This document shows, one piece after another, positions 1 through 64,000 of a stretch of DNA of 64,000 bases (positions are counted from its first letter, which is position 1; each line of letters begins with the position of its first letter). The translations under genes were made by a program, and so were the position numbers. This stretch comes from Streptomyces sp. NRRL S-31 (GTDB taxonomy: Bacteria > Actinomycetota > Actinomycetes > Streptomycetales > Streptomycetaceae). The stretch spans positions 62,001-126,000 of the forward strand of contig NZ_JOCB01000009.1 of NCBI RefSeq assembly GCF_000718775.1, read 5' to 3'. The notes under the pieces were generated by a model. That model searched no databases. It was not told the DNA's origin and was given only the letters and a program-made list of their open reading frames with translations.

Positions 1-2
1 TG

Positions 3-449
3 CGCGAAGGCTGGATTCAGCTAACCGAAGGCGACGCAATCGACTACGGCGCCATTGAGAAGCGCATCATTGAGGACTGCCGCCGGCTGAATGTACAGCG
101 CATCAGCTATGACCGCATGTTCGCAGGTCAGTTGGTGCAGCGCGTTGACCAGAAGACCCGGGGTGTGGACCTGGTGCCGATTGCTCAGACATACCTAGGC
201 ATGGGTCCCGGCTCGAAGGAACTTGAGCGCCTGTTGCGCGAAGGGAAGATCCGCCACGGCGGCAACCCGGTTCTTCGCTGGCACGCCTCTTGTGTCGAGA
301 TCATTGCGGATGGCAATGACAATTTCCGCCCCGTGAAGCCTGACCGGCAGAAGTCCTCAAGCCGCATCGACGGCATTGCGGCATCCGTCATGGCTATGGA
401 TGGCTACATTAGGCGACCCCTCAAGAAGGCGCGCGCCGTTTCCGCGTGA
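3..449 (+). CDS. Phage terminase large subunit, C-terminal part (cut by window start)
   Basis: The reading frame is open from the first bases and ends at 449, so this is the C-terminal ~148 residues of a longer gene. The segment YDRMFA, the stretch with QTYLGMGPGSKELERLL, the motif KIRHGGNPVLRWHASC and the late DGIAASVMAMD are typical of the RNase H-like nuclease end of siphophage large terminases, which cut concatemeric DNA and drive packaging into the prohead at the portal. The portal gene follows at once, as in most siphophages. The ATPase domain lies left of the window. Function is secure from motif content and position. Confidence 0.9.
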   Translation, partial: REGWIQLTEGDAIDYGAIEKRIIEDCRRLNVQRISYDRMFAGQLVQRVDQKTRGVDLVPIAQTYLGMGPGSKELERLLREGKIRHGGNPVLRWHASCVEIIADGNDNFRPVKPDRQKSSSRIDGIAASVMAMDGYIRRPLKKARAVSA

Positions 450-451
450 CC

Positions 452-473
452 AACATCCGAAAATCCGTAGGTG
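452..473. promoter_or_regulatory. Conserved inverted repeat CIR1 (candidate repressor operator)
   Basis: The site reads AACATCCG-AAAATC-CGTAGGTG, with one good half-site (CGTAGGTG) and one degenerate half. It is the first of 14 copies of CACCTACG-N6-CGTAGGTG in the prophage. It lies in the short gap between terminase and portal, so it could act only as a stoperator or roadblock inside the late operon. No promoter is visible beside it. Confidence 0.75.
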
Positions 474-491
474 CCTAGAAGGGGGTTACCC

Positions 492-1901
492 ATGGCGCTG
501 ACCCCACTAGACGACCTTAATCGGCTGTACGGAAAGCTCAAGCGTAGAGCCGGTAAGGCTGATGACTGGTCGAAGTATTACGATGGGGAAGTTCCCCTAA
601 AGTTTGCATCCCCGGAGTTCAAGGGGCAGACAGGTGCCCTCTTTGAGGGCTTCTCGGACAACTGGTGTCAGGTGGTGCCTGACGCCACTGTTGAGCGCCT
701 GGTGCCGATTGCTTTCCGCCTCAATGATGGTTCGCTGGATACGGCTGCATGGGATGCGTGGCGCCGTAATGAGTGCGATGTTGAGGTTGGCCTAGCCTTC
801 CTTGAGGCTCTGATCAGCGGCCGATCTTATGGTCTGGTATGGAAGCCGGATGGGATCAATACGGAGATCACGTTTCACGACGTGCAACAGGCCATTGTTG
901 AGTATGTGCCTGGTAAGCGTCGGGTGCGCCGTGCTGGGCTTTTGCTGTGGCGTGACGGGGATCAGGAGCGCGCTTCCCTGTTCTACCCGGACGCGGTCTA
1001 TCTGTGGGTGCGTAGGGTTGATAGCCCGTATGGCTTTGCCCTGAAGTCTGATGCTGGGTGGGTGTCTGCCGGTATCCTGAGCAACCCGCTAGGGGTAGTG
1101 CCCCTGGTGGCGCTGGAGAATCGCGCGCGTCTGCGCGGGAAGCCTACCAGCGAGATTGCCAGTGTGGCGCCGCTACAGGACGCGGTTAACACCCTGTGGG
1201 CTCATCTGATGACAGCCGCAGACGAACGCGCTCTGCCGGCGCGTGCAGTGCTGGGCATGGATCGCCCCACCAAGGAGATACTTGACAGCGACGGGGAAGT
1301 CATTGGCGAAGAGGATTTGCCCATTGATGAGTTCCGTCGCAATCGTCTTCTCTGGCTAGAGCGTGAGGGTGCGTCGATTGCCGAGTTCAGCGGTGCCGAT
1401 CTGACGAACTACACCACGGTTATTGAGACCGCTGTGAGGCATATAGCCGCGCAGACCAGAACCCCGCCAAGTTATCTGACTGGGGAAATGGTCAATATCA
1501 GCGCTGATGCTCTGGTGGCGTCTGAGGCCGGCCTAGTCGCCAAGGTGCAGGAAAGGCAGCGGTATTTCGGTGCTTCGCTTCGCGAACTCATGCGGCTTGA
1601 GGCGCTTGCCGCTGGGGATGCTGCACGCGCTGAGGCAATAAGCATGGGGTCTGTCGTCTGGCGTGATGCACAGTTCCGCAGCGAAGCCCAGTACGCGGAC
1701 GCCCTGACGAAGTACAAGGCGATCAACGTTCCGGATGAAGCTCTATGGGAGCGGATGCCGGACACCACGCCGGAAGAGATTGAGCGCTGGAAGTCCATGC
1801 GGGATGACCAGGCTGCCGCCATTGTGGGTGGGAACATCGCTGGTTTGTTCGGCCCGAAGCCGGATGACACCACAGCGGAAGACCTAACCATAGCGGCGTA
1901 G
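492..1901 (+). CDS. Phage portal protein (SPP1 Gp6-like)
   Basis: This 469-residue protein should form the dodecameric ring at the capsid vertex through which DNA enters and leaves. Its size, its position after the terminase and its sequence (early DDWSKYYDGE, WCQVVPDATVERL, and IAAQTRTPPSYLTGEMVNISADAL near residue 325) fit the SPP1-type portal family. I chose ATG 492 rather than the in-frame GTG at 471, because 492 has a GGGGG ribosome site just upstream and 471 lies in the operator CIR1. A MuF-like head gene follows after 12 bases. Confidence 0.88.
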   Translation: MALTPLDDLNRLYGKLKRRAGKADDWSKYYDGEVPLKFASPEFKGQTGALFEGFSDNWCQVVPDATVERLVPIAFRLNDGSLDTAAWDAWRRNECDVEVGLAFLEALISGRSYGLVWKPDGINTEITFHDVQQAIVEYVPGKRRVRRAGLLLWRDGDQERASLFYPDAVYLWVRRVDSPYGFALKSDAGWVSAGILSNPLGVVPLVALENRARLRGKPTSEIASVAPLQDAVNTLWAHLMTAADERALPARAVLGMDRPTKEILDSDGEVIGEEDLPIDEFRRNRLLWLEREGASIAEFSGADLTNYTTVIETAVRHIAAQTRTPPSYLTGEMVNISADALVASEAGLVAKVQERQRYFGASLRELMRLEALAAGDAARAEAISMGSVVWRDAQFRSEAQYADALTKYKAINVPDEALWERMPDTTPEEIERWKSMRDDQAAAIVGGNIAGLFGPKPDDTTAEDLTIAA

Positions 1902-1913
1902 TGAGGGGGCTCC

Positions 1914-2885
1914 GTGGCCGCGTCAGCCACTTTGGCTGCCACCCGGTACGAAGTGGTGCAGGGGATCACACAGAGCGTTGTAGGGGCCGTTCAGGCCCTT
2001 TGGCGTGACGTGCCCCCTGACCGCATCTTCGCTGCCTTACAGGGCGAAACTGGGCGGCAGATTCTCAATGCTGTGATTGCTGGCCAGTTGTCAGCGGCTC
2101 AGGGTGCTCAGGCATTCGTGACGGGCGCGATGCTCGCACAGGGTGCAGGAGTAGCGGCGGAAGCCACCTTGAACGCTGGTTCGCTGGCCGGCATCGCCAT
2201 GGACGGAAGGTTGCTAGCAACCCTTCTGTACGTCCCGGCGGTAACCACGGCTCAGGCGCTATCCGTTGGCCTGCCGGCTGACGTGGCGCTGGCAAGGGGC
2301 ATGGCTCAAATGGGCACCCTTGTTGCAACTACCATTGCCGACACGGCGCGCACGGCTACACAGGTCGCGATGGCCGCTGAGCCGAAGTGCGTTGCTTACG
2401 TGCGGGTGGTGAAGCTACCGGCATGCTCCAGGTGCATCGTCTTGGCCGGCAGACAGTACAGCTACTCAGAAGGTTTCAAGCGTCACCCGAAGTGTGATTG
2501 CGGTATGGAGCCCATGAGCGATCAGGAATGGCGCGAGAGCGCCAGCCCGGAAGACATATTCAGGCAGATGACTCCGGAAGAGCGTCGAAAGCGCTTCGGT
2601 GCTGCGGGGGCTGATGCCATCGAGAATGGCGCTGACATAGGTCAGGTGGTCAACGCGCGACGCGGAATGGCCACCGCCACTACAGGCAAGAAGGTCACCA
2701 CCGAGGGGACCACCCGGCGCGGTATCGGCGGTAAGGCGCTTGACGCTGGCTTCGAGAAGACGCCAGGAAAGCGCTACACCCGTTCCCGGGAAGCGCGCCT
2801 GATGCCTGAACAGATCCTAAAGCAAGCGGATGACAACCGTGAGCTTCAAATCGCCTTGCTCAAGAAGCACGGCTTTATCACGTAG
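1914..2885 (+). CDS. MuF-like minor head protein
   Basis: This is a 323-residue protein between portal and scaffold. The first half is Ala-rich and helical. The middle carries a Cys/His cluster (CSRCIVLAGRQY, then FKRHPKCDC near residue 190) typical of SPP1 gp7 / Mu gpF-like minor capsid proteins of actinophages, sometimes annotated as capsid maturation protein. It starts at GTG 1914 with GAGGGGG upstream. It probably sits inside the head at the portal and may take part in DNA ejection or assembly. A protease role is not supported by any motif that I can see. Confidence 0.75.
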   Translation: MAASATLAATRYEVVQGITQSVVGAVQALWRDVPPDRIFAALQGETGRQILNAVIAGQLSAAQGAQAFVTGAMLAQGAGVAAEATLNAGSLAGIAMDGRLLATLLYVPAVTTAQALSVGLPADVALARGMAQMGTLVATTIADTARTATQVAMAAEPKCVAYVRVVKLPACSRCIVLAGRQYSYSEGFKRHPKCDCGMEPMSDQEWRESASPEDIFRQMTPEERRKRFGAAGADAIENGADIGQVVNARRGMATATTGKKVTTEGTTRRGIGGKALDAGFEKTPGKRYTRSREARLMPEQILKQADDNRELQIALLKKHGFIT

Positions 2886-2899
2886 GGAGCGATTCCCCC

Positions 2900-3496
2900 A
2901 TGCCTGAGACCCTCAACCCGAATGGCCCTGACGCTGGCGCTGACACCCCCAAGGATGGGGACCCTGGCAAGGCTGAGGGCACGCCCCCGAAGAACGGGCC
3001 GGCCGATGACGGTAAGGGCGACCAGAGCGACGCTGAGGCGGAGCTAGGCGACGCCGGTAAGAAGGCCATCAAGACGGAGCGCGATGCCCGTAAGGCGGCT
3101 GAGAAGGAACGCGATGAACTACAGGCGGAAGTCAAGCGCCTACAGCGTTCCAATGCAGCGGTCAAGGGCGCGGACCTTGACGCTATCAAGAGTGAGATCC
3201 GGGCGGAGTTTGCCACCCAGCTAGCCGAGACAGCCATCAAGGCTGAGGCCAAGGGGCGCCTACAGGACCCGGCTGACGCTCTGCTTTTCCTCAAGGCTTC
3301 CGACGTTGACACCAGCGACGAAGCCGCCGTGACGAAGGCCATTGATGACCTTCTCAAGGCACGTCCCTATCTGGCTGCCGCTGAGTCCGGAGTCAAGCCG
3401 TGGGGCTACGTTGGCGGGGGCAAGACGCCTTCCGCTGAGCCTGAGCCGAAGGACGCACTTGAGCGCATGGCGCGTGCGTATGGCAAGGGCAAGTAA
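2900..3496 (+). CDS. Capsid scaffolding protein
   Basis: This 198-residue protein directly precedes the major capsid gene. Residues 1-50 are Gly/Pro/Asp-rich and disordered. Residues ~55-90 form a charged coiled coil (KTERDARKAAEKERDELQAEV), and the C-terminus is basic (ARAYGKGK). This layout is usual for siphophage scaffolds, which bind capsid subunits through a basic C-terminal tail and leave before or during packaging. The call rests on architecture and position, as scaffold sequences are poorly conserved. Confidence 0.8.
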   Translation: MPETLNPNGPDAGADTPKDGDPGKAEGTPPKNGPADDGKGDQSDAEAELGDAGKKAIKTERDARKAAEKERDELQAEVKRLQRSNAAVKGADLDAIKSEIRAEFATQLAETAIKAEAKGRLQDPADALLFLKASDVDTSDEAAVTKAIDDLLKARPYLAAAESGVKPWGYVGGGKTPSAEPEPKDALERMARAYGKGK

Positions 3497-3497
3497 C

Positions 3498-3518
3498 CAC
3501 CTCCGATTTTCGTAGGTG
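3498..3518. promoter_or_regulatory. Conserved inverted repeat CIR2
   Basis: The site reads CACCTCCG-ATTTT-CGTAGGTG. The two half-sites fit the consensus, but the spacer has 5 bases where the other copies have 6, which may weaken or alter binding. It lies between scaffold and major capsid genes, inside the late operon. Confidence 0.75.
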
Positions 3519-3541
3519 CCTTCTGACATTGGAGACTTTCC

Positions 3542-4486
3542 ATGCCCCTAACTCTGACTGAGGCCGCGAAGCTGTCGCAGGATGACCTACAGCGCGGTGT
3601 ACTTGAGACCTTCGTTCAGGAATCTCCGGTTCTGGACCGTATCCCGTTCTTGACCATTCAGGGCAACGCGTACGCCTACAACGAAGAGGCGACGCTACCG
3701 GGTGTTGCGTTCCGGTCGGTGAATGAGGCTTACCCGGAGTCCACGGGCACGGTTAACCCAAAGTCTGAGAAGCTGGTCATCATGGGTGGTGACGCTGATG
3801 TTGACCGCTTCATCGTCCAGACCCGGGGCAACCTGAACGATCAGCGCGCCATTCAGACCCGGATGAAGGTGAAGGCGGCTTCGTACTTTTTCCAGGACAA
3901 TTTCATCAACGGTGACACCGCCGTCACGCCGAAGGGCTTTGATGGTCTCAAGAAGCGCCTGACCGGTGCTCAGGTCATCGCGACTGCCACCAACGGCATG
4001 GGTCCCGTGGCCGGCGGACACGACTTCTTCGACGCGCTAGACGCGCTGATCGCTCAGGTTCCCGGCATCAACGGCAGTAACGGCGCGCTATACACCAACA
4101 GCAAGATCATCGCAAAGGTCAAGTCCAGCGCACGGCGTCTTGGTGGGGTTGAGATGATCCGTGAGGCGCTGACCCAGAAGATGGTGGCCACGTACAACGG
4201 CATCCCGCTTCTAGACATCGGCCAGACGTCGGCTGGTGCGGACATCATCCCCCAGACGGAGACTCAGGGCACGTCCAGTGCGGCGGGCTCGATCTACGCC
4301 GTGAAGTTCGGTTCCGCTGAGGGTGACCAGGCCGTGACGGGTCTGACCAACGGTGGCGTTCAGGTCCGTGACCTGGGTGAGCTTGACGTGATGCCGGTCT
4401 ACCGGACGCGCCTTGAGTTCTACACGGGTCTCGCGCTGTTCGGCGGTAAGGCGGCTGCCCGTCTGACCGGCGTTCTGGCTGCCTGA
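3542..4486 (+). CDS. Major capsid protein (HK97 fold)
   Basis: This 314-residue protein is the expected major head subunit. It follows the scaffold, has a good ribosome site (GGAG), and shows patterns of actinophage HK97-type capsid proteins: an N-arm with LSQDDLQRGVLETFVQESPVLDRIPF, a central DNFINGDTA near residue 120, and the C-terminal DVMPVYRTRLEFYTGLALFGGKAAARLTGV (domain end). No N-terminal delta-domain is apparent, consistent with a separate scaffold gene. Its role is the icosahedral shell. Confidence 0.88.
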   Translation: MPLTLTEAAKLSQDDLQRGVLETFVQESPVLDRIPFLTIQGNAYAYNEEATLPGVAFRSVNEAYPESTGTVNPKSEKLVIMGGDADVDRFIVQTRGNLNDQRAIQTRMKVKAASYFFQDNFINGDTAVTPKGFDGLKKRLTGAQVIATATNGMGPVAGGHDFFDALDALIAQVPGINGSNGALYTNSKIIAKVKSSARRLGGVEMIREALTQKMVATYNGIPLLDIGQTSAGADIIPQTETQGTSSAAGSIYAVKFGSAEGDQAVTGLTNGGVQVRDLGELDVMPVYRTRLEFYTGLALFGGKAAARLTGVLAA

Positions 4487-4503
4487 TCGAAGGAGATTGA
4501 GCC

Positions 4504-4656
4504 TTGCCACCGAAGGCAAAGACTGCCACCCCTGATGTGCCGCACGAAGAGGCTTGCAAGGGTCCCCGGGTGGAGAGTTACACGGCTCTTCGCCCGGATG
4601 GCTCTGAGGCTTCCGTGACACGCTGTCAGGAGTGCGGAGCACAGACCACGAAGTAA
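4504..4656 (+). CDS. Small Cys-containing phage protein
   Basis: This is a 50-residue ORF starting at TTG 4504, preceded by AAGGAGATTGAG, an excellent ribosome site. It lies between the capsid gene and the first connector gene. The product carries a single Cys near residue 23 and a C-terminal CQEC knuckle followed by GAQTTK, so a small metal-binding fold is possible. Short Cys-containing ORFs occur at this place in related phages, but I know no proven function. It could be a head decoration or assembly factor; this is inference from position only. Confidence 0.65.
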   Translation: MPPKAKTATPDVPHEEACKGPRVESYTALRPDGSEASVTRCQECGAQTTK

Positions 4657-4671
4657 CGGAAGGGGTGCCCC

Positions 4672-5202
4672 ATGGCACTGCCGCCGCTGGCCACGATTGA
4701 TGATCTGGCAGCGCACATGCAGGTTGATCCGGGCACCCTTCCGGCCGGCGCAGTGTCCGCATTGGACCAGGTCTCTGCGATCATCCGGAAGGAAGCCCGC
4801 AACAACTTCCAGCGTCGGACCACCACGCTTACGCGGACTCCGCATCAGGGCGTGATCCGGCTGCCGCTCAGGCCCGTTGTTTCAGTGGACTCCGTGACGC
4901 GCGATGGTGCGCCGGTTGACTACCGCTGGGATGACGAGACAGAGCGGCTGTTTGTGGGCGCCTGTGCGCCCGTCACAGTGACTTTCACGCATGGGTACGC
5001 ATCAGTGCCCGGGGACGTTGTGGCAGTCGCTCTGACAGCCGCTCAGCGCGTTCTGACGAACCCCAATGACCTACGGCAGGAAACCGTTGGTGCGGTCAGC
5101 GTCACATACGCGGCTGAGACCATCGGCGCAAGCCTCAGTCAGGCTGACAAGGACCTTCTAGGGCGCTACCGGCGAACGTTCGCTGTGGGCAGGCTTCTAT
5201 GA
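4672..5202 (+). CDS. Head-tail connector (adaptor) protein
   Basis: This 176-residue protein is the first in a run of four overlapping short genes between capsid and tail tube, where siphophages encode adaptor, stopper, tail-completion and tail-terminator proteins. The start DDLAAHMQVDPG and the helical pattern with IIRKEARNNFQRR and a late ADKDLLGRYRR resemble HK97 gp6 / SPP1 gp15-like adaptors that dock below the portal. ATG 4672 follows GGAAGGGG. It overlaps the next gene by an ATGA junction. Confidence 0.75.
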   Translation: MALPPLATIDDLAAHMQVDPGTLPAGAVSALDQVSAIIRKEARNNFQRRTTTLTRTPHQGVIRLPLRPVVSVDSVTRDGAPVDYRWDDETERLFVGACAPVTVTFTHGYASVPGDVVAVALTAAQRVLTNPNDLRQETVGAVSVTYAAETIGASLSQADKDLLGRYRRTFAVGRLL

Positions 5203-5543
5203 GCACGCTGTATGGCGAAACCGTGAGGCTGGTTCGGGCGCCCTTCAAGGTCGACAAGTATGGCAACACCACCAGCGAACGTGACTGGTCGGCTGCCACC
5301 CGCACGGAATACACGGGCCTGATGGTTCAGCCGGACGCTTCCAGTGAAGCCACGGGGGACCGACCCACGGTCATCACGGGTTGGCGCCTGATCACTCCGA
5401 AGGGCCGTGACTTCCCGGCGCTGGCCACGGACCGCGTTGAGTGGGAGGGCTTGACGCTGCAAGTTGACGGCAAGGTTGGCCGGTTCAAGGTAGGCGGTCG
5501 CCTACATCATGTAGAAGCACGGCTCAAGGAGGTTACTGGATGA
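5199..5543 (+). CDS. Head-closure (stopper-like) protein
   Basis: This 114-residue, beta-rich protein overlaps the adaptor gene and the next gene by ATGA junctions, implying coupled translation. Its place is second among the connectors. The beta-rich sequence (LVRAPFKVDKYGN early, VEWEGLTLQVDGKVGRFKVGG late) fits SPP1 gp16-like head-closure proteins. The exact role is inferred from gene order. Confidence 0.65.
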   Translation: MSTLYGETVRLVRAPFKVDKYGNTTSERDWSAATRTEYTGLMVQPDASSEATGDRPTVITGWRLITPKGRDFPALATDRVEWEGLTLQVDGKVGRFKVGGRLHHVEARLKEVTG

Positions 5544-5806
5544 GCGGCCCACGAATTCGGTATAACTTTGATGCCATCCGGGCGCTGAATACGGCACCGC
5601 GTACGCATGCCTACCTTCTCAAGAAGGCGCATGATGTTGATGCCGCTCTTCGCAGCGTCGGTGTGCAGACCCGCGTTGATGCTCAGGCCGGTCCGAATCG
5701 TGCCCGCGCGGCTGTGATTGCCGGCTACGAAGACGGAGCCACGGCCGAGGGAACCAGGCGGAACCTCTTGCTAGCCCTAGATGCGGCGGCTGATCCGATT
5801 GAGTAA
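5540..5806 (+). CDS. Small neck / tail-completion protein
   Basis: This 88-residue protein is third in the connector cluster and overlaps the genes on both sides. It is mainly helical with several Ala/Arg stretches (VDAALRSVGVQTRVDAQAG). In siphophages this position encodes the HK97 gp10-like neck or tail-completion protein. I see no diagnostic motif. Confidence 0.55.
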   Translation: MSGPRIRYNFDAIRALNTAPRTHAYLLKKAHDVDAALRSVGVQTRVDAQAGPNRARAAVIAGYEDGATAEGTRRNLLLALDAAADPIE

Positions 5807-6200
5807 GCCAGTCATCGTCTTCCCTGATGCTGTGCTGGTCACCATCCTGTACCTACGCGAAGTCGTCCCGGGCCTTTCTGTCTACTCACGCGTTCCCGAT
5901 CCACGGCCGGCGGAATTTGTTCGCGTCGAACGGCTAGGCGGCATGCGGCGTGCGCTGATTCTCGACCGTCCTCGAATGAATGTTGAGTGCTGGTCAGACA
6001 GTGAAGAGAATGCGGCAGACCTAAGCGCCCGGGTGCGTGCGTACGCGCTGGCGATGGCTGGCAAGCGTGGCGATACCACGGTCTACGACGTGGTCGAAGT
6101 GTCCGGCCCCATGTGGCTGCCTGATTCTGCGTCTGGGCAACCCCGATACTCATTTGCTGTTGAGTTCTCCACCAGGGGAACCAGATTGGAAACCCTATGA
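5781..6200 (+). CDS. Tail terminator-like protein
   Basis: This is a 139-residue protein just before the tail tube gene, where siphophages place the tail terminator (lambda gpU-like). Alternating beta strands and the segment RMNVECWSDSEENAADLSARVRAYALAM fit that family loosely. The start is uncertain: ATG 5781 overlaps the preceding gene by 26 bases, and TTG 5799 is an alternative; neither has a clear ribosome site, which suggests coupling. It overlaps the tail tube start (ATGA). Confidence 0.65.
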   Translation: MRRLIRLSKPVIVFPDAVLVTILYLREVVPGLSVYSRVPDPRPAEFVRVERLGGMRRALILDRPRMNVECWSDSEENAADLSARVRAYALAMAGKRGDTTVYDVVEVSGPMWLPDSASGQPRYSFAVEFSTRGTRLETL

Positions 6201-6757
6201 GCGGTAACGTCAACAATCCTCGACTATGGGAAGGTGCGGATCTGTGGACTGCACCTGTCGCCACGGCACTGCCACCTGAGCTTGATGACGCCATGGGCAC
6301 TGTTCCGGCATGGAAGGCCGTTGGTCTTCTCTCCGAGGATGGTGCTTCTGAGGCCCGTGACGAGGATACCACGGACTTCTATGCGTGGGGTGGCAAGCTC
6401 ATCCGCACGAAGCGCAGCAAGCACAAGCGCAGCATCACGGTTACGTGCCTTGAGGACAACCTAGTTGTCTTCGGGCTGGTGAACCCTGGCTCCACCGTTG
6501 AGACCACGGCTGGCGTGAACAAGCGCACGGTCAAGATTCCGAAGACCAACAAGCGTAGTTTCGTGCTTGAGCTGGTAGACGGAGACATTACCCGGCGCCG
6601 GCATATTCCTTCGGGAGAGGTTACGGCCATCGGGGAAGTCAAGCTGTCCGAGTCGGACATGCAGGCATTTGAGCTGACCATCACCATCTACCCGGACGCT
6701 GATGACGTGCTGTACGTCGACTACGACAACGACACGGCTAACGCTGCCACGGCGTAA
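6197..6757 (+). CDS. Major tail tube protein
   Basis: This 186-residue protein should form the tail tube. It lies between the terminator and the chaperones, has the right size, and is beta-rich with a variable surface-exposed middle (HKRSITVTCLEDNLVVFGLVNPGS) and a pattern of alternating strands ending in ESDMQAFELTITIYPDAD. Its start overlaps the preceding stop (ATGA). The operator CIR3 lies 6 bases after its stop codon. Confidence 0.8.
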   Translation: MSGNVNNPRLWEGADLWTAPVATALPPELDDAMGTVPAWKAVGLLSEDGASEARDEDTTDFYAWGGKLIRTKRSKHKRSITVTCLEDNLVVFGLVNPGSTVETTAGVNKRTVKIPKTNKRSFVLELVDGDITRRRHIPSGEVTAIGEVKLSESDMQAFELTITIYPDADDVLYVDYDNDTANAATA

Positions 6758-6762
6758 CTGGC

Positions 6763-6784
6763 CACCTCCGAAAATTCGTAGGTG
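6763..6784. promoter_or_regulatory. Conserved inverted repeat CIR3
   Basis: The site reads CACCTCCG-AAAATT-CGTAGGTG, one mismatch from a perfect palindrome. It lies in the 110-base gap between tail tube and chaperone genes. Separate control of the abundant tube protein and the low-level downstream tail proteins at this point is plausible, but inferred. Confidence 0.85.
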
Positions 6785-6867
6785 CTCCGACTGGTGGGAC
6801 CAGGATTCTGGGTGGAGTCCTGGTCTCGCCGCATTCCCACCCATCACCCGCTAGGAGACACACAATC

Positions 6868-7122
6868 ATGGCTTCGAAGAACGATGCGCTGGGCACCTCG
6901 ACTGTCATTGAGTACAACGGCGACACCTACAGCGTTCCACCGGCTGAGGACTGGGACCTTGATGTCCTTGAGGCCATTGACGATCAGCGGATGACCCATG
7001 CACTGAAGGCGCTTCTGGGTGATGACCAGTACGCCACGTTCCGCAAGTCCAATCGCAAGGTTGCCGATCTCGGCAAGTTCTTTGAGGTGGCCGGTAGGGC
7101 TGTAGGCGCGGGAAACTCTTAA
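6868..7122 (+). CDS. Tail assembly chaperone, short (unshifted) product
   Basis: This is an 84-residue protein between tail tube and tape measure, the fixed place of the lambda G/GT-type chaperones that coat the tape measure during tail assembly. The start MASKND and the acidic helical core (AEDWDLDVLEAIDDQRMTH) are usual for actinophage versions. Its last codons contain the heptamer GGGAAAC (7110-7116) in the right phase for a -1 shift, which yields the long product described at 7116. Confidence 0.8.
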   Translation: MASKNDALGTSTVIEYNGDTYSVPPAEDWDLDVLEAIDDQRMTHALKALLGDDQYATFRKSNRKVADLGKFFEVAGRAVGAGNS

Positions 7123-7505
7123 GCCTTCTGAGGCTCATTCGGGAGCACGGGGACGCGATTGAGGCAGACCTAGCATTCCGGGGTGTTGACCTTCTCGACC
7201 TATGGCGCCGGAAGATCAGCCCCCGGAAGATGGCCGTTCTGATCTGGGGCCTACCGCCGGACAGCGCCACGCGTCAGGCCATCAATCAGGGCAAGCCACT
7301 GTGGTCGACCACTGACTACTTGCTGGCTGACTTGATTGACGTTACGCAGTACAACACATGGGCTGTGGCCAACAAGGACGTTCCGCGTATGGACCAGTCA
7401 AAGCCACCTCAGCCCTACCCGCGTCCCGGTATGAATGAGCCGAAGAAGGCGAAGATCACGGCGGCTGCCCTGTTGGACTTCAGGGAGCGCACGAAGGGAA
7501 GGTGA
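7116..7505 (+). CDS. Tail assembly chaperone, -1 frameshift extension (G-T type)
   Basis: The -1 frame is open from 7098 to 7505 and lacks its own ribosome site near the upstream end. Slippage on G-GGA-AAC (7110-7116) joins residue ~83 of the short chaperone to this frame, adding ~129 residues beginning LLSLLRLIREHGDAIEADL (two-residue boundary uncertain). The extension contains FRGVDLLDLWRRKISPRKMA, typical of the T part, which should bind the tail tube subunit. It ends 3 bases before the tape measure start. An internal ATG at 7230 could instead give a 91-residue protein, but I favour the frameshift. Confidence 0.82.
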   Translation, partial: LLSLLRLIREHGDAIEADLAFRGVDLLDLWRRKISPRKMAVLIWGLPPDSATRQAINQGKPLWSTTDYLLADLIDVTQYNTWAVANKDVPRMDQSKPPQPYPRPGMNEPKKAKITAAALLDFRERTKGR

Positions 7506-7508
7506 CCC

Positions 7509-10475
7509 ATGAGCGGCAGCGCTCCGGAGATTGCCGTAGCTTACGTGTCGATTGTCCCTGAAATTCAGGGCTTCGCGCGTCAGCTACGCCAGCAAATCAT
7601 CGGGCCGGCGGGGAATGCAGGAGACCAGGCAGGCGATCAGGTCAGTGGCGGGCTTAAGGATAAGCTACTCAAGGGTGGGGCTGTTGCAGCGGCAGCCGCT
7701 GGGGCTGTAATCGCCAAGGGTCTAACTGACGCCATTGACCAGGCAAACGTGACCAAGAGGCTACAGGCGCAACTAGGGGCCACCAGTGCCGATGCTAAGA
7801 AGTACGGTGACGTAGCCGGCAAGCTCTACGCTAAGGGTGTCACGGACAACTTCGAGGCCGGCGCTGATGCCATCAAGGCCGTAGTCAAGGGTGGCCTGGT
7901 ACCACCCGGCGCCACGAATGCTCAGCTTGAGTCCATAGCCACGAAGATGACAGACGTTGCAGCGACGTTCGGCACCGACATGGATATGCAGTCTCAGGCT
8001 GTTTCGGCACTGTTGAAGAACGGACTTGCTAAGAACGCCACCGAAGCACTTGATGTGGTGGCTACCGGCTTCCAGAAGCTAGGTCCGAACGCTGATGACC
8101 TTCTAGACACCTTCCAGGAATACCCGGTTCAGCTTCGCAAGCTGGGCCTTGACTCGAAGACTTCCCTAGGGCTTTTCTCCCAGGGTCTACAGGGCGGCGC
8201 CCGTAATACGGACATCATCGCTGACGCGCTCAAGGAATTCTCCATTCGTTCCATTGATATGAGTAAGACTTCCAGGGACGCCTATGCGTCACTGGGGCTC
8301 AATGCTCAGGAAATGGAACGGAAGATTGGCAAGGGCGGTAAGTCGGCGCAGGATGGTCTACAGCAAGTCCTAGACAAGTTGCGCGGAATGCATGACCCGG
8401 TCAAACGTGAAGCGGCTGCCGTTGGCCTGTTCGGTACTCAGGCTGAGGACATGGGTAAGAGCCTATACAGCTTGGACCCGAGTAAGGCTGTCAAGGCTGT
8501 AGGGGACGTTGGTGGCGCGTCCAAGAAGATGGGTGACACGCTGCGAAGCGGCCCCATGTACCAGATCCAGACCTTCAAGCGGACCATACAGCAAGACTTC
8601 ACTGAGGCGATTGGGACGTATCTGATTCCCGCGCTGACTGATGTGCTCCGCTTCGGTAAGGACGCATTCGGCTGGATCAAGGATAATCAGGGCTGGCTAC
8701 TGCCGTTCGCTGCGGGCGTTGGCGCCATTGCAGCGTCAGTGGCTATCGCCAACGGCGTGATGAAGGGCATAGCCCTAGTAACGCGCGGTTGGGCGATTGC
8801 TCAGGGCCTTCTTAACACGGTCATGGCTATGAACCCATTCGTCCTGGTGGCTCTACTAGTCATAGGGCTTGGCGCTGCGCTGGTCGTGGCTTACAAGAAG
8901 TCAGAGACCTTCCGCAGCATCGTTCAGGGCGCTTTCGATGCAGTCAGGGTGGTTGTCAGCGACGTAGTTGATTGGTTTCGGAATTCCTTTGTCCCGTTCT
9001 TCAGGGACACGCTTCCGGCAGCCTTTCGGGCGCTGGTCGACTGGGTCAAGCAGAATTGGCCGTGGATCTTGGGCGCACTAACAGGCCCTATAGGTCTGGC
9101 AGTCGTCTACATCATCAAGCACTGGGACGAAGTTTCCCAGGGGTTCGCTGATGGTTGGGACTGGATGAAGCGTCATGTGTTCTACCCGATCCGGGACTTC
9201 TTCACGAAGACGATTCCGGGATGGGGTGGCACTCTGCGCGATAAGATCGTTACCTCATTCGAGGACGCTGCAACGGATGCCGGGAAGGGATTCGACAAGA
9301 TTCGGGACCTTGCTAAGTCCCCAATCTCGTTCGTAATCGACACCGTCTACAACCGTGGAATCGTCGGAACCTGGAATGCCATTGCTCAGGCGTTTGGCGC
9401 TCCGAAGCTAGCCGAGTTCCACCCTAAGGGTTTCGCCGCTGGTGGCTACACAGGTGCCGGCGGAAAGTACGTGCCAGCCGGAATCGTCCACGCTGGTGAG
9501 TACGTCATTCCTAAGGAAGCGACTCAGCGAATCGGCCTAGGTCCGCTTGAGTACATGCGTAAGAACGGCAGGCTGCCCGGCTATTCAGGGGGTGGGCTGG
9601 TGGACGCGTTGGAGTGGACGAAGAGCACACTAGGTGGCGCCGGCTCAAAGGCATGGGAAGCCGTCAAGAAGGGGACTTCATGGCTCAAGGACAGCATCGA
9701 GGCTTCTGCCCGCGCTGGCGTTGACCACGTCGTTAACCCACTTCTGGACAAGATTCCTGGCCTTAATTATGGGTGGGGCAAGGCCGTCAAGCGCCTGCCC
9801 ATGCGCGCTGTAGATGCCCTGTTCGGCTACTCGAAGGAAGCTGACAAGAAGCTAGTTCCGCATGTCGAATACTCGCCTTCGGCCGGCGTTGCCCAGTGGA
9901 AGCCTCTCGTACTCAAGGCGCTGAACATGGTGGGACAGCCCGCCACGCTACTGAATACTGTTCTTCGGCGTATGAATCAGGAGAGTGGCGGCAATCCTAG
10001 GGCTATCAATAACTGGGACATCAACGCAAAGAACGGAGTTCCGTCGAAGGGGCTCATGCAGGTCATCGACCCCACGTTCAACGCGTACGCCGGCAAGCTT
10101 CGGGGTCGTGGTGTGTGGGACCCGCTAGCCAACGTCTACGCTTCCATGCGCTATGCCCTTGCGACGTACGGCAGCCTGAGCGCTGCTTACGACCGCACGG
10201 GCGGCTATGACTCTGGGGGATGGCTACAACCAGGCGCCACCCTCAGCGTGAACCAGTCCGGAAAGCCTGAGCCCGTGTTCACGTCAGGACAGTGGCAGGT
10301 GCTCAGTACGCTGGCCGCGCGTGGTGCTGGTGGCCCCCAGGGTGGCCTACAGCCCGGAGACCGCCTAGTCCTGGTGACGGACGGTGGTTCCTTTGAGGCG
10401 TACGTGGACCATCGCGCCGATAAGCGGATTGAGTCTGGGCTGACCGGCCCGGCTGCCCTAGGAAGGGGACTGTAA
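7509..10475 (+). CDS. Tape measure protein with C-terminal lytic transglycosylase domain
   Basis: This 988-residue protein is the largest tail gene product and sets tail length. Residues ~1-400 form the usual Ala/Gly-rich helical tape segment (TLRSGPMYQIQTFKRT). Hydrophobic helices lie at ~400-470 (FVLVALLVIGLGAALVVAY) and may insert in the host membrane. Near residue 820 there is a soluble lytic transglycosylase-like motif: MNQESGGNPRAINNWD, then SKGLMQVI and a late YASMRYALATYG, with the Glu after MNQ as the likely catalytic acid. Such domains open the cell wall during DNA injection. Confidence 0.9.
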   Translation: MSGSAPEIAVAYVSIVPEIQGFARQLRQQIIGPAGNAGDQAGDQVSGGLKDKLLKGGAVAAAAAGAVIAKGLTDAIDQANVTKRLQAQLGATSADAKKYGDVAGKLYAKGVTDNFEAGADAIKAVVKGGLVPPGATNAQLESIATKMTDVAATFGTDMDMQSQAVSALLKNGLAKNATEALDVVATGFQKLGPNADDLLDTFQEYPVQLRKLGLDSKTSLGLFSQGLQGGARNTDIIADALKEFSIRSIDMSKTSRDAYASLGLNAQEMERKIGKGGKSAQDGLQQVLDKLRGMHDPVKREAAAVGLFGTQAEDMGKSLYSLDPSKAVKAVGDVGGASKKMGDTLRSGPMYQIQTFKRTIQQDFTEAIGTYLIPALTDVLRFGKDAFGWIKDNQGWLLPFAAGVGAIAASVAIANGVMKGIALVTRGWAIAQGLLNTVMAMNPFVLVALLVIGLGAALVVAYKKSETFRSIVQGAFDAVRVVVSDVVDWFRNSFVPFFRDTLPAAFRALVDWVKQNWPWILGALTGPIGLAVVYIIKHWDEVSQGFADGWDWMKRHVFYPIRDFFTKTIPGWGGTLRDKIVTSFEDAATDAGKGFDKIRDLAKSPISFVIDTVYNRGIVGTWNAIAQAFGAPKLAEFHPKGFAAGGYTGAGGKYVPAGIVHAGEYVIPKEATQRIGLGPLEYMRKNGRLPGYSGGGLVDALEWTKSTLGGAGSKAWEAVKKGTSWLKDSIEASARAGVDHVVNPLLDKIPGLNYGWGKAVKRLPMRAVDALFGYSKEADKKLVPHVEYSPSAGVAQWKPLVLKALNMVGQPATLLNTVLRRMNQESGGNPRAINNWDINAKNGVPSKGLMQVIDPTFNAYAGKLRGRGVWDPLANVYASMRYALATYGSLSAAYDRTGGYDSGGWLQPGATLSVNQSGKPEPVFTSGQWQVLSTLAARGAGGPQGGLQPGDRLVLVTDGGSFEAYVDHRADKRIESGLTGPAALGRGL

Positions 10476-10649
10476 GTGCCTGACGATGGCGAGACCGTAC
10501 AGACTCCGGTCACTGAGGTGACGGAAACCGACGATGGAGTTGTGGTGATCGGCTACCCGCCCGATACCAGCACCGGAATCAGTGTTGAACCGACCGTGGG
10601 TGCCGACGATGGCACAAACCCACAAGGCCCCGAATCTGAAGGGGCGTAA
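10476..10649 (+). CDS. Small acidic tail-region protein
   Basis: This 57-residue ORF starts at GTG 10476, immediately after the tape measure stop, with AGGAAGGGG upstream as ribosome site. It is very acidic and Thr/Gly-rich (PDDGETVQT at the start, DDGTNPQGPESEGA at the end) and looks disordered. Its place between tape measure and tail-tip proteins suggests a small tail component or assembly factor. I do not recognise the family. Codon use and tight spacing support that it is translated. Confidence 0.7.
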   Translation: MPDDGETVQTPVTEVTETDDGVVVIGYPPDTSTGISVEPTVGADDGTNPQGPESEGA

Positions 10650-10656
10650 GCATCTA

Positions 10657-10692
10657 GGGCAGGCACCTCCGAAAATTCTTAGGTGCCTGCCC
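10657..10692. promoter_or_regulatory. CIR4 inside a longer perfect hairpin
   Basis: The conserved repeat (10664-10685) reads CACCTCCG-AAAATT-CTTAGGTG. Its arms extend outward to perfect 12-base complements, GGGCAGGCACCT and AGGTGCCTGCCC. The site can therefore be a protein operator in DNA and also a strong RNA hairpin. It lies between the small acidic gene and the tail protein at 10713; there is no T-run. Confidence 0.8.
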
Positions 10693-10712
10693 TGTCACTT
10701 GAGGGGGGCTGC

Positions 10713-13004
10713 ATGGCTTACGGAAACCCGAACCTACTGCCTGACGCGTCAAGCGCTTTCGAGAGCGGCTCACATGGATGGGCGGCCGGCGGCAACACCA
10801 CATTGAGCGTTGTGTCCGGTCAGTTCATAGATGGCGCCCAATCGTTGCGCTTTACGGCCACTTCCGCTGGATCTGTCGCTGCAACTAGCCCTCGAATCGC
10901 CGGGGTCATCGCTGGGCTTGAATATGTGATTCGGGCACCCGTTCGCCGGAACAGCGTTACCGCCGGGCAGGTGGCTACCCTCACGGTTACCTGGTTCAAT
11001 GATGCGGCGGCAGGGACAGTGCTTGGTACCAGCGTTAGCACTCTCGCCCTTTCTGGGGCGACTACTGGCTGGTTCTACTACAACCATCCCGTGGTGGTCG
11101 CTACTGCCCCCACTGGTGCGCTGTCCGCCACCGTGACCTTGAGCGTGAGCAATTTGGCTGCCGCTGAATATGTAAACACGGATAGCGTCTATTTCGGCGC
11201 GGCAGTGGTGCGACCAGGGAATGTGTACGGCTATAACACGGCGTCTATTGAGCAAGACACGTCTGGCTGGAAGATCGATTCTGGCATCATGGCGCGCGGT
11301 AACTGGAATCTGTCAGTTGGGCAGGGTTTCTACGCGCTTGAGGTGGCAAGCGCCGGCGCCGGTTCGCAGGAAATTCGGACCAATAACTTCATAGCGATTA
11401 CGCCCGGTAAGGAATACACCAGCTACGCGCTGGTGCGGTCTCCGTCCATCACAGCTAACTGGCTGGTGGAATTTCGCTGGTTCGATGCTGCGTTCAACCA
11501 GGTCGGGCCGGTCGTGCAGACCGCCTACAGTGTGCCAGTTAATACCACCTCTTGGGTTGGTGTGACAGCTACGGCCCCTACCGGGGTCAATGCTGTGCAA
11601 TGTAAGGTGTTCTTTCGCCCACAGGCGACGGCAGGGCAGCAAGTCTTTGTTCTGGAAGACGCCCAGTTCTACGCCTCCGCCAGTCGAAACCTTACGGGCA
11701 ACCTTCTCACCTACGCCGAGTACAGCACTGAGGGAACCGTTCCAGCGTGGACGGTAGACGGTGGTTCGGTTTCGCTGCTTCAGACCACGAGTGCTGTGAC
11801 TGATGGTCTGTTCTCGCTGAAGGTGACTCCGGATGCTCCGGGAACAGTCCGTGCCACCCTTGGCCGGCTGGTGCCTGTGGCTGCCGGAACTACGTATCAG
11901 GTGAAGGCGACGATATTTCGGCACAACACGGATTCGGCGCAGAAGGTCATCAGCGCGGTTCGCTGCCGTGTTGACTGGTATGACTCCAGCGGGGCGCTGT
12001 ATCAGGCTGACAATCCAGATCAGCTCTACGCGTCCGAAGCGTCAGACGCCTGGTGGACTCAGGTTAATTCGGTTACGCGCACAGCCCCCGATGGTGCTGT
12101 GTATGCCAAGGTTGGATTTGAACTAAGCAGCGACAATCCACTGGTCGATTACTGGTTTGTCGATAACTTCTCGCTGATACCAGCCACGGCCGAATACACG
12201 CTATCTACGTCCAACGATACCGGCTCTATCACGCTCGCTGTCAACTATGTGCCAGACCACGCTTCTACCGCATCCAACGTGACCATCACGCGCATGGATG
12301 ACAACGGCAAGGCAGCGCCTATGCGCGCGTACGGTCGAACGTGGAATCTAGCGCCTAACCCGTACTCCGTCATCCTGGTTGAGGACTATGAGGCGCCGCT
12401 GGGGTCCCGTGTGTGGTACTCAGTCCAGTGGTCCGATAGCACAGGTGCCAATCGTGGGCCGCGCCTACTGACCCAGACGGTTGACGCTCCGATTCTGCCC
12501 GATGGCGATTACGTCTGGTTCAAGTCTCCGGGGGTTCCGGCGCTCAACACGCAAGTGATGGTCGAAGAGCCGCTGTCTTGGTCCCGGGCAGCGCGATCAC
12601 AGCGCTATGACGTGGTGGGGCGCAAGAATCCGATTCACGTCACTGGTGCGCGTGCAGGCAGGCAGTCCAGTATTACGGTCCTTACGTGGGACCCGGAAGC
12701 TAACGCCTTGTTTGACTCGCTACTGGATGCCGGAACCGTGGCGCTGGTCCAAGCCATGCCCGGATACGGCATTGACGGCAACCTGTACGTGTCAATCGGA
12801 GATGTGGACGTTGAGCCGCTGAACTCAGATGCCCGCGAATATGGGTGGCGTTGGACGCTGGCCATAACTGAGGTTGACCGGCCTGACGGGGGACTACAGG
12901 GCTCCGCTTCTACTACTTGGCAGACCATCACGAACACCTACGCCACATGGGAAGACCTGTTTTCCTCCCACGAGACATGGGCGGACGTTCTCACGAAGGG
13001 GTGA
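10713..13004 (+). CDS. Large tail protein with repeated carbohydrate-binding-like domains
   Basis: This is a 763-residue protein in the distal-tail position. It contains about three copies of a beta-sandwich unit, each with a start such as NLLPDASSAFESGSHGW or NLLTYAEYSTEGTVPAW and a close such as VYFGAAVVRPG or QFYASASRNL. The pattern is that of CBM4/9-like jelly rolls. The C-terminal ~250 residues (from EYTLSTSNDTGS) resemble distal tail proteins. It probably forms the tail tip and binds cell-wall sugar. I chose ATG 10713, which has GAGGGGGG upstream, instead of the GTG at 10683 inside CIR4. Confidence 0.75.
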   Translation: MAYGNPNLLPDASSAFESGSHGWAAGGNTTLSVVSGQFIDGAQSLRFTATSAGSVAATSPRIAGVIAGLEYVIRAPVRRNSVTAGQVATLTVTWFNDAAAGTVLGTSVSTLALSGATTGWFYYNHPVVVATAPTGALSATVTLSVSNLAAAEYVNTDSVYFGAAVVRPGNVYGYNTASIEQDTSGWKIDSGIMARGNWNLSVGQGFYALEVASAGAGSQEIRTNNFIAITPGKEYTSYALVRSPSITANWLVEFRWFDAAFNQVGPVVQTAYSVPVNTTSWVGVTATAPTGVNAVQCKVFFRPQATAGQQVFVLEDAQFYASASRNLTGNLLTYAEYSTEGTVPAWTVDGGSVSLLQTTSAVTDGLFSLKVTPDAPGTVRATLGRLVPVAAGTTYQVKATIFRHNTDSAQKVISAVRCRVDWYDSSGALYQADNPDQLYASEASDAWWTQVNSVTRTAPDGAVYAKVGFELSSDNPLVDYWFVDNFSLIPATAEYTLSTSNDTGSITLAVNYVPDHASTASNVTITRMDDNGKAAPMRAYGRTWNLAPNPYSVILVEDYEAPLGSRVWYSVQWSDSTGANRGPRLLTQTVDAPILPDGDYVWFKSPGVPALNTQVMVEEPLSWSRAARSQRYDVVGRKNPIHVTGARAGRQSSITVLTWDPEANALFDSLLDAGTVALVQAMPGYGIDGNLYVSIGDVDVEPLNSDAREYGWRWTLAITEVDRPDGGLQGSASTTWQTITNTYATWEDLFSSHETWADVLTKG

Positions 13005-13007
13005 TCA

Positions 13008-14126
13008 ATGCAGCCGGTAAGCCCGAAGTGGGCGCCGGCACTCACTACGGATCACGGACTGTCCGTCAAGGTGAACGTCCTTTACAACGGCGCTGTGGTC
13101 GCTGAGGACATTGCCTTTACGGATGGCACTGTGAGAGTGGATAGGGGCAGCGACGTTCGGCGTTCGCTGTCCCTATCCATTGCTGATCCGCGTGAGTTCC
13201 CGGTGAACGCAACAGACAAGTTCGCTGTCTATGGCCAGCGCATTTACGTTGAGGCTGGCATTCAATACCTTGACGGAACCACTGAGCGGGTGCCAGTCGG
13301 TACATTCGTCATCACATCTGTAAGTGGCAACATCCACACCGGCCCACTAAGTGTTCAGGCCAGCGGGCTGGAAATCCTACTCAAGCGCGCCATGTGGGAC
13401 ACAGCCACCAGCACGAAGAACTACCCGTCAGCCGCCGCTTTCCTGGCTGCCAAGATTCCCGCCACCGTGCCGGGTGCATCCTTTGTGGACTCATCTACGA
13501 ACGGTAAGAAGGCTCTGGCGACGAAGACGTGGGATGCATTCACGGACACATGGGCGGCATGCCGTGAGGTTGCTGACAGCGTCGGTGCTGAACTGTTCTG
13601 CGACGCTAACGGGACCTTCCGCATGGTAGATATCCCGGACCCCATGAGCGGCACTCGGGTACCCGTCTGGGATGTGGCGGCCGGCGAAGGTGGAGTAATG
13701 GTCAGCGCCAATATGGAACTGTCCGCAGACGGGGTCTACAACCGAGTTGTAGTGACCGGTGAGAACAGCTCTGATGACGCGCCACCGGTAAAGGGAATTG
13801 CCACAATCAGCAGCACCTCAGACCCCCTGTACTACGGAGGGCCGTTCGGCAAGGTGACGAAGTCCTACAGCTCGTCGCTAGTAACCACTCTGGTGCAGGC
13901 TCAGCAGACCGCTACAGCGCTTCTAGCGAAGTACCGGGCACCTAATCGCACGGTGACGCTTGAGGCGGTACCAAACACTGCCCTAGACGCCGGCGACTGC
14001 ATACGCGTCAGCTATGGAGATGCCGCCCTTCCTGAGCTGCACATCGCCCATAGCTTCGATATACCGCTGACCGTGGGTGGCAATTTCACCATCAACACCG
14101 TGAGCGGCAAGGAGGAATCACAGTAG
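13008..14126 (+). CDS. Minor tail / baseplate hub protein (DUF5047-like)
   Basis: This 372-residue protein starts three bases after the previous stop. The opening (VSPKWAPALTTDHGLSVKVNVLYNG) and the central stretch ASGLEILLKRAMW resemble the DUF5047 tail proteins of Streptomyces phages, which take the hub place at the tail tip. The later GVYNRVVVTGENSSDDAPP and QQTATALLAKYRAPNRTV match the gp27-like hub pattern of many siphophages. The DUF assignment is from memory, so the hub role is inference. Confidence 0.65.
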   Translation: MQPVSPKWAPALTTDHGLSVKVNVLYNGAVVAEDIAFTDGTVRVDRGSDVRRSLSLSIADPREFPVNATDKFAVYGQRIYVEAGIQYLDGTTERVPVGTFVITSVSGNIHTGPLSVQASGLEILLKRAMWDTATSTKNYPSAAAFLAAKIPATVPGASFVDSSTNGKKALATKTWDAFTDTWAACREVADSVGAELFCDANGTFRMVDIPDPMSGTRVPVWDVAAGEGGVMVSANMELSADGVYNRVVVTGENSSDDAPPVKGIATISSTSDPLYYGGPFGKVTKSYSSSLVTTLVQAQQTATALLAKYRAPNRTVTLEAVPNTALDAGDCIRVSYGDAALPELHIAHSFDIPLTVGGNFTINTVSGKEESQ

Positions 14127-14641
14127 TGGCAGGCATTGACAGGATTCTCACTGCATCCGTAGACGCGGTGAAGCGCTCAGGTGCCCTTGAATCTGGCGCG
14201 CTTATGGCAACGGTCAGTGCGGTCAACTCGAACGGGACCGTGGACCTTACCCGGGCGGATGATGAGTACCCCAGCGTGCGTGTGCTGTCCGGGTATCTTC
14301 GGCCGGCGGCGGGGGACAGCGTAGAGATGCTGCGCTCCGCTGGTGGGTGGGTCTGTATTGGGAAGTTGCGCACCAATAACAGCCCGCTAATGCAGCGTGG
14401 AACGGCCACAACCCCATCGTCGGGGGGCACTACAGGCACTTGGACAGCGGTAGCGGTCACATTCCCACTGTCCTTCGCTTCTGCGCCGACGATTATCGCT
14501 ACTCCCATTTCATCCGTGACCGCTGGCACCACCGAGATCAACTGGACAGTTACGGGTGCCAGTACCACGGGCTTTGAGCTTCGATGCCGCCGGACCACAG
14601 ACAACGCGACCACCTTCGGGTGGGTAGCTACTGACTTCTAG
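14126..14641 (+). CDS. Tail protein with N-terminal OB-like and C-terminal H-type lectin-like domain
   Basis: This is a 171-residue protein. The first ~85 residues (VSAVNSNGTVDLTRADDEYPSVRVLSGYLRPAAGDSVEML, as segments) look like an OB-fold baseplate spike or hub unit. Residues ~95-170 (TFPLSFASAPTIIATP, then a late FELRCRRTTDNATTFGWVATDF) fit H-type lectin domains found in phage receptor-binding proteins. It therefore may help bind surface polysaccharide. It starts at GTG 14126, overlapping the preceding stop by one base. Confidence 0.65.
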   Translation: MAGIDRILTASVDAVKRSGALESGALMATVSAVNSNGTVDLTRADDEYPSVRVLSGYLRPAAGDSVEMLRSAGGWVCIGKLRTNNSPLMQRGTATTPSSGGTTGTWTAVAVTFPLSFASAPTIIATPISSVTAGTTEINWTVTGASTTGFELRCRRTTDNATTFGWVATDF

Positions 14642-14649
14642 GGGGAACT

Positions 14650-15270
14650 GTGCCACTAACCGACTCCTACGGGCAGGGTATCCAGTACCCGACCCTTACC
14701 GACAAGCCCAACGCGCAGACTCTGGGGCAGGGCATTGTTGATGGCCTAACCCCAAAGGTCGTCATGACATACGCCAGCGCCATTGTGCGCGGTGCCACCA
14801 TCAAGAAGCCCACGGCGGGCATGCTTACTTGGCTGAAGGATGTTGGCCGGCTTGAGGTGTATGACGGTTCCGGGTGGGCCGTTGTTACCGCTGGAACTTC
14901 CACATGGAAGACCATTGATCTAGCAACCAGCGAATACTCACACAACGGCAACAGTCAGGGAACGTTCCAGTACCGCCTAATCAACCTGTTTGGTGAAATG
15001 GGCCTGATGTTCCGGGGTGGCATCGGTGTCACCTACCCGTACCCGAACGGCTCCCTACCGGGCAATGGCAGGCTTAATGCCTCAGCGCTACCGGTAGGCG
15101 CGCGCCCTTCCACGCTTCGAACGGTGGTGGTGCCTTGCTCCGACACCAGTTCAAACCGCATCACCCTCAAGATGGACATCACGACAGACGGAATACTCAA
15201 GCTCTTCGGCACTCAGGCGGACAGCAAGCCCCCGTGGGTTGGCTTCAACGGCGTCTTTTGCTCGCTCTAG
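14650..15270 (+). CDS. Putative tail fibre / receptor-binding protein
   Basis: This 206-residue protein is the last structural gene before lysis. It starts at GTG 14650 after AGGGGGAAC. The start PLTDSYGQGIQYPTLTDKP and the central WLKDVGRLEVYDGSGWAVV are common in short fibre-like proteins of Streptomyces phages, where a small trimerising stalk is followed by a beta-rich head. The C-terminal half probably contacts the receptor. The call relies on position and pattern. Confidence 0.6.
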   Translation: MPLTDSYGQGIQYPTLTDKPNAQTLGQGIVDGLTPKVVMTYASAIVRGATIKKPTAGMLTWLKDVGRLEVYDGSGWAVVTAGTSTWKTIDLATSEYSHNGNSQGTFQYRLINLFGEMGLMFRGGIGVTYPYPNGSLPGNGRLNASALPVGARPSTLRTVVVPCSDTSSNRITLKMDITTDGILKLFGTQADSKPPWVGFNGVFCSL

Positions 15271-15292
15271 CACATACGAAAATTCGTAGGTG
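15271..15292. promoter_or_regulatory. Conserved inverted repeat CIR5
   Basis: The site reads CACATACG-AAAATT-CGTAGGTG with one mismatch. It begins at the base after the fibre gene stop and sits just upstream of a small terminator and of promoter-like element P1 (15309), at the boundary between tail and lysis genes. Confidence 0.85.
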
Positions 15293-15294
15293 CC

Positions 15295-15310
15295 AGCCCC
15301 TGGGGGCTTT
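15295..15310 (+). terminator. Short terminator-like hairpin before lysis genes
   Basis: AGCCCC pairs with GGGGCT across a tiny loop and is followed by TTT. The stem is short, so it may only weaken read-through from the tail operon. It overlaps the first bases of element P1. Confidence 0.45.
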
Positions 15311-15333
15311 CCACTCACTAGACATAAGTAGAG
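15309..15333 (+). promoter_or_regulatory. Phage promoter-like element P1 (degenerate)
   Basis: TTCCACTCACT at 15309-15319 differs by one base from the shared box TTCGACTCACT. The second box (TAGAG) is not conserved, but the 9-base spacing is kept by alignment. It is 29 bases before the endolysin start and could give lysis genes their own transcription. Confidence 0.55.
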
Positions 15334-15362
15334 ACGTATGCCCCACAGGAAGGAGATGCGCA

Positions 15363-16121
15363 GTGGCTTCTACCGCTGATGCGATGCTGGCTCAGGCGGC
15401 TAAGGATGCCGATGCCGGATACAAGGAGGGTAAGAGCAACGACACTAAGTTCGGTCGCTGGTATCCCATGAACTACCAGCCGTGGTGTGACATGGCTGTC
15501 TCGAAGTGGGCTGAAGATTCCGGCAACGCCGATATCGTCGGCAAGTTCGCTTACTGCCCTTCGCATGTGAACTGGTTCAAGGCGCGCGGCCAGTGGCATG
15601 ATCGGGGTGCGGCTGTGAGGCGCGGCGATATTGTGTTTTTTTCCTGGGATGGTGGGCCGCTGGCTGACCATGTCGGTGTGGTCACGGCTGACGCTGCCGC
15701 TGGTGCTGACGTGCACACCATTGAGGGGAACACGTCCAGCGGCAATGCCGGTTCTCAGGGCAACGGGGATGGCGTCTACCGGCGCACCCGTGGCCGTGGT
15801 GTGATTCTCGGTTTCGGCCGTCCGTCCTACAAGGTTGCCCCTAAGCCGGCCGCAAAGTATGAGCCCTTCCCTGGGGTGGACTACTTCAAGAAGAACCCCC
15901 GTTCTTCGGTGATCACTCGCATGGGTGAGCGCCTGGTGGCTGAAGGCTACGGCGGCTACGCGAAGGGTCCGGGTCCACAGTGGACCGATGCTGACCGCCG
16001 GGCGTTCGCCTGGTGGCAGAAGGTCTACAGCGCGAAGAACCACCTTGGTTGGTCGGGTAGCGATGTGGACGGATGGCCGGGCAAGGCTTCGTGGGACGCG
16101 CTTAAGGTGCCGAAGGGCTAG
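15363..16121 (+). CDS. Endolysin: CHAP amidase/peptidase with C-terminal wall-binding domain
   Basis: This 252-residue protein should cut peptidoglycan at lysis. The N-terminal ~140 residues form a CHAP domain with catalytic Cys42 (QPWCDMAVSKW) and His103 (LADHVGVV), and an acidic partner near IEGNTSS. After a Pro/Ala linker at ~155, residues ~165-250 resemble the peptidoglycan-binding ends of Streptomyces phage lysins (FPGVDYFKKN, RAFAWWQKVYS). It starts at GTG 15363 after AAGGAGATG. No signal peptide is seen, so export should need the holin-type proteins that follow. Confidence 0.85.
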   Translation: MASTADAMLAQAAKDADAGYKEGKSNDTKFGRWYPMNYQPWCDMAVSKWAEDSGNADIVGKFAYCPSHVNWFKARGQWHDRGAAVRRGDIVFFSWDGGPLADHVGVVTADAAAGADVHTIEGNTSSGNAGSQGNGDGVYRRTRGRGVILGFGRPSYKVAPKPAAKYEPFPGVDYFKKNPRSSVITRMGERLVAEGYGGYAKGPGPQWTDADRRAFAWWQKVYSAKNHLGWSGSDVDGWPGKASWDALKVPKG

Positions 16122-16124
16122 CCA

Positions 16125-16367
16125 ATGCCACTACAGGAAGAGCCGGGAGCGTGGGTTCCCGGCTCTGAGATTTACGCGGAGCTACGGCGCTTGTCTGAGC
16201 TGGTGACCCGGCTGGATGAGCGCCTAGCGCACGACAAGACCGGCGACGACGTGGCGGACCTACAGACCCGTGTGAGCGCCCTAGAGCAGCGTGTGTGGCG
16301 CGCCTCCGGGTTCGCTGCCGCCGTAGGTGCCCTGGTTGGTGTCGCTGTGCCATTCCTGACGAAGTGA
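16125..16367 (+). CDS. Small membrane protein, probable lysis protein
   Basis: This is an 80-residue protein with a coiled-coil N-terminal half (ELRRLSELVTRLDERLA, LQTRVSALEQRV) and one C-terminal membrane helix (ASGFAAAVGALVGVAVPFL). This layout, coiled coil then a single tail helix, matches XhlA-like or DUF2746-like proteins coded beside actinophage holins. It starts 3 bases after the endolysin stop and very likely acts with it. Confidence 0.65.
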   Translation: MPLQEEPGAWVPGSEIYAELRRLSELVTRLDERLAHDKTGDDVADLQTRVSALEQRVWRASGFAAAVGALVGVAVPFLTK

Positions 16368-16377
16368 GGTAGGCCCT

Positions 16378-16575
16378 ATGGGGGCTCACAGCAAGCCCCG
16401 CAAGGCGTATGATTCCGCCTTCATGAGTGTGTATGACACTGCGGTATGGATTGCGAAGCATCGACGCAAGGTCTACGCGGCCCTGGTGGTACTTCTTCCG
16501 CTGGCTGCACGACTGGTCCCGGGCTTCCCGGCTGACGCACTGCTAGACGCCTGCAAGGTCTTCCTGGGCGCCTAG
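16378..16575 (+). CDS. Putative holin
   Basis: This 65-residue protein has a basic N-terminus (HSKPRKAYDS) and one clear membrane helix (VYAALVVLLPLAARLVPGF), followed by a short amphipathic tail. It is the last gene of the late unit, downstream of endolysin and the coiled-coil membrane protein. Size and topology fit a small holin, though the neighbour at 16125 could instead be the holin and this its partner. Confidence 0.6.
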   Translation: MGAHSKPRKAYDSAFMSVYDTAVWIAKHRRKVYAALVVLLPLAARLVPGFPADALLDACKVFLGA

Positions 16576-16578
16576 GCT

Positions 16579-16603
16579 TTCGACTCACTAACCCCCCAGT
16601 GCA
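16579..16603 (+). promoter_or_regulatory. Phage promoter-like element P2 (perfect both boxes)
   Basis: TTCGACTCACT at 16579 and GTGCA at 16599 are separated by 9 bases. It lies 28 bases before the dNMP kinase start, at the change from late to early genes, so it is a good candidate for an early promoter. Confidence 0.75.
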
Positions 16604-16631
16604 GGCGCGAATAGCGCCCGGAGGGAGAGAC

Positions 16632-17204
16632 GTGAGCTATCAGAACATTGCCTTCGTTGGCAAGGCTCGAAGCGGCAAGGACACGGCCGGCGAGCGCCTG
16701 GTGCAACACTGGATGTTTACTCGGCTGGCCTTCGCTGACCCGCTCAAGCGCATGGCGCTTCAAGTAGACCCGCTGATTCCCATGAAGCACTTGGACTCAC
16801 ATGCGCGCCTGTCTGCTTGCGTGACTGCCGCTGGTTGGGAAGACGCAAAGGATCGCTGGCCGGAGATTCGCCGGGTGCTCCAGCGCATGGGGCATACGGT
16901 CCGTGAGCTTGACCCTGACTTCTGGGTGCGAGCGCTCATGGATAAGGCGAAGGCTGCCGACGGCTGGAACATGCCCGTGGTCGTGACTGACTGCCGTTAC
17001 CGCAATGAGGCTGAGACGCTGCGCGCGGCTGGCTTCCGCCTGGTTCGCATCAAGCGCCCAACTCCGCTGAAGAAGATGAGGCGCGAAGCACTGCACCCCA
17101 GCGAGACCGAACTAGACGGCTACCCGTGTGATGACACGATCATCAACGCGGGCAGCGTCTTTGACCTGCACACAGCCGTTGACGCCCTGGTGCGCCGGCG
17201 CTGA
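16632..17204 (+). CDS. Deoxynucleoside monophosphate kinase
   Basis: This 190-residue protein has a P-loop at residues ~9-17 (GKARSGKDT), a start typical of phage dNMP kinases that phosphorylate dNMPs to feed phage DNA synthesis. VVVTDCRYRNEAETLR near residue 120 resembles the substrate-side Asp/Arg motif, and a late basic segment (RIKRPTPLKKMRREAL) fits a LID region. It starts at GTG 16632 after GAGGGAGAG. P2 is upstream and a terminator downstream, so it may be a single-gene unit. Confidence 0.85.
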   Translation: MSYQNIAFVGKARSGKDTAGERLVQHWMFTRLAFADPLKRMALQVDPLIPMKHLDSHARLSACVTAAGWEDAKDRWPEIRRVLQRMGHTVRELDPDFWVRALMDKAKAADGWNMPVVVTDCRYRNEAETLRAAGFRLVRIKRPTPLKKMRREALHPSETELDGYPCDDTIINAGSVFDLHTAVDALVRRR

Positions 17205-17210
17205 CCCCTG

Positions 17211-17254
17211 CCCCCTGGTGGCTCCCTGAGCGGAGTACGCCGGGGGGCTTTTTG
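17211..17254 (+). terminator. Rho-independent terminator after dNMP kinase
   Basis: GCCCCCTGG pairs with CCGGGGGGC across a loop of about 20 bases and is followed by TTTTT at 17249-17253. This is one of the clearest terminators in the early region. Confidence 0.75.
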
Positions 17255-17263
17255 CGTAACACT

Positions 17264-17285
17264 CACCTACGAATTTTCGGATGTG
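17264..17285. promoter_or_regulatory. Conserved inverted repeat CIR6
   Basis: The site reads CACCTACG-AATTTT-CGGATGTG. The strong half is on the left here, the reverse of CIR1-5. It lies 10 bases after the dNMP kinase terminator and upstream of the gene at 17359. Confidence 0.85.
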
Positions 17286-17313
17286 GTGGACACGATGCCC
17301 ATAGGTGGTGCTA

Positions 17314-17339
17314 CTGTTCTCACGTCGGCAAGAGAACAG
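17314..17339. repeat. Inverted repeat upstream of the 17359 gene
   Basis: CTGTTCTC (17314-17321) and GAGAACAG (17332-17339) are perfect complements separated by 10 bases. There is no T-run, so a terminator is unlikely. It could be an operator or a leader hairpin in front of the ribosome site at ~17345. Confidence 0.6.
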
Positions 17340-17358
17340 CGAAGGTGGGGTAACGGAA

Positions 17359-18630
17359 GTGCCTAAGAAGGGTGCACGCCAGCCGTGGCGTCTTACGTTC
17401 CAGTACGCGACTCAGGCCAAGGCATCCACGCACGCGCACTACACGGAAGAGGACGCACAGCGTCAGGCGGATGAGATGCTCGAGACCGCTGAGCGCCGTT
17501 CTAGCTCCGTTAGCCTCACCATCAGCAACCGTGACACGGGGGTGGCCTATGCCTACCCCATCAACCAGGGAGAGACCATGGCTGAGACCACCGTTGAGAA
17601 GCTTGACGTCAACGAAGACGCCGGTAAGGCTGCCCTTGAGCAGATCGACGCCAACATTGAGCGCGCTAAGACGCTTGCCACTGAGGGCAACACGGAAGCT
17701 CTTGACGCGCTGTTTGAGGAAAACGAAGCACTGATCTCCGCCCTTAGCGGTAAGGGCAGCATTAAGGCCAAGAAGGAGAAGCGCGACGCGTGGACTACAG
17801 CCGTAGATGAGGGCACGGCGGCAAAGGCTGAGGTGAAGAAGGTCACCGAAGGCAAGGTGATGGGTCCGGCATGGGACAAGATCGAGGGCGTTCCGGAGCT
17901 TGTAAACGCTGCCGCAGAAAAGCTCTCCGAGGGTGTCCGTCTGCACCTCAAGGGTTCCCAGGTGGCCAAGGATGTTGCCGCCGTGGTCTTTGAAGCATGG
18001 CTCAAGGTGGAGAACAGCGCGGGGGCCCCGGACATCCTCGGGGACATGGCTGAGTCCAAGAACATCAGCAAGGCCGTTCTGTCGGTTGCTGGTGGCGGCT
18101 TCGAAGACAACTGGGACAACAAGGAAGCACTTCGCAAGCTCATGCGGAGCGTGCAGGACTACCGTTCTGACGTGCGCGCTGAGTGGCTTCGGTCGCTGGA
18201 CGGAGACACGGAAGAGGCTGCCGCCCGGCGTGAACTGATGGCCAAGGTGCTTGAGGGTAAGCCGGAAGACGAGAAGGCATCGGAGTGGGTTGCCAACGTC
18301 TACGGCACCTCGACCATCGGTCAGGCGGAGAAGAAGCGCCTTGACTATCAGGAGAAGAAGAGGGCGGCTGAACTGACCGCTGGTGGCTCTGGGGCCGGCG
18401 AGGGTACCGGTGATGGCGAAGGCGACGCCGGCGACGACAAGCAGGAACCGGCCGATGAGACCAACCCGGATGAGTACCTGAGGAAGACTGTCGACCGACT
18501 CCTGAAGGACATCAGCAAGGCGAAGCCCGAAACGGTGGAGAAGGCCAGCGCTGAGACGAAGGAAGCCCAGCGGAAGCGCCTTGAGAAGGCTCTGGAAGCT
18601 CTGCGCGCCATGATCGCTGCCACCCTGTAG
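17359..18630 (+). CDS. Early protein of unknown function, 423 residues
   Basis: I do not recognise this family. The protein starts at GTG 17359 after GGTGGGG. Residues 1-73 look like a separate small domain (PKKGARQPWRLTFQYATQ, then SLTISNRDTGVAYAYP). The rest is highly charged and helical, with a Gly/Asp-rich linker near residue 350 and a C-terminal coiled segment (KKEAQRKRLEKALEALRAM-like). An internal ATG at 17578 has its own GGGAGA ribosome site and could give a 350-residue second product. CIR6 and the 17314 inverted repeat lie upstream, so repressor control is likely. Confidence 0.7.
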   Translation: MPKKGARQPWRLTFQYATQAKASTHAHYTEEDAQRQADEMLETAERRSSSVSLTISNRDTGVAYAYPINQGETMAETTVEKLDVNEDAGKAALEQIDANIERAKTLATEGNTEALDALFEENEALISALSGKGSIKAKKEKRDAWTTAVDEGTAAKAEVKKVTEGKVMGPAWDKIEGVPELVNAAAEKLSEGVRLHLKGSQVAKDVAAVVFEAWLKVENSAGAPDILGDMAESKNISKAVLSVAGGGFEDNWDNKEALRKLMRSVQDYRSDVRAEWLRSLDGDTEEAAARRELMAKVLEGKPEDEKASEWVANVYGTSTIGQAEKKRLDYQEKKRAAELTAGGSGAGEGTGDGEGDAGDDKQEPADETNPDEYLRKTVDRLLKDISKAKPETVEKASAETKEAQRKRLEKALEALRAMIAATL

Positions 18631-18643
18631 CAAGCGCAGAAGG

Positions 18644-18679
18644 GAAGGCCCGGAGGTACCCCCAGTGCCCCGGGCCTTC
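18644..18679 (+). terminator. Hairpin after the 17359 gene
   Basis: GAAGGCCCGG pairs with CCGGGCCTTC over 10 bases with a 16-base loop. There is no strong T-tail, but position after a stop codon and before CIR7 and P3 suits a transcript end. Confidence 0.6.
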
Positions 18680-18686
18680 ATGGTTA

Positions 18687-18708
18687 CACCTCCGAAAATC
18701 AGTAGGCA
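18687..18708. promoter_or_regulatory. Conserved inverted repeat CIR7, abutting P3
   Basis: The site reads CACCTCCG-AAAATC-AGTAGGCA, a degenerate copy. It ends at the base before the TTCGACTCACT box of P3, so a bound protein would sit directly on the upstream edge of that promoter-like element. Confidence 0.7.
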
Positions 18709-18733
18709 TTCGACTCACTAGGGAGCACGGTAT
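18709..18733 (+). promoter_or_regulatory. Phage promoter-like element P3
   Basis: TTCGACTCACT is perfect, followed by AGGGAGCAC. CGACTCACTA with GGGAG just after it looks very much like the T7 promoter core. The second box is degenerate (GGTAT) and overlaps the ATG of the next gene, so transcripts from here would be leaderless or serve the gene at 18923. Confidence 0.6.
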
Positions 18734-18926
18734 GGCCGATATGACCACGGAAGCGATTCAGGCCCGGGATGAAGCCCGGCGTGTGATCGCTGAACTAATC
18801 GCCCGGCACGGTGAAGCTCTACCCCTGCCGTTCGTGTCACGCCTTGAGGGCGCCCGGGACTGGCTTGAGAACTATGAAGAGTCTGGCATCACTCCGGAAG
18901 AGCCCATGCCGGTGCATCAGCAGTGA
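18732..18926 (+). CDS. Small early phage protein
   Basis: This 64-residue acidic protein (ARDEARRVIAELIARHGE, then LPFVSRLEGARDWLENYEE) is predicted to be two helices. It starts at ATG 18732, with GGGAG 8 bases upstream that is also part of element P3. Its stop overlaps the next start (GTGA). I do not know the family. Confidence 0.65.
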   Translation: MADMTTEAIQARDEARRVIAELIARHGEALPLPFVSRLEGARDWLENYEESGITPEEPMPVHQQ

Positions 18927-19183
18927 GTGAGGATGAGGCACAGACCTTGTGCCACAAGTGTCGTCTGATCCGCCCTATGCGGCTAATGATGGTTGACCCG
19001 GAAACGCGCACGATGTTCCACAACCCGCGCTGCGACCTTCCGGGCGGTCTTCTCGTGTGTAACCCGAACCTTGTTCAGTGCGGAGACCCGGAGCACGCCA
19101 CAGGCAGGCTGTTGCCCGGGGCAAGGCTGGCACCAATCGAAGGGAAGTGGCGTGAGGCTGAGCCATCCCGCATGAAGCCCTGA
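18923..19183 (+). CDS. Small Cys-rich early phage protein
   Basis: This 86-residue protein begins at GTG 18923, overlapping the previous stop. It has five cysteines: a CHKC knuckle near the start, CDLP near residue 38, and two later Cys in VCNPNLVQCGDPEH, with His nearby. A zinc-bound fold is likely. Such small zinc proteins often bind host proteins or DNA in early infection; here function is unknown. Confidence 0.65.
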   Translation: MSEDEAQTLCHKCRLIRPMRLMMVDPETRTMFHNPRCDLPGGLLVCNPNLVQCGDPEHATGRLLPGARLAPIEGKWREAEPSRMKP

Positions 19184-19204
19184 GCGCCTGCCTGAGCGCC
19201 TACT

Positions 19205-19238
19205 AGCCCCGTTGGGTCCCCGTGCCCGGTGGGGCTTT
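19205..19238 (+). terminator. Terminator after the 18732-18923 pair
   Basis: AGCCCC (19205-19210) pairs with GGGGCT (19231-19236), with TTT following. An inner GGG/CCC pairing is possible in the loop. Moderate stem strength. Confidence 0.55.
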
Positions 19239-19308
19239 CGCATGCCCTACAGCGCCCGTGTAGGAGGTGGAACGCCACCCTTACAGCGCTGACCACCTGA
19301 CCAGCCAT

Positions 19309-19403
19309 AGTGTAGAAGTGTAGAAGTAACCCCCAGTCTCGTAACACATATAGAAGTCTAAGGAGATACCCGGGACACGGCTCCGAACTACACAACTACA
19401 CAC
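19309..19403. repeat. GTGTAG repeat pair facing CTACAC repeat pair
   Basis: TAGTGTAGAAGTGTAGAAG at 19309-19327 holds two GTGTAG units 9 bases apart. ACTACACAACTACACAC at 19387-19403 holds two CTACAC units 8 bases apart on the other side of an AT-richer 60 bases. The pairs can base-pair with each other. The non-coding stretch 19184-19454 has no other clear gene; a replication origin or RNA structure is possible but not shown. Confidence 0.5.
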
Positions 19404-19408
19404 GCGCC

Positions 19409-19433
19409 TTCGACTCACTAGATAGGTAGTGAT
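19409..19433 (+). promoter_or_regulatory. Phage promoter-like element P4
   Basis: TTCGACTCACT is perfect; the second box is GTGAT (consensus GTGCA) at the standard 9-base spacing. It lies 21 bases before the nuclease gene at 19455. Confidence 0.7.
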
Positions 19434-19454
19434 ACCACTGAGGAAGGCGCCCAA

Positions 19455-20306
19455 ATGGCCAAGGTTGAGAACGACGAAACCGGCGGAAGTCGGGTGTATT
19501 TCCGGGCTACCAACCCGGATGAGCGGTACCCCAGCGTGACCACCATTGTGGACATGCTCCCGAAGAAGTTCCTACAGCGCTGGTACGCCAACCAAGCGGC
19601 TGAGCTTGCCCTAGACAGCATCGACTACCTACAGCGCATGGTGGACCGGGACCGAGAGGGAGCCCGTAAGTGGGTGGCCGGCGCTGCATGGCGCTACACC
19701 CGGGACCGGGCCGGTATCGGCTCGAAGGCCCATGACCTGTTTGAGCGCATGATACGCGGCCAGCAACTACGGCGCCAGCATCCGGACCTTGAGCCGTACC
19801 GCCGTAACTTCCGGGACTTCCTTGACACGGTCAAGCCTGAGCTGGTACGCGCTGAGGATGTGGCCTGGTGTGACCTGTACCAGTACGCCGGTTCCTTTGA
19901 TGCGTGGTTGCGCTTGCGCGTTCTGGTTCAGGCTGACGGTACATGGATGATCGCTCCGGACGATCCGGACGCCATCACGGTGGACGTGATCGCTGACTGG
20001 AAGACCAGTAAGAGCGTGTGGCCGAGCGTTGCCCTTCAGATGGCTGCCTACGCGTACGCGGACAAGATCATTGACCCTGACGGCAACGAAGAGCCCATGC
20101 CGGTCATCGACGGTGCCGTAGTCCTGCACATCACCCCGGAAGGCTGGACGCTGTACCCAGTCTACGCTCCGCAACTGGCCGAAGCCTTCAATCACTTCGT
20201 GTACCTCCGTCACACACTGGAGTGGGAGCGGTCCGGGTCACGCAAGGCTCTGGGTGCTGCACTGGCGTCTTCGCGTGAGCTTACTGGGACGGAGCGACGA
20301 GGGTAG
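19455..20306 (+). CDS. RecB/Cas4-like PD-(D/E)XK exonuclease
   Basis: This 283-residue protein has the Cas4/RecB nuclease signature: His93 in GSKAHDLFE, Asp149 in YAGSFDA, Asp181 and Lys183 in VIADWKTSKS, and Gln195 in ALQMAAYAY. These residues bind metal and cleave DNA in that family. The protein should resect DNA ends for phage recombination or replication. P4 precedes it, and the small membrane gene and directionality factor follow, the common early-gene order of serine-integrase Streptomyces phages. Confidence 0.82.
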   Translation: MAKVENDETGGSRVYFRATNPDERYPSVTTIVDMLPKKFLQRWYANQAAELALDSIDYLQRMVDRDREGARKWVAGAAWRYTRDRAGIGSKAHDLFERMIRGQQLRRQHPDLEPYRRNFRDFLDTVKPELVRAEDVAWCDLYQYAGSFDAWLRLRVLVQADGTWMIAPDDPDAITVDVIADWKTSKSVWPSVALQMAAYAYADKIIDPDGNEEPMPVIDGAVVLHITPEGWTLYPVYAPQLAEAFNHFVYLRHTLEWERSGSRKALGAALASSRELTGTERRG

Positions 20307-20309
20307 GCA

Positions 20310-20334
20310 TTCGGCTCACTAGACCATGGGTACA
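20310..20334 (+). promoter_or_regulatory. Phage promoter-like element P5
   Basis: TTCGGCTCACT has one mismatch and GTACA has one mismatch, with the 9-base spacing kept. It is 23 bases before the TTG start at 20358. Confidence 0.65.
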
Positions 20335-20357
20335 AGCCGCCAACCCTTGGAGAGACC

Positions 20358-20582
20358 TTGAAGGACGTTGCCAAGTTTACCGGTGTAGTCGCCCTGTACG
20401 CGCTGATCATCCTTGCGACCGCATGCGTACAGGTGTGGCTTGTCATGCTGGCGATTGGCGCCCTGCACCACGCTGCCCACGCTGTCCCTTCGCTGTCGTA
20501 CTGCGGGTCGTCCTGGTTGGTCGTCCTTGCCTATCTGATGGTGTGGCCGGCCGTCGCCAGTGGCAAGCGCACCGAGAACTAA
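20358..20582 (+). CDS. Small two-helix membrane protein
   Basis: This 74-residue protein starts at TTG 20358, preceded by TTGGAGAGACC. It has two hydrophobic helices (VVALYALIILATACVQVWLVMLAIGAL in segments, and SWLVVLAYLMVWPAVAS) with a short basic tail. It stands alone between P5 and a strong terminator, so it is its own unit. Early small membrane proteins of phages can alter host envelope or exclude other phages; nothing in the sequence proves this. Confidence 0.65.
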   Translation: MKDVAKFTGVVALYALIILATACVQVWLVMLAIGALHHAAHAVPSLSYCGSSWLVVLAYLMVWPAVASGKRTEN

Positions 20583-20590
20583 CCCAGTTG

Positions 20591-20624
20591 AGCCCCCTGG
20601 TCCTTCGGGATCAGGGGGCTTTTC
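20591..20624 (+). terminator. Strong rho-independent terminator
   Basis: AGCCCCCTGGTCC pairs with GGATCAGGGGGCT around a TTCG loop, followed by TTTTC. The UUCG tetraloop adds stability. Confidence 0.85.
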
Positions 20625-20655
20625 TGCGTTCTGGGCCTGGTCCCGCTGGCAGGCA

Positions 20656-20680
20656 TTCGACGCCCTAGACACCAAGTGCA
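20656..20680 (+). promoter_or_regulatory. Phage promoter-like element P6 (first of tandem pair)
   Basis: TTCGACGCCCT, 9 bases, then a perfect GTGCA. Two bases differ in the first box. It forms a tandem with P7, 56 bases downstream. Confidence 0.65.
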
Positions 20681-20711
20681 AGAGGAAAACGCGCGGCGGA
20701 CGGGGCAGGCA

Positions 20712-20736
20712 TTCGACCCCCTAGACCAAAAGCGCA
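20712..20736 (+). promoter_or_regulatory. Phage promoter-like element P7 (second of tandem pair)
   Basis: TTCGACCCCCT, 9 bases, then GCGCA. Both P6 and P7 are preceded by GGCA and followed by AAG, so about 30 bases were probably duplicated. They precede the directionality factor gene. Confidence 0.65.
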
Positions 20737-20762
20737 AGGAGATTCGCAGTAGGGGAGCGCCC

Positions 20763-21467
20763 ATGGCGATGGACAAGAGCATTTTCGATGACCCGGAGCG
20801 CGGAGAGCGAGAAGAGAAGTTCAAGCGCCCGGAGTACGCGTTCCAGTTCCGGACCGGCATGCAGAACGCGCGCAAGAAGCCTGTGAGCCTTGCCAAGTTC
20901 CGTGTCCTTGCGGCCGGCGAAGAGACCGCGAAGGGCATAGCGGAACTGATGGGCGGAACCCCGTCCGAGAAGTTCCCGGAGAAGGATCACAACTTTGAGA
21001 TCCTGACGGATGCTTCCAGCGTTGAGATTGTCATCAGTGGCGCTGACGCCATTGAGGACAAGTTCATGCAGTGGGGGCCGAACGGGCTTCCCATCCATGA
21101 GTGCGACGGGCGCCTGTCGCTCATGCCGGATGACAAGGGTGAGCCGTGCGGATGCACTGGCACGCTCAAGGAGCGCAAGGCAAAGAGCCGTGCGGGCAAG
21201 GGCGCTGGCCCTAACATCATCGTCTCGTTCCGGCTGGCTGGTCTCGGCTATGAGCTTGGTATGGGTCGGTGGATTGCCACTTCCTGGCAGTTCGCTGAGA
21301 CCGTGCACGATGTCAAGGATGCTCTTGACGACGTGGATGGAGAGGCCCTATGTCGACTGGAGATCGTGCAGGAGGAATTCGAGCTTGACGGAGAGCTGAT
21401 CAAGTACAAGAAGCCCGTCATTACGGTTCTCGGTTCCTACTCGGACGCCATTGCCGAAGAGCGCTAG
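20763..21467 (+). CDS. Recombination directionality factor-like protein (phiC31 Gp3-like)
   Basis: This 234-residue protein resembles the Gp3-like family, whose phiC31 member binds the serine integrase and switches it to excision. Supporting patterns are the start IFDDPERGE, the Cys pair region PCGCTG near residue 140, and the C-terminal segment NIIVSFRLAGLGYELGMGRW followed by ATSWQFAE. Length is close to that of phiC31 Gp3 (about 244). I chose ATG 20763, with GGGGAG upstream; ATG 20769 is possible. P6 and P7 are upstream. The integrase it should partner is not in this window. The call is from pattern memory and needs a profile search. Confidence 0.6.
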   Translation: MAMDKSIFDDPERGEREEKFKRPEYAFQFRTGMQNARKKPVSLAKFRVLAAGEETAKGIAELMGGTPSEKFPEKDHNFEILTDASSVEIVISGADAIEDKFMQWGPNGLPIHECDGRLSLMPDDKGEPCGCTGTLKERKAKSRAGKGAGPNIIVSFRLAGLGYELGMGRWIATSWQFAETVHDVKDALDDVDGEALCRLEIVQEEFELDGELIKYKKPVITVLGSYSDAIAEER

Positions 21468-21478
21468 GGGCATGCCCG

Positions 21479-21661
21479 ATGGCACTGTCTGAAAGCCAGC
21501 GTGAAACGGCAGTGCGAATCATCAGGGGGGCGGCTGACGAATATGTCCGGCTGCCCCTTTGGGAGTTCCACCCGTACTACCGCCCGTTGATCCTGTCCGA
21601 ACGGACCCGGCGCGGTTTCAACCTTGACCCTGAGCCTACGGGCGATCACGAATACAACTAG
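21479..21661 (+). CDS. Small early phage protein, 60 residues
   Basis: The protein (RETAVRIIRGAADEYVRLPL, then FHPYYRPLILSE) starts at ATG 21479, 11 bases after the directionality gene stop. It has an aromatic, proline-containing middle. No family is recognised. Its spacing suggests one operon with the directionality factor. Confidence 0.6.
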   Translation: MALSESQRETAVRIIRGAADEYVRLPLWEFHPYYRPLILSERTRRGFNLDPEPTGDHEYN

Positions 21662-21672
21662 GAGAGCATCAC

Positions 21673-21945
21673 ATGGCTATCTACGGAGTTTTCCGCACCG
21701 ACGATGTCCAGCCGGGTGAGTTCGTTTCCGCTGTGGTGATCGCACCGGGTGTGGACCAGGCGCGGCGCGCTGTGGCTCATCTATCCGGTGTGGTTGCGAC
21801 CGGCAAGGGCCGGAACGTGAAGGCTGAGAAGCTGGACACCACGGGCGCAACGCGTCTGGTTTCCATCTACGAGGATGAGCGGACCCCTGAGCCGGCGGAG
21901 GATGACCCGGCTGACAACTACCCCTATGACGACATGATCGGCTGA
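21673..21945 (+). CDS. Small acidic early phage protein, 90 residues
   Basis: The protein starts at ATG 21673 with GGAGAG upstream. The first ~65 residues look like an alpha/beta domain (IYGVFRTDDVQPGEFVSAVV), and the tail is strongly acidic (EPAEDDPADNYPYDDM), which could mimic nucleic acid or bind a basic partner. Function is unknown. Confidence 0.6.
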   Translation: MAIYGVFRTDDVQPGEFVSAVVIAPGVDQARRAVAHLSGVVATGKGRNVKAEKLDTTGATRLVSIYEDERTPEPAEDDPADNYPYDDMIG

Positions 21946-21951
21946 CCTTGT

Positions 21952-21986
21952 GCCCGGTGCTTGCGCTTCATGCGCTGGTACCGGGC
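21952..21986 (+). terminator. Hairpin after the 21673 gene
   Basis: GCCCGGT pairs with ACCGGGC, and an inner GCGC-TTCAT-GCGC hairpin sits in the loop. There is no T-run. A similar double hairpin follows the next gene (22553). Confidence 0.4.
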
Positions 21987-22029
21987 TTGAGGCATTGGGG
22001 GGCAGGGTGCCCCAAAAGGAGAGACGACG

Positions 22030-22545
22030 ATGACGTTTCAGGCTGGCGACAAGGTCAAGTACGCGAAGATGCGTGACGCTGCGGAGATCCTGAGCGGCCC
22101 GCACGCGTCCCAGGGTGGCGCTGACCGGTACCTGATCGAGAAGGCGGATGGTAACGTTTCGCTGGTCAAGGTGACTGAGCTGTCCGAACTCGACGGCCGG
22201 CGGGAAGTGGTTGCGGCTGCCATTCACCAGGCGCTCTACCTGCGAAGCCTTAGCAAGGCCAGCCGTGTGTCGCGCTCTCGGGTTATTGAGCTGGCTGACG
22301 CTGCGCTGGCTGCACTGGACGGTATCGAGAAGTCCAGCCCGCTGGCAAAGGGAGATCGCATCCGCATCACGAAGCACGGCCTTGAGTTCGCCACGGTGAT
22401 CGTGGGCGACGTGCTCATGGTGGATAACGTGGACGCGTACGGGGATGGCACCGTTTTCACGACAAACGCGCCCCGGTCTACCGGCATGCGTGACTGCTGG
22501 TACTTCCGCCACGACAGTGAAGGCCGTGGGTGGGAGCGCGTCTAA
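22030..22545 (+). CDS. Early phage protein, 171 residues, unknown
   Basis: This protein starts at ATG 22030 after AAAGGAGAGACG. It seems to have two similar small beta units: FQAGDKVKYAKMRDAAEIL at the start and AKGDRIRITKHGLEFATVI near residue 110, each a D-x-V/I-x-I type strand pair as in SH3-like barrels. A helical link (LADAALAALDGIE) lies between them. I cannot name a function; a nucleic-acid or protein-binding role is guesswork. Confidence 0.6.
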   Translation: MTFQAGDKVKYAKMRDAAEILSGPHASQGGADRYLIEKADGNVSLVKVTELSELDGRREVVAAAIHQALYLRSLSKASRVSRSRVIELADAALAALDGIEKSSPLAKGDRIRITKHGLEFATVIVGDVLMVDNVDAYGDGTVFTTNAPRSTGMRDCWYFRHDSEGRGWERV

Positions 22546-22552
22546 CCCTGTT

Positions 22553-22595
22553 GCCCGGTCTCTGGTGGCGCTTCGTGCGCTGCCGGGGTCCGGGC
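22553..22595 (+). terminator. Hairpin after the 22030 gene
   Basis: GCCCGG pairs with CCGGGC with inner GCGC-TTCGT-GCGC, followed by CTTTG. It resembles the hairpin at 21952, so the two may be copies of one control element. Confidence 0.45.
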
Positions 22596-22632
22596 CTTTG
22601 GCGTTAGGGAAGTCATATCGATAGGGGAGATC

Positions 22633-22806
22633 ATGACTGTTGGTGAGCTTCGAAGGTTCATGAACACGCTACCGCTGGACAGCGACGATATGCCTGTTGT
22701 TGCGCTGGACGGTGATACTGCGGAGTTGTTCCAGGTGTTCAAGGCCACCCAGGGGACGATTGGCGCATCGAGCGCGCTGGTGCTAGGGATCGAAATTAGC
22801 GATTAG
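22633..22806 (+). CDS. Small early phage protein, 57 residues
   Basis: This short ORF starts at ATG 22633 after AGGGGAGATC. The pattern (VGELRRFMNTLPLDSDDMPV early, LFQVFKATQ in the middle) is known from many phage and bacterial small proteins of unknown role in which a helix LRxxLxxLPxDxPV is followed by a beta hairpin. It lies in a run of tightly spaced small genes (22030-24299). Confidence 0.6.
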   Translation: MTVGELRRFMNTLPLDSDDMPVVALDGDTAELFQVFKATQGTIGASSALVLGIEISD

Positions 22807-22820
22807 GAAGGCGTAGCCGT

Positions 22821-23129
22821 ATGGCTAAACGTGGGGTAGTCACGGACTATGCCGGCAACGAACTGCACCCCGGGGACCTGGTGGCATACAGCGCACGTCA
22901 GGGCAACCGGGTCCGCATGGCTGACGCTGTGGTACTTGAAGCAACAGCGAAGCCCGCGCAAGTAGAAGGTGTTGGCCTGGTCCTGGTGCCGGTATTGCGC
23001 GTGCAGCCAACTGGGGTGGAATCGGGGTTTGTGAAGCGCAAAACCTCGACGCCTCAGTGGATTACCACTGAGCATGTTCGACTAGTGACCCCGGGCTTTG
23101 ACCCGGCAGTCACATCCGAAAATCCGTAG
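22821..23129 (+). CDS. Early phage protein, 102 residues
   Basis: The protein starts at ATG 22821, 14 bases after the previous stop, with AGGAAGG upstream. It is beta-rich (YAGNELHPGDLVAYSARQG, then VVLEATAKPA), like small barrel domains. Its last codons and stop (TAG) lie inside operator CIR8, so the operator sequence is also coding here. Confidence 0.6.
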   Translation: MAKRGVVTDYAGNELHPGDLVAYSARQGNRVRMADAVVLEATAKPAQVEGVGLVLVPVLRVQPTGVESGFVKRKTSTPQWITTEHVRLVTPGFDPAVTSENP

Positions 23130-23132
23130 GTG
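23111..23132. promoter_or_regulatory. Conserved inverted repeat CIR8 overlapping a gene end
   Basis: The site reads CACATCCG-AAAATC-CGTAGGTG. The CGTAG half contains the stop codon of the 22821 gene. Confidence 0.8.
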
Positions 23133-23136
23133 CCCA

Positions 23137-23319
23137 GTGGTCATTTCTGGCGAGTCTGCCCCCGCTCTGGGTGATGTGCGGGCTGCATCTTTCGGTGAAA
23201 CCATCTGGCTCAAGCCGGGCGTAACCAATCGTAAAGACTGGCCCCGGTATGCGGATGCGCTGATTGTGGCGCTCACGCGCGGGGCCGCTATCTGCTGGCG
23301 TGGGAGGGAACTGCCCTAA
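23137..23319 (+). CDS. Small early phage protein, 60 residues
   Basis: I place the start at GTG 23137 directly after CIR8; no good ribosome site is visible, so translation may be coupled. The protein (SGESAPALGDVRAASFGETI, then YADALIVALTRGAAI) ends one base into the next start (ATG 23319). Family unknown. Confidence 0.5.
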   Translation: MVISGESAPALGDVRAASFGETIWLKPGVTNRKDWPRYADALIVALTRGAAICWRGRELP

Positions 23320-23507
23320 TGGAATTCGATGCGGTTCGGGACAACCTTACGGCCCTGATCATGGAGACTGAGCATCATATGGGTCCTGCCGTGGACTCGG
23401 TGGATCGGATGCGCGGTGAGTTGATCGGGCGCGGCTGGTCCGAAGGTGGAGCCGAACGCATGGCTACAGCCTGGTTCTCTTGGCTGGTGTCGGGAGTGAA
23501 GCGCTGA
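23319..23507 (+). CDS. Small early phage protein, 62 residues
   Basis: The start overlaps the preceding stop (TAATG) and its own stop overlaps the next start (TGATG), so translation is coupled. It is helical (FDAVRDNLTALIMETEHHMG, then GGAERMATAWFSWLVSG). Function unknown. Confidence 0.6.
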   Translation: MEFDAVRDNLTALIMETEHHMGPAVDSVDRMRGELIGRGWSEGGAERMATAWFSWLVSGVKR

Positions 23508-23695
23508 TGGCGCACGGGTGCATCATCAAGGCTCTACAAGCCGGCACGGAGCGTGATTCGCGTAAGTGGACTGTGCGTAAGCGTGATGGCGTCTGGTGCG
23601 TGTACCCGCGCGGCCAATGCTGTCCGGCTTCCACATTCTGGGACTTCGCGCGTGCCATTCAGCGTGCGCAAGAACTAGCAAGGGGGATTCGCTGA
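23507..23695 (+). CDS. Small basic early phage protein, 62 residues
   Basis: The ATG at 23507 overlaps the previous stop by one base and the stop overlaps the next ATG (TGATG at 23693). It is basic with three Cys (ERDSRKWTVRKRDGVWCVYP, QCCPASTFWDFARA). The first part resembles a short beta hairpin. Unknown function. Confidence 0.58.
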   Translation: MAHGCIIKALQAGTERDSRKWTVRKRDGVWCVYPRGQCCPASTFWDFARAIQRAQELARGIR

Positions 23696-23856
23696 TGGCT
23701 CTTCGCGCGGTGCGTGACGCTGACGGAGATATCTGGGAAGAGCGCGAAGGTGGCGTGTTCCGTACGACCTACGAAGATGGGTCCTACCGTGAAGAGACTT
23801 CCTTCGCCCTTCTTGATTTGTGGTGGGGTCCACTTGCGGAGGTTGCGCAGCAATGA
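23695..23856 (+). CDS. Small early phage protein, 53 residues
   Basis: The protein is linked by overlaps to both neighbours: TGATG at its start and ATGA at its end. It is beta-rich with paired repeats (VRDADGDIWEEREGGVFRTT, YEDGSYREETSF), a pattern of a small two-hairpin sheet. Family unknown. Confidence 0.58.
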   Translation: MALRAVRDADGDIWEEREGGVFRTTYEDGSYREETSFALLDLWWGPLAEVAQQ

Positions 23857-24299
23857 AGGTCTGCCGACTATGTGGGCGGGGAAAGCCCGCTGATCAGTTC
23901 CTTGCCGGTAAGGCCAAGAAGCCTAGCTCTGCATGCGCGGCGTGCAGGCGAAATCGCCAGCGTCAACATGTGCGCAGCTATTACGCTCGGTTGAGCCCTG
24001 ATAAGCGCCACGAGCTGACGCACAAACGCCGGGCGGAGTCCTACGGTGTGGAGCACAAGGCGTACAGCCGCACGGCCATACTCGTTCGCTGGGGGTACGC
24101 CTGTACCTACTGCGGGGCGCATGCGAAGCATCTTGACCATGTCCACCCGCTGAGCAAGGGCGGCAAGGATGTCGAATCCAACATCGTGCCGGCTTGCCAG
24201 CGTTGCAATTTGAGCAAGGGTGCCAAGACGCTAGCTGAGTGGTCGCTGAACTTCGGACCTGATCCGGAGGTTGCGGCTGGCACAGGCTACCCGTTCTGA
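23853..24299 (+). CDS. HNH endonuclease-like protein with N-terminal zinc finger (HNH-A)
   Basis: This 148-residue protein has an N-terminal CxxC...CxxC zinc finger (KVCRLCGRGKPADQF, then CAACRRNRQRQ) and a C-terminal HNH nuclease core: YCGAHAKHLDHVHPLSKGG, then NIVPACQRCNLSKG, with two CxxC knuckles and the LDHVHP histidines. It starts at ATG 23853, overlapping the previous stop. Small HNH proteins help terminase in many phages or act as homing enzymes. A shorter relative is coded at 31551. Confidence 0.8.
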   Translation: MKVCRLCGRGKPADQFLAGKAKKPSSACAACRRNRQRQHVRSYYARLSPDKRHELTHKRRAESYGVEHKAYSRTAILVRWGYACTYCGAHAKHLDHVHPLSKGGKDVESNIVPACQRCNLSKGAKTLAEWSLNFGPDPEVAAGTGYPF

Positions 24300-24312
24300 G
24301 CGCGGGCACGCA

Positions 24313-24337
24313 TTCGACTCACTCACCTCCCAGTGCA
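24313..24337 (+). promoter_or_regulatory. Phage promoter-like element P8 (perfect both boxes)
   Basis: TTCGACTCACT and GTGCA are both perfect at 9-base spacing. It is 20 bases before the primase-helicase start. Confidence 0.75.
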
Positions 24338-24357
24338 ACCAAAAGGAAGGGGCACTA

Positions 24358-26814
24358 GTGCTTTTCGTTGACATTCTCGGCAAGTTCCGGGACGTGAGTG
24401 AGCACGATGACGGGGGCTATATCGCGCTGTGCCCGGCGCACAAGGACACTGACCCGTCGCTGCGGATTTGGCGGGGAGATGACAACAAGGTTCGGCTGAC
24501 GTGCCGCGCGGGATGCTCCACAGGGGCCATCATTCAGGCCGTTGAGCTGGGTTGGCCGGACCTGTTCAATGCCGAAGGCGAAGGCTCCACGGTTCCGAAG
24601 GAGAGGCCCGCCATGGTCGGCACCACCCAGATTGCCGCACTGGCCGGCTACGTGGATGATGCCCGGGACCGGCTGAGCGACGGAGGGGGAGAGTACACGG
24701 CGGCAGCGCTGGCCTATCTCGCTGACCGGTTCGGCATGGACGCTGACACAGCCTATGAACTGGGCATCGGGTACCACGGGCCGGACGTCATTGACCCGTT
24801 CCCGTTCCTGTCACGGAGCTTCAAGGCGTTCCCCCGGGTGACCGTGCCGCTGTGCAACTTCGCTGGGAATCCCAGCGGCTTGCAGGGTCGAGACATTACG
24901 GGGGAGTGCCCCGGGCGCTGGGTTGGTCTCCGTAATCCGGAAGGCTTCCGCTGGGCTCAGTATGGCGTCTTCCGGGGCCAGGGTGGCTACGGAGTCATCC
25001 TGGTGACCGAAGGCCCGGGGGATGGACTTACAGGCGTGGCTGTGGGCTATGACGTGGTGTTGATACGTGGCGCTGCCCTGGTGGGGAATCCTGAGCTTCT
25101 GGCGGAGCTTGCCGAGGGGCTTAAGGGCTATCAGGTCATCGCGTGTGGTGACGTGGACTCCGCTGGCCAGGGGTTCAACGCTCGGCTGGCCGAAGGATTC
25201 AAGCCGTACGGCATCATGGTCTATGCTCTGGACATCCCGCGCCTGAGCGCTAAGACGGACCTGACTGAGTGGCGTGAGTCGGAGCCACAGACCTTTGCGC
25301 TGAGCCTGCACCGGGCTGTCAAGGCGGCTAAGCCTGTGGCGAAGCCTGAAGAAGCACGGCGCGAAGCTGTCAGCGAAGAGCTTGCCGAAGCCACTGGGGC
25401 GGACATCGTCAGCCGGGACCAGGGCAACGAAGCGGCGCGCATCCTGGCTGGTCTTCTGGAACGCTACGGCGACACGGACGCCATGAATGCTCACGCGCTG
25501 GTTGCCTGGTGTGACGGACGCATCAAGTATGCGCCTGGACTGGGGTTCTACGTCTGGGATGGCCGTACGTGGGTGCGTTCTGAGGTCCGAGTGCGACAGG
25601 AGATCCATCGCATGGGCGCCGCTCTGGTGCTGGCCGGTAGGGTCAAGGAAGCTCGGGGTTTCACCATGACTTCGCGCATCAACGACCTGATGACAGAGCT
25701 TCGGAGCGTTCCCACTGTCTACGTGGAAGCCTCCGAATTCGATAACCGGCCTGATCTCCTGAGTTTTCGGAATGGGACTGTTGAGCTTAACACCGGGCGC
25801 CTTCGTCCGCACAGGCCGGCGGACATGCTGACGTACTGTCTCGATATCGACTATGACCCGGACGCTCAGTGTCCCCGCTGGGAACAGTTCTTGACGGAAG
25901 TCTTCCCGGACAACGTTGACCTGGTGCCCTATATGCAGCGCGTCATCGGGTACGGCATTACCGGCTACACGGACGAACAGTGTTTTTGTGTTTTTTGGGG
26001 AAAGGGAGCCAACGGCAAATCCGTACTGACTGACACGCTGTCCAGCGTCTTCCGGACCATCAGCAAGACCACACCCTTTGCCACGTTCGAGGAAAAGCCT
26101 AACGGCGGCATTCCCAACGATATTGCTGCTCTCCGGGGGTCCCGTCTGGTAATGGCGTCTGAGGGCGAGTCAGGCAAGCCCATGTCTGAAGCCGTGCTCA
26201 AGCGCGTAACGGGAAAGGACATGATTGCTGCCCGGTTCCTTCGTCAGGAGTTCTTCGAGTTCAAGCCCAGTTTCTTGCTCATGCTGGCTACGAACCACAA
26301 GCCCAAGTTCAGGGGGCAGGATGAAGGTCTCTGGCGCCGGGTCAAGATGATTCCGTTCACGCGCTACTTTGCGCCCCATGAGCGAGACTACAACCTTGAC
26401 AAGAAGCTTGAGGCGGAGGCACAGGGAATCGCGGCGTGGGCCGTTCGTGGCGCGGTTGCCTGGTTCGCTGAGGGTTTGTGCGATCCGGAGTCCATCAGCG
26501 CTGCGACGAAGGAGTACAAGGAGACTTCTGACGCGCTGGCTGGCTTTTACTCGGACGATCCGAGTATGCCGGCCGTCCTGGTGAAGGATGACAGCACGCG
26601 CATCGACGGGTCGGAGGCGTACCAGGCTTACCGCGACTGGTGCGAAGCTGAGGGCCTGCCAGGTAAGGAAGTGTGGTCCCGACGCGCCTTCTACGGAGCC
26701 ATGGAAGAGCGGGGTATCACCCGCAAGCGTTCTTCCAAGGGAATGGCGCTGGTAGGCGTTCGACTCACTAACAATCAGGCGCAAGCGGGTCACGGCATTT
26801 TCGCTGGCGACTGA
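24358..26814 (+). CDS. Primase-helicase (TOPRIM + D5/P4-like)
   Basis: This 818-residue replication protein begins with a CHC2-like zinc motif (Cys25, His28, Cys49, Cys53 in LCPAHKD and LTCRAGC). A TOPRIM domain follows at ~220-280 (VTEGPGDGLTGV, VIACGDVDSAGQG). A D5-type segment is at ~480-540, and a superfamily 3 helicase domain has Walker A at ~548-555 (GKGANGKS) and a Walker B-like AALRGSRLVMASEGES. It should prime and unwind phage DNA with the polymerase at 28229. GTG 24358 follows GGAAGGGGC. Element P9 lies inside its 3' end. Confidence 0.9.
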   Translation: MLFVDILGKFRDVSEHDDGGYIALCPAHKDTDPSLRIWRGDDNKVRLTCRAGCSTGAIIQAVELGWPDLFNAEGEGSTVPKERPAMVGTTQIAALAGYVDDARDRLSDGGGEYTAAALAYLADRFGMDADTAYELGIGYHGPDVIDPFPFLSRSFKAFPRVTVPLCNFAGNPSGLQGRDITGECPGRWVGLRNPEGFRWAQYGVFRGQGGYGVILVTEGPGDGLTGVAVGYDVVLIRGAALVGNPELLAELAEGLKGYQVIACGDVDSAGQGFNARLAEGFKPYGIMVYALDIPRLSAKTDLTEWRESEPQTFALSLHRAVKAAKPVAKPEEARREAVSEELAEATGADIVSRDQGNEAARILAGLLERYGDTDAMNAHALVAWCDGRIKYAPGLGFYVWDGRTWVRSEVRVRQEIHRMGAALVLAGRVKEARGFTMTSRINDLMTELRSVPTVYVEASEFDNRPDLLSFRNGTVELNTGRLRPHRPADMLTYCLDIDYDPDAQCPRWEQFLTEVFPDNVDLVPYMQRVIGYGITGYTDEQCFCVFWGKGANGKSVLTDTLSSVFRTISKTTPFATFEEKPNGGIPNDIAALRGSRLVMASEGESGKPMSEAVLKRVTGKDMIAARFLRQEFFEFKPSFLLMLATNHKPKFRGQDEGLWRRVKMIPFTRYFAPHERDYNLDKKLEAEAQGIAAWAVRGAVAWFAEGLCDPESISAATKEYKETSDALAGFYSDDPSMPAVLVKDDSTRIDGSEAYQAYRDWCEAEGLPGKEVWSRRAFYGAMEERGITRKRSSKGMALVGVRLTNNQAQAGHGIFAGD
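26759..26783 (+). promoter_or_regulatory. Phage promoter-like element P9, inside the primase gene end
   Basis: TTCGACTCACT is perfect, followed by 9 bases and GCGCA. It lies in coding sequence (residues VRLTNNQA). A transcript starting here would meet the CIR9 hairpin-terminator before the methyltransferase gene. Confidence 0.65.
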
Positions 26815-26837
26815 CACAACCACAACCACATACCGAT

Positions 26838-26873
26838 AAGGGTCACCTCCGAAAATCCGGGGGTGACCCTTTT
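26838..26873 (+). terminator. Composite terminator with operator CIR9 as its stem
   Basis: AAGGGTCACC pairs with GGTGACCCTT and a T-run follows (TTTTG). The middle of this hairpin is the conserved repeat CIR9 (26844-26865). The same bases can thus end transcription as RNA and bind repressor as DNA. Confidence 0.8.
26844..26865. promoter_or_regulatory. Conserved inverted repeat CIR9
   Basis: The site reads CACCTCCG-AAAATC-CGGGGGTG, with CGGGGGTG replacing the usual CGTAGGTG. It is embedded in a terminator and is identical to CIR10 at 28181, which has the same design. Confidence 0.8.
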
Positions 26874-26890
26874 GCATGGACGGAGAGACC

Positions 26891-27391
26891 ATGCCAATCC
26901 TTGAGCTGTGTGCGGGGTACGGCGGGCTAGGCATAGCTGTTGAGCAACTGACCGGAGACAAGGTCACGGTGGTTGCCGAAGTCCACAAGGCAGCCTGTCA
27001 GGTGATGGCCTATCGCTTCCCGGACGCGCCCAACGTGGGTGACGTTCGGTACGCCCCATGGGAAGAGCTACGGGGTGAAGTGGACACCATCACGGCGGGG
27101 TTCCCCTGTCAGGACATCAGTAACGCGGGCAAGCGTGAAGGGATCAAGGGTGAGCGCTCCGGAATCTGGTTCAACGTTGCAGACGCCATTCGGATTCTTC
27201 GACCCGGATACGTCTTCTTGGAGAACGTCGGAGCGATCCGAAATCGGGGACAAGGCGCAGTGCTCACATCGCTTCACGAAATCGGGTATAGCGCTGCATG
27301 GACAGCTATTCGAGCGTCCGACACCGGAGCGCCGCACGAAAGGCTCCGATGGTTCTGCGTTGCCACTCCTACCCACTCCGACCGTGTCTGA
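26891..27391 (+). CDS. C5 cytosine DNA methyltransferase, N-terminal part (frame ends early)
   Basis: The frame holds motif I (LELCAGYGGLGIA), motif IV with the catalytic Cys (AGFPCQDISNAG), motif VI (FLENVGAIRNRG) and motif VIII-like HERLRWFCVAT. It then stops at 27391. Motifs IX-X lie in the +1-shifted frame downstream (27357-27962). I chose ATG 26891 with GGAGAG upstream; ATG 26876 lacks a site. In lysogens or virions the enzyme would shield phage DNA from restriction. With the frame break it is probably inactive unless a shift restores it. Confidence 0.8.
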   Translation: MPILELCAGYGGLGIAVEQLTGDKVTVVAEVHKAACQVMAYRFPDAPNVGDVRYAPWEELRGEVDTITAGFPCQDISNAGKREGIKGERSGIWFNVADAIRILRPGYVFLENVGAIRNRGQGAVLTSLHEIGYSAAWTAIRASDTGAPHERLRWFCVATPTHSDRV

Positions 27392-27962
27392 CGCTGACCG
27401 GGGGCCGGATTTCGCCAAGGCGTCGCGCCCCGGTGCTGGTGGGGATGACCTGGTGACAGCCGTGGCCCGACTGTTTCCACGGGACCGGGCTGACAAGCTC
27501 TTCAAGACGCCTACGGCGAATCTGGGTTCAAACGGCTCTGCCCAGCACCCGGACAAGCGCAAGGCTGGCGGGCACGGGCCAACGCTTGAGGACGAAGTGG
27601 TCTTCTTGCTGAACGTGACGCCGGAAGACGTAAGCGTGGTGCACTGGAAGGACGATGGTCCGCACAGTCCGGCTGAGTGGTGGAACGAGTACGCACCAGC
27701 CGTGTATCGCTGGGAAGTCATCAGGGGCACAGCCGCCCCGGTGCCAGTGATCCGGGGTCCGCGTGGGGGAGTGAAGCTGTCCCCGGAGTTCGCTGAATGG
27801 ATGATGGGCCTAGATCCTGGGTGGGTCACCAACGTCCCAGGGCTGACGCACAAGGAAAAGCTTGAGCGCATCGGCAATGGCGTGGTGCCGCACCAGGCGT
27901 TCTACGCTTTTCGGCACCTCAAGGCGCAGCTTGATGAAGCGGTCACGGCGGAGGTGCAGTGA
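27357..27962 (+). pseudogene. C5 cytosine DNA methyltransferase, C-terminal part in another frame
   Basis: This frame continues the methyltransferase: LPLLPTPTVSDADRGPDF, common in phage enzymes after motif VIII, then EFAEWMMGLDPGWVT and the motif X IGNGVVPHQAFYAFRHL. It has no start codon with a ribosome site of its own near 27357, so it should be joined to the N-terminal part. The two frames meet at a near-repeat of CCACTCC. A deletion between such repeats, a single indel, or programmed +1 shifting could explain it. Confidence 0.7.
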
Positions 27963-28162
27963 TGCAGTGCGAATGGATCAGCTATGCGCCTGGTAGGTGT
28001 GAGAGCTGGAAGTGTCACCACACGCGGAACGGGGTCAGGAAGGCAATTGCGTACGGGACTGAGGGGCTGACCCTCTTCTCCAGGGGCCGACTGCCGGGGA
28101 GCGGCGCCGTGGTCTTCGTTGAGGTTCCCCGCGAGAACTGGGAACAACTCTTCGGCGCGTAA
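27962..28162 (+). CDS. Small Cys-containing phage protein, 66 residues
   Basis: The ATG at 27962 overlaps the methyltransferase stop by one base. The protein has three N-terminal Cys and two His (CEWISYAPGRCESWKCHHTR), possibly binding zinc, and a beta-rich end (GSGAVVFVEVPRENW). It precedes composite terminator/operator CIR10. Unknown function; it may belong with the methyltransferase. Confidence 0.6.
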   Translation: MQCEWISYAPGRCESWKCHHTRNGVRKAIAYGTEGLTLFSRGRLPGSGAVVFVEVPRENWEQLFGA

Positions 28163-28173
28163 CCGAATAGCAG

Positions 28174-28210
28174 AAGGGGTCACCTCCGAAAATCCGGGGG
28201 TGGCCCCTTT
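28174..28210 (+). terminator. Composite terminator with operator CIR10 as its stem
   Basis: AAGGGGTCACC pairs imperfectly with GGTGGCCCCTT, and TTG follows. As at 26838, the conserved repeat forms the centre of the hairpin. Confidence 0.75.
28181..28202. promoter_or_regulatory. Conserved inverted repeat CIR10
   Basis: The site reads CACCTCCG-AAAATC-CGGGGGTG, identical to CIR9. It is upstream of the DNA polymerase gene. Confidence 0.8.
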
Positions 28211-28228
28211 GTGTTGAGGGGAGACAGC

Positions 28229-30088
28229 ATGAAGGTTTTCAACTACGCGATAGCCGGCGAACCGGTGCAGGTCAAGGTGCCTGAGTCCTATGACGACTTG
28301 CTCATGTTCTGGGCTTGGTTCGTAGAAGCGGACAACAGGGGGCCTATTGGTCTCGACACGGAAACCACGGGCCTTGACGTATATTCGCCGGGCTACAAGC
28401 TCCGCACTGTCCAGTTTGGCGATAGGCATACCGGGTGGGTGATCCTGTGGGAACTGGGCGGCTACTTTCATGAGTTCGCGCTTCGGGCGCTGCGCCATGG
28501 CAAGAAATTCCAGATCCACAACGCGCCCTTTGACTGGGCTGTCTTGGACCGGCATGCGCCGGGCATGAGCATTGAGCTTCTGGCCCAGAAGACCATCGAT
28601 ACCCGCTTGAAGGCTGGCCTGGTGGACCCGCGCCAGCCCCAGGAAGGTGGACGGGGTACGGCACTCAAGCCGCTTATGGCCTGGTACGTGGACCCGAAGG
28701 CACCGGACACCCAGGGAGACCTTACGGCGGTCTTCCGGTCGCTCAAGCTCACGAAGGCAACTGGGTGGGCCGGTATCGACCTGATGCACCCTACATACCT
28801 TCTGTATGCCGGCCTTGACCCCATCTTCGCTGCCCGGCTGGACACTTGCCTTGACCGTGAACTTGACATGCTCGAAGTGCGGCCCCGGCTGGTCCAGTAT
28901 GAGCACGAGATAGCCCGTATCTGCGCAATCATGCAGCGCAAGGGCATGGTGCTTGACGTGGACTACACCCGCGAGCTTGATGAACGGCTGGCCAGCGAAG
29001 CCCTGATGCATGAAGCGGCCTGTCTTCGCTATGGGGTCACCAATGTCAACGCGCCGGCACAGCTTCGGGAAGCGCTCAAGGGTATGGGGGAGGTGTGGTC
29101 AGCGGATGAGCTGACCGCTACCGGGGCGCTCAAGGTGGACAAGGCAGTCTTGCACCGGTTCGCTGACCTTGACTTTCAGACCGGCAAGCCGCTAGGAACG
29201 CGCAAGCCCAACCCGCTGGCTGAGGCCATCATCAAGAGTAAGCGGGCCGGTAAGTGGCGCAGTGCCTATACCCAGACCTTCCTTGATGTCATGGACAGCG
29301 ACGGGCGCCTGCACAGTTTCGTGAACAGCATGCAGGCGCGCACGGGCCGCATGAGTATCACGCGTCCTGCACTTCAAACGCTGCCTTCTGGTGACGCAAT
29401 GATCCGGCGCTGTCTGATGGCTGATGAGGGCGAAGTGGTGGTATCCACGGACTTTGCCGCTGTTGAGATGCGCGTGCTTGCTGCGTTGGCTGATGTCAAG
29501 CGCATGAAGGAAGCCATTACCAACGGTGAAGACCTGCATGCCTTCACAGCACGCCAGGTTTACGGCGAAGGCTTCACCAAACAGCATCGCAAGGTTTGTA
29601 AGGGCGTGGGCTTCTCGAAGGTCTATGGGGGTGGAGCGGCCACGACTGCAAGGCAGACCGGTGCACCCCTTGCGGACGTTCAGCGCGCCATGACTGCATA
29701 TGACCGGGTGTATCCGGAGATTCGGCGTTACTCCAACCGGTTGCAGCGTCAGGCGTATGACAACGGCTTTGTTGGCGTGAGCATCACCGGCCGACGCCTG
29801 CCTGTCGACCGGGACCGGGTCTATGCCGTGACTAACTACGCCGTGCAGAGCGCTGCCCGTGACTGCCTTGGTCAGAGCCTGATCAACCTAGAAAACGCCG
29901 GGCTTCTGGACACGCTCCGCTTGCCGATCCATGACGAAGTGCTTGCCAGTGTGCCGAAGGCGGAATCGGCAGACTACGCAAAGGCCATTGAGAAGTGCAT
30001 GACCTTCGACCTTATGGGAGTGCCCATTGAGGCCGAAGCAGAGGTAGGCAAGCGTTCGTGGGGGTCGCTGTACGGCGCTGAGGTGTGA
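28229..30088 (+). CDS. DNA polymerase, family A, with 3'-5' exonuclease
   Basis: This 619-residue protein is a phage-type DNA polymerase I. The exonuclease domain has GLDTETTGLD near residue 43, with Asp43 and Glu45 as metal ligands. The polymerase domain has motif A (STDFAAVEMRVLAAL, ~407), motif B with KVCKGVGFSKVYGGGA (~455) and motif C HDEV (~568). It lacks a 5'-3' exonuclease domain, as usual in phages. ATG 28229 follows GGGGAGAC. With the primase-helicase it makes up the replication core. The motif A-C spacing and HDEV support DNA polymerase, not a T7-like RNA polymerase. Confidence 0.92.
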   Translation: MKVFNYAIAGEPVQVKVPESYDDLLMFWAWFVEADNRGPIGLDTETTGLDVYSPGYKLRTVQFGDRHTGWVILWELGGYFHEFALRALRHGKKFQIHNAPFDWAVLDRHAPGMSIELLAQKTIDTRLKAGLVDPRQPQEGGRGTALKPLMAWYVDPKAPDTQGDLTAVFRSLKLTKATGWAGIDLMHPTYLLYAGLDPIFAARLDTCLDRELDMLEVRPRLVQYEHEIARICAIMQRKGMVLDVDYTRELDERLASEALMHEAACLRYGVTNVNAPAQLREALKGMGEVWSADELTATGALKVDKAVLHRFADLDFQTGKPLGTRKPNPLAEAIIKSKRAGKWRSAYTQTFLDVMDSDGRLHSFVNSMQARTGRMSITRPALQTLPSGDAMIRRCLMADEGEVVVSTDFAAVEMRVLAALADVKRMKEAITNGEDLHAFTARQVYGEGFTKQHRKVCKGVGFSKVYGGGAATTARQTGAPLADVQRAMTAYDRVYPEIRRYSNRLQRQAYDNGFVGVSITGRRLPVDRDRVYAVTNYAVQSAARDCLGQSLINLENAGLLDTLRLPIHDEVLASVPKAESADYAKAIEKCMTFDLMGVPIEAEAEVGKRSWGSLYGAEV

Positions 30089-30105
30089 TCCGCGCCACTC
30101 CTGAT

Positions 30106-30144
30106 GGTGACTGCCTGTGGCATATGCCGCTACGGGCAGTCACC
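30106..30144 (+). terminator. Hairpin after DNA polymerase, sharing bases with CIR11
   Basis: GGTGACTGCC pairs perfectly with GGCAGTCACC, with a second palindrome GGCATATGCC in the loop. The right arm contains the first four bases of CIR11. There is no T-run. Confidence 0.6.
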
Positions 30145-30162
30145 TACGGATTTTCGGAGGTG
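30141..30162. promoter_or_regulatory. Conserved inverted repeat CIR11
   Basis: The site reads CACCTACG-GATTTT-CGGAGGTG, strong half on the left. A lone half-site with the same CACCTACGAAAA start occurs 235 bases downstream (30376). Confidence 0.85.
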
Positions 30163-30570
30163 GTCCGTTCGAAAAGTTCCCATGATCTTTTGTCCGGTTC
30201 GCCTGATGGCCTCTCGAAGGTCGGCACCTTCGTAATGCAGGCGTGATCCCCGGTATGCGCCTACCGCGCCCCTACATCTGAAGGATGATGGCGGGTTACG
30301 CCTTCGAATCTTCAGGCAACCGTCTTGGCCGGCCCCGGGTCTAGCTGGTGTCTCTGCGCCCCAAGGCGCTTGCACCACCTACGAAAAAGCGTTCTACTCA
30401 GTCCAGCGTTCGAGGGGTCCGGCCGGAACTTCGAACACAAGCGGAAGCCCCTGGAACGGGGTCTAGTCCCGCCTGTGTCTCCTACTGCCATGCTGCGGCA
30501 CCCCCATGCCCAAAACAGGGTGTGACGCGCGTCACATGTAGTTCCGGCCGGACCAGCCCCGTTCCGGGCT
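30163..30570. other. Structured non-coding region between polymerase and sigma-like genes
   Basis: About 400 bases hold no convincing gene; the long frame through it lacks start and ribosome sites. A perfect 15-base inverted repeat, GGTCCGGCCGGAACT at 30417 and AGTTCCGGCCGGACC at 30540, spans ~110 bases. A second pair (GGAACGGGGTC with GACC-AG-CCCCGTTCC) lies inside and beside it. A half-CIR (30376) and a CRP-like palindrome (30521) are also present. This could be a replication origin or a regulatory RNA leader. Confidence 0.55.
30521..30536. promoter_or_regulatory. Perfect CRP-type palindrome
   Basis: TGTGACGCGCGTCACA is a perfect 16-base palindrome and matches TGTGA-N6-TCACA, the classical CRP/FNR-family site. 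It sits 35 bases upstream of P10 and 85 bases before the sigma-like gene, so host Crp could affect that gene. Confidence 0.55.
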
Positions 30571-30595
30571 TTCGACTCACTCACCCATCAGTGCA
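30571..30595 (+). promoter_or_regulatory. Phage promoter-like element P10 (perfect both boxes)
   Basis: TTCGACTCACT and GTGCA are both perfect at 9-base spacing, 25 bases before the sigma-like gene. If that protein reads this element, the gene activates itself. Confidence 0.75.
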
Positions 30596-30620
30596 GCGAT
30601 CGAAACCCGGAGGGAAACCC

Positions 30621-31550
30621 ATGTCTGAGACCCTGACCCTTGAACTGATCCGTGACGCACAGAACAACGGACTCAAGGGGCTTGAGGCGGTCAACAGCGC
30701 CATGGCTAGCCGCATACGCAAGCTGGCTGACGCTGCCGCCCGGCGCATGTCGGACAGCTACAGCCGTATCGATGACCACCGTGAAGACTTCCGACAGGAT
30801 GCCGCCGTGGCCCTGTTCGAGGCCCTGCCGCGATTCAAGGGAAACACCGTTGAGATGTTCTACGGGTTCATGTGGGGGACCATTGAAGATCGCCTCAAGG
30901 ACAAGGTCCGCGAAGAGCGAAACGGCGGGGCGGACATGGACGCTGTGAAGGTCTTTGGCGCCATGGTTGAGCGTGCTGGCGGGGATGTCTTCCTGGCTGA
31001 GAAGATGGCACAGACTGTGCCCCCGAAGGGGCGTAGGCTGAGCGCTGACCGGGCGGCGGCTGCCCGGCTGGCTTGGCAGGGCGCTGCATCCCTTGACTTC
31101 CCGTTCACCACCTTCTACAACACGGACGGTGGTTCCAGGACAGCACCCGATGGAACCGTGACTGTTTCGCTGGGTGAGTATCTGGTGGACCGGTACAACG
31201 ACATGCCGGAAGACCTGGTCACCTCCGAAGATGTGACCAAGGAAGTGAACCGAGTCAAGCACGCGCTTGTTCACGCCGTTCTGGACAGCATGGGCGCCAA
31301 CCAGGCCAATGCGCTTCGACACTCCTATGGCATTGGCAACGTGAGGTGCTACGGCACGGGGGACAGCGGAGACCTTGAGGGGCTGGCCGATGAACTGGGT
31401 ATCACGCCGTTGCAGGCCCGGGATGCCCGCACGAAGGGGCATAAGGCTTTCGCCAAGCGCTACATAAAGGCAGTCGCCCGGGACGCTGCCCACGAGGCAG
31501 AGCTGACCGAAGCGGCTGCCATCAACCTGGGTCGGGGTGGACGCAAGTAG
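30621..31550 (+). CDS. Sigma-factor-like protein
   Basis: This 309-residue protein resembles a diverged sigma factor. Residues ~52-99 (DDHREDFRQDAAVALFEALP, RFKG, then FYGFMWGTIEDRLKDKVREE) follow the sigma region 2 pattern in which a D-x-x-Q-E/D helix leads to an F-x-x-W/Y-x-x-x-x-I-R/D-x-x-L segment. The C-terminal part (LEGLADELGITPLQARDARTKGHKAF in segments) looks like region 4 helix-turn-helix. Between them lies an insert of ~110 residues. ATG 30621 follows GGAGGG. It is a good candidate to direct host RNA polymerase to the TTCGACTCACT elements; that link is inference. Confidence 0.65.
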   Translation: MSETLTLELIRDAQNNGLKGLEAVNSAMASRIRKLADAAARRMSDSYSRIDDHREDFRQDAAVALFEALPRFKGNTVEMFYGFMWGTIEDRLKDKVREERNGGADMDAVKVFGAMVERAGGDVFLAEKMAQTVPPKGRRLSADRAAAARLAWQGAASLDFPFTTFYNTDGGSRTAPDGTVTVSLGEYLVDRYNDMPEDLVTSEDVTKEVNRVKHALVHAVLDSMGANQANALRHSYGIGNVRCYGTGDSGDLEGLADELGITPLQARDARTKGHKAFAKRYIKAVARDAAHEAELTEAAAINLGRGGRK

Positions 31551-31814
31551 GTGCAACCCCTGTATGCCGCCCTGTACCTGTCTCAGCGACGAGTCAGGGC
31601 GGTCCCCTACAAGCGCGCCGAGGTGTTCACACGGTGGGGCGGTACATGCGCCTACTGCGACGCGCCGGCCGAACACCTAGATCACGTCAAGCCATTTGCC
31701 CTGGGTGGTCGTGACGTACTGTCAAACGTCATCCCGGCATGCGCTGACTGCAATCGCAGCAAGGGTGACCAGTCTCTAGCCCAGTGGGCGGCTGGCTGGC
31801 ATTCGACTCACTAA
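31551..31814 (+). CDS. HNH endonuclease-like protein (HNH-B)
   Basis: This 87-residue protein begins at GTG 31551, the base after the sigma-like stop. It has the HNH core CAYCDAPAEHLDHVKPFALG, then NVIPACADCNRSKG, very similar to HNH-A at 23853 but without the N-terminal zinc finger. Its last codons (HSTH, stop) are the bases of promoter-like element P11. It may cut DNA during packaging or recombination; not proven. Confidence 0.78.
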   Translation: MQPLYAALYLSQRRVRAVPYKRAEVFTRWGGTCAYCDAPAEHLDHVKPFALGGRDVLSNVIPACADCNRSKGDQSLAQWAAGWHSTH

Positions 31815-31826
31815 CACCAGGGCACA
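31802..31826 (+). promoter_or_regulatory. Phage promoter-like element P11
   Basis: TTCGACTCACT is perfect; the second box is GCACA at 9-base spacing. It overlaps the 3' end of HNH-B and lies 23 bases before the next start. Confidence 0.65.
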
Positions 31827-31849
31827 CACCGCGTGAAGGAGAGAACACG

Positions 31850-32239
31850 GTGAAAGTCTGGCGAGTAGAGCACAGCACGGCTAATGGCTGGTGCGCACCC
31901 CTGGGGCCGTACCGCACCAGTTACAGCGCACTGCCTATCAAGGATCGAGAGATCCTGCACGGCATGGGGCGGTCGCATGCCGATGGCACACATAGGGCTC
32001 CGGGCCTTGACCCGGATATCCGGTATATCGACGCTGATGAAGTATGCGGGCTTGACTCGCGCGAAGCTCTCGACACCTGGTTTCAGGGCTGGCACACCGA
32101 GTTGGAACGTACCGGATTCATGGTCAGTGTCTATGAGGTGCCCACGAAGTCTGTTCGGTGTGGCAGTAACGGGCAAGTCGTCTTCAAGGCGCATGCCGCC
32201 GTTCGGGTCGGCGCGGAATTCTGGGAAGTGGTCCAGTGA
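31850..32239 (+). CDS. Phage protein, 129 residues, unknown
   Basis: The start GTG 31850 follows AAGGAGAG. The sequence (VKVWRVEHSTANGWCAPLGP, then DADEVCGLDSREALDTWFQG) looks like a small alpha/beta domain; the second stretch resembles actinophage proteins with an E/DxxCGF-type turn before a WF helix. No function is known to me. It overlaps the next gene by GTGA. Confidence 0.6.
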   Translation: MKVWRVEHSTANGWCAPLGPYRTSYSALPIKDREILHGMGRSHADGTHRAPGLDPDIRYIDADEVCGLDSREALDTWFQGWHTELERTGFMVSVYEVPTKSVRCGSNGQVVFKAHAAVRVGAEFWEVVQ

Positions 32240-32400
32240 CTTTCAATCTCGCCAGTGGGCACCGTGTGCGCACCATGCCCCTGCCGGACGGCAAGACGGA
32301 GTTTGAGACCAGCAATCCGGAAGGGCGCACCATCAGCACGGTGGTTCTGTCGACATGGGAAGCACAGCCCTTGCTTGCTGCGCTGCGCCGGTCTCGCTAA
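32236..32400 (+). CDS. Small phage protein, 54 residues
   Basis: The GTG at 32236 overlaps the preceding stop, implying coupled translation. The protein (FNLASGHRVRTMPLPDGK, then LSTWEAQPLLAALRRSR) is probably a beta hairpin followed by a helix. It ends 20 bases before CIR12. Unknown family. Confidence 0.6.
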   Translation: MTFNLASGHRVRTMPLPDGKTEFETSNPEGRTISTVVLSTWEAQPLLAALRRSR

Positions 32401-32420
32401 CGGAACGGTCACAGGATGGG

Positions 32421-32442
32421 CACCTACGGATTTTCGTAGGTG
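32421..32442. promoter_or_regulatory. Conserved inverted repeat CIR12 (best palindrome)
   Basis: The site reads CACCTACG-GATTTT-CGTAGGTG with perfect half-sites, extended outward by GGG/CCC. A TATAGT box lies 3 bases downstream (32446-32451); its -35 zone would fall within this operator. Confidence 0.88.
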
Positions 32443-32492
32443 CCCTATAGTGCTTGAGTAGGAGATAAGTTCATGGTGTTCATCCGACGAGC

Positions 32493-32514
32493 CACCTTCG
32501 GATTGACGTAGGTG
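32493..32514. promoter_or_regulatory. Conserved inverted repeat CIR13 over a promoter
   Basis: The site reads CACCTTCG-GATTGA-CGTAGGTG. It contains the TTGACG -35 box of the promoter at 32503, so binding would block RNA polymerase directly. It is 50 bases after CIR12, making a double operator. Confidence 0.82.
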
Positions 32515-32531
32515 GTGTGCCAGTGTAGCGT
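32503..32531 (+). promoter_or_regulatory. Host sigma-70 (HrdB) type promoter
   Basis: TTGACG (32503-32508), a 17-base spacer and TAGCGT (32526-32531) make a strong Streptomyces vegetative promoter. The gene at 32565 is 33 bases downstream. CIR13 overlaps the -35 box, as expected for a repressor-controlled immediate-early promoter. Confidence 0.75.
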
Positions 32532-32564
32532 CTTCCGAGTCAGTAACGACGAAGGGAAGAAGCG

Positions 32565-32705
32565 ATGATCGTGCAGTGCGGCGGATGTTCGGCAAGTATC
32601 CAAATTACGCGGATGCAGTGGCGGAAGGACTCCGTTGCTCCGTGCAAGAAGTGCCCGGAAGGCGCGGACCTGATCCACGCAAGGGCGCATGCCGACACCG
32701 ACTGA
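32565..32705 (+). CDS. Small zinc-ribbon-like protein, 46 residues
   Basis: This short ORF starts at ATG 32565 after GAAGGGAAGAAG. It has two CxxC knuckles about 17 residues apart (VQCGGCSASI and APCKKCPEG), the pattern of a zinc ribbon. It is the sole gene between an operator-covered host promoter and a strong terminator. That makes it a likely first-expressed gene on induction, perhaps an antirepressor or host-RNA-polymerase modulator; function is inferred from context only. Confidence 0.7.
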   Translation: MIVQCGGCSASIQITRMQWRKDSVAPCKKCPEGADLIHARAHADTD

Positions 32706-32719
32706 CAAGCATATCCGAC

Positions 32720-32749
32720 AAGGCCCCCAGTGACCCGCTGGGGGCCTTT
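32720..32749 (+). terminator. Strong rho-independent terminator
   Basis: AAGGCCCCCAG pairs with CTGGGGGCCTT around an 8-base loop, followed by TC. It closes the one-gene unit at 32565. Confidence 0.82.
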
Positions 32750-32764
32750 CTCTGTAGGAGGGGT

Positions 32765-32944
32765 ATGAGTACGCCAGTACCGCACACCGGGCGCTCACGG
32801 AGTCACAGAAGGCGCAGCAAGGGGGTCAGCGCAAACAGCCGTACCCTGCCGCACAGGTACCCGGATGAAGGCGACCGAGGGAAGAGGTATCGCCGGCTGA
32901 TCAGGCGTGTTGAAGGTCGACTGTGGCGACGAGACCAGGACTAG
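32765..32944 (+). CDS. Small very basic phage protein, 59 residues
   Basis: The protein starts at ATG 32765 after GTAGGAGGGG. It is rich in Arg and Ser (TGRSRSHRRRSKGVS, then KRYRRLIRRVEGRLWRR), suggesting RNA or DNA binding. It ends just before CIR14. No family is recognised. Confidence 0.55.
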   Translation: MSTPVPHTGRSRSHRRRSKGVSANSRTLPHRYPDEGDRGKRYRRLIRRVEGRLWRRDQD

Positions 32945-32945
32945 G

Positions 32946-32967
32946 CGCCTACGAATTTTCGGAGGTG
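32946..32967. promoter_or_regulatory. Conserved inverted repeat CIR14 with weak promoter beside it
   Basis: The site reads CGCCTACG-AATTTT-CGGAGGTG. Three bases on, TTGTGC (32970) with CATAGT (32994) at 18-base spacing is a possible promoter for the 33037 gene. Two extra CACCTACG half-sites occur at 32979 and 33018. Confidence 0.75.
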
Positions 32968-33036
32968 GCTTGTGCGCACCACCTACGCCGTGCCATAGTT
33001 GGTGCCGCAGGGAACACCACCTACGGAGGGGCGAAG

Positions 33037-33132
33037 ATGGTCGATGTCATCAAGCTGGTATGCAAGGTCCACGGCAAGGAGTGCGACGGCAACCCGAAGC
33101 ACGCGCACGTATTCCACTGGGTGAAGAGCTGA
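33037..33132 (+). CDS. Micro-protein, 31 residues, Cys/His-rich
   Basis: The ATG at 33037 has an excellent GGAGG site at ~33026. The product contains two Cys and four His (KLVCKVHGKECDG, then KHAHVFHW), enough for one metal site. It is preceded by CIR14 and a possible promoter. Too short for family assignment, but start signals support translation. Confidence 0.55.
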   Translation: MVDVIKLVCKVHGKECDGNPKHAHVFHWVKS

Positions 33133-33144
33133 GATTAACAATCA

Positions 33145-33171
33145 GCCCCGGGTCTGGTAAGGGCCCGGGGC
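33145..33171 (+). terminator. Hairpin between 33037 and 33192 genes
   Basis: GCCCCGGG pairs with CCCGGGGC across an 11-base loop. It lacks a T-run. Confidence 0.5.
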
Positions 33172-33191
33172 GCGACAGGGGAGTGGGCTAG

Positions 33192-33461
33192 ATGACGGGC
33201 CTGACGGAGAACATCAAGCGCGTGATAGGCGTCACCATGGAACGGGGCGAAGAGGGGTTCAGCTACGCGGCTGTACAGGTGGAGACCCGGGGTGGCATCA
33301 AGAAGACCATCCGCATTCCGCACTACTGGGCGGAGATGCTGCGCATGGGAATCGAGAATGCGGTAGAAGGAATGGACAGCGACGAACGGCGTGCGTCCTG
33401 GTGGGAGAGCGCACCGGGGACCGCTGAGCGCAAGACTGAGCTTCTGGGGGCTAAGCCGTGA
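33192..33461 (+). CDS. Phage protein, 89 residues, unknown
   Basis: The protein starts at ATG 33192 after ACAGGGGAGTGG. It has a beta-rich start (TENIKRVIGVTMERGEEG) and a helical end (HYWAEMLRMGIENAVEGMDS). Its stop overlaps the next start (GTGA), so the pair is translated together. No known family. Confidence 0.6.
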   Translation: MTGLTENIKRVIGVTMERGEEGFSYAAVQVETRGGIKKTIRIPHYWAEMLRMGIENAVEGMDSDERRASWWESAPGTAERKTELLGAKP

Positions 33462-33673
33462 ACATTCGAGCCATGGCGGTATTCGCCGGAACTGTAACAA
33501 CCGCAGTGGCTGCCAGCTTTGCCGGGGCCATCATTGCGGCTTCGCCGGCGGAAGCACCCACGCTAGACCAGTGCGCACCCCAGTGCCCCGTAGTTACCCA
33601 AGGTAACGTACGATGGCAGCCGAACACGGACCGCGAAGGGTGGCGCCTGCCCCTCAAGTCATCGGACCGCTGA
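33458..33673 (+). CDS. Small secreted or surface protein
   Basis: This 71-residue protein (GTG 33458) has a clear signal peptide: NIRAMAVFAGTVTTAVAASF followed by a likely cleavage after AASPAEA. The mature part is short with a CAPQC pair that may form a disulfide. It is close to the attachment site in a region where phages often keep lysogen-expressed genes, so a change of the host surface is possible. Function unknown. Confidence 0.65.
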   Translation: MNIRAMAVFAGTVTTAVAASFAGAIIAASPAEAPTLDQCAPQCPVVTQGNVRWQPNTDREGWRLPLKSSDR

Positions 33674-33683
33674 GTGTGACCAT

Positions 33684-33713
33684 AGCCCCTCGGTATCACG
33701 CCGGGGGGCTTTT
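33684..33713 (+). terminator. Rho-independent terminator after the secreted protein
   Basis: AGCCCCTCGG pairs with CCGGGGGGCT, followed by TTTT. Confidence 0.75.
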
Positions 33714-33900
33714 CCGTGCCCACAGCATGACGTGTACGCATCAGGAATAAGCCCTTCCGTTCGCACGTTTGTTCTATTAACGTTGAGTACACAGGGGTGA
33801 GCGAAGCGCAAGGTTTCGGCCAACGGACCTTCACAGCATGGTCACAAGCGGGACGGGTGTCTAGCAAGGTCTGCGTCCGATTCAAGCACTCCGCTTAGCA

Positions 33901-33929
33901 TTGATGAACACGAGTGTGTCCGGAATGAT
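33901..33929 (+). promoter_or_regulatory. Possible sigma-70 type promoter before the 33945 gene
   Basis: TTGATG, a 17-base spacer and AATGAT lie just before GTG 33945, which has GGGGGATGATG as ribosome site. There is no conserved repeat here, so the unit could be active in the lysogen. The rest of 33714-33900 shows no gene. Confidence 0.45.
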
Positions 33930-33944
33930 GGGGGATGATGAGCC

Positions 33945-34526
33945 GTGATCACTTTCGCTGATCTTGCGCCGAAGCCGCACATTCGCCTAGCGCTCAAGGT
34001 ACCGGTTCCGCTGTCATCAGGTGGGTGGACCTGGGGCGAATCGTCTGCATACCCGGGTGAGTTGGCGAGGGACTACGCCTACAGCGACGACGAGTGCACT
34101 TCGCTGGTGCATGCGTACGGGCGGACCATAACGCGCGTCATGACACGCAATCAGATAGGTGATCGATTCCGCATCTGCGCATCGGGCGTCACCACAAACC
34201 TGACGGTTGGTATGCGTGAGTGGGAGTGGTCCGCTGACCTGCGCGACTACCGAAGGGTGGGGGAGTACCTGAGTGGCTGGAAGCAAGCTGTCAAGGCTTA
34301 CTATCTGCTCACGGGTGAATACTTCGAAGACAAGCGCTTTGAGGCCCGTAGCGGCCCAGCGCCGTTCAATGACCCGGTGAGATGTCATGTGCTCGACGCA
34401 ACGCGGGTCCTTGACGCTGTACCGGCTCAGCCGGCTCCAGTCTCTGAGCTTCCCCGTGTGCGCGCCCTGAGTGGTGTCCAGCCCGAAGGCGCGTCGATGC
34501 GCCTGTACAGGCTTCGGAGCGCCTAA
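33945..34526 (+). CDS. Phage protein, 193 residues, unknown (possible lysogen gene)
   Basis: I do not recognise this family. GTG 33945 follows a good ribosome site. The first half is beta-rich with a run TRVMTRNQIGDRFRICASGV in the middle, followed by a helical stretch (EYLSGWKQAVKAYYLLTGEY) and a Pro-rich tail. It is not preceded by the phage early promoter or an operator copy, unlike most early genes, so it may be expressed in the lysogen. Confidence 0.6.
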   Translation: MITFADLAPKPHIRLALKVPVPLSSGGWTWGESSAYPGELARDYAYSDDECTSLVHAYGRTITRVMTRNQIGDRFRICASGVTTNLTVGMREWEWSADLRDYRRVGEYLSGWKQAVKAYYLLTGEYFEDKRFEARSGPAPFNDPVRCHVLDATRVLDAVPAQPAPVSELPRVRALSGVQPEGASMRLYRLRSA

Positions 34527-34545
34527 CGCCGGTAACCTGCCGCCC

Positions 34546-34734
34546 ATGGACACACCTATGCACGAAACGGGTACGCGCGCCGAACTCACCGACCGGCTGA
34601 GGGACATGGCTGAGGGCTGGCACCACCTTTGCAAGGACGAGCTGAGCCGGGCGGCGGCAGACGGAGCACGCGACATTGAGGCGGGACACGAATCGGTGAA
34701 AGTTGGTCACACTACCTACACGGTGAGTGACTAA
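34546..34734 (+). CDS. Small phage protein, 62 residues
   Basis: The protein starts at ATG 34546 (ATG 34558 is possible). It is acidic and helical (RAELTDRLRDMAEGWHHLCK, then GARDIEAGHESVKVGHTTYT). It lies 20 bases after the 33945 gene and probably shares its transcript. Unknown function. Confidence 0.55.
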   Translation: MDTPMHETGTRAELTDRLRDMAEGWHHLCKDELSRAAADGARDIEAGHESVKVGHTTYTVSD

Positions 34735-34802
34735 CAGGCGTACCCTGGCTCAACTGGTCCGGTACAGGACCGGACCTGACGCCTAGTTAGGACAACCGAA
34801 CA

Positions 34803-35141
34803 ATGACCGCCAGCGGACAGCGCATGAGCGCTGAGAATGTCGCTGCACCCAACCCCACCCAGGGAACAGGGGCAGCGCAGAAACCTGAGCTTCCAAAGGG
34901 GTGGGGATCGTTTCGTTCTAAGCCCAGTTGCGAGTCGCCAGCGCGCTGGTATGCAACGGCGCCGTGGAACGCCTATGACCTCATGAAGCGCTACGGCAAG
35001 CAGATTGAGGGCTTTTGGCGGCTGGACAACATGGTCAGCGCCAAGACCGTGGAACAACTGGTAGTAGAAGTTCAGAACCAGGTCGACCTTCACGCACGGC
35101 TGATGGCGGAGGTGGCAGACCTTGAGTCAGCGTGCCGCTGA
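34803..35141 (+). CDS. Phage protein, 112 residues, unknown
   Basis: The protein starts at ATG 34803. After a disordered first 30 residues it has WYATAPWNAYDLMKRYGKQI and a coiled-coil-like end (LVVEVQNQVDLHARLMAEV). It overlaps the start of the next gene by 20 bases. No known family. Confidence 0.55.
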   Translation: MTASGQRMSAENVAAPNPTQGTGAAQKPELPKGWGSFRSKPSCESPARWYATAPWNAYDLMKRYGKQIEGFWRLDNMVSAKTVEQLVVEVQNQVDLHARLMAEVADLESACR

Positions 35142-35370
35142 GCCAACCGGCGACGAAGCGTTCTGGACCGCCTACGCCAACTTCCTGTACCACGTACAGC
35201 CCTTCAAGGCGGACCAGGGCGGCAAGGATGTACCGGCTGATCCGTGCGTGGCTTGCTATGAGGCAAGCACACCGGAGAACGGCTGTGACGAAGGGCGCCG
35301 GCTGTGGGGCCTGTACCGACTGGCCAGGATCGAAGGGAGCAAGGCTAGAAAGTCAGTGGTAGCCAGGTAG
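35122..35370 (+). CDS. Phage protein, 82 residues, last gene before attR
   Basis: The start TTG 35122 has GGAGGTGG nearby. The protein (DEAFWTAYANFLYHVQPFK, then VPADPCVACYEASTPENGCD) contains three Cys in its middle. It ends 130 bases before the prophage end. Unknown function. Confidence 0.55.
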   Translation: MSQRAAEPTGDEAFWTAYANFLYHVQPFKADQGGKDVPADPCVACYEASTPENGCDEGRRLWGLYRLARIEGSKARKSVVAR

Positions 35371-35430
35371 CCGTTCCGCTACCGTTCGTGGTGCGCGTCT
35401 TCTTGTATCCCATGCCTACGGGCAGGTGTG

Positions 35431-35451
35431 GACCCTAGCTGAACCAGGGTC
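35431..35451 (+). terminator. Weak hairpin near the prophage end
   Basis: GACCCT pairs with AGGGTC across a 9-base loop, followed by TCT. It may limit read-through from phage genes into the host gene, which lies on the other strand. Confidence 0.35.
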
Positions 35452-35484
35452 TCTAACCTCTTGGGTGCAGGGGGGCGCGCATTT

Positions 35485-35545
35485 TTTTCTACGTCTGGCT
35501 ACGTCCTTACGTAGGGTTTTCCTCGAAGTGCCTCGCCGACGGTGA
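35485..35545. other. Prophage right end, attR
   Basis: On the left the sequence is phage-like and AT-richer (a T-run at 35482-35489, then CTACG-TCCTTA-CGTAG at 35499-35514). On the right it reads as an ABC exporter gene on the minus strand. Normal coding similarity ends near ITVGE, and the last codons (ALRGKPYVRT, stop) are foreign, so the crossover lies at about 35520-35535. The exact core needs comparison with attL or an uninfected strain. Confidence 0.7.
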
Positions 35546-36395
35546 TCCTGCCCTGACGGGCCAGGCCGATGCCGTGCCAGACGACCGCGATCAGCAGCAG
35601 GCCGGGCAGCAGCACCTGGACGGCGGAGATCAGCGACCACATCCGGGCGCTGCGCACGGCGGCGTGTCGTACCTCCTGCGAGGCCCGGCGGTAGCGGTCG
35701 AGGAACAGCTCCTCGCCGCCGATGCCGCGCAGCACCCGGAGTCCGGCGACCGTGTCCGAGGCCAGTTCGGTTGCCCGGCCCGCCTTCTCGCGCTGTACGT
35801 CGGCCCGGCGGGTGGCGCGGGGCAGCAACGGCAGCACCGCCAGTGCCACCACGGGCAGGCCCGCGGCGACGAGCACGCCGAGGGCGGGCTGGTACACGAC
35901 GAGGCCGACGCCGACGAGCACGACCGTCAGCGCGGCGGCGGTGAAACGGGAGACGGCCTCGACGAACCAGCCAATCTTCTCCACGTCACCGGTGGAGACG
36001 GACACCACCTCACCGGCGGCCACCCGCTGGGTCAGGGCGGAGCCCAGTTGGGCGGCCTTGCGGGCCAGCAGCTGCTGGACGCGGGCGGCGGCGGTGATCC
36101 AGTTGGTGACGGCGGTCCGGTGCAGGAAGGTGTCGCCGACGGCGATGCCCGTTCCGCACAACAGCATCAGAGCACCCGTCAGGGCGAGCCGGGTGCCGGA
36201 GCGGTCGACGGCCGCCTGGACGGCGAATCCGACGCAGAAGGGCAGGGCGGAGACGGAGACGAAGTGGAGCAGGCCCCAGGCGAGCGACTTGAGCTGCCCG
36301 CCCAGCTGGTTGCGCCAGAGCCACCACAGGAATCGGGGACCCGAGCGCACGTCGGGCACGCCCGGATCGGGATACGGAAGGTCTTGGATCTGCAT
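35499..36395 (-). pseudogene. ABC exporter, membrane domain only, cut by prophage
   Basis: This 298-residue frame starts at ATG 36395 (MQIQDLPYPDPG). It holds the six-helix membrane domain of an exporter half-transporter, for example LALTGALMLLCGTGIAVGD, TAAALTVVLVGVGLVVYQP, and SLISAVQVLLPGLLLIAVVW. It ends in the junction-derived tail ALRGKPYVRT. The ATPase domain (Walker A, LSGG, Walker B) is absent and should lie beyond the other prophage end. In the lysogen the transporter is thus broken; exact excision would restore it. Confidence 0.82.
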
Positions 36396-36697
36396 GACGT
36401 CCCAGTGGCTCGTGTCAGGGAGGTGAGGAATCTCAGGCCGCGGTGAGCGGCAACAAGCCGTGAAAGGTTGACGTCGCAGAGTGGTGGATTTCAAACGGTT
36501 TTCTCGACGGCCGCCCCGGTCCGCCTCTTCCGGCCAGAGGCCAGAGGCCAGGGCCAGAGGCCAGAGGCCAGGGCCAGGGCCAGAGACCAGATGCCTGAGG
36601 TTGGAGCCGGGGCCGCTCGGGAGGCCGGACGGTCCCACCTCCGGCAGTGGCTCCCCGGAGGACGGGCAACCGGGTCCGCGTCGTGCCACGAGTTCCG
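36396..36697. other. Non-coding gap with GGCCAGA tandem repeat
   Basis: No gene is seen. Bases 36532-36590 are built from about eight copies of GGCCAGA/GGCCAGG in tandem. Nearby frames are Pro/Leu/Trp repeats produced by this and not proteins. The repeat lies upstream of the exporter gene and may be a slippage product. Confidence 0.6.
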
Positions 36698-36735
36698 GCT
36701 CCGGCAGCCGGGCGTCGGATCCCGGCTGCCGGAGC
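36698..36735 (-). terminator. Strong GC-rich terminator after the amidase gene
   Basis: A perfect 15-base stem (GCTCCGGCAGCCGGG with CCCGGCTGCCGGAGC) and 8-base loop lie directly after the amidase stop. GC-rich hairpins without T-runs are normal Streptomyces terminators. Confidence 0.82.
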
Positions 36736-36736
36736 G

Positions 36737-38971
36737 TCACTGTCCGGCCGGGTCGGCCTGCTGCCCCTCCGGTCCCGCGGTGGTGGCGGTCGAGTTCACC
36801 ACGTCCACGTCGCTCGCCCGGACGTACCCGAGCCGGTGGCCGAACTGGATCTCGTAGTACCGCTCGCGGCCCCACACCACCGGGTTGGGCGTGTCGGTGA
36901 AGGTCTTGGCGGTGTAGGAACTGCCGACGCCGGCCTGCGTCACGTACCGCTGTCCCGCCTGGAAGCTGTACGGCAGCGGCGACTCCTCCGGCTCGTCCAT
37001 GTCGGCCGGGTAGGCCTCCTCCTCCGGCAGGGCCCGCCCGTACACCGGGATCTCGTCCAGCCCCTCCTTGGGGGTGACCATGCGCCCGGCCGCTCCGACG
37101 GCGGTCGGGTGGGCCTTGGGGTTCTTGAACCAGGCCTTGTTGCCCTGGAACCAGATGGCCGTCCAGTCGCCGCTGCGGTCGGCGACGGCGAAGGTCTGAC
37201 CGGCGGAGACCCGCGATCCCAGGTCGTTGACGTCCTCGGTGGAGGCGTCACCGTCCGGCTTGCGGCCCGGGTCCTGGATCAGCGGGGAGCGCTCGTTCGG
37301 TTCGGTGTACAGCCGGACGGCGCTGGAGCCGTGCGGCCGACACGGTGAACCACTGCGGGTGCAGCCCGTGAACCGCGGCTCGTTCGTCGCGTAGTCCGGC
37401 AGGATGGTCACCATGTCACTGTCCGGTCCGGCCGTGGCTCGCAGGGGTGCGCCGAGGAGGTCGAAGTAGTGCCGCCAGTCCCAGAAGGGGCCGGGATCGT
37501 CGTGCATGTCGGGGATACTGTCGGCGGTCGGGGCCGGTACGTTGTCATGGCCGAAGATGTGCTGCCGGTCGAGCGGGACGCCGTACTTCTTCGCCAGGTA
37601 CCGCACCAGGCGCGCCGAGGTCTGGTACATCCGCTCCGTGTACCAGGTGCCGGGCTGTGTGAGGAAACCCTCGTGCTCGACGCCGATCGAGCGGGCGTTC
37701 ACGAACTGGCTGCCGGAGTGCCAGGCCTCGTCCTTGGTCCGGACGTGCTGGGTGACATGGCCGTCGCTGGAGCGGATCGAGTAGTGCCAGGATGCCTCCG
37801 TCGGGTCCTGGACCGTCTGGAACATGCTCGCCAGCGACGCCTCCGTGTCGTGGATGACGATGTACTCGATCGGCTGGTCCCTGGGGCGGTCGCCCAGGTC
37901 GTGGTTGCCGTACGCGCCGTCTTCGATCTCCTCGTACGGCGCGCCGAGCCAGTCGCAGGCCAGTTCGGCGGGGCACTCGACCTGCTTCGGCCGCTGGGGG
38001 CCCTGGGACCGGGGGGTGCGCTGGTGCGGCTGCACACCGGGACTGGCGGGGAGGGCGACGTCCTGGCCCTCGGCGGTGGTGCGGTGCGCGCCCCGGCGGA
38101 GCACGGCGAACACATCGGAGGCATAGGCAGCGGCTGACGTGACGTCACGTGTGCCGGGGAAGCGCGCCACCGCCTCCCACCAGTCCGCCGGGTCGCTGCT
38201 GAGCGGCTTGCCGAGCTGGACCTGGGTGGCGGCCAGCAAAGCCGCTCCACCGCGTACGTTGGCGACCGCGTCCGTCCGCAGACGTCCGGCCGGAAGCCGG
38301 ATCAGCCGGGCCGCGTGTTGCAGATCCGCAGGCTGTACGGCGTGACCGCCCTGGGTGAGGGAGGTGTCCGAGTCGGCGGAGGTGCCGACCGAGGCGCCGG
38401 CTGAGGCACCGGTGGTGTTCGGGATGCCGGTGCCGGGAGTGCTCGGGGCGCTGGAAGGGCCTGGGGTGCCGGAGGTGTTCGAGGTGCCGGGGATTTCGGC
38501 ACTGCCGGTGGTGCCGGCACGGCCGGTGGTGTCCACGTTGCCCGTGGTGTCACCGGGGCCGGTGGCTCCGGTGTTCGTGGTGCCTGTGGCGTCCGGCCCC
38601 GCCGCCTCCGCGGGGGGCCGGACCGGGACGCCGTCCGCCGACTGCGGGTCGGGCGACAGCGCCGGGATCTTGACGAGGTCGGTGTCCAGCAGGTGCATCG
38701 GTCCGAAGCCGCCCGCGACACTGGGCGCGCCGGGGTGGGAGTCCCAGCGCGACTGCATGTAGGACACACTCATGAGCACACTGCGCGGCACCTTGAACTC
38801 GCGCGCGGCGTCCGTGAAGGCGTCCTGGAGACGGCGGTCCCCCGGATCGTCGGCGCCGGACATCGGGAGGATCAGCAGCGGCGGCAGCAGCGCCGCCCCC
38901 GCGATCAGACAGGCCGTACGGCGGCACCTCCGGACGGCACCGGGGACACGAGCAGCGACAGTTCTTCTCAT
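36737..38971 (-). CDS. Secreted N-acetylmuramoyl-L-alanine amidase
   Basis: This 744-residue exported protein starts at ATG 38971 (GGGAGAGG upstream). A twin-Arg-like basic start leads to the hydrophobic TACLIAGAALLPPLLILPM. An Amidase_2 domain lies at ~360-520: YIVIHDTEASLASMF, SIGVEHEGF and SIPDMHDDPGPFW supply the zinc ligands. Before it is a lytic-transglycosylase-like helical stretch (VPRSVLMSVSYMQSRW) and a Gly/Thr/Ser-rich linker. The C-terminal ~200 residues are SH3-like (LYTEPNERSP, VADRSGDWTAIW). It should cut peptidoglycan in growth or sporulation. It is host, not prophage, DNA. Confidence 0.82.
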   Translation of the reverse strand: MRRTVAARVPGAVRRCRRTACLIAGAALLPPLLILPMSGADDPGDRRLQDAFTDAAREFKVPRSVLMSVSYMQSRWDSHPGAPSVAGGFGPMHLLDTDLVKIPALSPDPQSADGVPVRPPAEAAGPDATGTTNTGATGPGDTTGNVDTTGRAGTTGSAEIPGTSNTSGTPGPSSAPSTPGTGIPNTTGASAGASVGTSADSDTSLTQGGHAVQPADLQHAARLIRLPAGRLRTDAVANVRGGAALLAATQVQLGKPLSSDPADWWEAVARFPGTRDVTSAAAYASDVFAVLRRGAHRTTAEGQDVALPASPGVQPHQRTPRSQGPQRPKQVECPAELACDWLGAPYEEIEDGAYGNHDLGDRPRDQPIEYIVIHDTEASLASMFQTVQDPTEASWHYSIRSSDGHVTQHVRTKDEAWHSGSQFVNARSIGVEHEGFLTQPGTWYTERMYQTSARLVRYLAKKYGVPLDRQHIFGHDNVPAPTADSIPDMHDDPGPFWDWRHYFDLLGAPLRATAGPDSDMVTILPDYATNEPRFTGCTRSGSPCRPHGSSAVRLYTEPNERSPLIQDPGRKPDGDASTEDVNDLGSRVSAGQTFAVADRSGDWTAIWFQGNKAWFKNPKAHPTAVGAAGRMVTPKEGLDEIPVYGRALPEEEAYPADMDEPEESPLPYSFQAGQRYVTQAGVGSSYTAKTFTDTPNPVVWGRERYYEIQFGHRLGYVRASDVDVVNSTATTAGPEGQQADPAGQ

Positions 38972-39169
38972 TGCAGAGCCTCTCCCAACCACGCTCGTTC
39001 GCAACCAGGGCAACGGAGTTGCCCGTCGCGCCACCCCTCGTACGTTTCCGTGCCCCGCGCGCCGTGTCGTGGCGAGCGTCACCGGGGTGGACCAGCGGCC
39101 CCCCAGAGGCCACCCGGTCGGCGGCAGTGACTCCGCTGCCCGGGGCAACCAAACCCGGCCGGGCGCGGG

Positions 39170-40681
39170 TCAGTCCTCGACCGGGTCCACCCGCCAGTCG
39201 GGGTGACCCGGCATGGGCGGGGTGTGCGCGCCGTACAGCCACGGCGTCAGGAACGGCGCCAGGTCCTCGCCGGCGACCCGGGACGCGAGCGCGACGAAGT
39301 CCCGGGTGCCGGCCACGCGGCCCCGGTAGGTGCCCACCCAGGCCCGCTCGATCTTCTCGAAGGTCTCCTCGCCGACCTTCTCCCGCAGCGCGAACAGCAC
39401 CAGGGCCGAGCCGTCGTACCGCATCACCTTGAACAGCGTCGCCTCGGTGGGCTCGGCGGGCGCTCCCTCGTCGTGGCGCCACTGGTCGTGCTGCTCGTAG
39501 GCCGCCCGCATCGCCGACTCCAGGCCGGTGCCGCCGTGCTCGTCGGAGTACAGGCGTTCGTAGAAGCGGGCGTGACCCTCACTCAGCCACAGGTCGGACC
39601 AGCGTCGGATGGCGACGCTGTCACCCGTCCAGTGGTGGGTCAGTTCGTGGACGAGATCGCGCTCGGCGTCGACCCGGTCGCCCAGCAGGTCGTCCCGGGG
39701 CAGGACGGAGATTGACTGGGTCTCCAGCGCCACCGGCAGATCGGTGTCCCCGACGAGAACGCCGTAGCGGCGGAACGGGTAGGGGCCGAGCCGCTGTTCC
39801 AGCCAGGCCAGGTGGTCCGGGGTGAGCGAGCGGTACTCCTCGGTGTCCGCGACCAGGTCGTCCGGCACCACGTCCCGGACCGGCAGCCCGCGCGGACCCT
39901 CGCTGTCCACGAACGTGAACCTCCCGATCGCCATCTGCACCAGCTGTGCGGCGATCGGCTGCTCGGAGTCGTAGGTCCACCGGGTGCGGCCGTCGGGGTG
40001 CCGGGTGGTGCCGACGAGCCGGCCGTTGGCCACCGCGCTGAGCCCCGGCGGGGTGGTGATCCGGAAGGTGACGGGTGCTCGCAGGCTTGGGTGGTCGTTC
40101 GCCGGGAAGATCATCTTGGCGCCGTCGGGCTGGGCGCAGACCACGGTTCCGTCGGCCGTGGGAACCCAGCCGTAGTCCTGGATCGCGTCGTCGCGGTGCC
40201 GTCCCTGCGTCGGGTCGGCGGTGTACGCGACGCGGACGGTGAACGCGCCGCCGCGCGGGATCGGCCTGGCGGGGGTGACGACGAGTTCGTCACCGTGACG
40301 TTCGGCGGCGGCCGGGGCGCCGTCGACGGTGACACGGTGCAGTGCGTTGCCCGCGAAGTCGAGGTCGAAGCGGGACAGGGCCTGTGTGGCGGTGGCGCTG
40401 ATGGTGGCACCGGCCGCGAAGGGCGTGCGCGGCGCCCGCCAGTCGAAGTCGAGCGTGTAGCGGCGCACGGTGTAGCCGCCGTTGCCGGCGTTCGGCATGA
40501 GCGGGTCGCCGATGCCCGGCGCGCCGGGGGCGGGGGCCGCACCGGCCGAGGCGCCGGGGGCGGGGGTGCCGTGGCCCGGGCGCGGGCCCGCGCCGTCGGA
40601 CTCGGCGTTCCTGGCGAGGGTGGCGGCCGCGGCCACCGCCACGGCCGTTGCGAGGGTGACGGCTCCGGTGACCGCCTTCAC
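39170..40681 (-). CDS. M1-family zinc metallopeptidase, secreted
   Basis: This 503-residue protein begins with a signal peptide (VTGAVTLATAVAVAAAATLA). The gluzincin motif HELTH plus the downstream WLSEGHARFYE supply two His and one Glu zinc ligands, as in M1 aminopeptidases. The domain before it is the M1 N-terminal beta-saddle (YTLDFDWRAP, then DLDFAGNALHRVTVDG). The C-terminal M1 helical domain is short. It probably trims peptides outside the cell. Ends 198 bases before the amidase start, same strand. Confidence 0.85.
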   Translation of the reverse strand: MKAVTGAVTLATAVAVAAAATLARNAESDGAGPRPGHGTPAPGASAGAAPAPGAPGIGDPLMPNAGNGGYTVRRYTLDFDWRAPRTPFAAGATISATATQALSRFDLDFAGNALHRVTVDGAPAAAERHGDELVVTPARPIPRGGAFTVRVAYTADPTQGRHRDDAIQDYGWVPTADGTVVCAQPDGAKMIFPANDHPSLRAPVTFRITTPPGLSAVANGRLVGTTRHPDGRTRWTYDSEQPIAAQLVQMAIGRFTFVDSEGPRGLPVRDVVPDDLVADTEEYRSLTPDHLAWLEQRLGPYPFRRYGVLVGDTDLPVALETQSISVLPRDDLLGDRVDAERDLVHELTHHWTGDSVAIRRWSDLWLSEGHARFYERLYSDEHGGTGLESAMRAAYEQHDQWRHDEGAPAEPTEATLFKVMRYDGSALVLFALREKVGEETFEKIERAWVGTYRGRVAGTRDFVALASRVAGEDLAPFLTPWLYGAHTPPMPGHPDWRVDPVED

Positions 40682-40966
40682 CGCAAGGTCCCGTGGATGT
40701 CGCGGGGGTGGGGGGCCGGGCTCGTGGCCGGGCGTCCCGAGGGGCTGTCGGCGGTCAGGATCTCCATGTCCGCACTATGCCAGTATGATCCGCTTATATC
40801 ACTGAATGTTCCTTCCGGGGGCCCGCGCGTGGTGCGTGCGTAGCCCGCATACACCCGTGCGCACCCCGCGCACGGTCCGCGTGCTGGTTGCCCAAGCCGT
40901 CCACATCGCGCCGGTTGGTCCGAGGCGTCATTGCGGGGGCGGGCGGTCTCCCCATAGAACACGGCC

Positions 40967-42772
40967 ATGAGTAGACGGTTAGTCATGTCCACGCTCGCAG
41001 GGGCGGCCCTTCTGGCGGGCACGCTCCTCGGTACGGGAACCGCGACCGCCCGAGCGGCGGACGTACCCGCCGAGTTCGGCACCGACTGGCACGACCCGGT
41101 GACCGCCGCCCCGCCCGTCGACCGGCCGCACGGCCGTTCCTGCCGGGTCACCCTCGCCGACGCGCGGTTCCGCGACTTCACGCCCTACCGTGGCACCTAT
41201 ACGCCTCCCAAGGGGTGCGGCGACCGCTGGAGCAAGGTCGTCCTGCGCCTCGACGGCAAGGTGAAGGGCCGTCAGTACGACCGGCTCGGCCATCTGGACG
41301 TCGGCGGCGTCGAGATCCTGCGTACCTCCACCCCGGAGCCCTCGCCCGACGGGATCGAGTGGCACGTGGAGAAGGACGTCACCCGTTACAGCGACACCTT
41401 CCATGGCACCCGGGACGTCGAGATGCTGATCGGCAACGTGGTGGACGAGACCTACACCGGCGTCATCGACGCGCGCGTCACCCTGACCTTCTATGCGGGA
41501 CGCCCCGCGGCGCCGGCCCCCGACCGTGTCCTCACCCTCGCCGACACGCCGGCCGGTACGACGCTCACCACGCCGCGCAACAGCGAACGGATCGTCGCCG
41601 AGGTGTACGCGACCGGTTCGGGCGGCGGCTGCGAGGAGTTCTGGTACCTGACCGTGGCCGATCCGGCACCGTACTCCTGCAAGGCCGGTCAAGGGCCGTA
41701 CCGCGAAGTGCGGATCAGCGTCGACGGCCGGCTCGCCGGCATCGCGGCGCCGTACCCGCACGTGTGGACGGGCGGCTGGTCCAACCCCTTCCTGTGGCAC
41801 GTCGTCCCGGCCCCACGCGCCTTCGACGTCCGGCCCGTGGAGTACGACCTTACGCCCTTCGCGGGTCTCCTCGACGACGGGCGCCCGCACCGCGTCGAGG
41901 TGTCCGTCGCCGGTGTGCCGGCGGGGCAGCCGGGCTGGACCACCACGGTGAACGTCCTGGTCTGGCGGGATCCGCACCGCGCCCGACTCACCGGCGCGCT
42001 CACCGGCAGCGAGGCGACCGACCTCCGCAACTCCTCGGTCCACACACCGGGCACCGAGCACCGCGTGCGCACGGAGGCCGGGCACCGGCTCACCGTCTCC
42101 GGGTACCTCGACACCTCGCACGGCCGTGTGACCAGCACCGTCACCCGGACGCTCGCCAACACCTCCGTCCACCGCTGGACCGACGGCGAGGACACGGACG
42201 GACTCGACGCGACCTGGACCGACGACGAGACCGTCACCGTCGGGGGTCCCGGAGCCCGAGTCGGAGCGGGGGTCGCGCCCGGACACGGACCCGACGGCGG
42301 TACCGGCTCCACGCGGACGACGCGCACGCACCGGACGTACACCATGAACGGTGCCACCACCCTCGGTCCGGACGACCGGCTGCGCACCGTGCTGGCCCTT
42401 GGCGACCGGGCGTCGGTGGTGACGCGCGAGGGCGGGCGGCGCACCGCGTGGTCACGGCTGGACGACACCTACAGCGGCGACGCCGCTTACACGCTCGGCG
42501 TCCCGCGTGAGCAGCGGCACGCGGTCGGCGTGTCGGCCGAGCGCTACCGCCTGTCCGGCCCGGACGCATGCTACGACCGGTCGCTGGCCACGGTGCAGGG
42601 AACGCTGGTCCAAGGGCCGCTGGCGAGGGGCGGCGGGCCGCTGGCACCGGACCGCTGGGCGCCGGCGACGGGCAGCGGGGTGCTGGCGACGGGCAGCGGG
42701 GTGCTGAGGGAGGACGGTGGGTCGCCGACGGGGGACCATCGGGTGCTGACGGAGGGCCGTGGTCGCTGCTGA
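40967..42772 (+). CDS. Secreted PNGase A-like peptide N-glycosidase
   Basis: This 601-residue protein has a signal peptide (LVMSTLAGAALLAGTLLGTG) and the pattern of the plant PNGase A / bacterial relatives (PF12222 from memory): CRVTLADARFRDFTPYRGTY, WSKVVLRLDGKVKGRQYDRL, VEILRTSTPEPSPDGIEW, and later CEEFWYLTV with FLWHVVPAPRAFDVRPVEYD in segments. The enzyme would remove N-glycans from glycoproteins. The last ~40 residues contain a near-exact short tandem repeat (GSGVLATGSGVL). ATG 40967 or 40985 can be the start. Confidence 0.75.
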   Translation: MSRRLVMSTLAGAALLAGTLLGTGTATARAADVPAEFGTDWHDPVTAAPPVDRPHGRSCRVTLADARFRDFTPYRGTYTPPKGCGDRWSKVVLRLDGKVKGRQYDRLGHLDVGGVEILRTSTPEPSPDGIEWHVEKDVTRYSDTFHGTRDVEMLIGNVVDETYTGVIDARVTLTFYAGRPAAPAPDRVLTLADTPAGTTLTTPRNSERIVAEVYATGSGGGCEEFWYLTVADPAPYSCKAGQGPYREVRISVDGRLAGIAAPYPHVWTGGWSNPFLWHVVPAPRAFDVRPVEYDLTPFAGLLDDGRPHRVEVSVAGVPAGQPGWTTTVNVLVWRDPHRARLTGALTGSEATDLRNSSVHTPGTEHRVRTEAGHRLTVSGYLDTSHGRVTSTVTRTLANTSVHRWTDGEDTDGLDATWTDDETVTVGGPGARVGAGVAPGHGPDGGTGSTRTTRTHRTYTMNGATTLGPDDRLRTVLALGDRASVVTREGGRRTAWSRLDDTYSGDAAYTLGVPREQRHAVGVSAERYRLSGPDACYDRSLATVQGTLVQGPLARGGGPLAPDRWAPATGSGVLATGSGVLREDGGSPTGDHRVLTEGRGRC

Positions 42773-42833
42773 CCGGCGGCCGGACGTGGTCACGGCCTTC
42801 CGCTCCGCCTCCCGTGGCGGGGGCCGGGGCCGA

Positions 42834-43283
42834 TCAGCAGCGCGGGGCCGCGTCCCCGTCGATCAGCGTGTCCAGCAGTACGCCGAGCACCTGGCGCTCC
42901 TTCTCCGTCAGCGGCGCCAGTATCTCCTCCGCCGCCGAGTGACGTGCGCCGCGCAGTTCGCGCAGGGCCACGCGTCCCTCGTCCGTCAGCTCGATCCGGG
43001 TCACGCGCCGGTTCGCGGGGTCCGGCGCCCGGCGGACCTTGCCGCTCGCCTCCAGCCCGTCGACCAGCGTCGTCACGGCCCGGGGCACGACCTCCAGGCG
43101 TTCGGCGAGGTCTGCCATGCGCGGGGGCGAGGCATAGTGCGCGAGCGTGCGCAGCAGCCGGGACTGGGCCGGGGTGACGCCCAGGTCGCGCTGTTCCAGA
43201 TGGCGCTTCTGGATGCGGTGCACCCGGCGGGTGAGCCGTAGCAACTGCTCGGCGAGCAGTCCGTCGGGATCTGGGGTCGTCAT
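42834..43283 (-). CDS. MarR-family transcription regulator
   Basis: This 149-residue protein has the winged helix of MarR: ASPPRMADLAERLEVVPRAV, TTLVDGLEASGKVRR and RRVTRIELTDEGR. It is divergent from the ABC exporter gene at 43398 with 114 bases between, containing the operator-like repeat at 43310. It likely represses itself and the exporter until a ligand binds. Confidence 0.88.
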   Translation of the reverse strand: MTTPDPDGLLAEQLLRLTRRVHRIQKRHLEQRDLGVTPAQSRLLRTLAHYASPPRMADLAERLEVVPRAVTTLVDGLEASGKVRRAPDPANRRVTRIELTDEGRVALRELRGARHSAAEEILAPLTEKERQVLGVLLDTLIDGDAAPRC

Positions 43284-43309
43284 GCGGGAACAATATCAGG
43301 GCGCCGTTC

Positions 43310-43330
43310 ATTGTGAGTATAGGTAACAAT
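43310..43330. promoter_or_regulatory. Likely MarR operator
   Basis: ATTGTGAGTATAGGT-AACAAT contains ATTGT and ACAAT arms 11 bases apart, a usual MarR-type palindrome. It lies midway between the divergent regulator and exporter genes; a TAGGTAACAAT -10-like area overlaps it. Confidence 0.65.
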
Positions 43331-43397
43331 GAGCTACGATCCGTCAGGCATGGCCGGCCGTTCTCCGGCCGGCCTCCCCTCACCTCCGTAGGAGCCC

Positions 43398-45200
43398 ATG
43401 CACCCCGACCGTGAACCCTCCTGGACCCCACCTGCCGACGCCGGCGAACAGCCCCGGCAGGTGCGCCGCATCCTGCGGCTCTTCCGTCCCTACCGCGGGC
43501 GGCTCGCCGTCGTCGGCCTCCTCGTCGGCGCCTCGTCGCTGGTATCGGTGGCCACGCCGTTCCTGCTGCGGGAGACGCTCGACGTCGCGATCCCGCAGGG
43601 TCGCACCGGCCTGCTGGGACTGCTCGCGCTCGGCATGATCCTCAGTGCCGTCCTGGCCGGCGTCTTCGGTGTGCTCCAGACGCTGATCTCGACCACCGTC
43701 GGCCAGCGGGTCATGCACGACCTGCGCGCGGCGGTCTACGGCCGCCTCCAGCGCATGTCCCTCGCCTTCTTCACCCGCACCCGCACCGGCGAGGTGCAGT
43801 CCCGCATCGCCAACGACATCGGCGGCATGCAGGCCACCGTCACCTCCACCGCCACCTCCCTGGTCTCCAACGCCACCAGCGTGGTCGCCACCATCGTCGC
43901 CATGGTCGCGCTGGACTGGCGGCTGACGATCGTCTCGCTGCTCCTGCTGCCGCTGTTCGTCTGGATCAGCCGCCGCGTCGGCAACGAACGCAAGAAGATC
44001 ACCACCCAGCGGCAGAAGCAGATGGCCGCGATGGCGGCCACGGTCACCGAGTCGCTCTCGGTCAGCGGCATCCTGCTCGGCCGCACCATGGGCCGCTCCG
44101 ACTCGCTGACCGAGTCCTTCGCCACGGAGTCCGAGCGCCTGGTCGACCTGGAGGTCAGGGCGAACATGGCCGGGCGCTGGCGCATGGCCGTGATCACGAT
44201 CGTGATGGCCGCGATGCCCGCCGTCATCTACTGGACCGCGGGCATCGCCCTCCGGTTCGGCGGCCCCGAGGTCTCCCTCGGCACCATCGTCGCCTTCGTC
44301 TCGCTCCAGCAGGGCCTGTTCCGCCCGGCCGTCAGCCTGCTCGCGACCGGCGTCCAGATCCAGACCTCGCTCGCGCTCTTCCAGCGCATCTTCGAGTACC
44401 TGGACCTGCCGGTCGACATCACCGAGCGCGAGCGGCCGGTGCACCTGGACTCGATCAAGGGCGAAGTCCGCTTCGAGGACGTCGAGTTCCGGTACGACGA
44501 CAAGGGCGGTCCCGTCCTCGACGGCATCGACGTCGCCGTGCCGGCCGGCGGCAGCCTCGCCGTCGTCGGTCCGACCGGCGCCGGCAAGTCCACGCTCGGC
44601 TATCTCGTGCCCCGTCTGTACGACGTCACCGGCGGTCGCGTCACCCTGGACGGGGTGGACGTCCGCGACCTCGACTTCGACACCCTCGCCCGCGCGGTCG
44701 GCGTCGTCTCCCAGGAGACGTACCTCTTCCACGCCTCGGTCGCGGACAATCTGCGCTTCGCCAAGCCCGACGCCACCGACGAGGAACTGCGTGCGGCGGC
44801 CGGTGCGGCGCAGATCCACGACCACATAGCCGCGCTGCCCGACGGCTACGACACGATCGTCGGCGAACGCGGTCACCGCTTCTCCGGCGGCGAGAAGCAG
44901 CGCCTGGCGATAGCCCGCACCATTCTGCGCGACCCACCGGTCCTGATCCTGGACGAGGCGACCAGCGCGCTCGACACCCGCACGGAAGCCGCCGTCCAGG
45001 AGGCCATCGACGCCCTGTCCGCCGACCGCACGACGATCACCATCGCCCACCGGCTGTCCACTGTCCGCGACGCCGACCAGATCGTGGTGCTGGACTCCGG
45101 ACGCGTCGCCGAACGCGGCTCGCACGAGGAACTCCTGGACCGGGACGGCCGGTACGCGGCCCTGGTGCGCCGGGACGCGCAACTACAACCGACAAACTGA
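43398..45200 (+). CDS. ABC exporter (fused membrane and ATPase domains)
   Basis: This 600-residue half-transporter has six membrane helices in residues ~30-330 and an ATPase domain at ~350-590: Walker A GPTGAGKST, Q-loop VVSQETYLF, signature FSGGEKQRLAIARTI, Walker B PVLILDEATSALD and the H-loop ITIAHRLSTV. It should pump drugs or lipids as a dimer. ATG 43398 follows GTAGGAG. The divergent MarR gene is its likely regulator. Confidence 0.92.
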   Translation: MHPDREPSWTPPADAGEQPRQVRRILRLFRPYRGRLAVVGLLVGASSLVSVATPFLLRETLDVAIPQGRTGLLGLLALGMILSAVLAGVFGVLQTLISTTVGQRVMHDLRAAVYGRLQRMSLAFFTRTRTGEVQSRIANDIGGMQATVTSTATSLVSNATSVVATIVAMVALDWRLTIVSLLLLPLFVWISRRVGNERKKITTQRQKQMAAMAATVTESLSVSGILLGRTMGRSDSLTESFATESERLVDLEVRANMAGRWRMAVITIVMAAMPAVIYWTAGIALRFGGPEVSLGTIVAFVSLQQGLFRPAVSLLATGVQIQTSLALFQRIFEYLDLPVDITERERPVHLDSIKGEVRFEDVEFRYDDKGGPVLDGIDVAVPAGGSLAVVGPTGAGKSTLGYLVPRLYDVTGGRVTLDGVDVRDLDFDTLARAVGVVSQETYLFHASVADNLRFAKPDATDEELRAAAGAAQIHDHIAALPDGYDTIVGERGHRFSGGEKQRLAIARTILRDPPVLILDEATSALDTRTEAAVQEAIDALSADRTTITIAHRLSTVRDADQIVVLDSGRVAERGSHEELLDRDGRYAALVRRDAQLQPTN

Positions 45201-45243
45201 ATATATGCCGGGTTTGTGGCGATATGCGTATTACCGTGCCCGC

Positions 45244-46119
45244 ATGCAGACGAAGACTCCGCCCCGGAGCACGATCCGACTGACCCGCCGCGGCAGGCTC
45301 CTCACCCTCGTGGCCGGCGCCGTCGCGGCCGGCACCGCCGTGGCGGTGCCGCTGCTGATGCTCTCGGGCGACCGCGAGCAGACGAAACCCGCCGCGCTGG
45401 TCATCCCGGAGGGCTGGCGTGCGAGCCAGGTGTACGACGCGATCGACAAGGCGCTCCGGCTGCCTCCGGGCAGCACCCGCAAGTCCCTCGGCAAAGCCGC
45501 ACTGAAACTGCCGAGTCAGGCCGGGGGCAACCCGGAGGGCTATCTCTTCCCGGCCACCTATCCCATTCGCGAAGGCGCGACGCCCGAGTCACTGATCCAG
45601 GCCATGGTGGACGCGGCCAACGACAAGTACGGCGGCGCGCCGGTGGCGGCGGGGGCCCAGCGCAACGCGATGAACCTCTACCAGGCCGTCACCGTCGCCA
45701 GCATCGTCCAGGCCGAGGCCGCGACCCAGGCGGACATGGGCAAGGTCGCCCGGGTCATCCTCAACCGGCTGGCGCGCGGCATGCCGCTCCAGGTGGACTC
45801 GACCATCAACTACGCGCTGAACCACGGCGCCCTCCGCACCGGCCAGGACGGCACCCAGACGGAGAGCCCCTATGACTCCTACCAGCGCATGGGCCTGCCT
45901 CCGACACCGATCGACAACCCCGGCGAGGACGCGATGCGCGCCGCGCTCAACCCGACACCGGGCGACTGGCTGTACTTCGTCACGGTCAAGCCCGGGGACA
46001 CGCGCTTCACCTCGGACTACGACGAGCACCTGCGCAATGTGGCCGACTTCAACGCCCTCCACCAGAGCACGGTGACCCCGGCCCCGAGCGGCGACCCGCT
46101 GGGCTCCCCGGCTCCCTGA
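45244..46119 (+). CDS. Endolytic transglycosylase MltG-like protein
   Basis: This protein of ~291 residues has one N-terminal membrane helix (LLTLVAGAVAAGTAVAVPLL) and a YceG/MltG domain: IPEGWRASQVYDAI early, ATYPIREGATPESLIQAM, ASIVQAEA with the catalytic Glu position, RVILNRLARGMPLQVDSTINYAL in segments, and GDWLYFVTVKPGDTRF. MltG ends nascent glycan strands in E. coli. I favour ATG 45244 over 45205; neither has a ribosome site, so it may be leaderless or coupled to the exporter. Confidence 0.85.
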   Translation: MQTKTPPRSTIRLTRRGRLLTLVAGAVAAGTAVAVPLLMLSGDREQTKPAALVIPEGWRASQVYDAIDKALRLPPGSTRKSLGKAALKLPSQAGGNPEGYLFPATYPIREGATPESLIQAMVDAANDKYGGAPVAAGAQRNAMNLYQAVTVASIVQAEAATQADMGKVARVILNRLARGMPLQVDSTINYALNHGALRTGQDGTQTESPYDSYQRMGLPPTPIDNPGEDAMRAALNPTPGDWLYFVTVKPGDTRFTSDYDEHLRNVADFNALHQSTVTPAPSGDPLGSPAP

Positions 46120-46149
46120 GCCGCCGAGGGCGGCCGGACCGGCCGAGGG

Positions 46150-47226
46150 TCACGCGGCGACGGGCTCCTCGGCCAGCAGCCGCCGGATGTCCCGGACGGC
46201 CGCGCGCCCGGCGCGGTTGGCCCCGACGGTGCTGGCCGAGGGACCGTAGCCGACGAGGTGGACCCGCGGATCGGCGACCGCGCGGGTGCCTTCCACCCGG
46301 ATGCCGCCGCCCGGCTCGCGCAGCCGCAGGGGAGCGAGATGGTCCAGTGCGGCCCGGAAGCCGGTCGCCCACAGGATGATGTCGGCGTCCACCTTCCGGC
46401 CGTCCCGCCACTCCACGCCGTCCGGGGTGATCCGGTCGAACATCGGCAGCCGGTCCAGGACCCCGTCCGCGAGGCCCCGCCGGATCGCGTCGTTCAGGGG
46501 CAGCCCGGTGACCGACACCACACTCCGCGGCGGCAGCCCCTCGCGCACCCGCTCCTCCACCAGCGAGACGGCCGCGCGGCCCGCCTCCTGGTCGAACGGC
46601 CCCTCCCGGAAGACCGGGGGGCGCCGGGTGACCCAGGTGGTCGCGGCGGCGTACGGGGCGAGCTCCAGCAGGTGCTGGGTGCCCGAGGCGCCACCACCCA
46701 CCACCACGACCCGCTGCCCGGCGAACTCCTGCGGACCGGTGTACTGGGCGGTGTGCAACTGCCGCCCGCGGAAGGTCTCCTGGCCCGGGTAACGCGGCCA
46801 GAACGGCCGGTCCCAGGTGCCGGTCGCGTTGATCAGCGCCCGCGTCGACCAGGTGCCGTCCGACGTCTCCACGAGCAGCCGTCCCCCGGCGCCCGCACGC
46901 ACCGCTCGCACGTCCACGGGCCGCCGTACCCGCAGGTCGAAGGTGCGCTCGTACCGGTCGAAGTACTCCCGGACCACCTCGGCCGAGGGCCGCGCCGGGT
47001 CGGCGTCCGTCAGCTCCATGCCGGGCAGCGCGTGCATCCCGTGCACCTTGCCGAACGTCAGCGACGGCCAGCGGAACTGCCAGGCGCCGCCCGGACCCGG
47101 GGCGTGGTCGAGGACCACGAAGTCGCGGTCCGGCTCGAAGCCGGAGCGTCGCAGGTGATAGGCGGCGGACAGACCGGCCTGGCCCGCGCCGATGACGACG
47201 ACCTCGACCTCGCGTACTGCGTTCAC
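46150..47226 (-). CDS. Flavin-dependent monooxygenase
   Basis: This ~358-residue protein has an FAD-binding GxGxxG motif at its start (VVVIGAGQAGLSAAYHL) and an NADPH-binding one in the middle (VVVVGGGASGTQHLLEL). The central GTWDRPFWPRYPGQETFRG resembles the FxGxxxHxxxY/F-type region of flavin monooxygenases (FRGRQLHTAQY). The substrate is unknown. The start is GTG 47226 by family alignment; ATG 47271 and 47256 are alternatives. It converges with the MltG-like gene. Confidence 0.82.
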   Translation of the reverse strand: MNAVREVEVVVIGAGQAGLSAAYHLRRSGFEPDRDFVVLDHAPGPGGAWQFRWPSLTFGKVHGMHALPGMELTDADPARPSAEVVREYFDRYERTFDLRVRRPVDVRAVRAGAGGRLLVETSDGTWSTRALINATGTWDRPFWPRYPGQETFRGRQLHTAQYTGPQEFAGQRVVVVGGGASGTQHLLELAPYAAATTWVTRRPPVFREGPFDQEAGRAAVSLVEERVREGLPPRSVVSVTGLPLNDAIRRGLADGVLDRLPMFDRITPDGVEWRDGRKVDADIILWATGFRAALDHLAPLRLREPGGGIRVEGTRAVADPRVHLVGYGPSASTVGANRAGRAAVRDIRRLLAEEPVAA

Positions 47227-47331
47227 GCCTCTGCCAACAGGGAGCCGGTCACACATCTTCCCGGGCGCCATCGGCGGGGGATCGTCACGGCGTTCCGTTC
47301 CCCGGCATCCGTCAGCCCTCCTCGGCCTGCC

Positions 47332-48345
47332 TCAGCTCCTGGCCGGGGTCGTCGACGGAGGCAGGCCGCCGTTGTACCGCTGGTCCACGAAGCCGGCGAA
47401 GTCGACCTTGCGCGGGATGAGCTTCAACTCGGCGAAGGCGTCGGCGATCCGCTGCTCCGAGGCGACCAGCGGCTGGTCCACGGCGACCGGGACGCGGGTG
47501 GAGTTCGTGCGCCTCACCGAGGCCAGCGCCACTTGGTACGGCAGCTTCGTGTCTTTCGCCCACACCTTGGCCCACTCCTCCTGGTGGTCGTACACCCAGT
47601 CCGTGCCCCGCCGCAGCCGTCCGAGGTAGTCCTTGACGACGGCGGCCTTCCGAGGGTCGTGCAACGCGGTGGGGGAGGCGACCTGGAAGGTGAGACCGTT
47701 GGTGATGCCGTCGCCGGTGGTCAGCACCCGGCCCTGTCCGGCCTGGAGGATCTGTGAGGTGTACGGGTCCCAGACCGCCCAGGCGTCGACCTTTCCCGAG
47801 GTGAACGCGGCGAGCGCGTCGGCGGGCTGGAGGTACTTGACCGCGACGTCGGACAGGCTCAGTCCCACGGCCTTGAGCGAGGCGACGAGCTGGTAGTGGG
47901 CGGACGAACCCTGTGCGACGGCGACGGACCTGCCCTTCAGTTGCCGTGGACCGGTCAACGCGGAGTCCTTCGGCACCAGGATGGTGTCGCCCGCGGAGGT
48001 GCCGTGCCAGGCGGCGACGACGGAGATCTTCGAGCCGGCGCCGGCCGCGAAGACGGGCGGGGTGTTGCCGACGCCGCCGATGTCGACGGCCTTCGCGTTG
48101 ACGGCTTCCAGCAGGGGCGGGCCGGAGGTGAAGGACGACCACTTGATCTTGTAGTCCAGGTCCTTCAGCTCTCCGGCCGCGCGCAGAATGGCTTCGGAGC
48201 CGCCCTTCTGGTCGCCGACGTTCAGGGTGACGGAGCCCTTTCCGTCGATGTCGCCGCCGGTGCCGGTGGACGAGTTCCCGCCGCAGGCGGTGAGCAGGAG
48301 CGCGCAGGTGAGGATCAGTGCGGCGGGGACGAGTCGTCGTCGCAT
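47332..48345 (-). CDS. ssuA: Sulfonate/nitrate-type ABC substrate-binding lipoprotein (SsuA-like)
   Basis: This 337-residue lipoprotein has a signal with lipobox LTAC (ALILTCALLLTACGGN). The mature protein follows the SsuA/TauA pattern: TLNVGDQKGGSEAILRAAGE, AVDIGGVGNTPPVFAAGAG, VPKDSALTGPRQLKGRSVAV, and VDAWAVWDPYTSQI. It delivers alkanesulfonates or related sulfur compounds to the permease coded upstream. The specific ligand cannot be read from sequence. Confidence 0.85.
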   Translation of the reverse strand: MRRRLVPAALILTCALLLTACGGNSSTGTGGDIDGKGSVTLNVGDQKGGSEAILRAAGELKDLDYKIKWSSFTSGPPLLEAVNAKAVDIGGVGNTPPVFAAGAGSKISVVAAWHGTSAGDTILVPKDSALTGPRQLKGRSVAVAQGSSAHYQLVASLKAVGLSLSDVAVKYLQPADALAAFTSGKVDAWAVWDPYTSQILQAGQGRVLTTGDGITNGLTFQVASPTALHDPRKAAVVKDYLGRLRRGTDWVYDHQEEWAKVWAKDTKLPYQVALASVRRTNSTRVPVAVDQPLVASEQRIADAFAELKLIPRKVDFAGFVDQRYNGGLPPSTTPARS

Positions 48346-48449
48346 GGCGGTTCCGTTCGTCTGGAAGGGACCTGTGGGAAGGCAGTCGTCGGGGCTTTCC
48401 GAGGAGGAGCCTGTGGTGTCGGGTGGGGCCGAGGACCAGGCGGCTCGGT

Positions 48450-49187
48450 TCAGGCGGTTTCGGCGGCGGTGTCGACGCCCAGCAGTCCGAGCAGCCGGGC
48501 GCGGAGCGCGGCGAACCGGGGATCGGTGATCTCGCGCGGCCGGTCGAGACCGACGTGCTGCTCGTGGGCGATCCGGCCGCCGTCCATGACCAGGACACGG
48601 TCGGCGAGCAGTACGGCCTCCTCCACGTCGTGCGTGACCAGCAGCACCGCGCAGCCCCGGCGCTGCCACAACTCCCCGACCAGCCGCTGGGCCTTGATCC
48701 GGGTGAGCGCGTCGAGCGCGCCGAACGGCTCGTCGAGCAGCAGGAGATCGGGCTCGCGCACCAGGGCACGGGCGAGGGAGACGCGCTGGGCCTCGCCGCC
48801 GGACAGGGTCTTCGGCCAGGCGTGCACGCGGTGACCGAGGCCGACCTCGTCCAGCGCCCGCTCGGCGACGACGCGTTCGGGCCTGCCGGGCAGTCCGAGC
48901 AGGATGTTGCGCCACACCTTCTTCCACGGCATGAGCCGGGGCGCCTGGAAGGCGACGGCCCGGCGCCGCGGGACCAGAGCCGTGCCCTCGATGTCCCGGT
49001 CGAGGCCCGCGAGGATGCGCAGCAGGGTCGACTTGCCGCAGCCGCTGCGGCCGAGCAGGGCGACGAACTCCCCGCGGGCGATGTCGAGTCGGAGGTCGTC
49101 GATGACGGCGCGGCCGTCGAAGGAGCGGGTCAGCCCCTCGACGTGCACCGCCGGTCCGGTCACCGTCCGGTGAACGTCGGTCGCCAT
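48450..49187 (-). CDS. ssuB: ABC transporter ATPase (SsuB-like)
   Basis: This 245-residue ATPase has Walker A GRSGCGKST, the signature LSGGEAQRVSLARAL and Walker B LLLLDEPFGALD, followed by LLVTHDVEEA. AFQAPRLMPWKKVWRNI is the Q-loop region typical of nitrate/sulfonate/taurine ATPases. ATG 49187 overlaps the permease gene by 28 bases, so the two are coupled. Confidence 0.9.
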   Translation of the reverse strand: MATDVHRTVTGPAVHVEGLTRSFDGRAVIDDLRLDIARGEFVALLGRSGCGKSTLLRILAGLDRDIEGTALVPRRRAVAFQAPRLMPWKKVWRNILLGLPGRPERVVAERALDEVGLGHRVHAWPKTLSGGEAQRVSLARALVREPDLLLLDEPFGALDALTRIKAQRLVGELWQRRGCAVLLVTHDVEEAVLLADRVLVMDGGRIAHEQHVGLDRPREITDPRFAALRARLLGLLGVDTAAETA

Positions 49188-50062
49188 CGCAGCAGCAGCC
49201 TTTCGAGGGAGCGGACGATGAAGTCGGCGAGCAGGCCGAGGAAGGCGTAGACGATCAGGCAGACCACGATCACGTCGGTCCGCAGGAAGTCGCGTGCCTG
49301 CACCATCAGGAAGCCGATGCCCGCGTCGGCGTTGACCTGCTCGGCGAAGACGAGCGCGAGCCAGGCGACGCCGAGCGAGAAGCGCAGCCCGGTGAGCGCC
49401 CCGGGCAGGGCGCCCGGCAGCACCACGTGCCGTACCAGCCCCCACCGGGAGAGCCCCAACGACTCACCGGCCTCGATGAGTCGGGCGTCCACGCCGCGGA
49501 CGCCGGCGTAGACGTTGAGGTAGACGGGGAAGGTGACGCCGAGTGTGATGATCGCGACCTTCGGGGCCTCGCCGATCCCGAACCAGATGATGAACAGCGG
49601 AATGAGGCCGACGAACGGCACCGTCCGCAGCATCTGGACCGGCGCGTCCACCAGGTCCTCACCGATCCGGAACAGCCCCGAGAGCAGGGCCAGTCCGGTG
49701 CCGGTCACCGTGCCGAGCAGCAGTCCGAACGCGACCCGCCGGAGCGAGGTCGCCATGGCCGACGGCAGCGAGCCGTTGCTGATCAGGTCCCAGCCGACCT
49801 GCGCGGTGCGGCCCGGTGAGGCGAGCACGTCCGCCGCCAGCACCCCGGTCATGACGAGGAGTTGCCACAGGAGCAGCAGCAGGAGCGGGCCGGTGGCACG
49901 CCGTAGCCAGCGGGGGATTCCGGTGCGGCGGGCGGAGGCGGGGACGACCGGCTGGAGAGTGGGGTACGCGGGCGTCGAAGCGCCCTGGTCCCAGTCTTCC
50001 TTGTGCGGCATACCCGAAATATCGGGTTCCGGTGAGTGGGGCGGGGCATGGCTGGTGCTCAT
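49160..50062 (-). CDS. ssuC: ABC transporter permease (SsuC-like)
   Basis: This 300-residue inner membrane protein has about six helices after a ~50-residue N-terminal extension (first helix ATGPLLLLLLWQLLVMTG). The EAA loop ESLGLSRWGLVRHVVLPGAL contacts the ATPase. ATG 50062 has GTGGAG upstream. It is first in the ssu operon, with the leader peptide at 50301-50218 further upstream. Confidence 0.9.
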   Translation of the reverse strand: MSTSHAPPHSPEPDISGMPHKEDWDQGASTPAYPTLQPVVPASARRTGIPRWLRRATGPLLLLLLWQLLVMTGVLAADVLASPGRTAQVGWDLISNGSLPSAMATSLRRVAFGLLLGTVTGTGLALLSGLFRIGEDLVDAPVQMLRTVPFVGLIPLFIIWFGIGEAPKVAIITLGVTFPVYLNVYAGVRGVDARLIEAGESLGLSRWGLVRHVVLPGALPGALTGLRFSLGVAWLALVFAEQVNADAGIGFLMVQARDFLRTDVIVVCLIVYAFLGLLADFIVRSLERLLLRWRPTFTGR

Positions 50063-50217
50063 GGGTGCTCCACGGGGAGAGGGCGGGGAAGGAGCAGGGA
50101 GAAAACGGGGTCAGGGGGAGGCGGCCCGGCGTCGCCTGGTCATGCCCCGGCCGGTGGTCGATCGGGGAGGACGTGCGGACGGGGCGAGGGGGTCCGGGAA
50201 GGGAGAGGAGAAGGGCG

Positions 50218-50301
50218 TCAGCGGGCGCGGCGACACGCGGCGGAGACCACCCGCAGCAGGTCGATGTGACCGCGCGTGGTGAGCAAGGCTGAACGCAGCA
50301 T
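50218..50301 (-). CDS. Cysteine-type leader peptide for the sulfonate operon
   Basis: This 27-codon ORF (start 50301, stop 50218) codes MLRSALLTTRGHIDLLRV followed by a segment with AACRRAR. The core HIDLLRV-x3-AxC is the known actinobacterial leader peptide set before sulfur-uptake and assimilation genes, where stalling at the Cys codon senses cysteine. It lies 155 bases before ssuC, with G+C-rich sequence between that may form attenuator structures. Codon-level mechanism in this operon is inference. Confidence 0.85.
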   Translation of the reverse strand: MLRSALLTTRGHIDLLRVVSAACRRAR

Positions 50302-50423
50302 GCGGCCGAACGTAGTCAGCTGGACGTGCACAGGTCAACGGTGTCTCGTCTGCTGGACCGCATGTATCAGGGAATGGTCGCGCCGGGGGGTGTGAAAACC
50401 GGTGCATGGGTCAGGATGGGGGC

Positions 50424-50846
50424 ATGTCCGATGCCTTGACCACGCGCATGCTGCACGTTCCCACGGGTTCCCGGGAGCGTGTCGTCGATCTGACAGCCGA
50501 CTGCGAGGAGTTCCTGCGGGAGGCGGCGGCCGGCCGGGACGGCCTGCTCAACATCTTCGTCCCGCACGCCACCGCAGGGATCGCCGTCATCGAGACGGGC
50601 TCCGGCAGCGACGACGACCTCCTCGCGGCCCTGCACACCCTGCTGCCCGCCGACGACCGCTGGCAGCACCGGCACGGCAGCCCCGGCCATGGTCGCGACC
50701 ACGTCCTGCCCGCCATCGTCCCGCCGCACGCGACCCTGCCGGTGATCGGCGGCCGTCTGGAACTGGGCACCTGGCAGTCGGTGTGTCTGGTGGACACCAA
50801 CAAGGACAACCCCGACCGCAAGGTGCGGCTGAGCTTCCTCGGCTGA
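50424..50846 (+). CDS. YjbQ / UPF0047 family protein
   Basis: This 140-residue protein matches the YjbQ family: LNIFVPHATAGIAVIETGSG early, HGRDHVLPAIVPPHATLPVI in the middle and GTWQSVCLVDTNKDNPDRKV near the end. Some members have low thiamin phosphate synthase activity, but the true role is unclear. ATG 50424 follows AGGATGGGGG. It is divergent from the ssu operon. Confidence 0.88.
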   Translation: MSDALTTRMLHVPTGSRERVVDLTADCEEFLREAAAGRDGLLNIFVPHATAGIAVIETGSGSDDDLLAALHTLLPADDRWQHRHGSPGHGRDHVLPAIVPPHATLPVIGGRLELGTWQSVCLVDTNKDNPDRKVRLSFLG

Positions 50847-51015
50847 GCGCCCCGCGCGGTAGGGCCGGCCGCACATCAGGAGGCGGGGGCGCGTGCGGGG
50901 CGGAAGGGCCGGTCGCGTCGAGGGAGAGCGGGGCCGGCCCGTCGCGGGACGTGCGCGAGGTGGAAGGGCCGACGGCGGGAAAGGATCAGCCGCGGGGCGG
51001 GGCGACGCGGAAGGG

Positions 51016-51432
51016 TCAGTCGCGCCCGGCGTCGCTGTCCGTCTTCTCCCGCTCGCGCTTTTCCTGCTCGCGCTCCTTCAGCCGCGCGGCCTCCTTGCGG
51101 ACCTCGGCCTGCGTGGCGCGCTCCTTCTCCAGCCACTCGGGCCGCTCCTGCTTGAGCGCCTCGATCTGCTCGGTGGTCAGCGGCTCGGTGACGCCGCCGC
51201 GGGACAGACCCGCGATGGACACCCCCAGCTTGGCGGCGACCACCGGACGCGGGTGGGGGCCGTTGTTCCGCAGCTCGCGCAGCCACTCCGGCGGATTGGC
51301 CTGGAGCTCGTTCAGCTCGGCGCGCGTGACCGCACCCTCCTGGAAGGAGGCGGGGGTGGCGGGGAGGTACACACCCAGCTTCTTCGCCGCGGTCGCGGGC
51401 TTCATCGTCTGGGTGCTCTGCTGCGACTTCAT
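51016..51432 (-). CDS. DUF5997-family protein
   Basis: This 138-residue protein begins MKSQQSTQTMKPATAAKKLG and has VTRAELNELQANPPEWLREL and a charged coiled C-terminus (EREQEKREREKTDSD), the actinobacterial DUF5997 pattern. It may bind DNA, but nothing is proven. It is divergent from the LysR-type gene at 51515 with 82 bases between; this pairing is common in Streptomyces, suggesting a shared role. Confidence 0.75.
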   Translation of the reverse strand: MKSQQSTQTMKPATAAKKLGVYLPATPASFQEGAVTRAELNELQANPPEWLRELRNNGPHPRPVVAAKLGVSIAGLSRGGVTEPLTTEQIEALKQERPEWLEKERATQAEVRKEAARLKEREQEKREREKTDSDAGRD

Positions 51433-51514
51433 GGGGTCAAGGGTATCGGCCGGGGGCACGGGCGCCGACCACGGCCGGTGCCGGGGGGCAGCGGACGGCC
51501 GGTAATCTGGCCTG

Positions 51515-52303
51515 GTGACAGGCTCGGAGGAATCACCGTCGTTCCGGCTCGCGTACGTTCCCGGGGTGACGCCCGCCAAGTGGGTGAAGACCTGGAACGA
51601 GCGCCAGCCCGGTATCCCGCTCACCCTCGTCCAGGTCCCGGCCGCCGAGGCGCCCGAGGTGCTGCGCGCGGGCGAGGCGGACGCGGCTCTGGTCCGGTCG
51701 CCGGTCGACCGTACGTTCTTCAGCGCGATCCCGCTGTACACCGAGACCACGGTGGTCATCGTCCCCAAGGACCACGTGATCACGGCCGCGGAGGAGGTGA
51801 CCCTGGCCGATCTCGCCGACGAGGTGGTCTTCCATCCGCTGGACGACGTCTTCGACTGGGACGCCCCGCCGGGCGAGCCGGCCTTCGAGCGCCCGGCGAC
51901 GACCGCGGACGCCGTCGAGCTGGTGGCGGCCGACGTCGGCCTCCTGGTCGTCCCGCAGTCGCTGGCCCGCCTGTACCACCGCCGTGACCTCACCTACCGC
52001 CCGGTCGTCGACGCCCCCCGGTCGAGCGTCGCCCTGTCCTGGCCGGAGGAGGCCACCACCGACCTGGTGGAGGACTTCATCGGCATCGTCCGCGGGCGCA
52101 CGGTCAACAGCACGCGCGGTCGTACGGCGGCACAGCCCGCGGCCGACGACAAGCCGGGGCGCTCCGGCCGGGGCGGCACCCGGCAGACGCCGGCGGCCAA
52201 GTCGCAGCCCAAGCCGTCGGCGAAGTCGTCGGGCCGCACCGCACGCGCCCGCACGGGCGGCGGCAAGCCCGCCAAGCGGGGGAAGCCCCGCCGCAGGTCC
52301 TGA
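51515..52303 (+). CDS. LysR-type substrate-binding domain protein without DNA-binding domain
   Basis: This 262-residue protein has the LysR effector-binding fold (RLAYVPGVTPAKWVKTW, GEADAALVRSPVDRTFFSAI, ELVAADVGLLVVPQSLARL). No helix-turn-helix precedes it. The last ~60 residues are a very basic Ala/Lys/Arg tail (KPSAKSSGRTARARTGG), which may bind DNA or RNA on its own. It starts at GTG 51515. Function unknown. Confidence 0.78.
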   Translation: MTGSEESPSFRLAYVPGVTPAKWVKTWNERQPGIPLTLVQVPAAEAPEVLRAGEADAALVRSPVDRTFFSAIPLYTETTVVIVPKDHVITAAEEVTLADLADEVVFHPLDDVFDWDAPPGEPAFERPATTADAVELVAADVGLLVVPQSLARLYHRRDLTYRPVVDAPRSSVALSWPEEATTDLVEDFIGIVRGRTVNSTRGRTAAQPAADDKPGRSGRGGTRQTPAAKSQPKPSAKSSGRTARARTGGGKPAKRGKPRRRS

Positions 52304-52454
52304 ACGGAGGCCCCGGCCGCTCACCGGCCGGCGCACCACCGGCTGGGCCGTTCACCAACCCCAGCACGCACCAACCCAACTGCTCACCAACCCGGCCGCT
52401 CACCGTTCCGCCTGCTCACCGGTCGGGGCGTACGCTCTCCTCGACGCCGTCCTA

Positions 52455-52629
52455 GGCCCTGTCGTCAAACTCCCGCCTGCCTCGCGACGCCATGCACGCA
52501 CTCTCGCCGCACCGGGCCCCGACCCAAGTACGTCCAGTACGAGGGACGGGGCCCGCCACGTCGAGAGCACGCACCTGACGCCGCGAGGCCCGCCCTCCGG
52601 GCGGACGGCGGGAGTTTGACGACAGGACC
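52455..52629. mobile_element. MITE-like palindromic element with TA target duplication
   Basis: Terminal inverted repeats of 23 bases contain CCTGTCGTCAAACTCCCGCC at 52458 and its complement ending at 52629. The inner sequence is also a long imperfect palindrome, and TA flanks both sides. There is no transposase. I recall similar elements being widespread in Streptomyces; they are probably moved by an IS630- or IS5-type enzyme in trans. It abuts the MFS gene stop. Confidence 0.8.
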
Positions 52630-54101
52630 TAGCCCCGGCCGCGCACGACGGTCTCCGCGACCTCCGCGACCGTCTCCGCTTCGGGGTGTTCCTGGCGGTC
52701 CCGCAGGTCGGCGACCGCCAGCACCAGCGCGACCAGGATGATCCCCACGGCGGAGAGCAGCCCGAACTGCATCGCCGTGTCGGTGCGACCGTGGTTGGCG
52801 AGGTGCGCGAAGTACACCGAGCCCACCACCGCGATCCCGGCCGCCGAGCCGACGCGCTGGCCCGTCTGGAGGACACCCCCGGCCGCGCCCGCACGGTTCA
52901 CGGGGACACGGGTGAGGGTGAGGGTGGTGTTCGGGGAGACCGTCATACCGGAGCCGATGCCCCCGATGAGCAGCGGCAGCGCCGACGCCCAGCCCAGGTT
53001 CGGCCCGGGCACCAGTTCCACCGCCACCACCACGCCGAGCATGCCCAGCGCCACCCCGCCCAGCCCGATGACGACGAGTTTGCGGCCGAAACGCACCACC
53101 AGCCGGCCCCCGACGGCGGCCCCGACCGCGGAGGCCACCGCGAAGGGCAGCACCGTGAGGCCCGATGCCAGCGCGCTGTAGCCCAGGCCGTTCTGCAAGT
53201 ACAGGGCGTAGAGGAAGAAGACGGTGGTGAAGCCGGCGAAGTAGGCGAGGCTGATCAGCGCGCCCAGGGTGAACGAACGCAGCGAGAACAGCGCCAGGTC
53301 CACCAGCGGGGCGCGGCCGAGCGCGCCCTGCCGTTTCTCCCAGGCCCAGAACGCGCCCAGCAGCGCCACGGCCAGCGGCAGCAGCGCCCACTTCTCCCGG
53401 CCGGTCCACTGCTGCTCCTGCACCAGCGGCAGCATGAGCGCGAAGACGCCCGAGCCGAGCAGCAGCACTCCGAACAGGTCGAACTCCTCGTGCTTCCCGG
53501 CCACCGGCAGACGGGGCAGCAGCCGGAGTCCGGCGACGAAGGCGGCCACGCCGATCGGCAGATTGACGAAGAACACCCAGCGCCAGCCGTCGTCCGTGCC
53601 GACGGCGTCGATCAGCAGGCCGCCCACCAGCGGGCCCGCCGCCGTCGACACCCCGATGACCGTGCCGAGCACCCCGAAGGCCTTGGCGCGCTCGGCGCCC
53701 TGGAACATCTGCTGGATCAGCCCCGAGGTCTGGGGCGCCACCATGCCCGCCGCCGTGCCCTGGATCAGCCGGAACAGCACCAGCCAGCCGGGGGTGGACG
53801 CGAGTCCGCAGGCCAGTGAGGCCACCGTGAACAGGGCGAGCCCGATCAGGAAGGCCTGGCGCCGGCCGCGCATGTCGCCCAGCCGTCCGGCCGGGACCAG
53901 TGCGAGTCCGAAGGTGAGGGCGTACCCGGATACCACCCATGACTCGGTCGCCTCCGTGGCTCCGAGCCCGTGTTCCAGCGAGGGCAGCGCGACGTTCACG
54001 ATCGAGGTGTCGAGGAGCGAGATGAAGCCCGCTGCCAGACAGACCCCGAGCGCCTTCCACCGCCGCTCGTCGGGTGCGGGCCGTGTCTGGACTGTGTTCA
54101 T
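52629..54101 (-). CDS. MFS drug-efflux transporter (DHA2, 14 helices)
   Basis: This 490-residue transporter has about 14 membrane helices and the DHA2 patterns LGVCLAAGFISLLDTSIVNV, GRLGDMRGRRQAFLIG (loop 2-3) and VLFRLIQGTAAGMVAPQ. It should export drugs by proton exchange. ATG 54101 follows GTGACCCC; no strong ribosome site is seen. Its stop codon TAG lies at the MITE edge: TA comes from the duplicated target and G from the element. Confidence 0.9.
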   Translation of the reverse strand: MNTVQTRPAPDERRWKALGVCLAAGFISLLDTSIVNVALPSLEHGLGATEATESWVVSGYALTFGLALVPAGRLGDMRGRRQAFLIGLALFTVASLACGLASTPGWLVLFRLIQGTAAGMVAPQTSGLIQQMFQGAERAKAFGVLGTVIGVSTAAGPLVGGLLIDAVGTDDGWRWVFFVNLPIGVAAFVAGLRLLPRLPVAGKHEEFDLFGVLLLGSGVFALMLPLVQEQQWTGREKWALLPLAVALLGAFWAWEKRQGALGRAPLVDLALFSLRSFTLGALISLAYFAGFTTVFFLYALYLQNGLGYSALASGLTVLPFAVASAVGAAVGGRLVVRFGRKLVVIGLGGVALGMLGVVVAVELVPGPNLGWASALPLLIGGIGSGMTVSPNTTLTLTRVPVNRAGAAGGVLQTGQRVGSAAGIAVVGSVYFAHLANHGRTDTAMQFGLLSAVGIILVALVLAVADLRDRQEHPEAETVAEVAETVVRGRG

Positions 54102-54381
54102 GGGGTCACGCTAAGCAGCAGCGGCCCGTCGCGCACGCGGAAGTCAGCCGGGACCGTCCCGTGACGGCACCAGGGCCGGCCCGCGACGGCACCGGGGCCG
54201 GCCCGTCGGCCCGCTCGCCGCGCGGGAGGCCCGCCGCGCCGGCGGACGGGTGCGGTGGTACGGCGGTGCCGTGGACGACGCGGCGGCGGACCGGGCGCCC
54301 TGCTGCGAAAGGGTGGTGCCCCGCCCGCACCCGCGTCCGGCGGGGTGGCCCGGACGGACGGGGAGGAGCGTCGGCGGCGCG

Positions 54382-54858
54382 TCAGACGCGGGCCGCCCGG
54401 CCGACCGACTCCACGAGGGGCAGCAGCCGGTGCGGGACGCGTTCGCGCAGCGCGACCTCGGTACGGGTGCGGACCACGCCCGGAAGGCTGATCAGCTTCT
54501 GGATCACGTCCTCCAGGTGCGCGTTGTCCCGGCCCACCACCCGAGCCAGCAGGTCTCCGCCGCCGGTGATCGAGAAGGCCTCCACGATCTCGGGTACGGC
54601 GGCCAGCGCGTCCCCGACGTCGTCCAGATGCCCCTGGGTGACCTCGATGTGCACGAACGCCAGCACGGGGTGGCCCAGCGCGGCGGGGGACAGGGAGGGC
54701 GCGGTACCGGTGATCACGCCGGTCCGTTCCATCCGGTCCAGCCGCGCCTGGAGCGTGCCGCGGGCCACGCCGAGGATGCGGGCGTACTCGCGCACACTGG
54801 TGCGCGGCTGCTCCAGGAGCAGTCGCAGGATGCGGGTGTCGAGTTCGTCCACGGCCAT
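54382..54858 (-). CDS. Lrp/AsnC-family regulator
   Basis: This 158-residue protein has an N-terminal helix-turn-helix (LDTRILRLLLEQPRTSVREY, ARILGVARGTLQARLDRMER) and a C-terminal RAM domain (VPEIVEAFSITGGGDLLARV, LISLPGVVRTRTEVAL). It probably senses an amino acid and controls nearby genes. I chose ATG 54858. Gap 54102-54381 shows no gene. Confidence 0.88.
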   Translation of the reverse strand: MAVDELDTRILRLLLEQPRTSVREYARILGVARGTLQARLDRMERTGVITGTAPSLSPAALGHPVLAFVHIEVTQGHLDDVGDALAAVPEIVEAFSITGGGDLLARVVGRDNAHLEDVIQKLISLPGVVRTRTEVALRERVPHRLLPLVESVGRAARV

Positions 54859-55110
54859 GATGCACGACTGTACCAATGGCTCAGCGCGCCTCGACGCCGG
54901 TGTACCGCCCGACCTGGGCCGTTGGCATTCCGGTGGCTCAGGCAGCCCGCCCCGCACTGGTCCGATGGCCCATTGATCCGGGCGACACTTGAGCCAGTGA
55001 CCTCCGTGATGCTCTCATGGACGAGTCGATGGCGCTGCGGACCCCCGCGGCGCCTTTTCCGTATCGGTTTCCATGCCGGTGTTCGTGGGTCGATCGTCGA
55101 TTGTCCGGTC
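54859..55110. other. Intergenic region between Lrp/AsnC and FUSC genes
   Basis: I see no gene or clear terminator here. The region carries the divergent promoters of both genes and leads into the phased repeats at 55111. Confidence 0.4.
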
Positions 55111-55170
55111 GTGTTCGTCGGTGTTCATTGACGTTCAGCGACGTTCACTGGCGTTCATCCGGGTTCCCAG
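55111..55170. repeat. Six 10-base phased repeats, NNGTTCANNG
   Basis: Six consecutive 10-base units share GTTC at positions 3-6: gtGTTCgtcg, gtGTTCattg, acGTTCagcg, acGTTCactg, gcGTTCatcc, ggGTTCccag. The period equals one DNA helix turn, so all GTTC motifs face the same side. They end 12 bases before the FUSC start and cover its promoter or leader. Confidence 0.75.
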
Positions 55171-55182
55171 GGGAGGGTGACA

Positions 55183-56676
55183 GTGCTGAAGAGGATGTTC
55201 GCGGCTCCGGACCCGGGCCGGGCGCGGTTGCGCTTCGCCGCGCGGGCCGTCCTCGGCATCGGTCTGGCGGTCGTGGTCTGCGGACTCGCCGGGCATTCCC
55301 TCGTCGGTGCGGTCACCGGCGGTCTCGCCGCGCTGCTCGCCCTGTTCACCGTCACGGACCCGACCGTGCGCGGCCAGGCGGTCACCACCGCCCTGCTCCC
55401 CGCCGTGGGCCTCCCGGTGCTGGCCGCCGCCGCCGAACTGCACGACGTCCCCGTCGCCCGGGACCTCGCCTTCCTGGCCGTCGTGGGCGCCGGCGTCTAC
55501 GCCCGCCGGTGGGGTCCGCGCGGGCACAGCCTCGGCGTGTTCGCGTTCATGACCTTCTTCGTGGCCCAGTTCCTGCACGCCACCCCGGCCCAGCTGCCCG
55601 AGCTGGACGCCGCCGTCCTGCTCTCCGTGCTCACCGCGGCCCTGGTGCGGTTCGGCGTCTGGTGCTACGAACGCCGGCTGCCCCCGGCCGCCGTACCGGC
55701 CCCGTCGCTCGGCACCGGGCTGGCCCGGGTGACCACGCGGCAGGCCGTGCAGGCGACCGCGGGCGCCGCCTTCGCGCTGGTCGCGGGACAGCTGGTGTCC
55801 GGACAGCGCTGGTACTGGGCCGTCGGCGCCACCTGGTGGATCTTCGTCAACACCGCCTCGCGCGGCGAGACCCTGGTCCGCGGCTTCCGCCGGGTGCTCG
55901 GCACGGTGATCGGCGTCTGCCTGGGCTTCCTCGTCGCCGTACCGGTGGACGGCGCGCCCGTCCCGACGGCCGTCCTCGTCGCGGTCGCCGTCTTCGGCAT
56001 CTTCTACACGGCCGCCGTCTCCTACACCTGGATGATGCTCTGGGTGACGGTGCTCGCCGAGTCCCTGTACGGCCTCCTCGGCGTCCTCAGCCCCGGACTG
56101 CTCGCGCTGCGGCTCGTCGAGACCGGTGTCGGCGCGCTCGGTGCCGCGCTCGCCGTCGCGGTGGTACTGCCGGTCACCACGCACGCCACCACCGACGCGT
56201 GGATCCAGCGGGCCCTGCGCTGCGTGCACGCCTGCACCGCCGAGGCGGCCGCCCGCCTCGCCGGCTCCGCGACGGCCGACCCGGCGCCGCGCGTCGCCGA
56301 GCTGGAGCAGCTGCTCGGCCGGGTACGGCTCTCGGTGGCCCCGCTGGTGCACCCGCTGCACCCCGTGCCGGCGCGCAAGGCGCGGGCCCGCCGGGTCCTG
56401 GCGCTGCTCGACGACTGCGCCCGGGAGGTCCGGGGCCTGGTCGCGGTCGCCGCCGACCCCGAGGCCTCGCACGACGCCCGGCTCGCCGCCGCGTGCTGGC
56501 GCGTGGAGGCCGCCGTCGAGGCCCTGACCGCCGGTCGTGCCGACCCCGTCCACCGTCCCGCCGAACCGCCCGCCGAACCCGCCCTGGCCCACCTCCACGG
56601 CCTGGAGCGTGCCCTCGCCGACCTCGCGGAACCGCTGCGGACACCGTCCTCCGGCTCCCGACTGGTCGGGGCCTGA
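55183..56676 (+). CDS. FUSC-family membrane transporter
   Basis: This ~497-residue protein has two sets of membrane helices, at ~20-140 (AVLGIGLAVVVCGLAGHSL, AALLALFTVTDPTVRGQ) and ~185-335 (AGAAFALVAGQLVSGQRWYW, TWMMLWVTVLAESLYGLLG). The second set carries the W-A-x-x-x-x-W pattern of FUSC/aromatic acid exporters, and the ends are helical and soluble. GTG 55183 has GGGGAGGG at the right distance; GTG 55177 is too close. Substrate unknown. Confidence 0.8.
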   Translation: MLKRMFAAPDPGRARLRFAARAVLGIGLAVVVCGLAGHSLVGAVTGGLAALLALFTVTDPTVRGQAVTTALLPAVGLPVLAAAAELHDVPVARDLAFLAVVGAGVYARRWGPRGHSLGVFAFMTFFVAQFLHATPAQLPELDAAVLLSVLTAALVRFGVWCYERRLPPAAVPAPSLGTGLARVTTRQAVQATAGAAFALVAGQLVSGQRWYWAVGATWWIFVNTASRGETLVRGFRRVLGTVIGVCLGFLVAVPVDGAPVPTAVLVAVAVFGIFYTAAVSYTWMMLWVTVLAESLYGLLGVLSPGLLALRLVETGVGALGAALAVAVVLPVTTHATTDAWIQRALRCVHACTAEAAARLAGSATADPAPRVAELEQLLGRVRLSVAPLVHPLHPVPARKARARRVLALLDDCAREVRGLVAVAADPEASHDARLAAACWRVEAAVEALTAGRADPVHRPAEPPAEPALAHLHGLERALADLAEPLRTPSSGSRLVGA

Positions 56677-56870
56677 GCCGGGGAGGAACGCCCCCCGGTG
56701 CCGCCCCTGGGCGGACACACCGTCCCCCCGGGGACAGCTTCGGCCCCCGGCGCGGCGAAGAACCGCCCTGACGCCCCGCTTCCATGGTCTAGACCGCCGC
56801 TGATCGGCTGCTACCGTCGACCCCTGACCGGCGCGACCGGCTCGACCGGCTCGATCGAGAGGGGACAGCG

Positions 56871-57908
56871 GTGACACGGGACGGCAGGGCGGACAGGCGC
56901 CGGGCGTTCATCGGATCGTTCACGGCGGCGGGCGGCCCAGGAGTGGTGACCGCGGAGATCGCGCCGGACGGCGGGGCCCTCACCCTCGTCTCCGCCGTCA
57001 ACGACGTACCGGACCCCTCCTACCTGGCCCTCTCGCCGGACGGACACACGCTCTACGCCGTCAGCGAGACGGCCGAGGGAGCCGTCGCCGCCTACCGCCT
57101 CAACGGCGGCCGGCCCGAACCCGCCGGCGCCCCGGTGCCGGTCGACGGCAGCGGCCCCACCCACCTCAGCCTGTACGCCGGGCACGTGCTGACCGCCAAC
57201 TACGGCTGCGGCAGCGTCACCGCCGTACCCCTGCGCCCGGACGGCACGCTCGCCGGCGCGCCCTCCGGACGGCTCCAGCACACCGGCTCCGGCCCGCACG
57301 ACCGGCGGCAGCGCGGCCCCCACGCCCACCAGGTGCAGCCCGACCCGAGCGGCCGGTGGGCGGTCAGCGTCGACCTCGGGACGGACTCGGTGCGGGTGTG
57401 CACCCTGGCGGACGGCGGCCTCGCCGTGCACCGCGAGTTCGCCCTGCGCCCCGGCTCCGGCCCGCGCCACCTGGCCTTCCACCCGGACGGCGAGCACGCC
57501 TACGTGGTCAACGAGCTGACCCCCACGGTGACGGTGTGCCGCTGGGACGCCGCGAGCGGCTCGCTGAAGCCGCTGTCCGAGGTCCCCGTGCTGCGGGACG
57601 CACCGGCCGGCGACGCCTACCCCTCGGGGATCGTCGTCTCGCCCGACGGCCGCTTCGTGTGGACCGCGACCCGCGGCGAGGACGTCGTGTCGGTCCTCGC
57701 CGTCGAGGCGGACGGGCTCCGGCTGACCGGCACGGTCCCCTGCGGCGGGCGCTGGCCGCGCGCCCTCGCCCAGCTCGACGGCTACCTCTACGCGGCCAAC
57801 GAGCGCTCCGGGGACGTCTCCTGGTTCGCCGTGGACGAGGCCACGGGCATTCCGCGCTACGACGGCTCCGCGCGAGTCACCGCCGCCTCCTGCGTCGTCT
57901 TCGGCTGA
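56871..57908 (+). CDS. Lactonase (6-phosphogluconolactonase-like beta-propeller)
   Basis: This 345-residue protein has repeated blades of the PF10282 lactonase: DPSYLALSPDGHTLYAVSET, GPTHLSLYAGHVLTANYGCG, GPRHLAFHPDGEHAYVVNEL and YPSGIVVSPDGRFVWTATRG. The HAHQVQPDPSGRW segment bears the usual His. It may open 6-phosphogluconolactone or another sugar lactone. GTG 56871 follows GAGGGGACA. Confidence 0.88.
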   Translation: MTRDGRADRRRAFIGSFTAAGGPGVVTAEIAPDGGALTLVSAVNDVPDPSYLALSPDGHTLYAVSETAEGAVAAYRLNGGRPEPAGAPVPVDGSGPTHLSLYAGHVLTANYGCGSVTAVPLRPDGTLAGAPSGRLQHTGSGPHDRRQRGPHAHQVQPDPSGRWAVSVDLGTDSVRVCTLADGGLAVHREFALRPGSGPRHLAFHPDGEHAYVVNELTPTVTVCRWDAASGSLKPLSEVPVLRDAPAGDAYPSGIVVSPDGRFVWTATRGEDVVSVLAVEADGLRLTGTVPCGGRWPRALAQLDGYLYAANERSGDVSWFAVDEATGIPRYDGSARVTAASCVVFG

Positions 57909-57965
57909 GCCCGCCCGGAACGGGCGGACCGGGTACCCCGGGGTGAGGCCGACGGGCATGCCGAA

Positions 57966-57994
57966 GGGCCCGCCCCCGGGTCGGGAGCGGGCCC
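57966..57994. terminator. Bidirectional terminator between converging genes
   Basis: GGGCCCGC pairs with GCGGGCCC and the inner CCCGG/GTCGGG can extend the stem. It separates the lactonase (+) from the chelatase-like gene (-). Confidence 0.7.
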
Positions 57995-58042
57995 TGAGCC
58001 GTACGGCTGCCGCGTGCCGGTCGGCCGGCCGGCCGTGACGCG

Positions 58043-58969
58043 TCAGCGGACCGGGGCGCCCTGCGGCTGCTGCGGGACGATGCCCAGCGCCGTCGTGTAC
58101 TTGGCGAGCGCCAGCTTGCCGATCGCCGGGTACGCCCCCAGCGCCTCGGCCGTGGCACAGCCCACCTCCTCCGCCGCGGCGGCCACCAGCTCCGCGTCGA
58201 TCTCCGGACCGATCAGGTAGGGGGCCAGGGCCAGCTGCTGCGAGCCGGAGGAGCGCAGCTGCTCGGCCACGGCGGAGATCGAACCCTCCTGGTCCAGGGC
58301 CGCCGCCATCACCGGCACGGCCAGCCGCGCGGCGAGCAGCATGCCGGTGATCCCGGCCGCCTGCACGGCCTCCTCGCCGCCCACCGAGGCCAGGATGATG
58401 CCGTCCGCGGCGGTGGCCACGGTGAACAGGCGGGCGCGGTCGGCACGGGCCAGACCCGCCTCGGACAGCCGTACGTGCAGCGCCTCGGCGAGCAGCGGGT
58501 GCGGGCCCAGCGCGTCGGTCAGGTCGGCGGCGACCCGGCTGTCCATCACGGCCTGCCGGATCCGGCGCAGCAGCGCGTTGTCCGGGCCGGCCAGCAGCGG
58601 GACGACGACGGCGACCGGACCGTCGGGCTTCTTGACGCCCTCGATCCCGGCGGCGACGGCCTGCTCGTAGCGGGCGGTGCGCTCCTCGGCGGAGTACGCC
58701 AGCACGGAGCGGAGCGTGGGGAACTCGGAGTCGTCCCCGTCCAGGTACCCGATCCGGGCGTCCAGGCCGGGCAGCTCGGAGCGGGCGATGCTCACGACCT
58801 CCTCGGCGAGGCTGCGCGTGGCGGCGCTGGGCGCGCCGGGCACCGCGAGGACGAGCGCGGGCGCGCCCTCGGGAGCCACCAGCGGCTCCGGGCGGCGGTG
58901 CCGTCCGGGCTGACGGGGTCGCGGCATTCGTACGGGCAGGCCGGACGCGGGTCCAGTGGGGGAGCTCAT
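58043..58969 (-). CDS. Sirohydrochlorin chelatase-like protein (CbiX family)
   Basis: This 308-residue protein has two tandem CbiX-like halves: PALVLAVPGAPSAATRSLAEE and GPVAVVVPLLAGPDNALLRR in the first, TVATAADGIILASVGGEEAV and IAVAPYLIGPEI-like QLALAPYLIGPEIDAEL in the second. In the family, such proteins insert Fe or Co into sirohydrochlorin for siroheme or cobalamin. The usual metal-binding His are not obvious in the first half, so activity is uncertain. ATG 58969 follows GCTCCCCC-rich leader without a strong ribosome site. Confidence 0.72.
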   Translation of the reverse strand: MSSPTGPASGLPVRMPRPRQPGRHRRPEPLVAPEGAPALVLAVPGAPSAATRSLAEEVVSIARSELPGLDARIGYLDGDDSEFPTLRSVLAYSAEERTARYEQAVAAGIEGVKKPDGPVAVVVPLLAGPDNALLRRIRQAVMDSRVAADLTDALGPHPLLAEALHVRLSEAGLARADRARLFTVATAADGIILASVGGEEAVQAAGITGMLLAARLAVPVMAAALDQEGSISAVAEQLRSSGSQQLALAPYLIGPEIDAELVAAAAEEVGCATAEALGAYPAIGKLALAKYTTALGIVPQQPQGAPVR

Positions 58970-59120
58970 GGCGCCGCATGTTACTGGTTTCCCGGGTTCC
59001 TCCGTTCGGGGAGGGTGCAGGTGAGCGGTATCCGTCCCATTTTGTCTGATGAGTTGCGTGCGACGGACACCCCGTTCGGGCACATGCCGGACGCATGACC
59101 CGGTATCAGGGCGGAACCGC

Positions 59121-60107
59121 TCATACGGGAGTCGCGCTCACCGCGTCGCGGACCACGCACAGCATCGCCGGTTCGGTCGGCAGGGTGAGCCGGTCCGTCG
59201 CCAGGTCCGCCGCGATCCGCACCGAGCCGAGCAGCGGGTCCCCCTCGGCCGGGACCTGCCGGGCGTGCGGCAGTCTGCGCGCCAGCTCTTCGCGCAGGGG
59301 TGTGAGGAGCGGATCGCCCATCTTGAACAGGCCGCCCGTGAGCGCCACTTCGGGTGCGCCGTCCACCGGGCACACGGCGGTGACCGAGTCCGCCATGTGC
59401 CGGGCGGCCGAGCGCAGGATGTCCGCCGCGACCGGGTCGTGCGCGGCACACGCGGCCACCGGGGGCGCGAAGGAGGCGAGTACGGCGGCCCGGTCGGTCC
59501 GCGGGTACAGCAGGCCGGGCAGGTCGCGCACCGGGCCGAACAACTCCTCGGCGGCTGCCAGCAGCGGTGCCGAACCGCCGTCCCGGCCGTCGTGGGCGCG
59601 CAGCGCGGCCTCCAGCCCGGCCCGCCCGATCCAGGCGCCGCTGCCGCTGTCGCCCAGCAGGTGCCCCCAGCCGTCGGCCCGCCGCCAGCCCGTCAGGTCC
59701 GTACCGATCGCGATCAGTCCGGTGCCCGCCGCCAGGACGGCGCCCGGACGCGGCCCGAGGGCGCCGGCGTAGGCGGTGACGGCGTCCGCGGCGAGCGCCA
59801 CGGTGCCGACGCCCAGTTCCCGGGCGAGCGCGCCGGGCAGTTCGGCCCGCAGGGCGTCGCCCAGGGTGGCGAACCCCGCGGCCCCGACCACCGCCGTGCC
59901 CAGCCCCTCCAGCCCCGCCTCGGCCACCAAGGCGGCGGCCACCGGGGCGAGTTGTGCCATCAGATGGGCGGGGTCGATGCCCCGCGCGCCGGTGCGGACC
60001 GGCTCCCGGGTCTTCCGCTGGGCCGCGGGCTCCCGCCCCGGCACACCGACGGCGACCCGCAGGCCGGAACCGCCGGAGTCCACGGCGAGATACCCGGTGG
60101 CGGTCAC
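59121..60107 (-). CDS. BadF/BadG-type ATPase, N-acetylglucosamine kinase-like
   Basis: This 328-residue protein has the sugar-kinase/ASKHA pattern: [15 protein letters not shown] at the start (phosphate 1 with Asp), [20 protein letters not shown] (phosphate 2) and [12 protein letters not shown] (adenosine). It probably phosphorylates N-acetylglucosamine or a related amino sugar. GTG 60107 overlaps the stop of the uracil-DNA glycosylase gene (GTGA), showing translational coupling. Confidence 0.82.
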
Positions 60108-60790
60108 GGCAGGCGCCAGTCCACCGGCTGCCCGCCCTGCTGCATCAGCAGGTCGTTGGCCCGGCTGAAGGGGCGCGAACCGAAGAATCCGCGGTCGGCC
60201 GACATGGGCGAGGGGTGCGCGGACTCCACCGCCGGCAGAGTGCCCAGCAGCGGGCGGAGGTTGCGGGCGTCACGGCCCCACAGGATGGACACCAGCGGCT
60301 TGCCGCGTGCCGCCAGGGCCCGGATCGCCTGCTCGGTGACCTCCTCCCAGCCCTTGCCTCGGTGTGCCGCCGGGCTGCGCGGTGCGGTGGTCAGGGCCCT
60401 GTTGAGCAGCAGTACGCCCTGCTGCGTCCACGGTGTGAGGTCTCCGGTGGACGGCTGGGGCAACCCCAGGTCGCTGTCGAGCTCGCGGAAGATGTTGATC
60501 AGGCTGGGCGGCAGCGGGCGTACCTCCGGCGCTACGGAGAACGACAGCCCCACCGCGTGTCCCGGGGTGGGGTACGGGTCCTGACCGACGATCAGGACGC
60601 GTACCTCGTCGAAGGGTTGCTGGAAGGCCCGCAGGACGTTCGGTCCGGCCGGGAGGTAGGTGCGTCCCGCGGCGATCTCCGCGCGCAGGAAGTCGCCCAT
60701 CTCCGCGATCCGCCCGGCGACGGGTTCCAGGGCCTTCGCCCAGCCCGGTTCGACGATTTCATGCAAAGGTCGTGGTGCCACGGGCGTCAC
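60104..60790 (-). CDS. ung: Uracil-DNA glycosylase (family 1)
   Basis: This 228-residue repair enzyme has the catalytic [17 protein letters not shown] motif with the Asp that activates water, and the DNA-binding [17 protein letters not shown] motif. It removes uracil from DNA. I chose GTG 60790, as the family starts just before [13 protein letters not shown]; the longer frame to 60910 is Arg-rich and unlikely. Upstream are two 27-base tandem repeats (60914-60967). Confidence 0.92.
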
Positions 60791-60913
60791 CCTACTGCCG
60801 CGGACCCGTCGGCGATCAACCGGCGGCCGGAGCGCCCGTGATCGCAGGCGGTCAGCGCGGCCCTCGACAGCCGCCGTGTCCCACGGCCCCGGCTGGTCGT
60901 CGCGGTCCACGGC

Positions 60914-60967
60914 CGTCGTCGGCCCGCTCCGTCCCGGGGGCGTCGTCGGCCCGCTCCGTCCCGGCGG
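60914..60967. repeat. Tandem repeat, 27 bases x 2
   Basis: Two adjacent units begin CGTCGTCGGCCCGCTCCGTC and differ by a single base. They lie between the BNR-repeat gene and the glycosylase gene. Confidence 0.8.
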
Positions 60968-61006
60968 ATCCGGCCGGCCTCCTCTCGTCCGGCCCGCGCG
61001 GAAGGG

Positions 61007-62095
61007 TCAGCCGACCACCGCCGCCCGTACGCACAGCACGTCCGGCAGGTGCGCGGCCAGCAGCCGCCAGCTGTCGCCGTCGTCGGCCGAGGCGAACACC
61101 TCGCCGTTGCGGTTGCCGAAGTACACCCCGGCGGGGTCGTGGTCGTCCGTGCACAGGGCGTCCCGCAGGACCGTGCCGTAGTGGTCCTCGGCCGGCAGCC
61201 CCGCGGTGAGCGGTTGCCACGTCCGTCCCGCGTCGGCGGTGCGGAAGACCCGGCAGCGCCGGCCGACGGGCACCCGGTCGGTGTCGGCGTTGATCGGGAA
61301 GACGTACGCCGTGTCGCCCCGGTGCGGATGGGCGGCCACCGCGAAGCCGAACGTGGACGGCAGGTCCGCGCCGATGTCGGACCACCGGCCGCCCGCGTCG
61401 TCACTGCGGTAGACCCCCCAGTGGTTCTGGAGGTACAGCCGGTCCGGGTCGCGCGCGTCTCTGGCGATCTTGTGCACGCACTGGCCGAACTCCGGGTCCG
61501 GATCGGGCAGGAACACCGCCGAGACACCGGAGTTGGACGGCGACCAGCTCGCACCGCCGTCCGTCGTGCGGTACACCCCCGCCGCGGAGACGGCCACCGT
61601 CACGGCCCGCGGATCGCGCGCGTCGGTGAGCACCGTGTGCAGGCCCTCGCCGCCCAGGCCGGGCACCCAGCGGGAGCGGGTCGGGTGCTCCCACAGCGGC
61701 CGGACCAGCGCGAAGCTCTCGCCGCGGTCCGCCGAGCGGTACAGCGCGGCCGGCTCCGTGCCCGCGTACACCACGTCCGGTTCGGCGGCGGACGGGTGCA
61801 GCTGCCAGACGCGCTCCAGGGAGGCGCCGGTGTCCTTCGGGAACCGCACGGCCGGCCGGGCCGGTTCGGTCCAGGTGCGGCCGAGGTCGTCGGAGTGGAA
61901 CACCGACGGACCCCAGTGCGCGCTGTCGCCGCCCGCCAGCAGCCGGGGCCGGGACGTCCGGGTGTCGATCGCGACCGAGTGGACGGCTTGCGCGTTGAAA
62001 TACGGACTCGCGTCGAACTCCCAGGGGCCGCCGCCCCGCCGCCGCCCGATGAACAGGCCCTTCCTGGTGCCCACCGCGAGCAGTACCTCGGCCAT
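61007..62095 (-). CDS. BNR/sialidase-like beta-propeller protein
   Basis: This 362-residue protein has repeated Asp-box-like motifs: SDDLGRTWTEP, SADRGESFALV, TTDGGASWSPS, SDDAGGRWSDI, TADAGRTWQPL and SADDGDSWRLL. They are spaced as in a seven-bladed propeller. No signal peptide is present, so it may be cytoplasmic. True sialidase activity is unlikely without the Arg triad, which I cannot see. ATG 62095 has GGAGGTGATC upstream. Confidence 0.82.
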   Translation of the reverse strand: MAEVLLAVGTRKGLFIGRRRGGGPWEFDASPYFNAQAVHSVAIDTRTSRPRLLAGGDSAHWGPSVFHSDDLGRTWTEPARPAVRFPKDTGASLERVWQLHPSAAEPDVVYAGTEPAALYRSADRGESFALVRPLWEHPTRSRWVPGLGGEGLHTVLTDARDPRAVTVAVSAAGVYRTTDGGASWSPSNSGVSAVFLPDPDPEFGQCVHKIARDARDPDRLYLQNHWGVYRSDDAGGRWSDIGADLPSTFGFAVAAHPHRGDTAYVFPINADTDRVPVGRRCRVFRTADAGRTWQPLTAGLPAEDHYGTVLRDALCTDDHDPAGVYFGNRNGEVFASADDGDSWRLLAAHLPDVLCVRAAVVG

Positions 62096-62374
62096 GCCGA
62101 TCACCTCCGGGACGCCTTTGTCCGGGTAGTCGTCAGATACCGGCCAGTCTGCACCCCGCCACTGACACTCCGCCCTGAAGCGGGCGTCCGCGCAGGTCAC
62201 GGCCTGTGTCGCCGGATGGTGGCCGAGAACGGCCGGTTCCGTTGCGGCATGCGCCTGCGGCCGGGGGGTGTCTCGTGCGACCGTCGGGGTGACGGCTCGT
62301 CGTGAGCAACGGAGCGGGTTCCCACGTACGGGAGGGCGTTCCGGCCGGTCGGTGCGCTCGTGAGGAGGATGCCC

Positions 62375-62962
62375 TTGAAGGCGTTCCGTGGTCCGAGGGT
62401 GTGGCTGTGGCGCTGGCGGCGCAACCCGCTCAAACGCCGGGCCGACGTGGTGGAAGCCTGGGTGGTGCTCGGCGCCTGTCTGCTGACGGTCCTGGCCGGA
62501 GTGCTATCGGGTCTCGTGGCGGCCGGCTCGGTGGAGCACCGACTCGCCCGGGAGCGGAACAGCCGGTGGCCCGCCGTGGCCAGGGTCGTCGCGCGGGTTC
62601 CGGGGGCGTTCCCCGAGCGGGGCGGCCACGCCTCCGCCGGTGAACGGGTCTGGGCGAAGGTGCGCTGGACCGCGGCCGACGGCTCCGTCCGCACCGGCCG
62701 GGTCCGGGTGGGGCCCGGCAGCGAGCCCGGTACGCGGGTCACCGTCTGGACCGACGCACGGGGCCGGCTCGCCGGCCGCCCCACCGCCGCCTCCGAGGCC
62801 GCCTTCCGGGCGACGCTGACCGGCGTCCTGATCGGCGTGGGCGCCGCGGCCGTCCCCTTCGTCGGCGGCCTGGCGGCGCGGAGCCGGCTGGAGCGCGGGC
62901 GCATGGAGGCATGGGACACGGAATGGGCCCGCCTGGGCCCGCAGTGGGGACGCATGGTCTGA
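62375..62962 (+). CDS. Membrane protein, Rv1733c-like
   Basis: This ~195-residue protein has two membrane helices (VVLGACLLTVLAGVLSGLVA and ATLTGVLIGVGAAAVPFVGG) around an extracellular beta-rich domain of ~90 residues. The layout and start WRRNPLKRRADVVEAWV match the Rv1733c-like family of actinobacteria. TTG 62375 has GAGGAGG at ideal distance; ATG 62369 directly abuts the site. Function unknown. Confidence 0.72.
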   Translation: MKAFRGPRVWLWRWRRNPLKRRADVVEAWVVLGACLLTVLAGVLSGLVAAGSVEHRLARERNSRWPAVARVVARVPGAFPERGGHASAGERVWAKVRWTAADGSVRTGRVRVGPGSEPGTRVTVWTDARGRLAGRPTAASEAAFRATLTGVLIGVGAAAVPFVGGLAARSRLERGRMEAWDTEWARLGPQWGRMV

Positions 62963-63354
62963 CCCCGCCTGGACTCACTCACCGGCTGCCCCGACAACGC
63001 GGCCTGCGGCGCCGGGAGCGGCCCTATGGCCCCGGCAGCGCGACTCGCCGCGCTCGCGGGGTGGCGTGCGGCCCTGGCAGCGCGGTCCGTCGCCCTGCCG
63101 ACGTTGCCTGCGGCCCCGGCGGCCAGGCTCGCCGAGTTGGGGGCGCGGCGTACTGCCTTGGCGGTGCGGCCCACCGTTCTGGCGGCACAGCCTGGGGTTT
63201 CGGCGGCACGGTTTCCGGCCTTGGCGGTGCGGCTCGCGACGCCGGCTGCACCCGCCTTCGCGGGAACGCCCGTCGCAGGTGCCGGGAGCAGACCAGCTCC
63301 TCCCGGCCCCGCCCCCGCTTCCCGCTCCCGTGCCGCCCCTGCTCCCGTCCCCGC
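62963..63354. other. Repetitive GC-rich gap, no gene supported
   Basis: The stretch is built of imperfect CTGGCGGCAC / CTTGGCGGTGC-like units ~30-40 bases apart. Frames on one strand are Ala-rich and on the other Pro/Arg-rich. They are by-products of repeats, without good starts. It may be decayed coding sequence from the HEAT-repeat gene's downstream side. Confidence 0.5.
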
Positions 63355-64000
63355 CTATGTCTCCGCCAGCACCTCCCGGCCGATGCGCAGCAGTTCCTCG
63401 TCGTCGGGGATGTCGCGAGGGGCGTAGGCGTCCCCGTGGGCCGTGTGGCGGCGTGGCCGGGACAGTTCGGCGGCGAGCAGGTCGCGCAGCGGCGCGGCGG
63501 CGGGGCCCAGTGCGGTCAGGCAGCGGGCGATGGGGACGCGGGTGCGCGGGTCCGCCGACCAGGCGGCGCGGAACACGGGCCGGACCAGGGCGGCGTCCCC
63601 CGTGATGCGCCAGAGCGCGCACGCGGCCGGTACGCGTTCCCGCACCGGCCCCGACCGAAGGAGCCGGCGCGGCTCGGGCAGCGCGCGGTGGGCCGCCGGA
63701 CCCAGGGCGCCGAGTCGGCGGACCACGGCGCCGCGGACCGCCGGGTCGGTGTGTGCCAACCCGGCGACCTGGAAGGGGAGCACGGCGTGGGCGTCCCCGT
63801 CGGCCGACCACAGCGCGCCCGCCGCGACGGGCGCGTGCCGGGTGCGCAGCAGGGTCCGCAGGATCGGTGCCGCCTCGGCGGCGGCCCCCAGCCCGGTCAG
63901 CGCCTCGATCACCCGGCCGGCGATCGCGTCCCGCGCTCCCAGGCCGTCGGGGGAGCCCGAGAGCAGCCGCAGCAGCTCGGGGACGGCGCCCTGGTCACCG
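63355..64000 (-). CDS. HEAT-repeat protein, C-terminal part (cut by window end)
   Basis: The frame runs from the right edge to 63355 and holds about 215 residues. Paired helices repeat in the HEAT/PBS-lyase pattern, such as VAGLAHTDPAVRGAVVRRLG, LLRSGPVRERVPAACALWRI and AAWSADPRTRVPIARCLTAL. Such scaffolds bind proteins; no catalytic domain is visible. The start is outside the window. Confidence 0.75.
   Translation of the reverse strand, partial: GDQGAVPELLRLLSGSPDGLGARDAIAGRVIEALTGLGAAAEAAPILRTLLRTRHAPVAAGALWSADGDAHAVLPFQVAGLAHTDPAVRGAVVRRLGALGPAAHRALPEPRRLLRSGPVRERVPAACALWRITGDAALVRPVFRAAWSADPRTRVPIARCLTALGPAAAPLRDLLAAELSRPRRHTAHGDAYAPRDIPDDEELLRIGREVLAET

Follow-up and report, generated by a model that had tools for sequence, protein, structure and literature searches.

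A promoter-like element repeated across a phiC31-like Streptomyces prophage and the phage sigma factor that probably reads it

Phage phiC31, a standard tool in actinomycete genetics, is known for multiple conserved early promoters active only during lytic growth. Among the literature matches listed, the reader of these promoters is unnamed. RefSeq annotates phiC31 gp12 as an RNA polymerase sigma factor, and no link between gp12 and the promoters appears among those matches, which do not include the phiC31 papers of the 1990s; the available parts of PMC5311408, PMC10117723, PMC11302927, and PMC5333181 hold nothing bearing on them. The question is posed by a 64,000-nucleotide stretch of DNA from Streptomyces sp. 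NRRL S-31 (the window), in which a phiC31-like prophage carries eleven copies of a two-box element. What are these elements, and which protein reads them? They are likely promoters for the host core RNA polymerase combined with a phage sigma factor encoded at 30621–31550.

All 11 copies lie on the + strand (Table 1). When both boxes are searched jointly and up to three mismatches are allowed, 9 matches appear, every one on +, where 0.56 would be expected; 9 or more were reached in 0 of 100 shuffles. In the 8.74 Mb genome, TTCGACTCACT is present eight times forward and never in reverse, every time on the prophage contig, with seven occurrences inside the window and one 5 kb to its left. This last is a twelfth copy, ahead of an array of seven tRNA genes. 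The prophage also holds 6 of 6 exact and 10 of 12 one-mismatch-or-better matches to GGCNTTCGACTCACT genome-wide; at up to two mismatches the share falls to 12 of 64, so the looser matches are mostly chance. The motif is thus nearly restricted to the phiC31-like prophage within the 8.7 Mb genome. Whole-genome 12-mer counts are dominated by coding bias.

A sequence-only reading of the window had located the first boxes, and all 11 starts are correct, as is the division into seven perfect boxes and four that are one or two bases off; GGC(A/T), said to be usual ahead of the box, precedes 8 of 11. The claim of a second box at 9 bases in every copy is too strong, because 15309 and 18709 keep only 1 of its 5 letters. 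At that distance the full GTGCA stands in 4 of 11 copies and 3–4 letters of it in 5 of 11. The position 20–30 bases ahead of an early gene, stated for most copies, was likewise right in part: the distance holds for 8 of 11 copies if taken as running from where the second box ends to a start codon that has a Shine-Dalgarno sequence (8 of 11 have such a codon within 75 nt), but not all the genes are early, as 15309 precedes an endolysin gene and the twelfth copy the tRNA genes.

Table 1. Copies of the element in the window and neighbouring features.
Feature	Position	Strand	Remarks
CIR-like operator	15271–15292		ends 16 bp upstream of the copy 1 box
Copy 1, GGCTTTCCACTCACT	15305–15333	+	without second box; ahead of endolysin gene 15363–16121
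Copy 2, perfect	16575–16603	+	ahead of dNMP kinase gene
CIR-like site	18687–18708		adjoins copy 3
Copy 3, perfect first box	18705–18733	+	without second box; directly after repressor gene
Copy 4	19405–19433	+	ahead of exonuclease gene 19455
Copy 5	20306–20334	+	ahead of small ORF 20358
Copy 6, first of tandem pair	20652–20680	+	tandem pair in Rowa as well
Copy 7, second of tandem pair	20708–20736	+	ahead of phiC31 gp3-like gene 20763
Copy 8, perfect	24309–24337	+	ahead of DNA primase
Copy 9	26755–26783	+	within 3' end of primase ORF; methylase ORF 26876 begins 115 bp on
CIR-type operator	30141–30162	.	between DNA polymerase and sigma gene
Crp-like perfect palindrome TGTGA-N6-TCACA	30521–30536	.	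centre 44.5 bp upstream of core C
Predicted RNA hairpin, 22 pairs	30558–30614	+	5' arm 30558–30584, 3' arm 30591–30614
Copy 10, perfect, sigma gene promoter	30567–30595	+
Copy 10, inferred readers	sigma4 30567–30574; middle domain 30573–30580; sigma2 30579–30589
Copy 10, predicted transcription start	30590–30592	+	inferred, +/- about 3 bases
Phage sigma factor, 309 aa	30621–31550	+	ortholog of phiC31 gp12 and Rowa gp42
Copy 11	31798–31826	+	ahead of ORF 31850

The element belongs to a wider family of phages. A motif search over related phage genomes, suggested by the sequence-only reading, yields homologous elements in phiC31, phiBT1, and Rowa. The matrix built from the window's copies gave no convincing hit in phiC31, and the phiC31 homolog was found only via de novo motif search in phiBT1. 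The box reads GGGTTGCCGACTCCCTT in phiC31 and GTCACCGACTCCCTT in phiBT1, and in both phages it lies on the + strand ahead of early genes, including the sigma gene. With at most one mismatch, CCGACTCNCTT occurs 12 times on + and 5 on − in phiC31, and 17 times on + and 2 on − in phiBT1. Position weight matrix sites above the reverse-strand maximum number 15 and 13, respectively, of which a few are inside genes and probably due to chance. These + strand homologs, together with the phiC31-type gp3, gp12, and repressor that the prophage encodes, support the proposal to class the elements with the phiC31 lytic promoters. Like phiC31 (Lomovskayavirus), the prophage has a + strand motif ahead of early genes as well as CIR operators, and its sigma gene, like gp12, has its own motif copy upstream. 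The two differ in the box, which is GGCATTCGACTCACT here, and also in sigma region 4. One further locus (L015) encodes a sigma factor 100% identical to that of the window and is probably the same phage.

The protein encoded at 30621 matches a sigma factor family in PHROG (E 6e-100), with a Pfam sigma region 2 score of 20.7 bits, below the cut-off of 24. The folds of sigma regions 2 and 4 are present in a structure model subjected to fold search (the VIA-align list is a re-examination of Foldseek hits only). Covariation between this protein and its box was followed across related loci, taken as the best 80 of 97 plus 2 more. L024, whose gene is truncated by the start of the contig, was excluded; the other 81 gave a non-redundant set of 65, and removal of L059, which is without a box, left 64, of which 55 have at least four other promoters. 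Clustering at 60% identity reduces the 64 loci to just 21 clusters, so the p-values given here are optimistic. Across the loci, covariation ties the left part of the element to sigma region 4, its centre to the middle domain, and its right part chiefly to region 2; the centre also shows a region 2 signal, given region 4, of 0.15 (p 0.0065). The halves could not be told apart in a cruder check on pairs of loci that are similar in one domain and dissimilar in the other: 127 pairs with region 2 close and region 4 far have a left distance of 0.37 and a right distance of 0.40, and the 19 converse pairs have 0.31 and 0.43. Residue-by-base mutual information had mixed pairs at its top and was set aside. 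The earlier nomination of this protein as the actor is supported by its identity as a sigma factor and by the covariation of its domains with the motif.

Sigma region 4 would read GGCATTC at the left end and the middle domain CGACTC in the centre, with CT(A/C)... at the right end serving region 2 as a −10 element. RNA is likely to begin at the second box, about 17–20 bases past the core C. Both the covariation and the positions of Shine-Dalgarno sequences suggest a spacing shorter than the canonical ~17 bp between −35 and −10. The part read by region 4 immediately adjoins the centre and is separated by about 12 bp from the presumed −10, whereas the usual spacing between sigma4 and sigma2 is about 22 bp. 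Such compactness means either an unusual placement of region 4 or a wrong −10 assignment. Also weighing against this reading are a second box that shows no covariation with region 2 although it is canonically spaced from the left part, a weak region 4 signal at +15 to +22 (0.20–0.24, p 0.01–0.02), the sub-threshold Pfam match, and the two copies without a second box (15309 and 18709). During lytic growth, the sigma factor would turn on replication genes, lysis, and the tRNA/late region jointly.

The sigma gene itself would be transcribed from its own sigma-type promoter, which lies within a predicted hairpin. The promoter falls within the 5' arm and the Shine-Dalgarno sequence of the gene within the 3' arm. 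On balance, an RNA hairpin that hides the ribosome binding site is the favored interpretation, though by no means a firm one. The 5' arm ends at 30584 and the inferred start is at about 30590, such that sigma-started RNA would be without the arm and the ribosome site would be hidden in read-through RNA only. Sigma would then be made mainly from sigma-started RNA, which amounts to positive feedback. Over 65 loci the mean folding z is −3.19, with values below −2 in 49 loci (15 of 21 clusters) and −1.4 or above in 12; the 576 other motif sites compared include some chance sites, and their windows were anchored on the box, those of the sigma gene on the start codon. The arms diverge widely between phages and pair best with their own partner (−24.8, against −16.3 when swapped; difference 8.5, controls 0.8 to 4.7). 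This arm-swap test was used in place of global MAFFT and RNAalifold alignment, which in the phiBT1/phiC31 group (15 sequences) gave 13 pairs, 4 with two-sided changes and a covariation term of only −0.3, and in a second group (11 sequences with differing loop lengths) gave 0 pairs. Loss of the 5' arm raises Shine-Dalgarno accessibility by a median log2 of 1.61 (n = 64), against 0.51 at other promoters (n = 172; p 0.0008).

A less probable alternative, though one of some weight, is that the inverted repeat is a DNA operator for a dimeric regulator, a terminator, or an RNase III site. The opposite strand folds about equally well (mean z −2.90), and the stem mismatches, 26 A-C and 9 G-T, lack the G-U preference expected of a sense RNA. 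The own-partner pairing and the larger accessibility gain argue against it. Counts of G-U pairs from folding both strands (33/1194 vs 230/1433) reflect base composition only and were discarded, and Rfam has no family within window positions 1–37000. The ribosome-site hairpin resembles one known arrangement. In T4 genes e, soc, and I-TevI, a late promoter lies within an RBS-hiding hairpin, according to the available parts of PMC3014915 and PMC2988022. In that arrangement, as here, read-through RNA can cover the ribosome site, and RNA from an internal phage-sigma promoter is without the 5' arm. The sequences and host are unrelated, and the locked gene here is the sigma factor itself, for which reason the lock would yield positive feedback.

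Upstream of the sigma promoter, Crp-like sites (at least 8 of 10 letters) occur at 27 of 64 loci, in 16 of the 27 at a fixed −44.5, as against 3.8% of background windows and 3.1% at 410 other promoters. The palindrome in the window is one of six perfect TGTGA-N6-TCACA sequences in the 8.74 Mb genome, which also encodes a close Crp. Counted from the inferred start, the sites are at −61.5 and about −41, and the standard positions at Class I/II Crp-dependent promoters match these. The candidate shares with such promoters both position and a fit to the Streptomyces coelicolor Crp consensus, GTG(N)6GNCAC, given in the available part of PMC10033298. It differs in that it would serve a phage-sigma promoter. 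Whether host cAMP may gate the sigma promoter through this site is judged an evenly balanced matter.

These positions also bear on a canonical geometry, in which the left part is the −35, the second box the −10, and the start 5–12 bases beyond. The left part and the second box do stand at a spacing near the canonical 17 bp, and the second box is conserved within each phage. Even so, such a geometry is improbable. Region 2 covaries with +6 to +16, not +15 to +25. Only a start at about +17 places the Crp-like sites at −61.5 and about −41. Transcript ends 5–12 bases past the second box, as the sequence-only reading expected, are not supported, because in several phages Shine-Dalgarno sequences begin between +19 and +25 relative to the core, ahead of annotated genes (phiC31 12984, 27591; phiBT1 12341, 27081) and ORFs (e.g., L038 5159, L039 5232, L041 5230, L022 4774). 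Canonical starts would remove the ribosome site, so initiation should occur at or before the second box.

Still less probable is that host sigma promoters are assisted by a phage activator on the first box, the sigma-like protein working elsewhere. An 18-bp first box is long by the standard of sigma elements, and a host-like −10 (TAGGTA/TATAGGTAG) is downstream of some copies, such as phiC31 12984 and 40574. Against this, the three box parts covary with the three sigma domains in the order in which sigma lies on DNA, in a comparison run against the sigma factor alone among phage proteins. T7-type promoters read by a single-subunit polymerase are highly improbable: ten core bases match the T7 promoter, which is likewise a compact contiguous element, but T7 uses another polymerase, and the core is not kept across this phage family, being replaced by CGACTCCCTT, CGAACCGCTA, and CCTTGCTCTC in relatives with the same sigma family, so that a T7 link is not supported and the resemblance looks like coincidence; PF00940 has 0 matches in this one genome, with the control genomes silent too.

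With the phage sigma factor as reader, a promoter inside a hairpin beside a Crp-like site suggests a self-amplifying switch into virus production. A fuller version, put forward tentatively, makes the sigma gene a master switch with three locks (sigma itself, a hidden ribosome site in read-through RNA, and cAMP-Crp on this promoter only), giving nutrient-gated, all-or-none lytic entry through a compact, contiguous 18-bp element read by region 4, the middle domain, and region 2. What appears to be new is the placement of the sigma gene's own promoter inside a seemingly covarying hairpin, with a Crp-like site upstream at some loci. The covariation names a candidate factor for the phiC31 lytic promoters, assigns the parts of the promoter to separate readers, and yields predicted start sites. 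Should the hairpin and the Crp site function as proposed, lytic entry would be tied to host nutrition via one gene, and an orthogonal sigma/promoter toolkit would be on offer, with L035, L049, and L052 as apparent natural examples. These three loci have near-identical region 2, different region 4, and different left half-boxes, and look like natural recombinants.

The elements belong at heart to an ordinary class, phiC31-type promoters probably served by a phage sigma factor. The analysis gives them a likely reader that would work in modules, moves the predicted start of the RNA, and points to a control region at the sigma gene that was not expected. The window contains most of a phiC31-like prophage, with genes for an endolysin, dNMP kinase, repressor, exonuclease, gp3-like protein, primase, methylases, DNA polymerase, and sigma factor; integrase, tRNA array, and terminase are at its left end, which is on the same contig but beyond the window. 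Among phage-collection records, Streptomyces phage Rowa comes closest, aligning at 76.9% identity over 47% of a 21-kb query.

All eleven copies stand where the sequence-only reading placed them, on the plus strand, and seven indeed have a perfect first box. The second box, which had been reported for every copy, is full in four and absent in two. With up to three mismatches, the joint pattern has nine matches in the window against 0.56 expected. Exact copies of the first box number eight genome-wide, all within the prophage; the one beyond the window (contig C9:57037) lies 5 kb to its left, ~190 bp ahead of an array of seven tRNA genes. When GGCN is required before the first box, the prophage holds all six exact genomic matches and 10 of the 12 with at most one mismatch, a share that falls to 12 of 64 at two mismatches. 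At copy 3 (18711–18734), a small ORF (18732) has its start codon just 21 bases from the core C, the reference base of the first box, so that RNA from this copy would be nearly leaderless.

The same first box recurs in Rowa at corresponding places, a tandem pair ahead of the gp3-like gene among them; Rowa's second box differs, being TTCCGAAG-like and one base nearer. A de novo search of upstream regions yielded the phiBT1 box, GTCACCGACTCCCTT, alongside the separate CIR operators, and the phiC31 box, GGGTTGCCGACTCCCTT, was then found from it. Loci around sigma orthologs (L-numbers) were fetched as the best 80 of 97 plus two, and 81 were used, one being cut off. In 56 of the 81, a core of the CGACTC type with no more than one letter changed lies 33–58 nt upstream of the sigma gene, and most of the other 25 have a variant box recognisable by eye. 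Box families include GGCATTCGACTC, GGTCACCGACTCCCTT, GGTAACCGACTCGCTAG, CTTAACCCACTCACTC, and GGAATTCCTTGCTCTC. Copies before late genes or tRNAs (phiC31 12984 and 40574, phiBT1 12341 and 40856) continue as CATATAGGTAG or CGTRTAGGTAG; these continuations resemble a host -10, and such copies may form a late subclass. The tandem variant boxes before the gp3-like gene are 55–56 bp apart (window 20656/20712, Rowa 24302/24357), and the order of the variants is swapped between the two phages.

The 30621 protein, encoded downstream of copy 10, is a sigma factor by PHROG and by structure model (pLDDT 80, pTM 0.43), and in a fold search its regions 2 and 4 match well at the level of domains. It shares 36% identity, in an alignment with large gaps, with phiC31 gp12, named a sigma factor in RefSeq. 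Were this sigma the reader, box and protein would be expected to covary domain by domain. In partial Mantel tests on 64 loci (21 clusters at 60% identity, a kinship that inflates covariation p-values), the left seven box bases track region 4, the centre tracks the middle domain (residues 106–160), and the right end tracks region 2 more than region 4. The same domain order returns for the other promoters of 55 of these loci, the sigma gene's own promoter excluded: counted from the core C, region 4 at -6 to +1 (coefficients 0.47, 0.46), the middle domain at 0 to +4 (0.79), and region 2 at +6 to +13 (0.48, 0.40), with region 4 also at +6 to +10 (0.25). Beyond +16, region 2 gives no signal and region 4 a weak one. 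By eye, L035, L049, L050, and L052 have region 2 and the box right end nearly in common and differ in region 4 and the left end. A cruder discordant-pair comparison did not separate the two box halves. Judged from these sequence comparisons, the 30621 sigma is likely the reader of the box, in a modular manner.

Transcription had been predicted to start 5–12 bases past the second box, which is contradicted by early Shine-Dalgarno positions. Among 223 promoters whose downstream ORF has a Shine-Dalgarno of at least five letters, ~5% have it starting at +21 or earlier, some of these ORFs being doubtful. In L038, L039, and L041 it is at +21, before what seems by position to be one and the same gene. 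RNA has to begin ahead of the early Shine-Dalgarnos, so initiation most likely falls in the second box (about +18 to +24), with the first box's right end serving as the -10 element. The price of this assignment is that regions 4 and 2 would contact the DNA unusually close together.

Positions of predicted hairpin arms, early Shine-Dalgarnos before annotated genes, and CIR-type operators (+ values from the core C)
Feature	Source	Position	Detail
Hairpin 5' arm	window	30558–30584	
Hairpin 3' arm	window	30591–30614	includes Shine-Dalgarno
Early Shine-Dalgarno	phiC31 12984	+19	before gp46
Early Shine-Dalgarno	phiBT1 12341	+19	before gp46
Early Shine-Dalgarno	phiBT1 27081	+24	gp9.1
Early Shine-Dalgarno	phiC31 27591	+25	DNA polymerase
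CIR-type operator	window	18687–18708	abuts copy 3
CIR-type operator	window	15271–15292	ends 16 bp before copy 1
CIR-type operator	window	30141	in polymerase-sigma gap

The 65 nt before the sigma start codon fold computationally into a nested hairpin that is much weaker at other promoters. Mean z is -3.19 at 65 sigma loci versus -0.38 at 576 other motif sites and -0.19 in 260 random stretches; z is below -2 in 49 of the 65, versus 12% and 8%, and -1.4 or above in 12. The arms vary between phages yet match their own partner best (-24.8 versus -16.3 kcal/mol when swapped), a difference of 8.5; nine control draws gave 0.8–3.6, and a stretch further upstream gave 4.7. The RNA start predicted near 30590 falls between the two arms, so that read-through RNA from upstream would carry a folded lock over the sigma Shine-Dalgarno, and RNA started at copy 10 would be free of it. 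Computed Shine-Dalgarno exposure gained on loss of the 5' arm has a median log2 of 1.61 (n = 64) versus 0.51 elsewhere (n = 172; p 0.0008); in the window it rises from 0.033 to 0.164, and at single loci, e.g., L086, the effect is reversed. On the other strand the repeat is almost equally strong, and its stems show no G-U preference, as would suit a DNA operator; taken together with terminator and RNase III readings, this explanation is less likely than the RNA lock. The arrangement proposed for the RNA lock is the same as that described for T4 gene e and I-TevI (PMC3014915, PMC2988022), with a sigma gene here as the locked gene. A few other promoters (L083 7610, L054 7615, L060 7602, L075 7655, L073 7617, and L066 2728) also lie in strong hairpins (z -4 to -7); the five near 7.6 kb of their own loci perhaps precede the same gene.

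Upstream of the sigma promoter, a Crp-like site (TGTGA-N6-TCACA, at least 8 of 10 letters, within 140 bp) is found in 27 of the 64 loci (8 of 21 clusters); the corresponding rates are 3.8% in background windows and 3.1% at 410 other promoters. Loci that lack it include L060 (phiBT1) and a set of GGTAACC loci. In 16 of the 27 it is centred at -44.5 from the core; of the other 11, three are within two bases of this, five are about one helical turn nearer, and three about two. Relative to an assumed start at +17, these centres become -61.5, about -51, and about -41; -61.5 and -41.5 are standard Crp positions. The window site is perfect, one of six such in 8.74 Mb, against two for a reversed control pattern. 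Matches to cNMP-binding domains number zero on the prophage contig and eight elsewhere in the genome, and a host protein is very close (E about 1e-80 or lower) to the solved Crp/Fnr regulators 2pqq, 3i54, and 3d0s, which we take to be actinobacterial Crp. The window site also agrees with GTG(N)6GNCAC, the Streptomyces coelicolor Crp consensus quoted in PMC10033298.

Between the DNA polymerase and sigma genes, ~530 bp (30089–30620) hold no annotated-type gene, a gap also present in Rowa and phiC31. Within it lie a CIR and the Crp-like site, together with a CCGGCCGG element that stands upstream of the sigma promoter and recurs in many relatives. Window positions 1–37000 have 13 CIR-type repressor operators at up to five differences, a raw count. 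The CIR-adjoining copies 1 and 3 are the two that lack a second box. Rowa likewise has a CIR (21730) just before the copy (21764) that follows the repressor gene.
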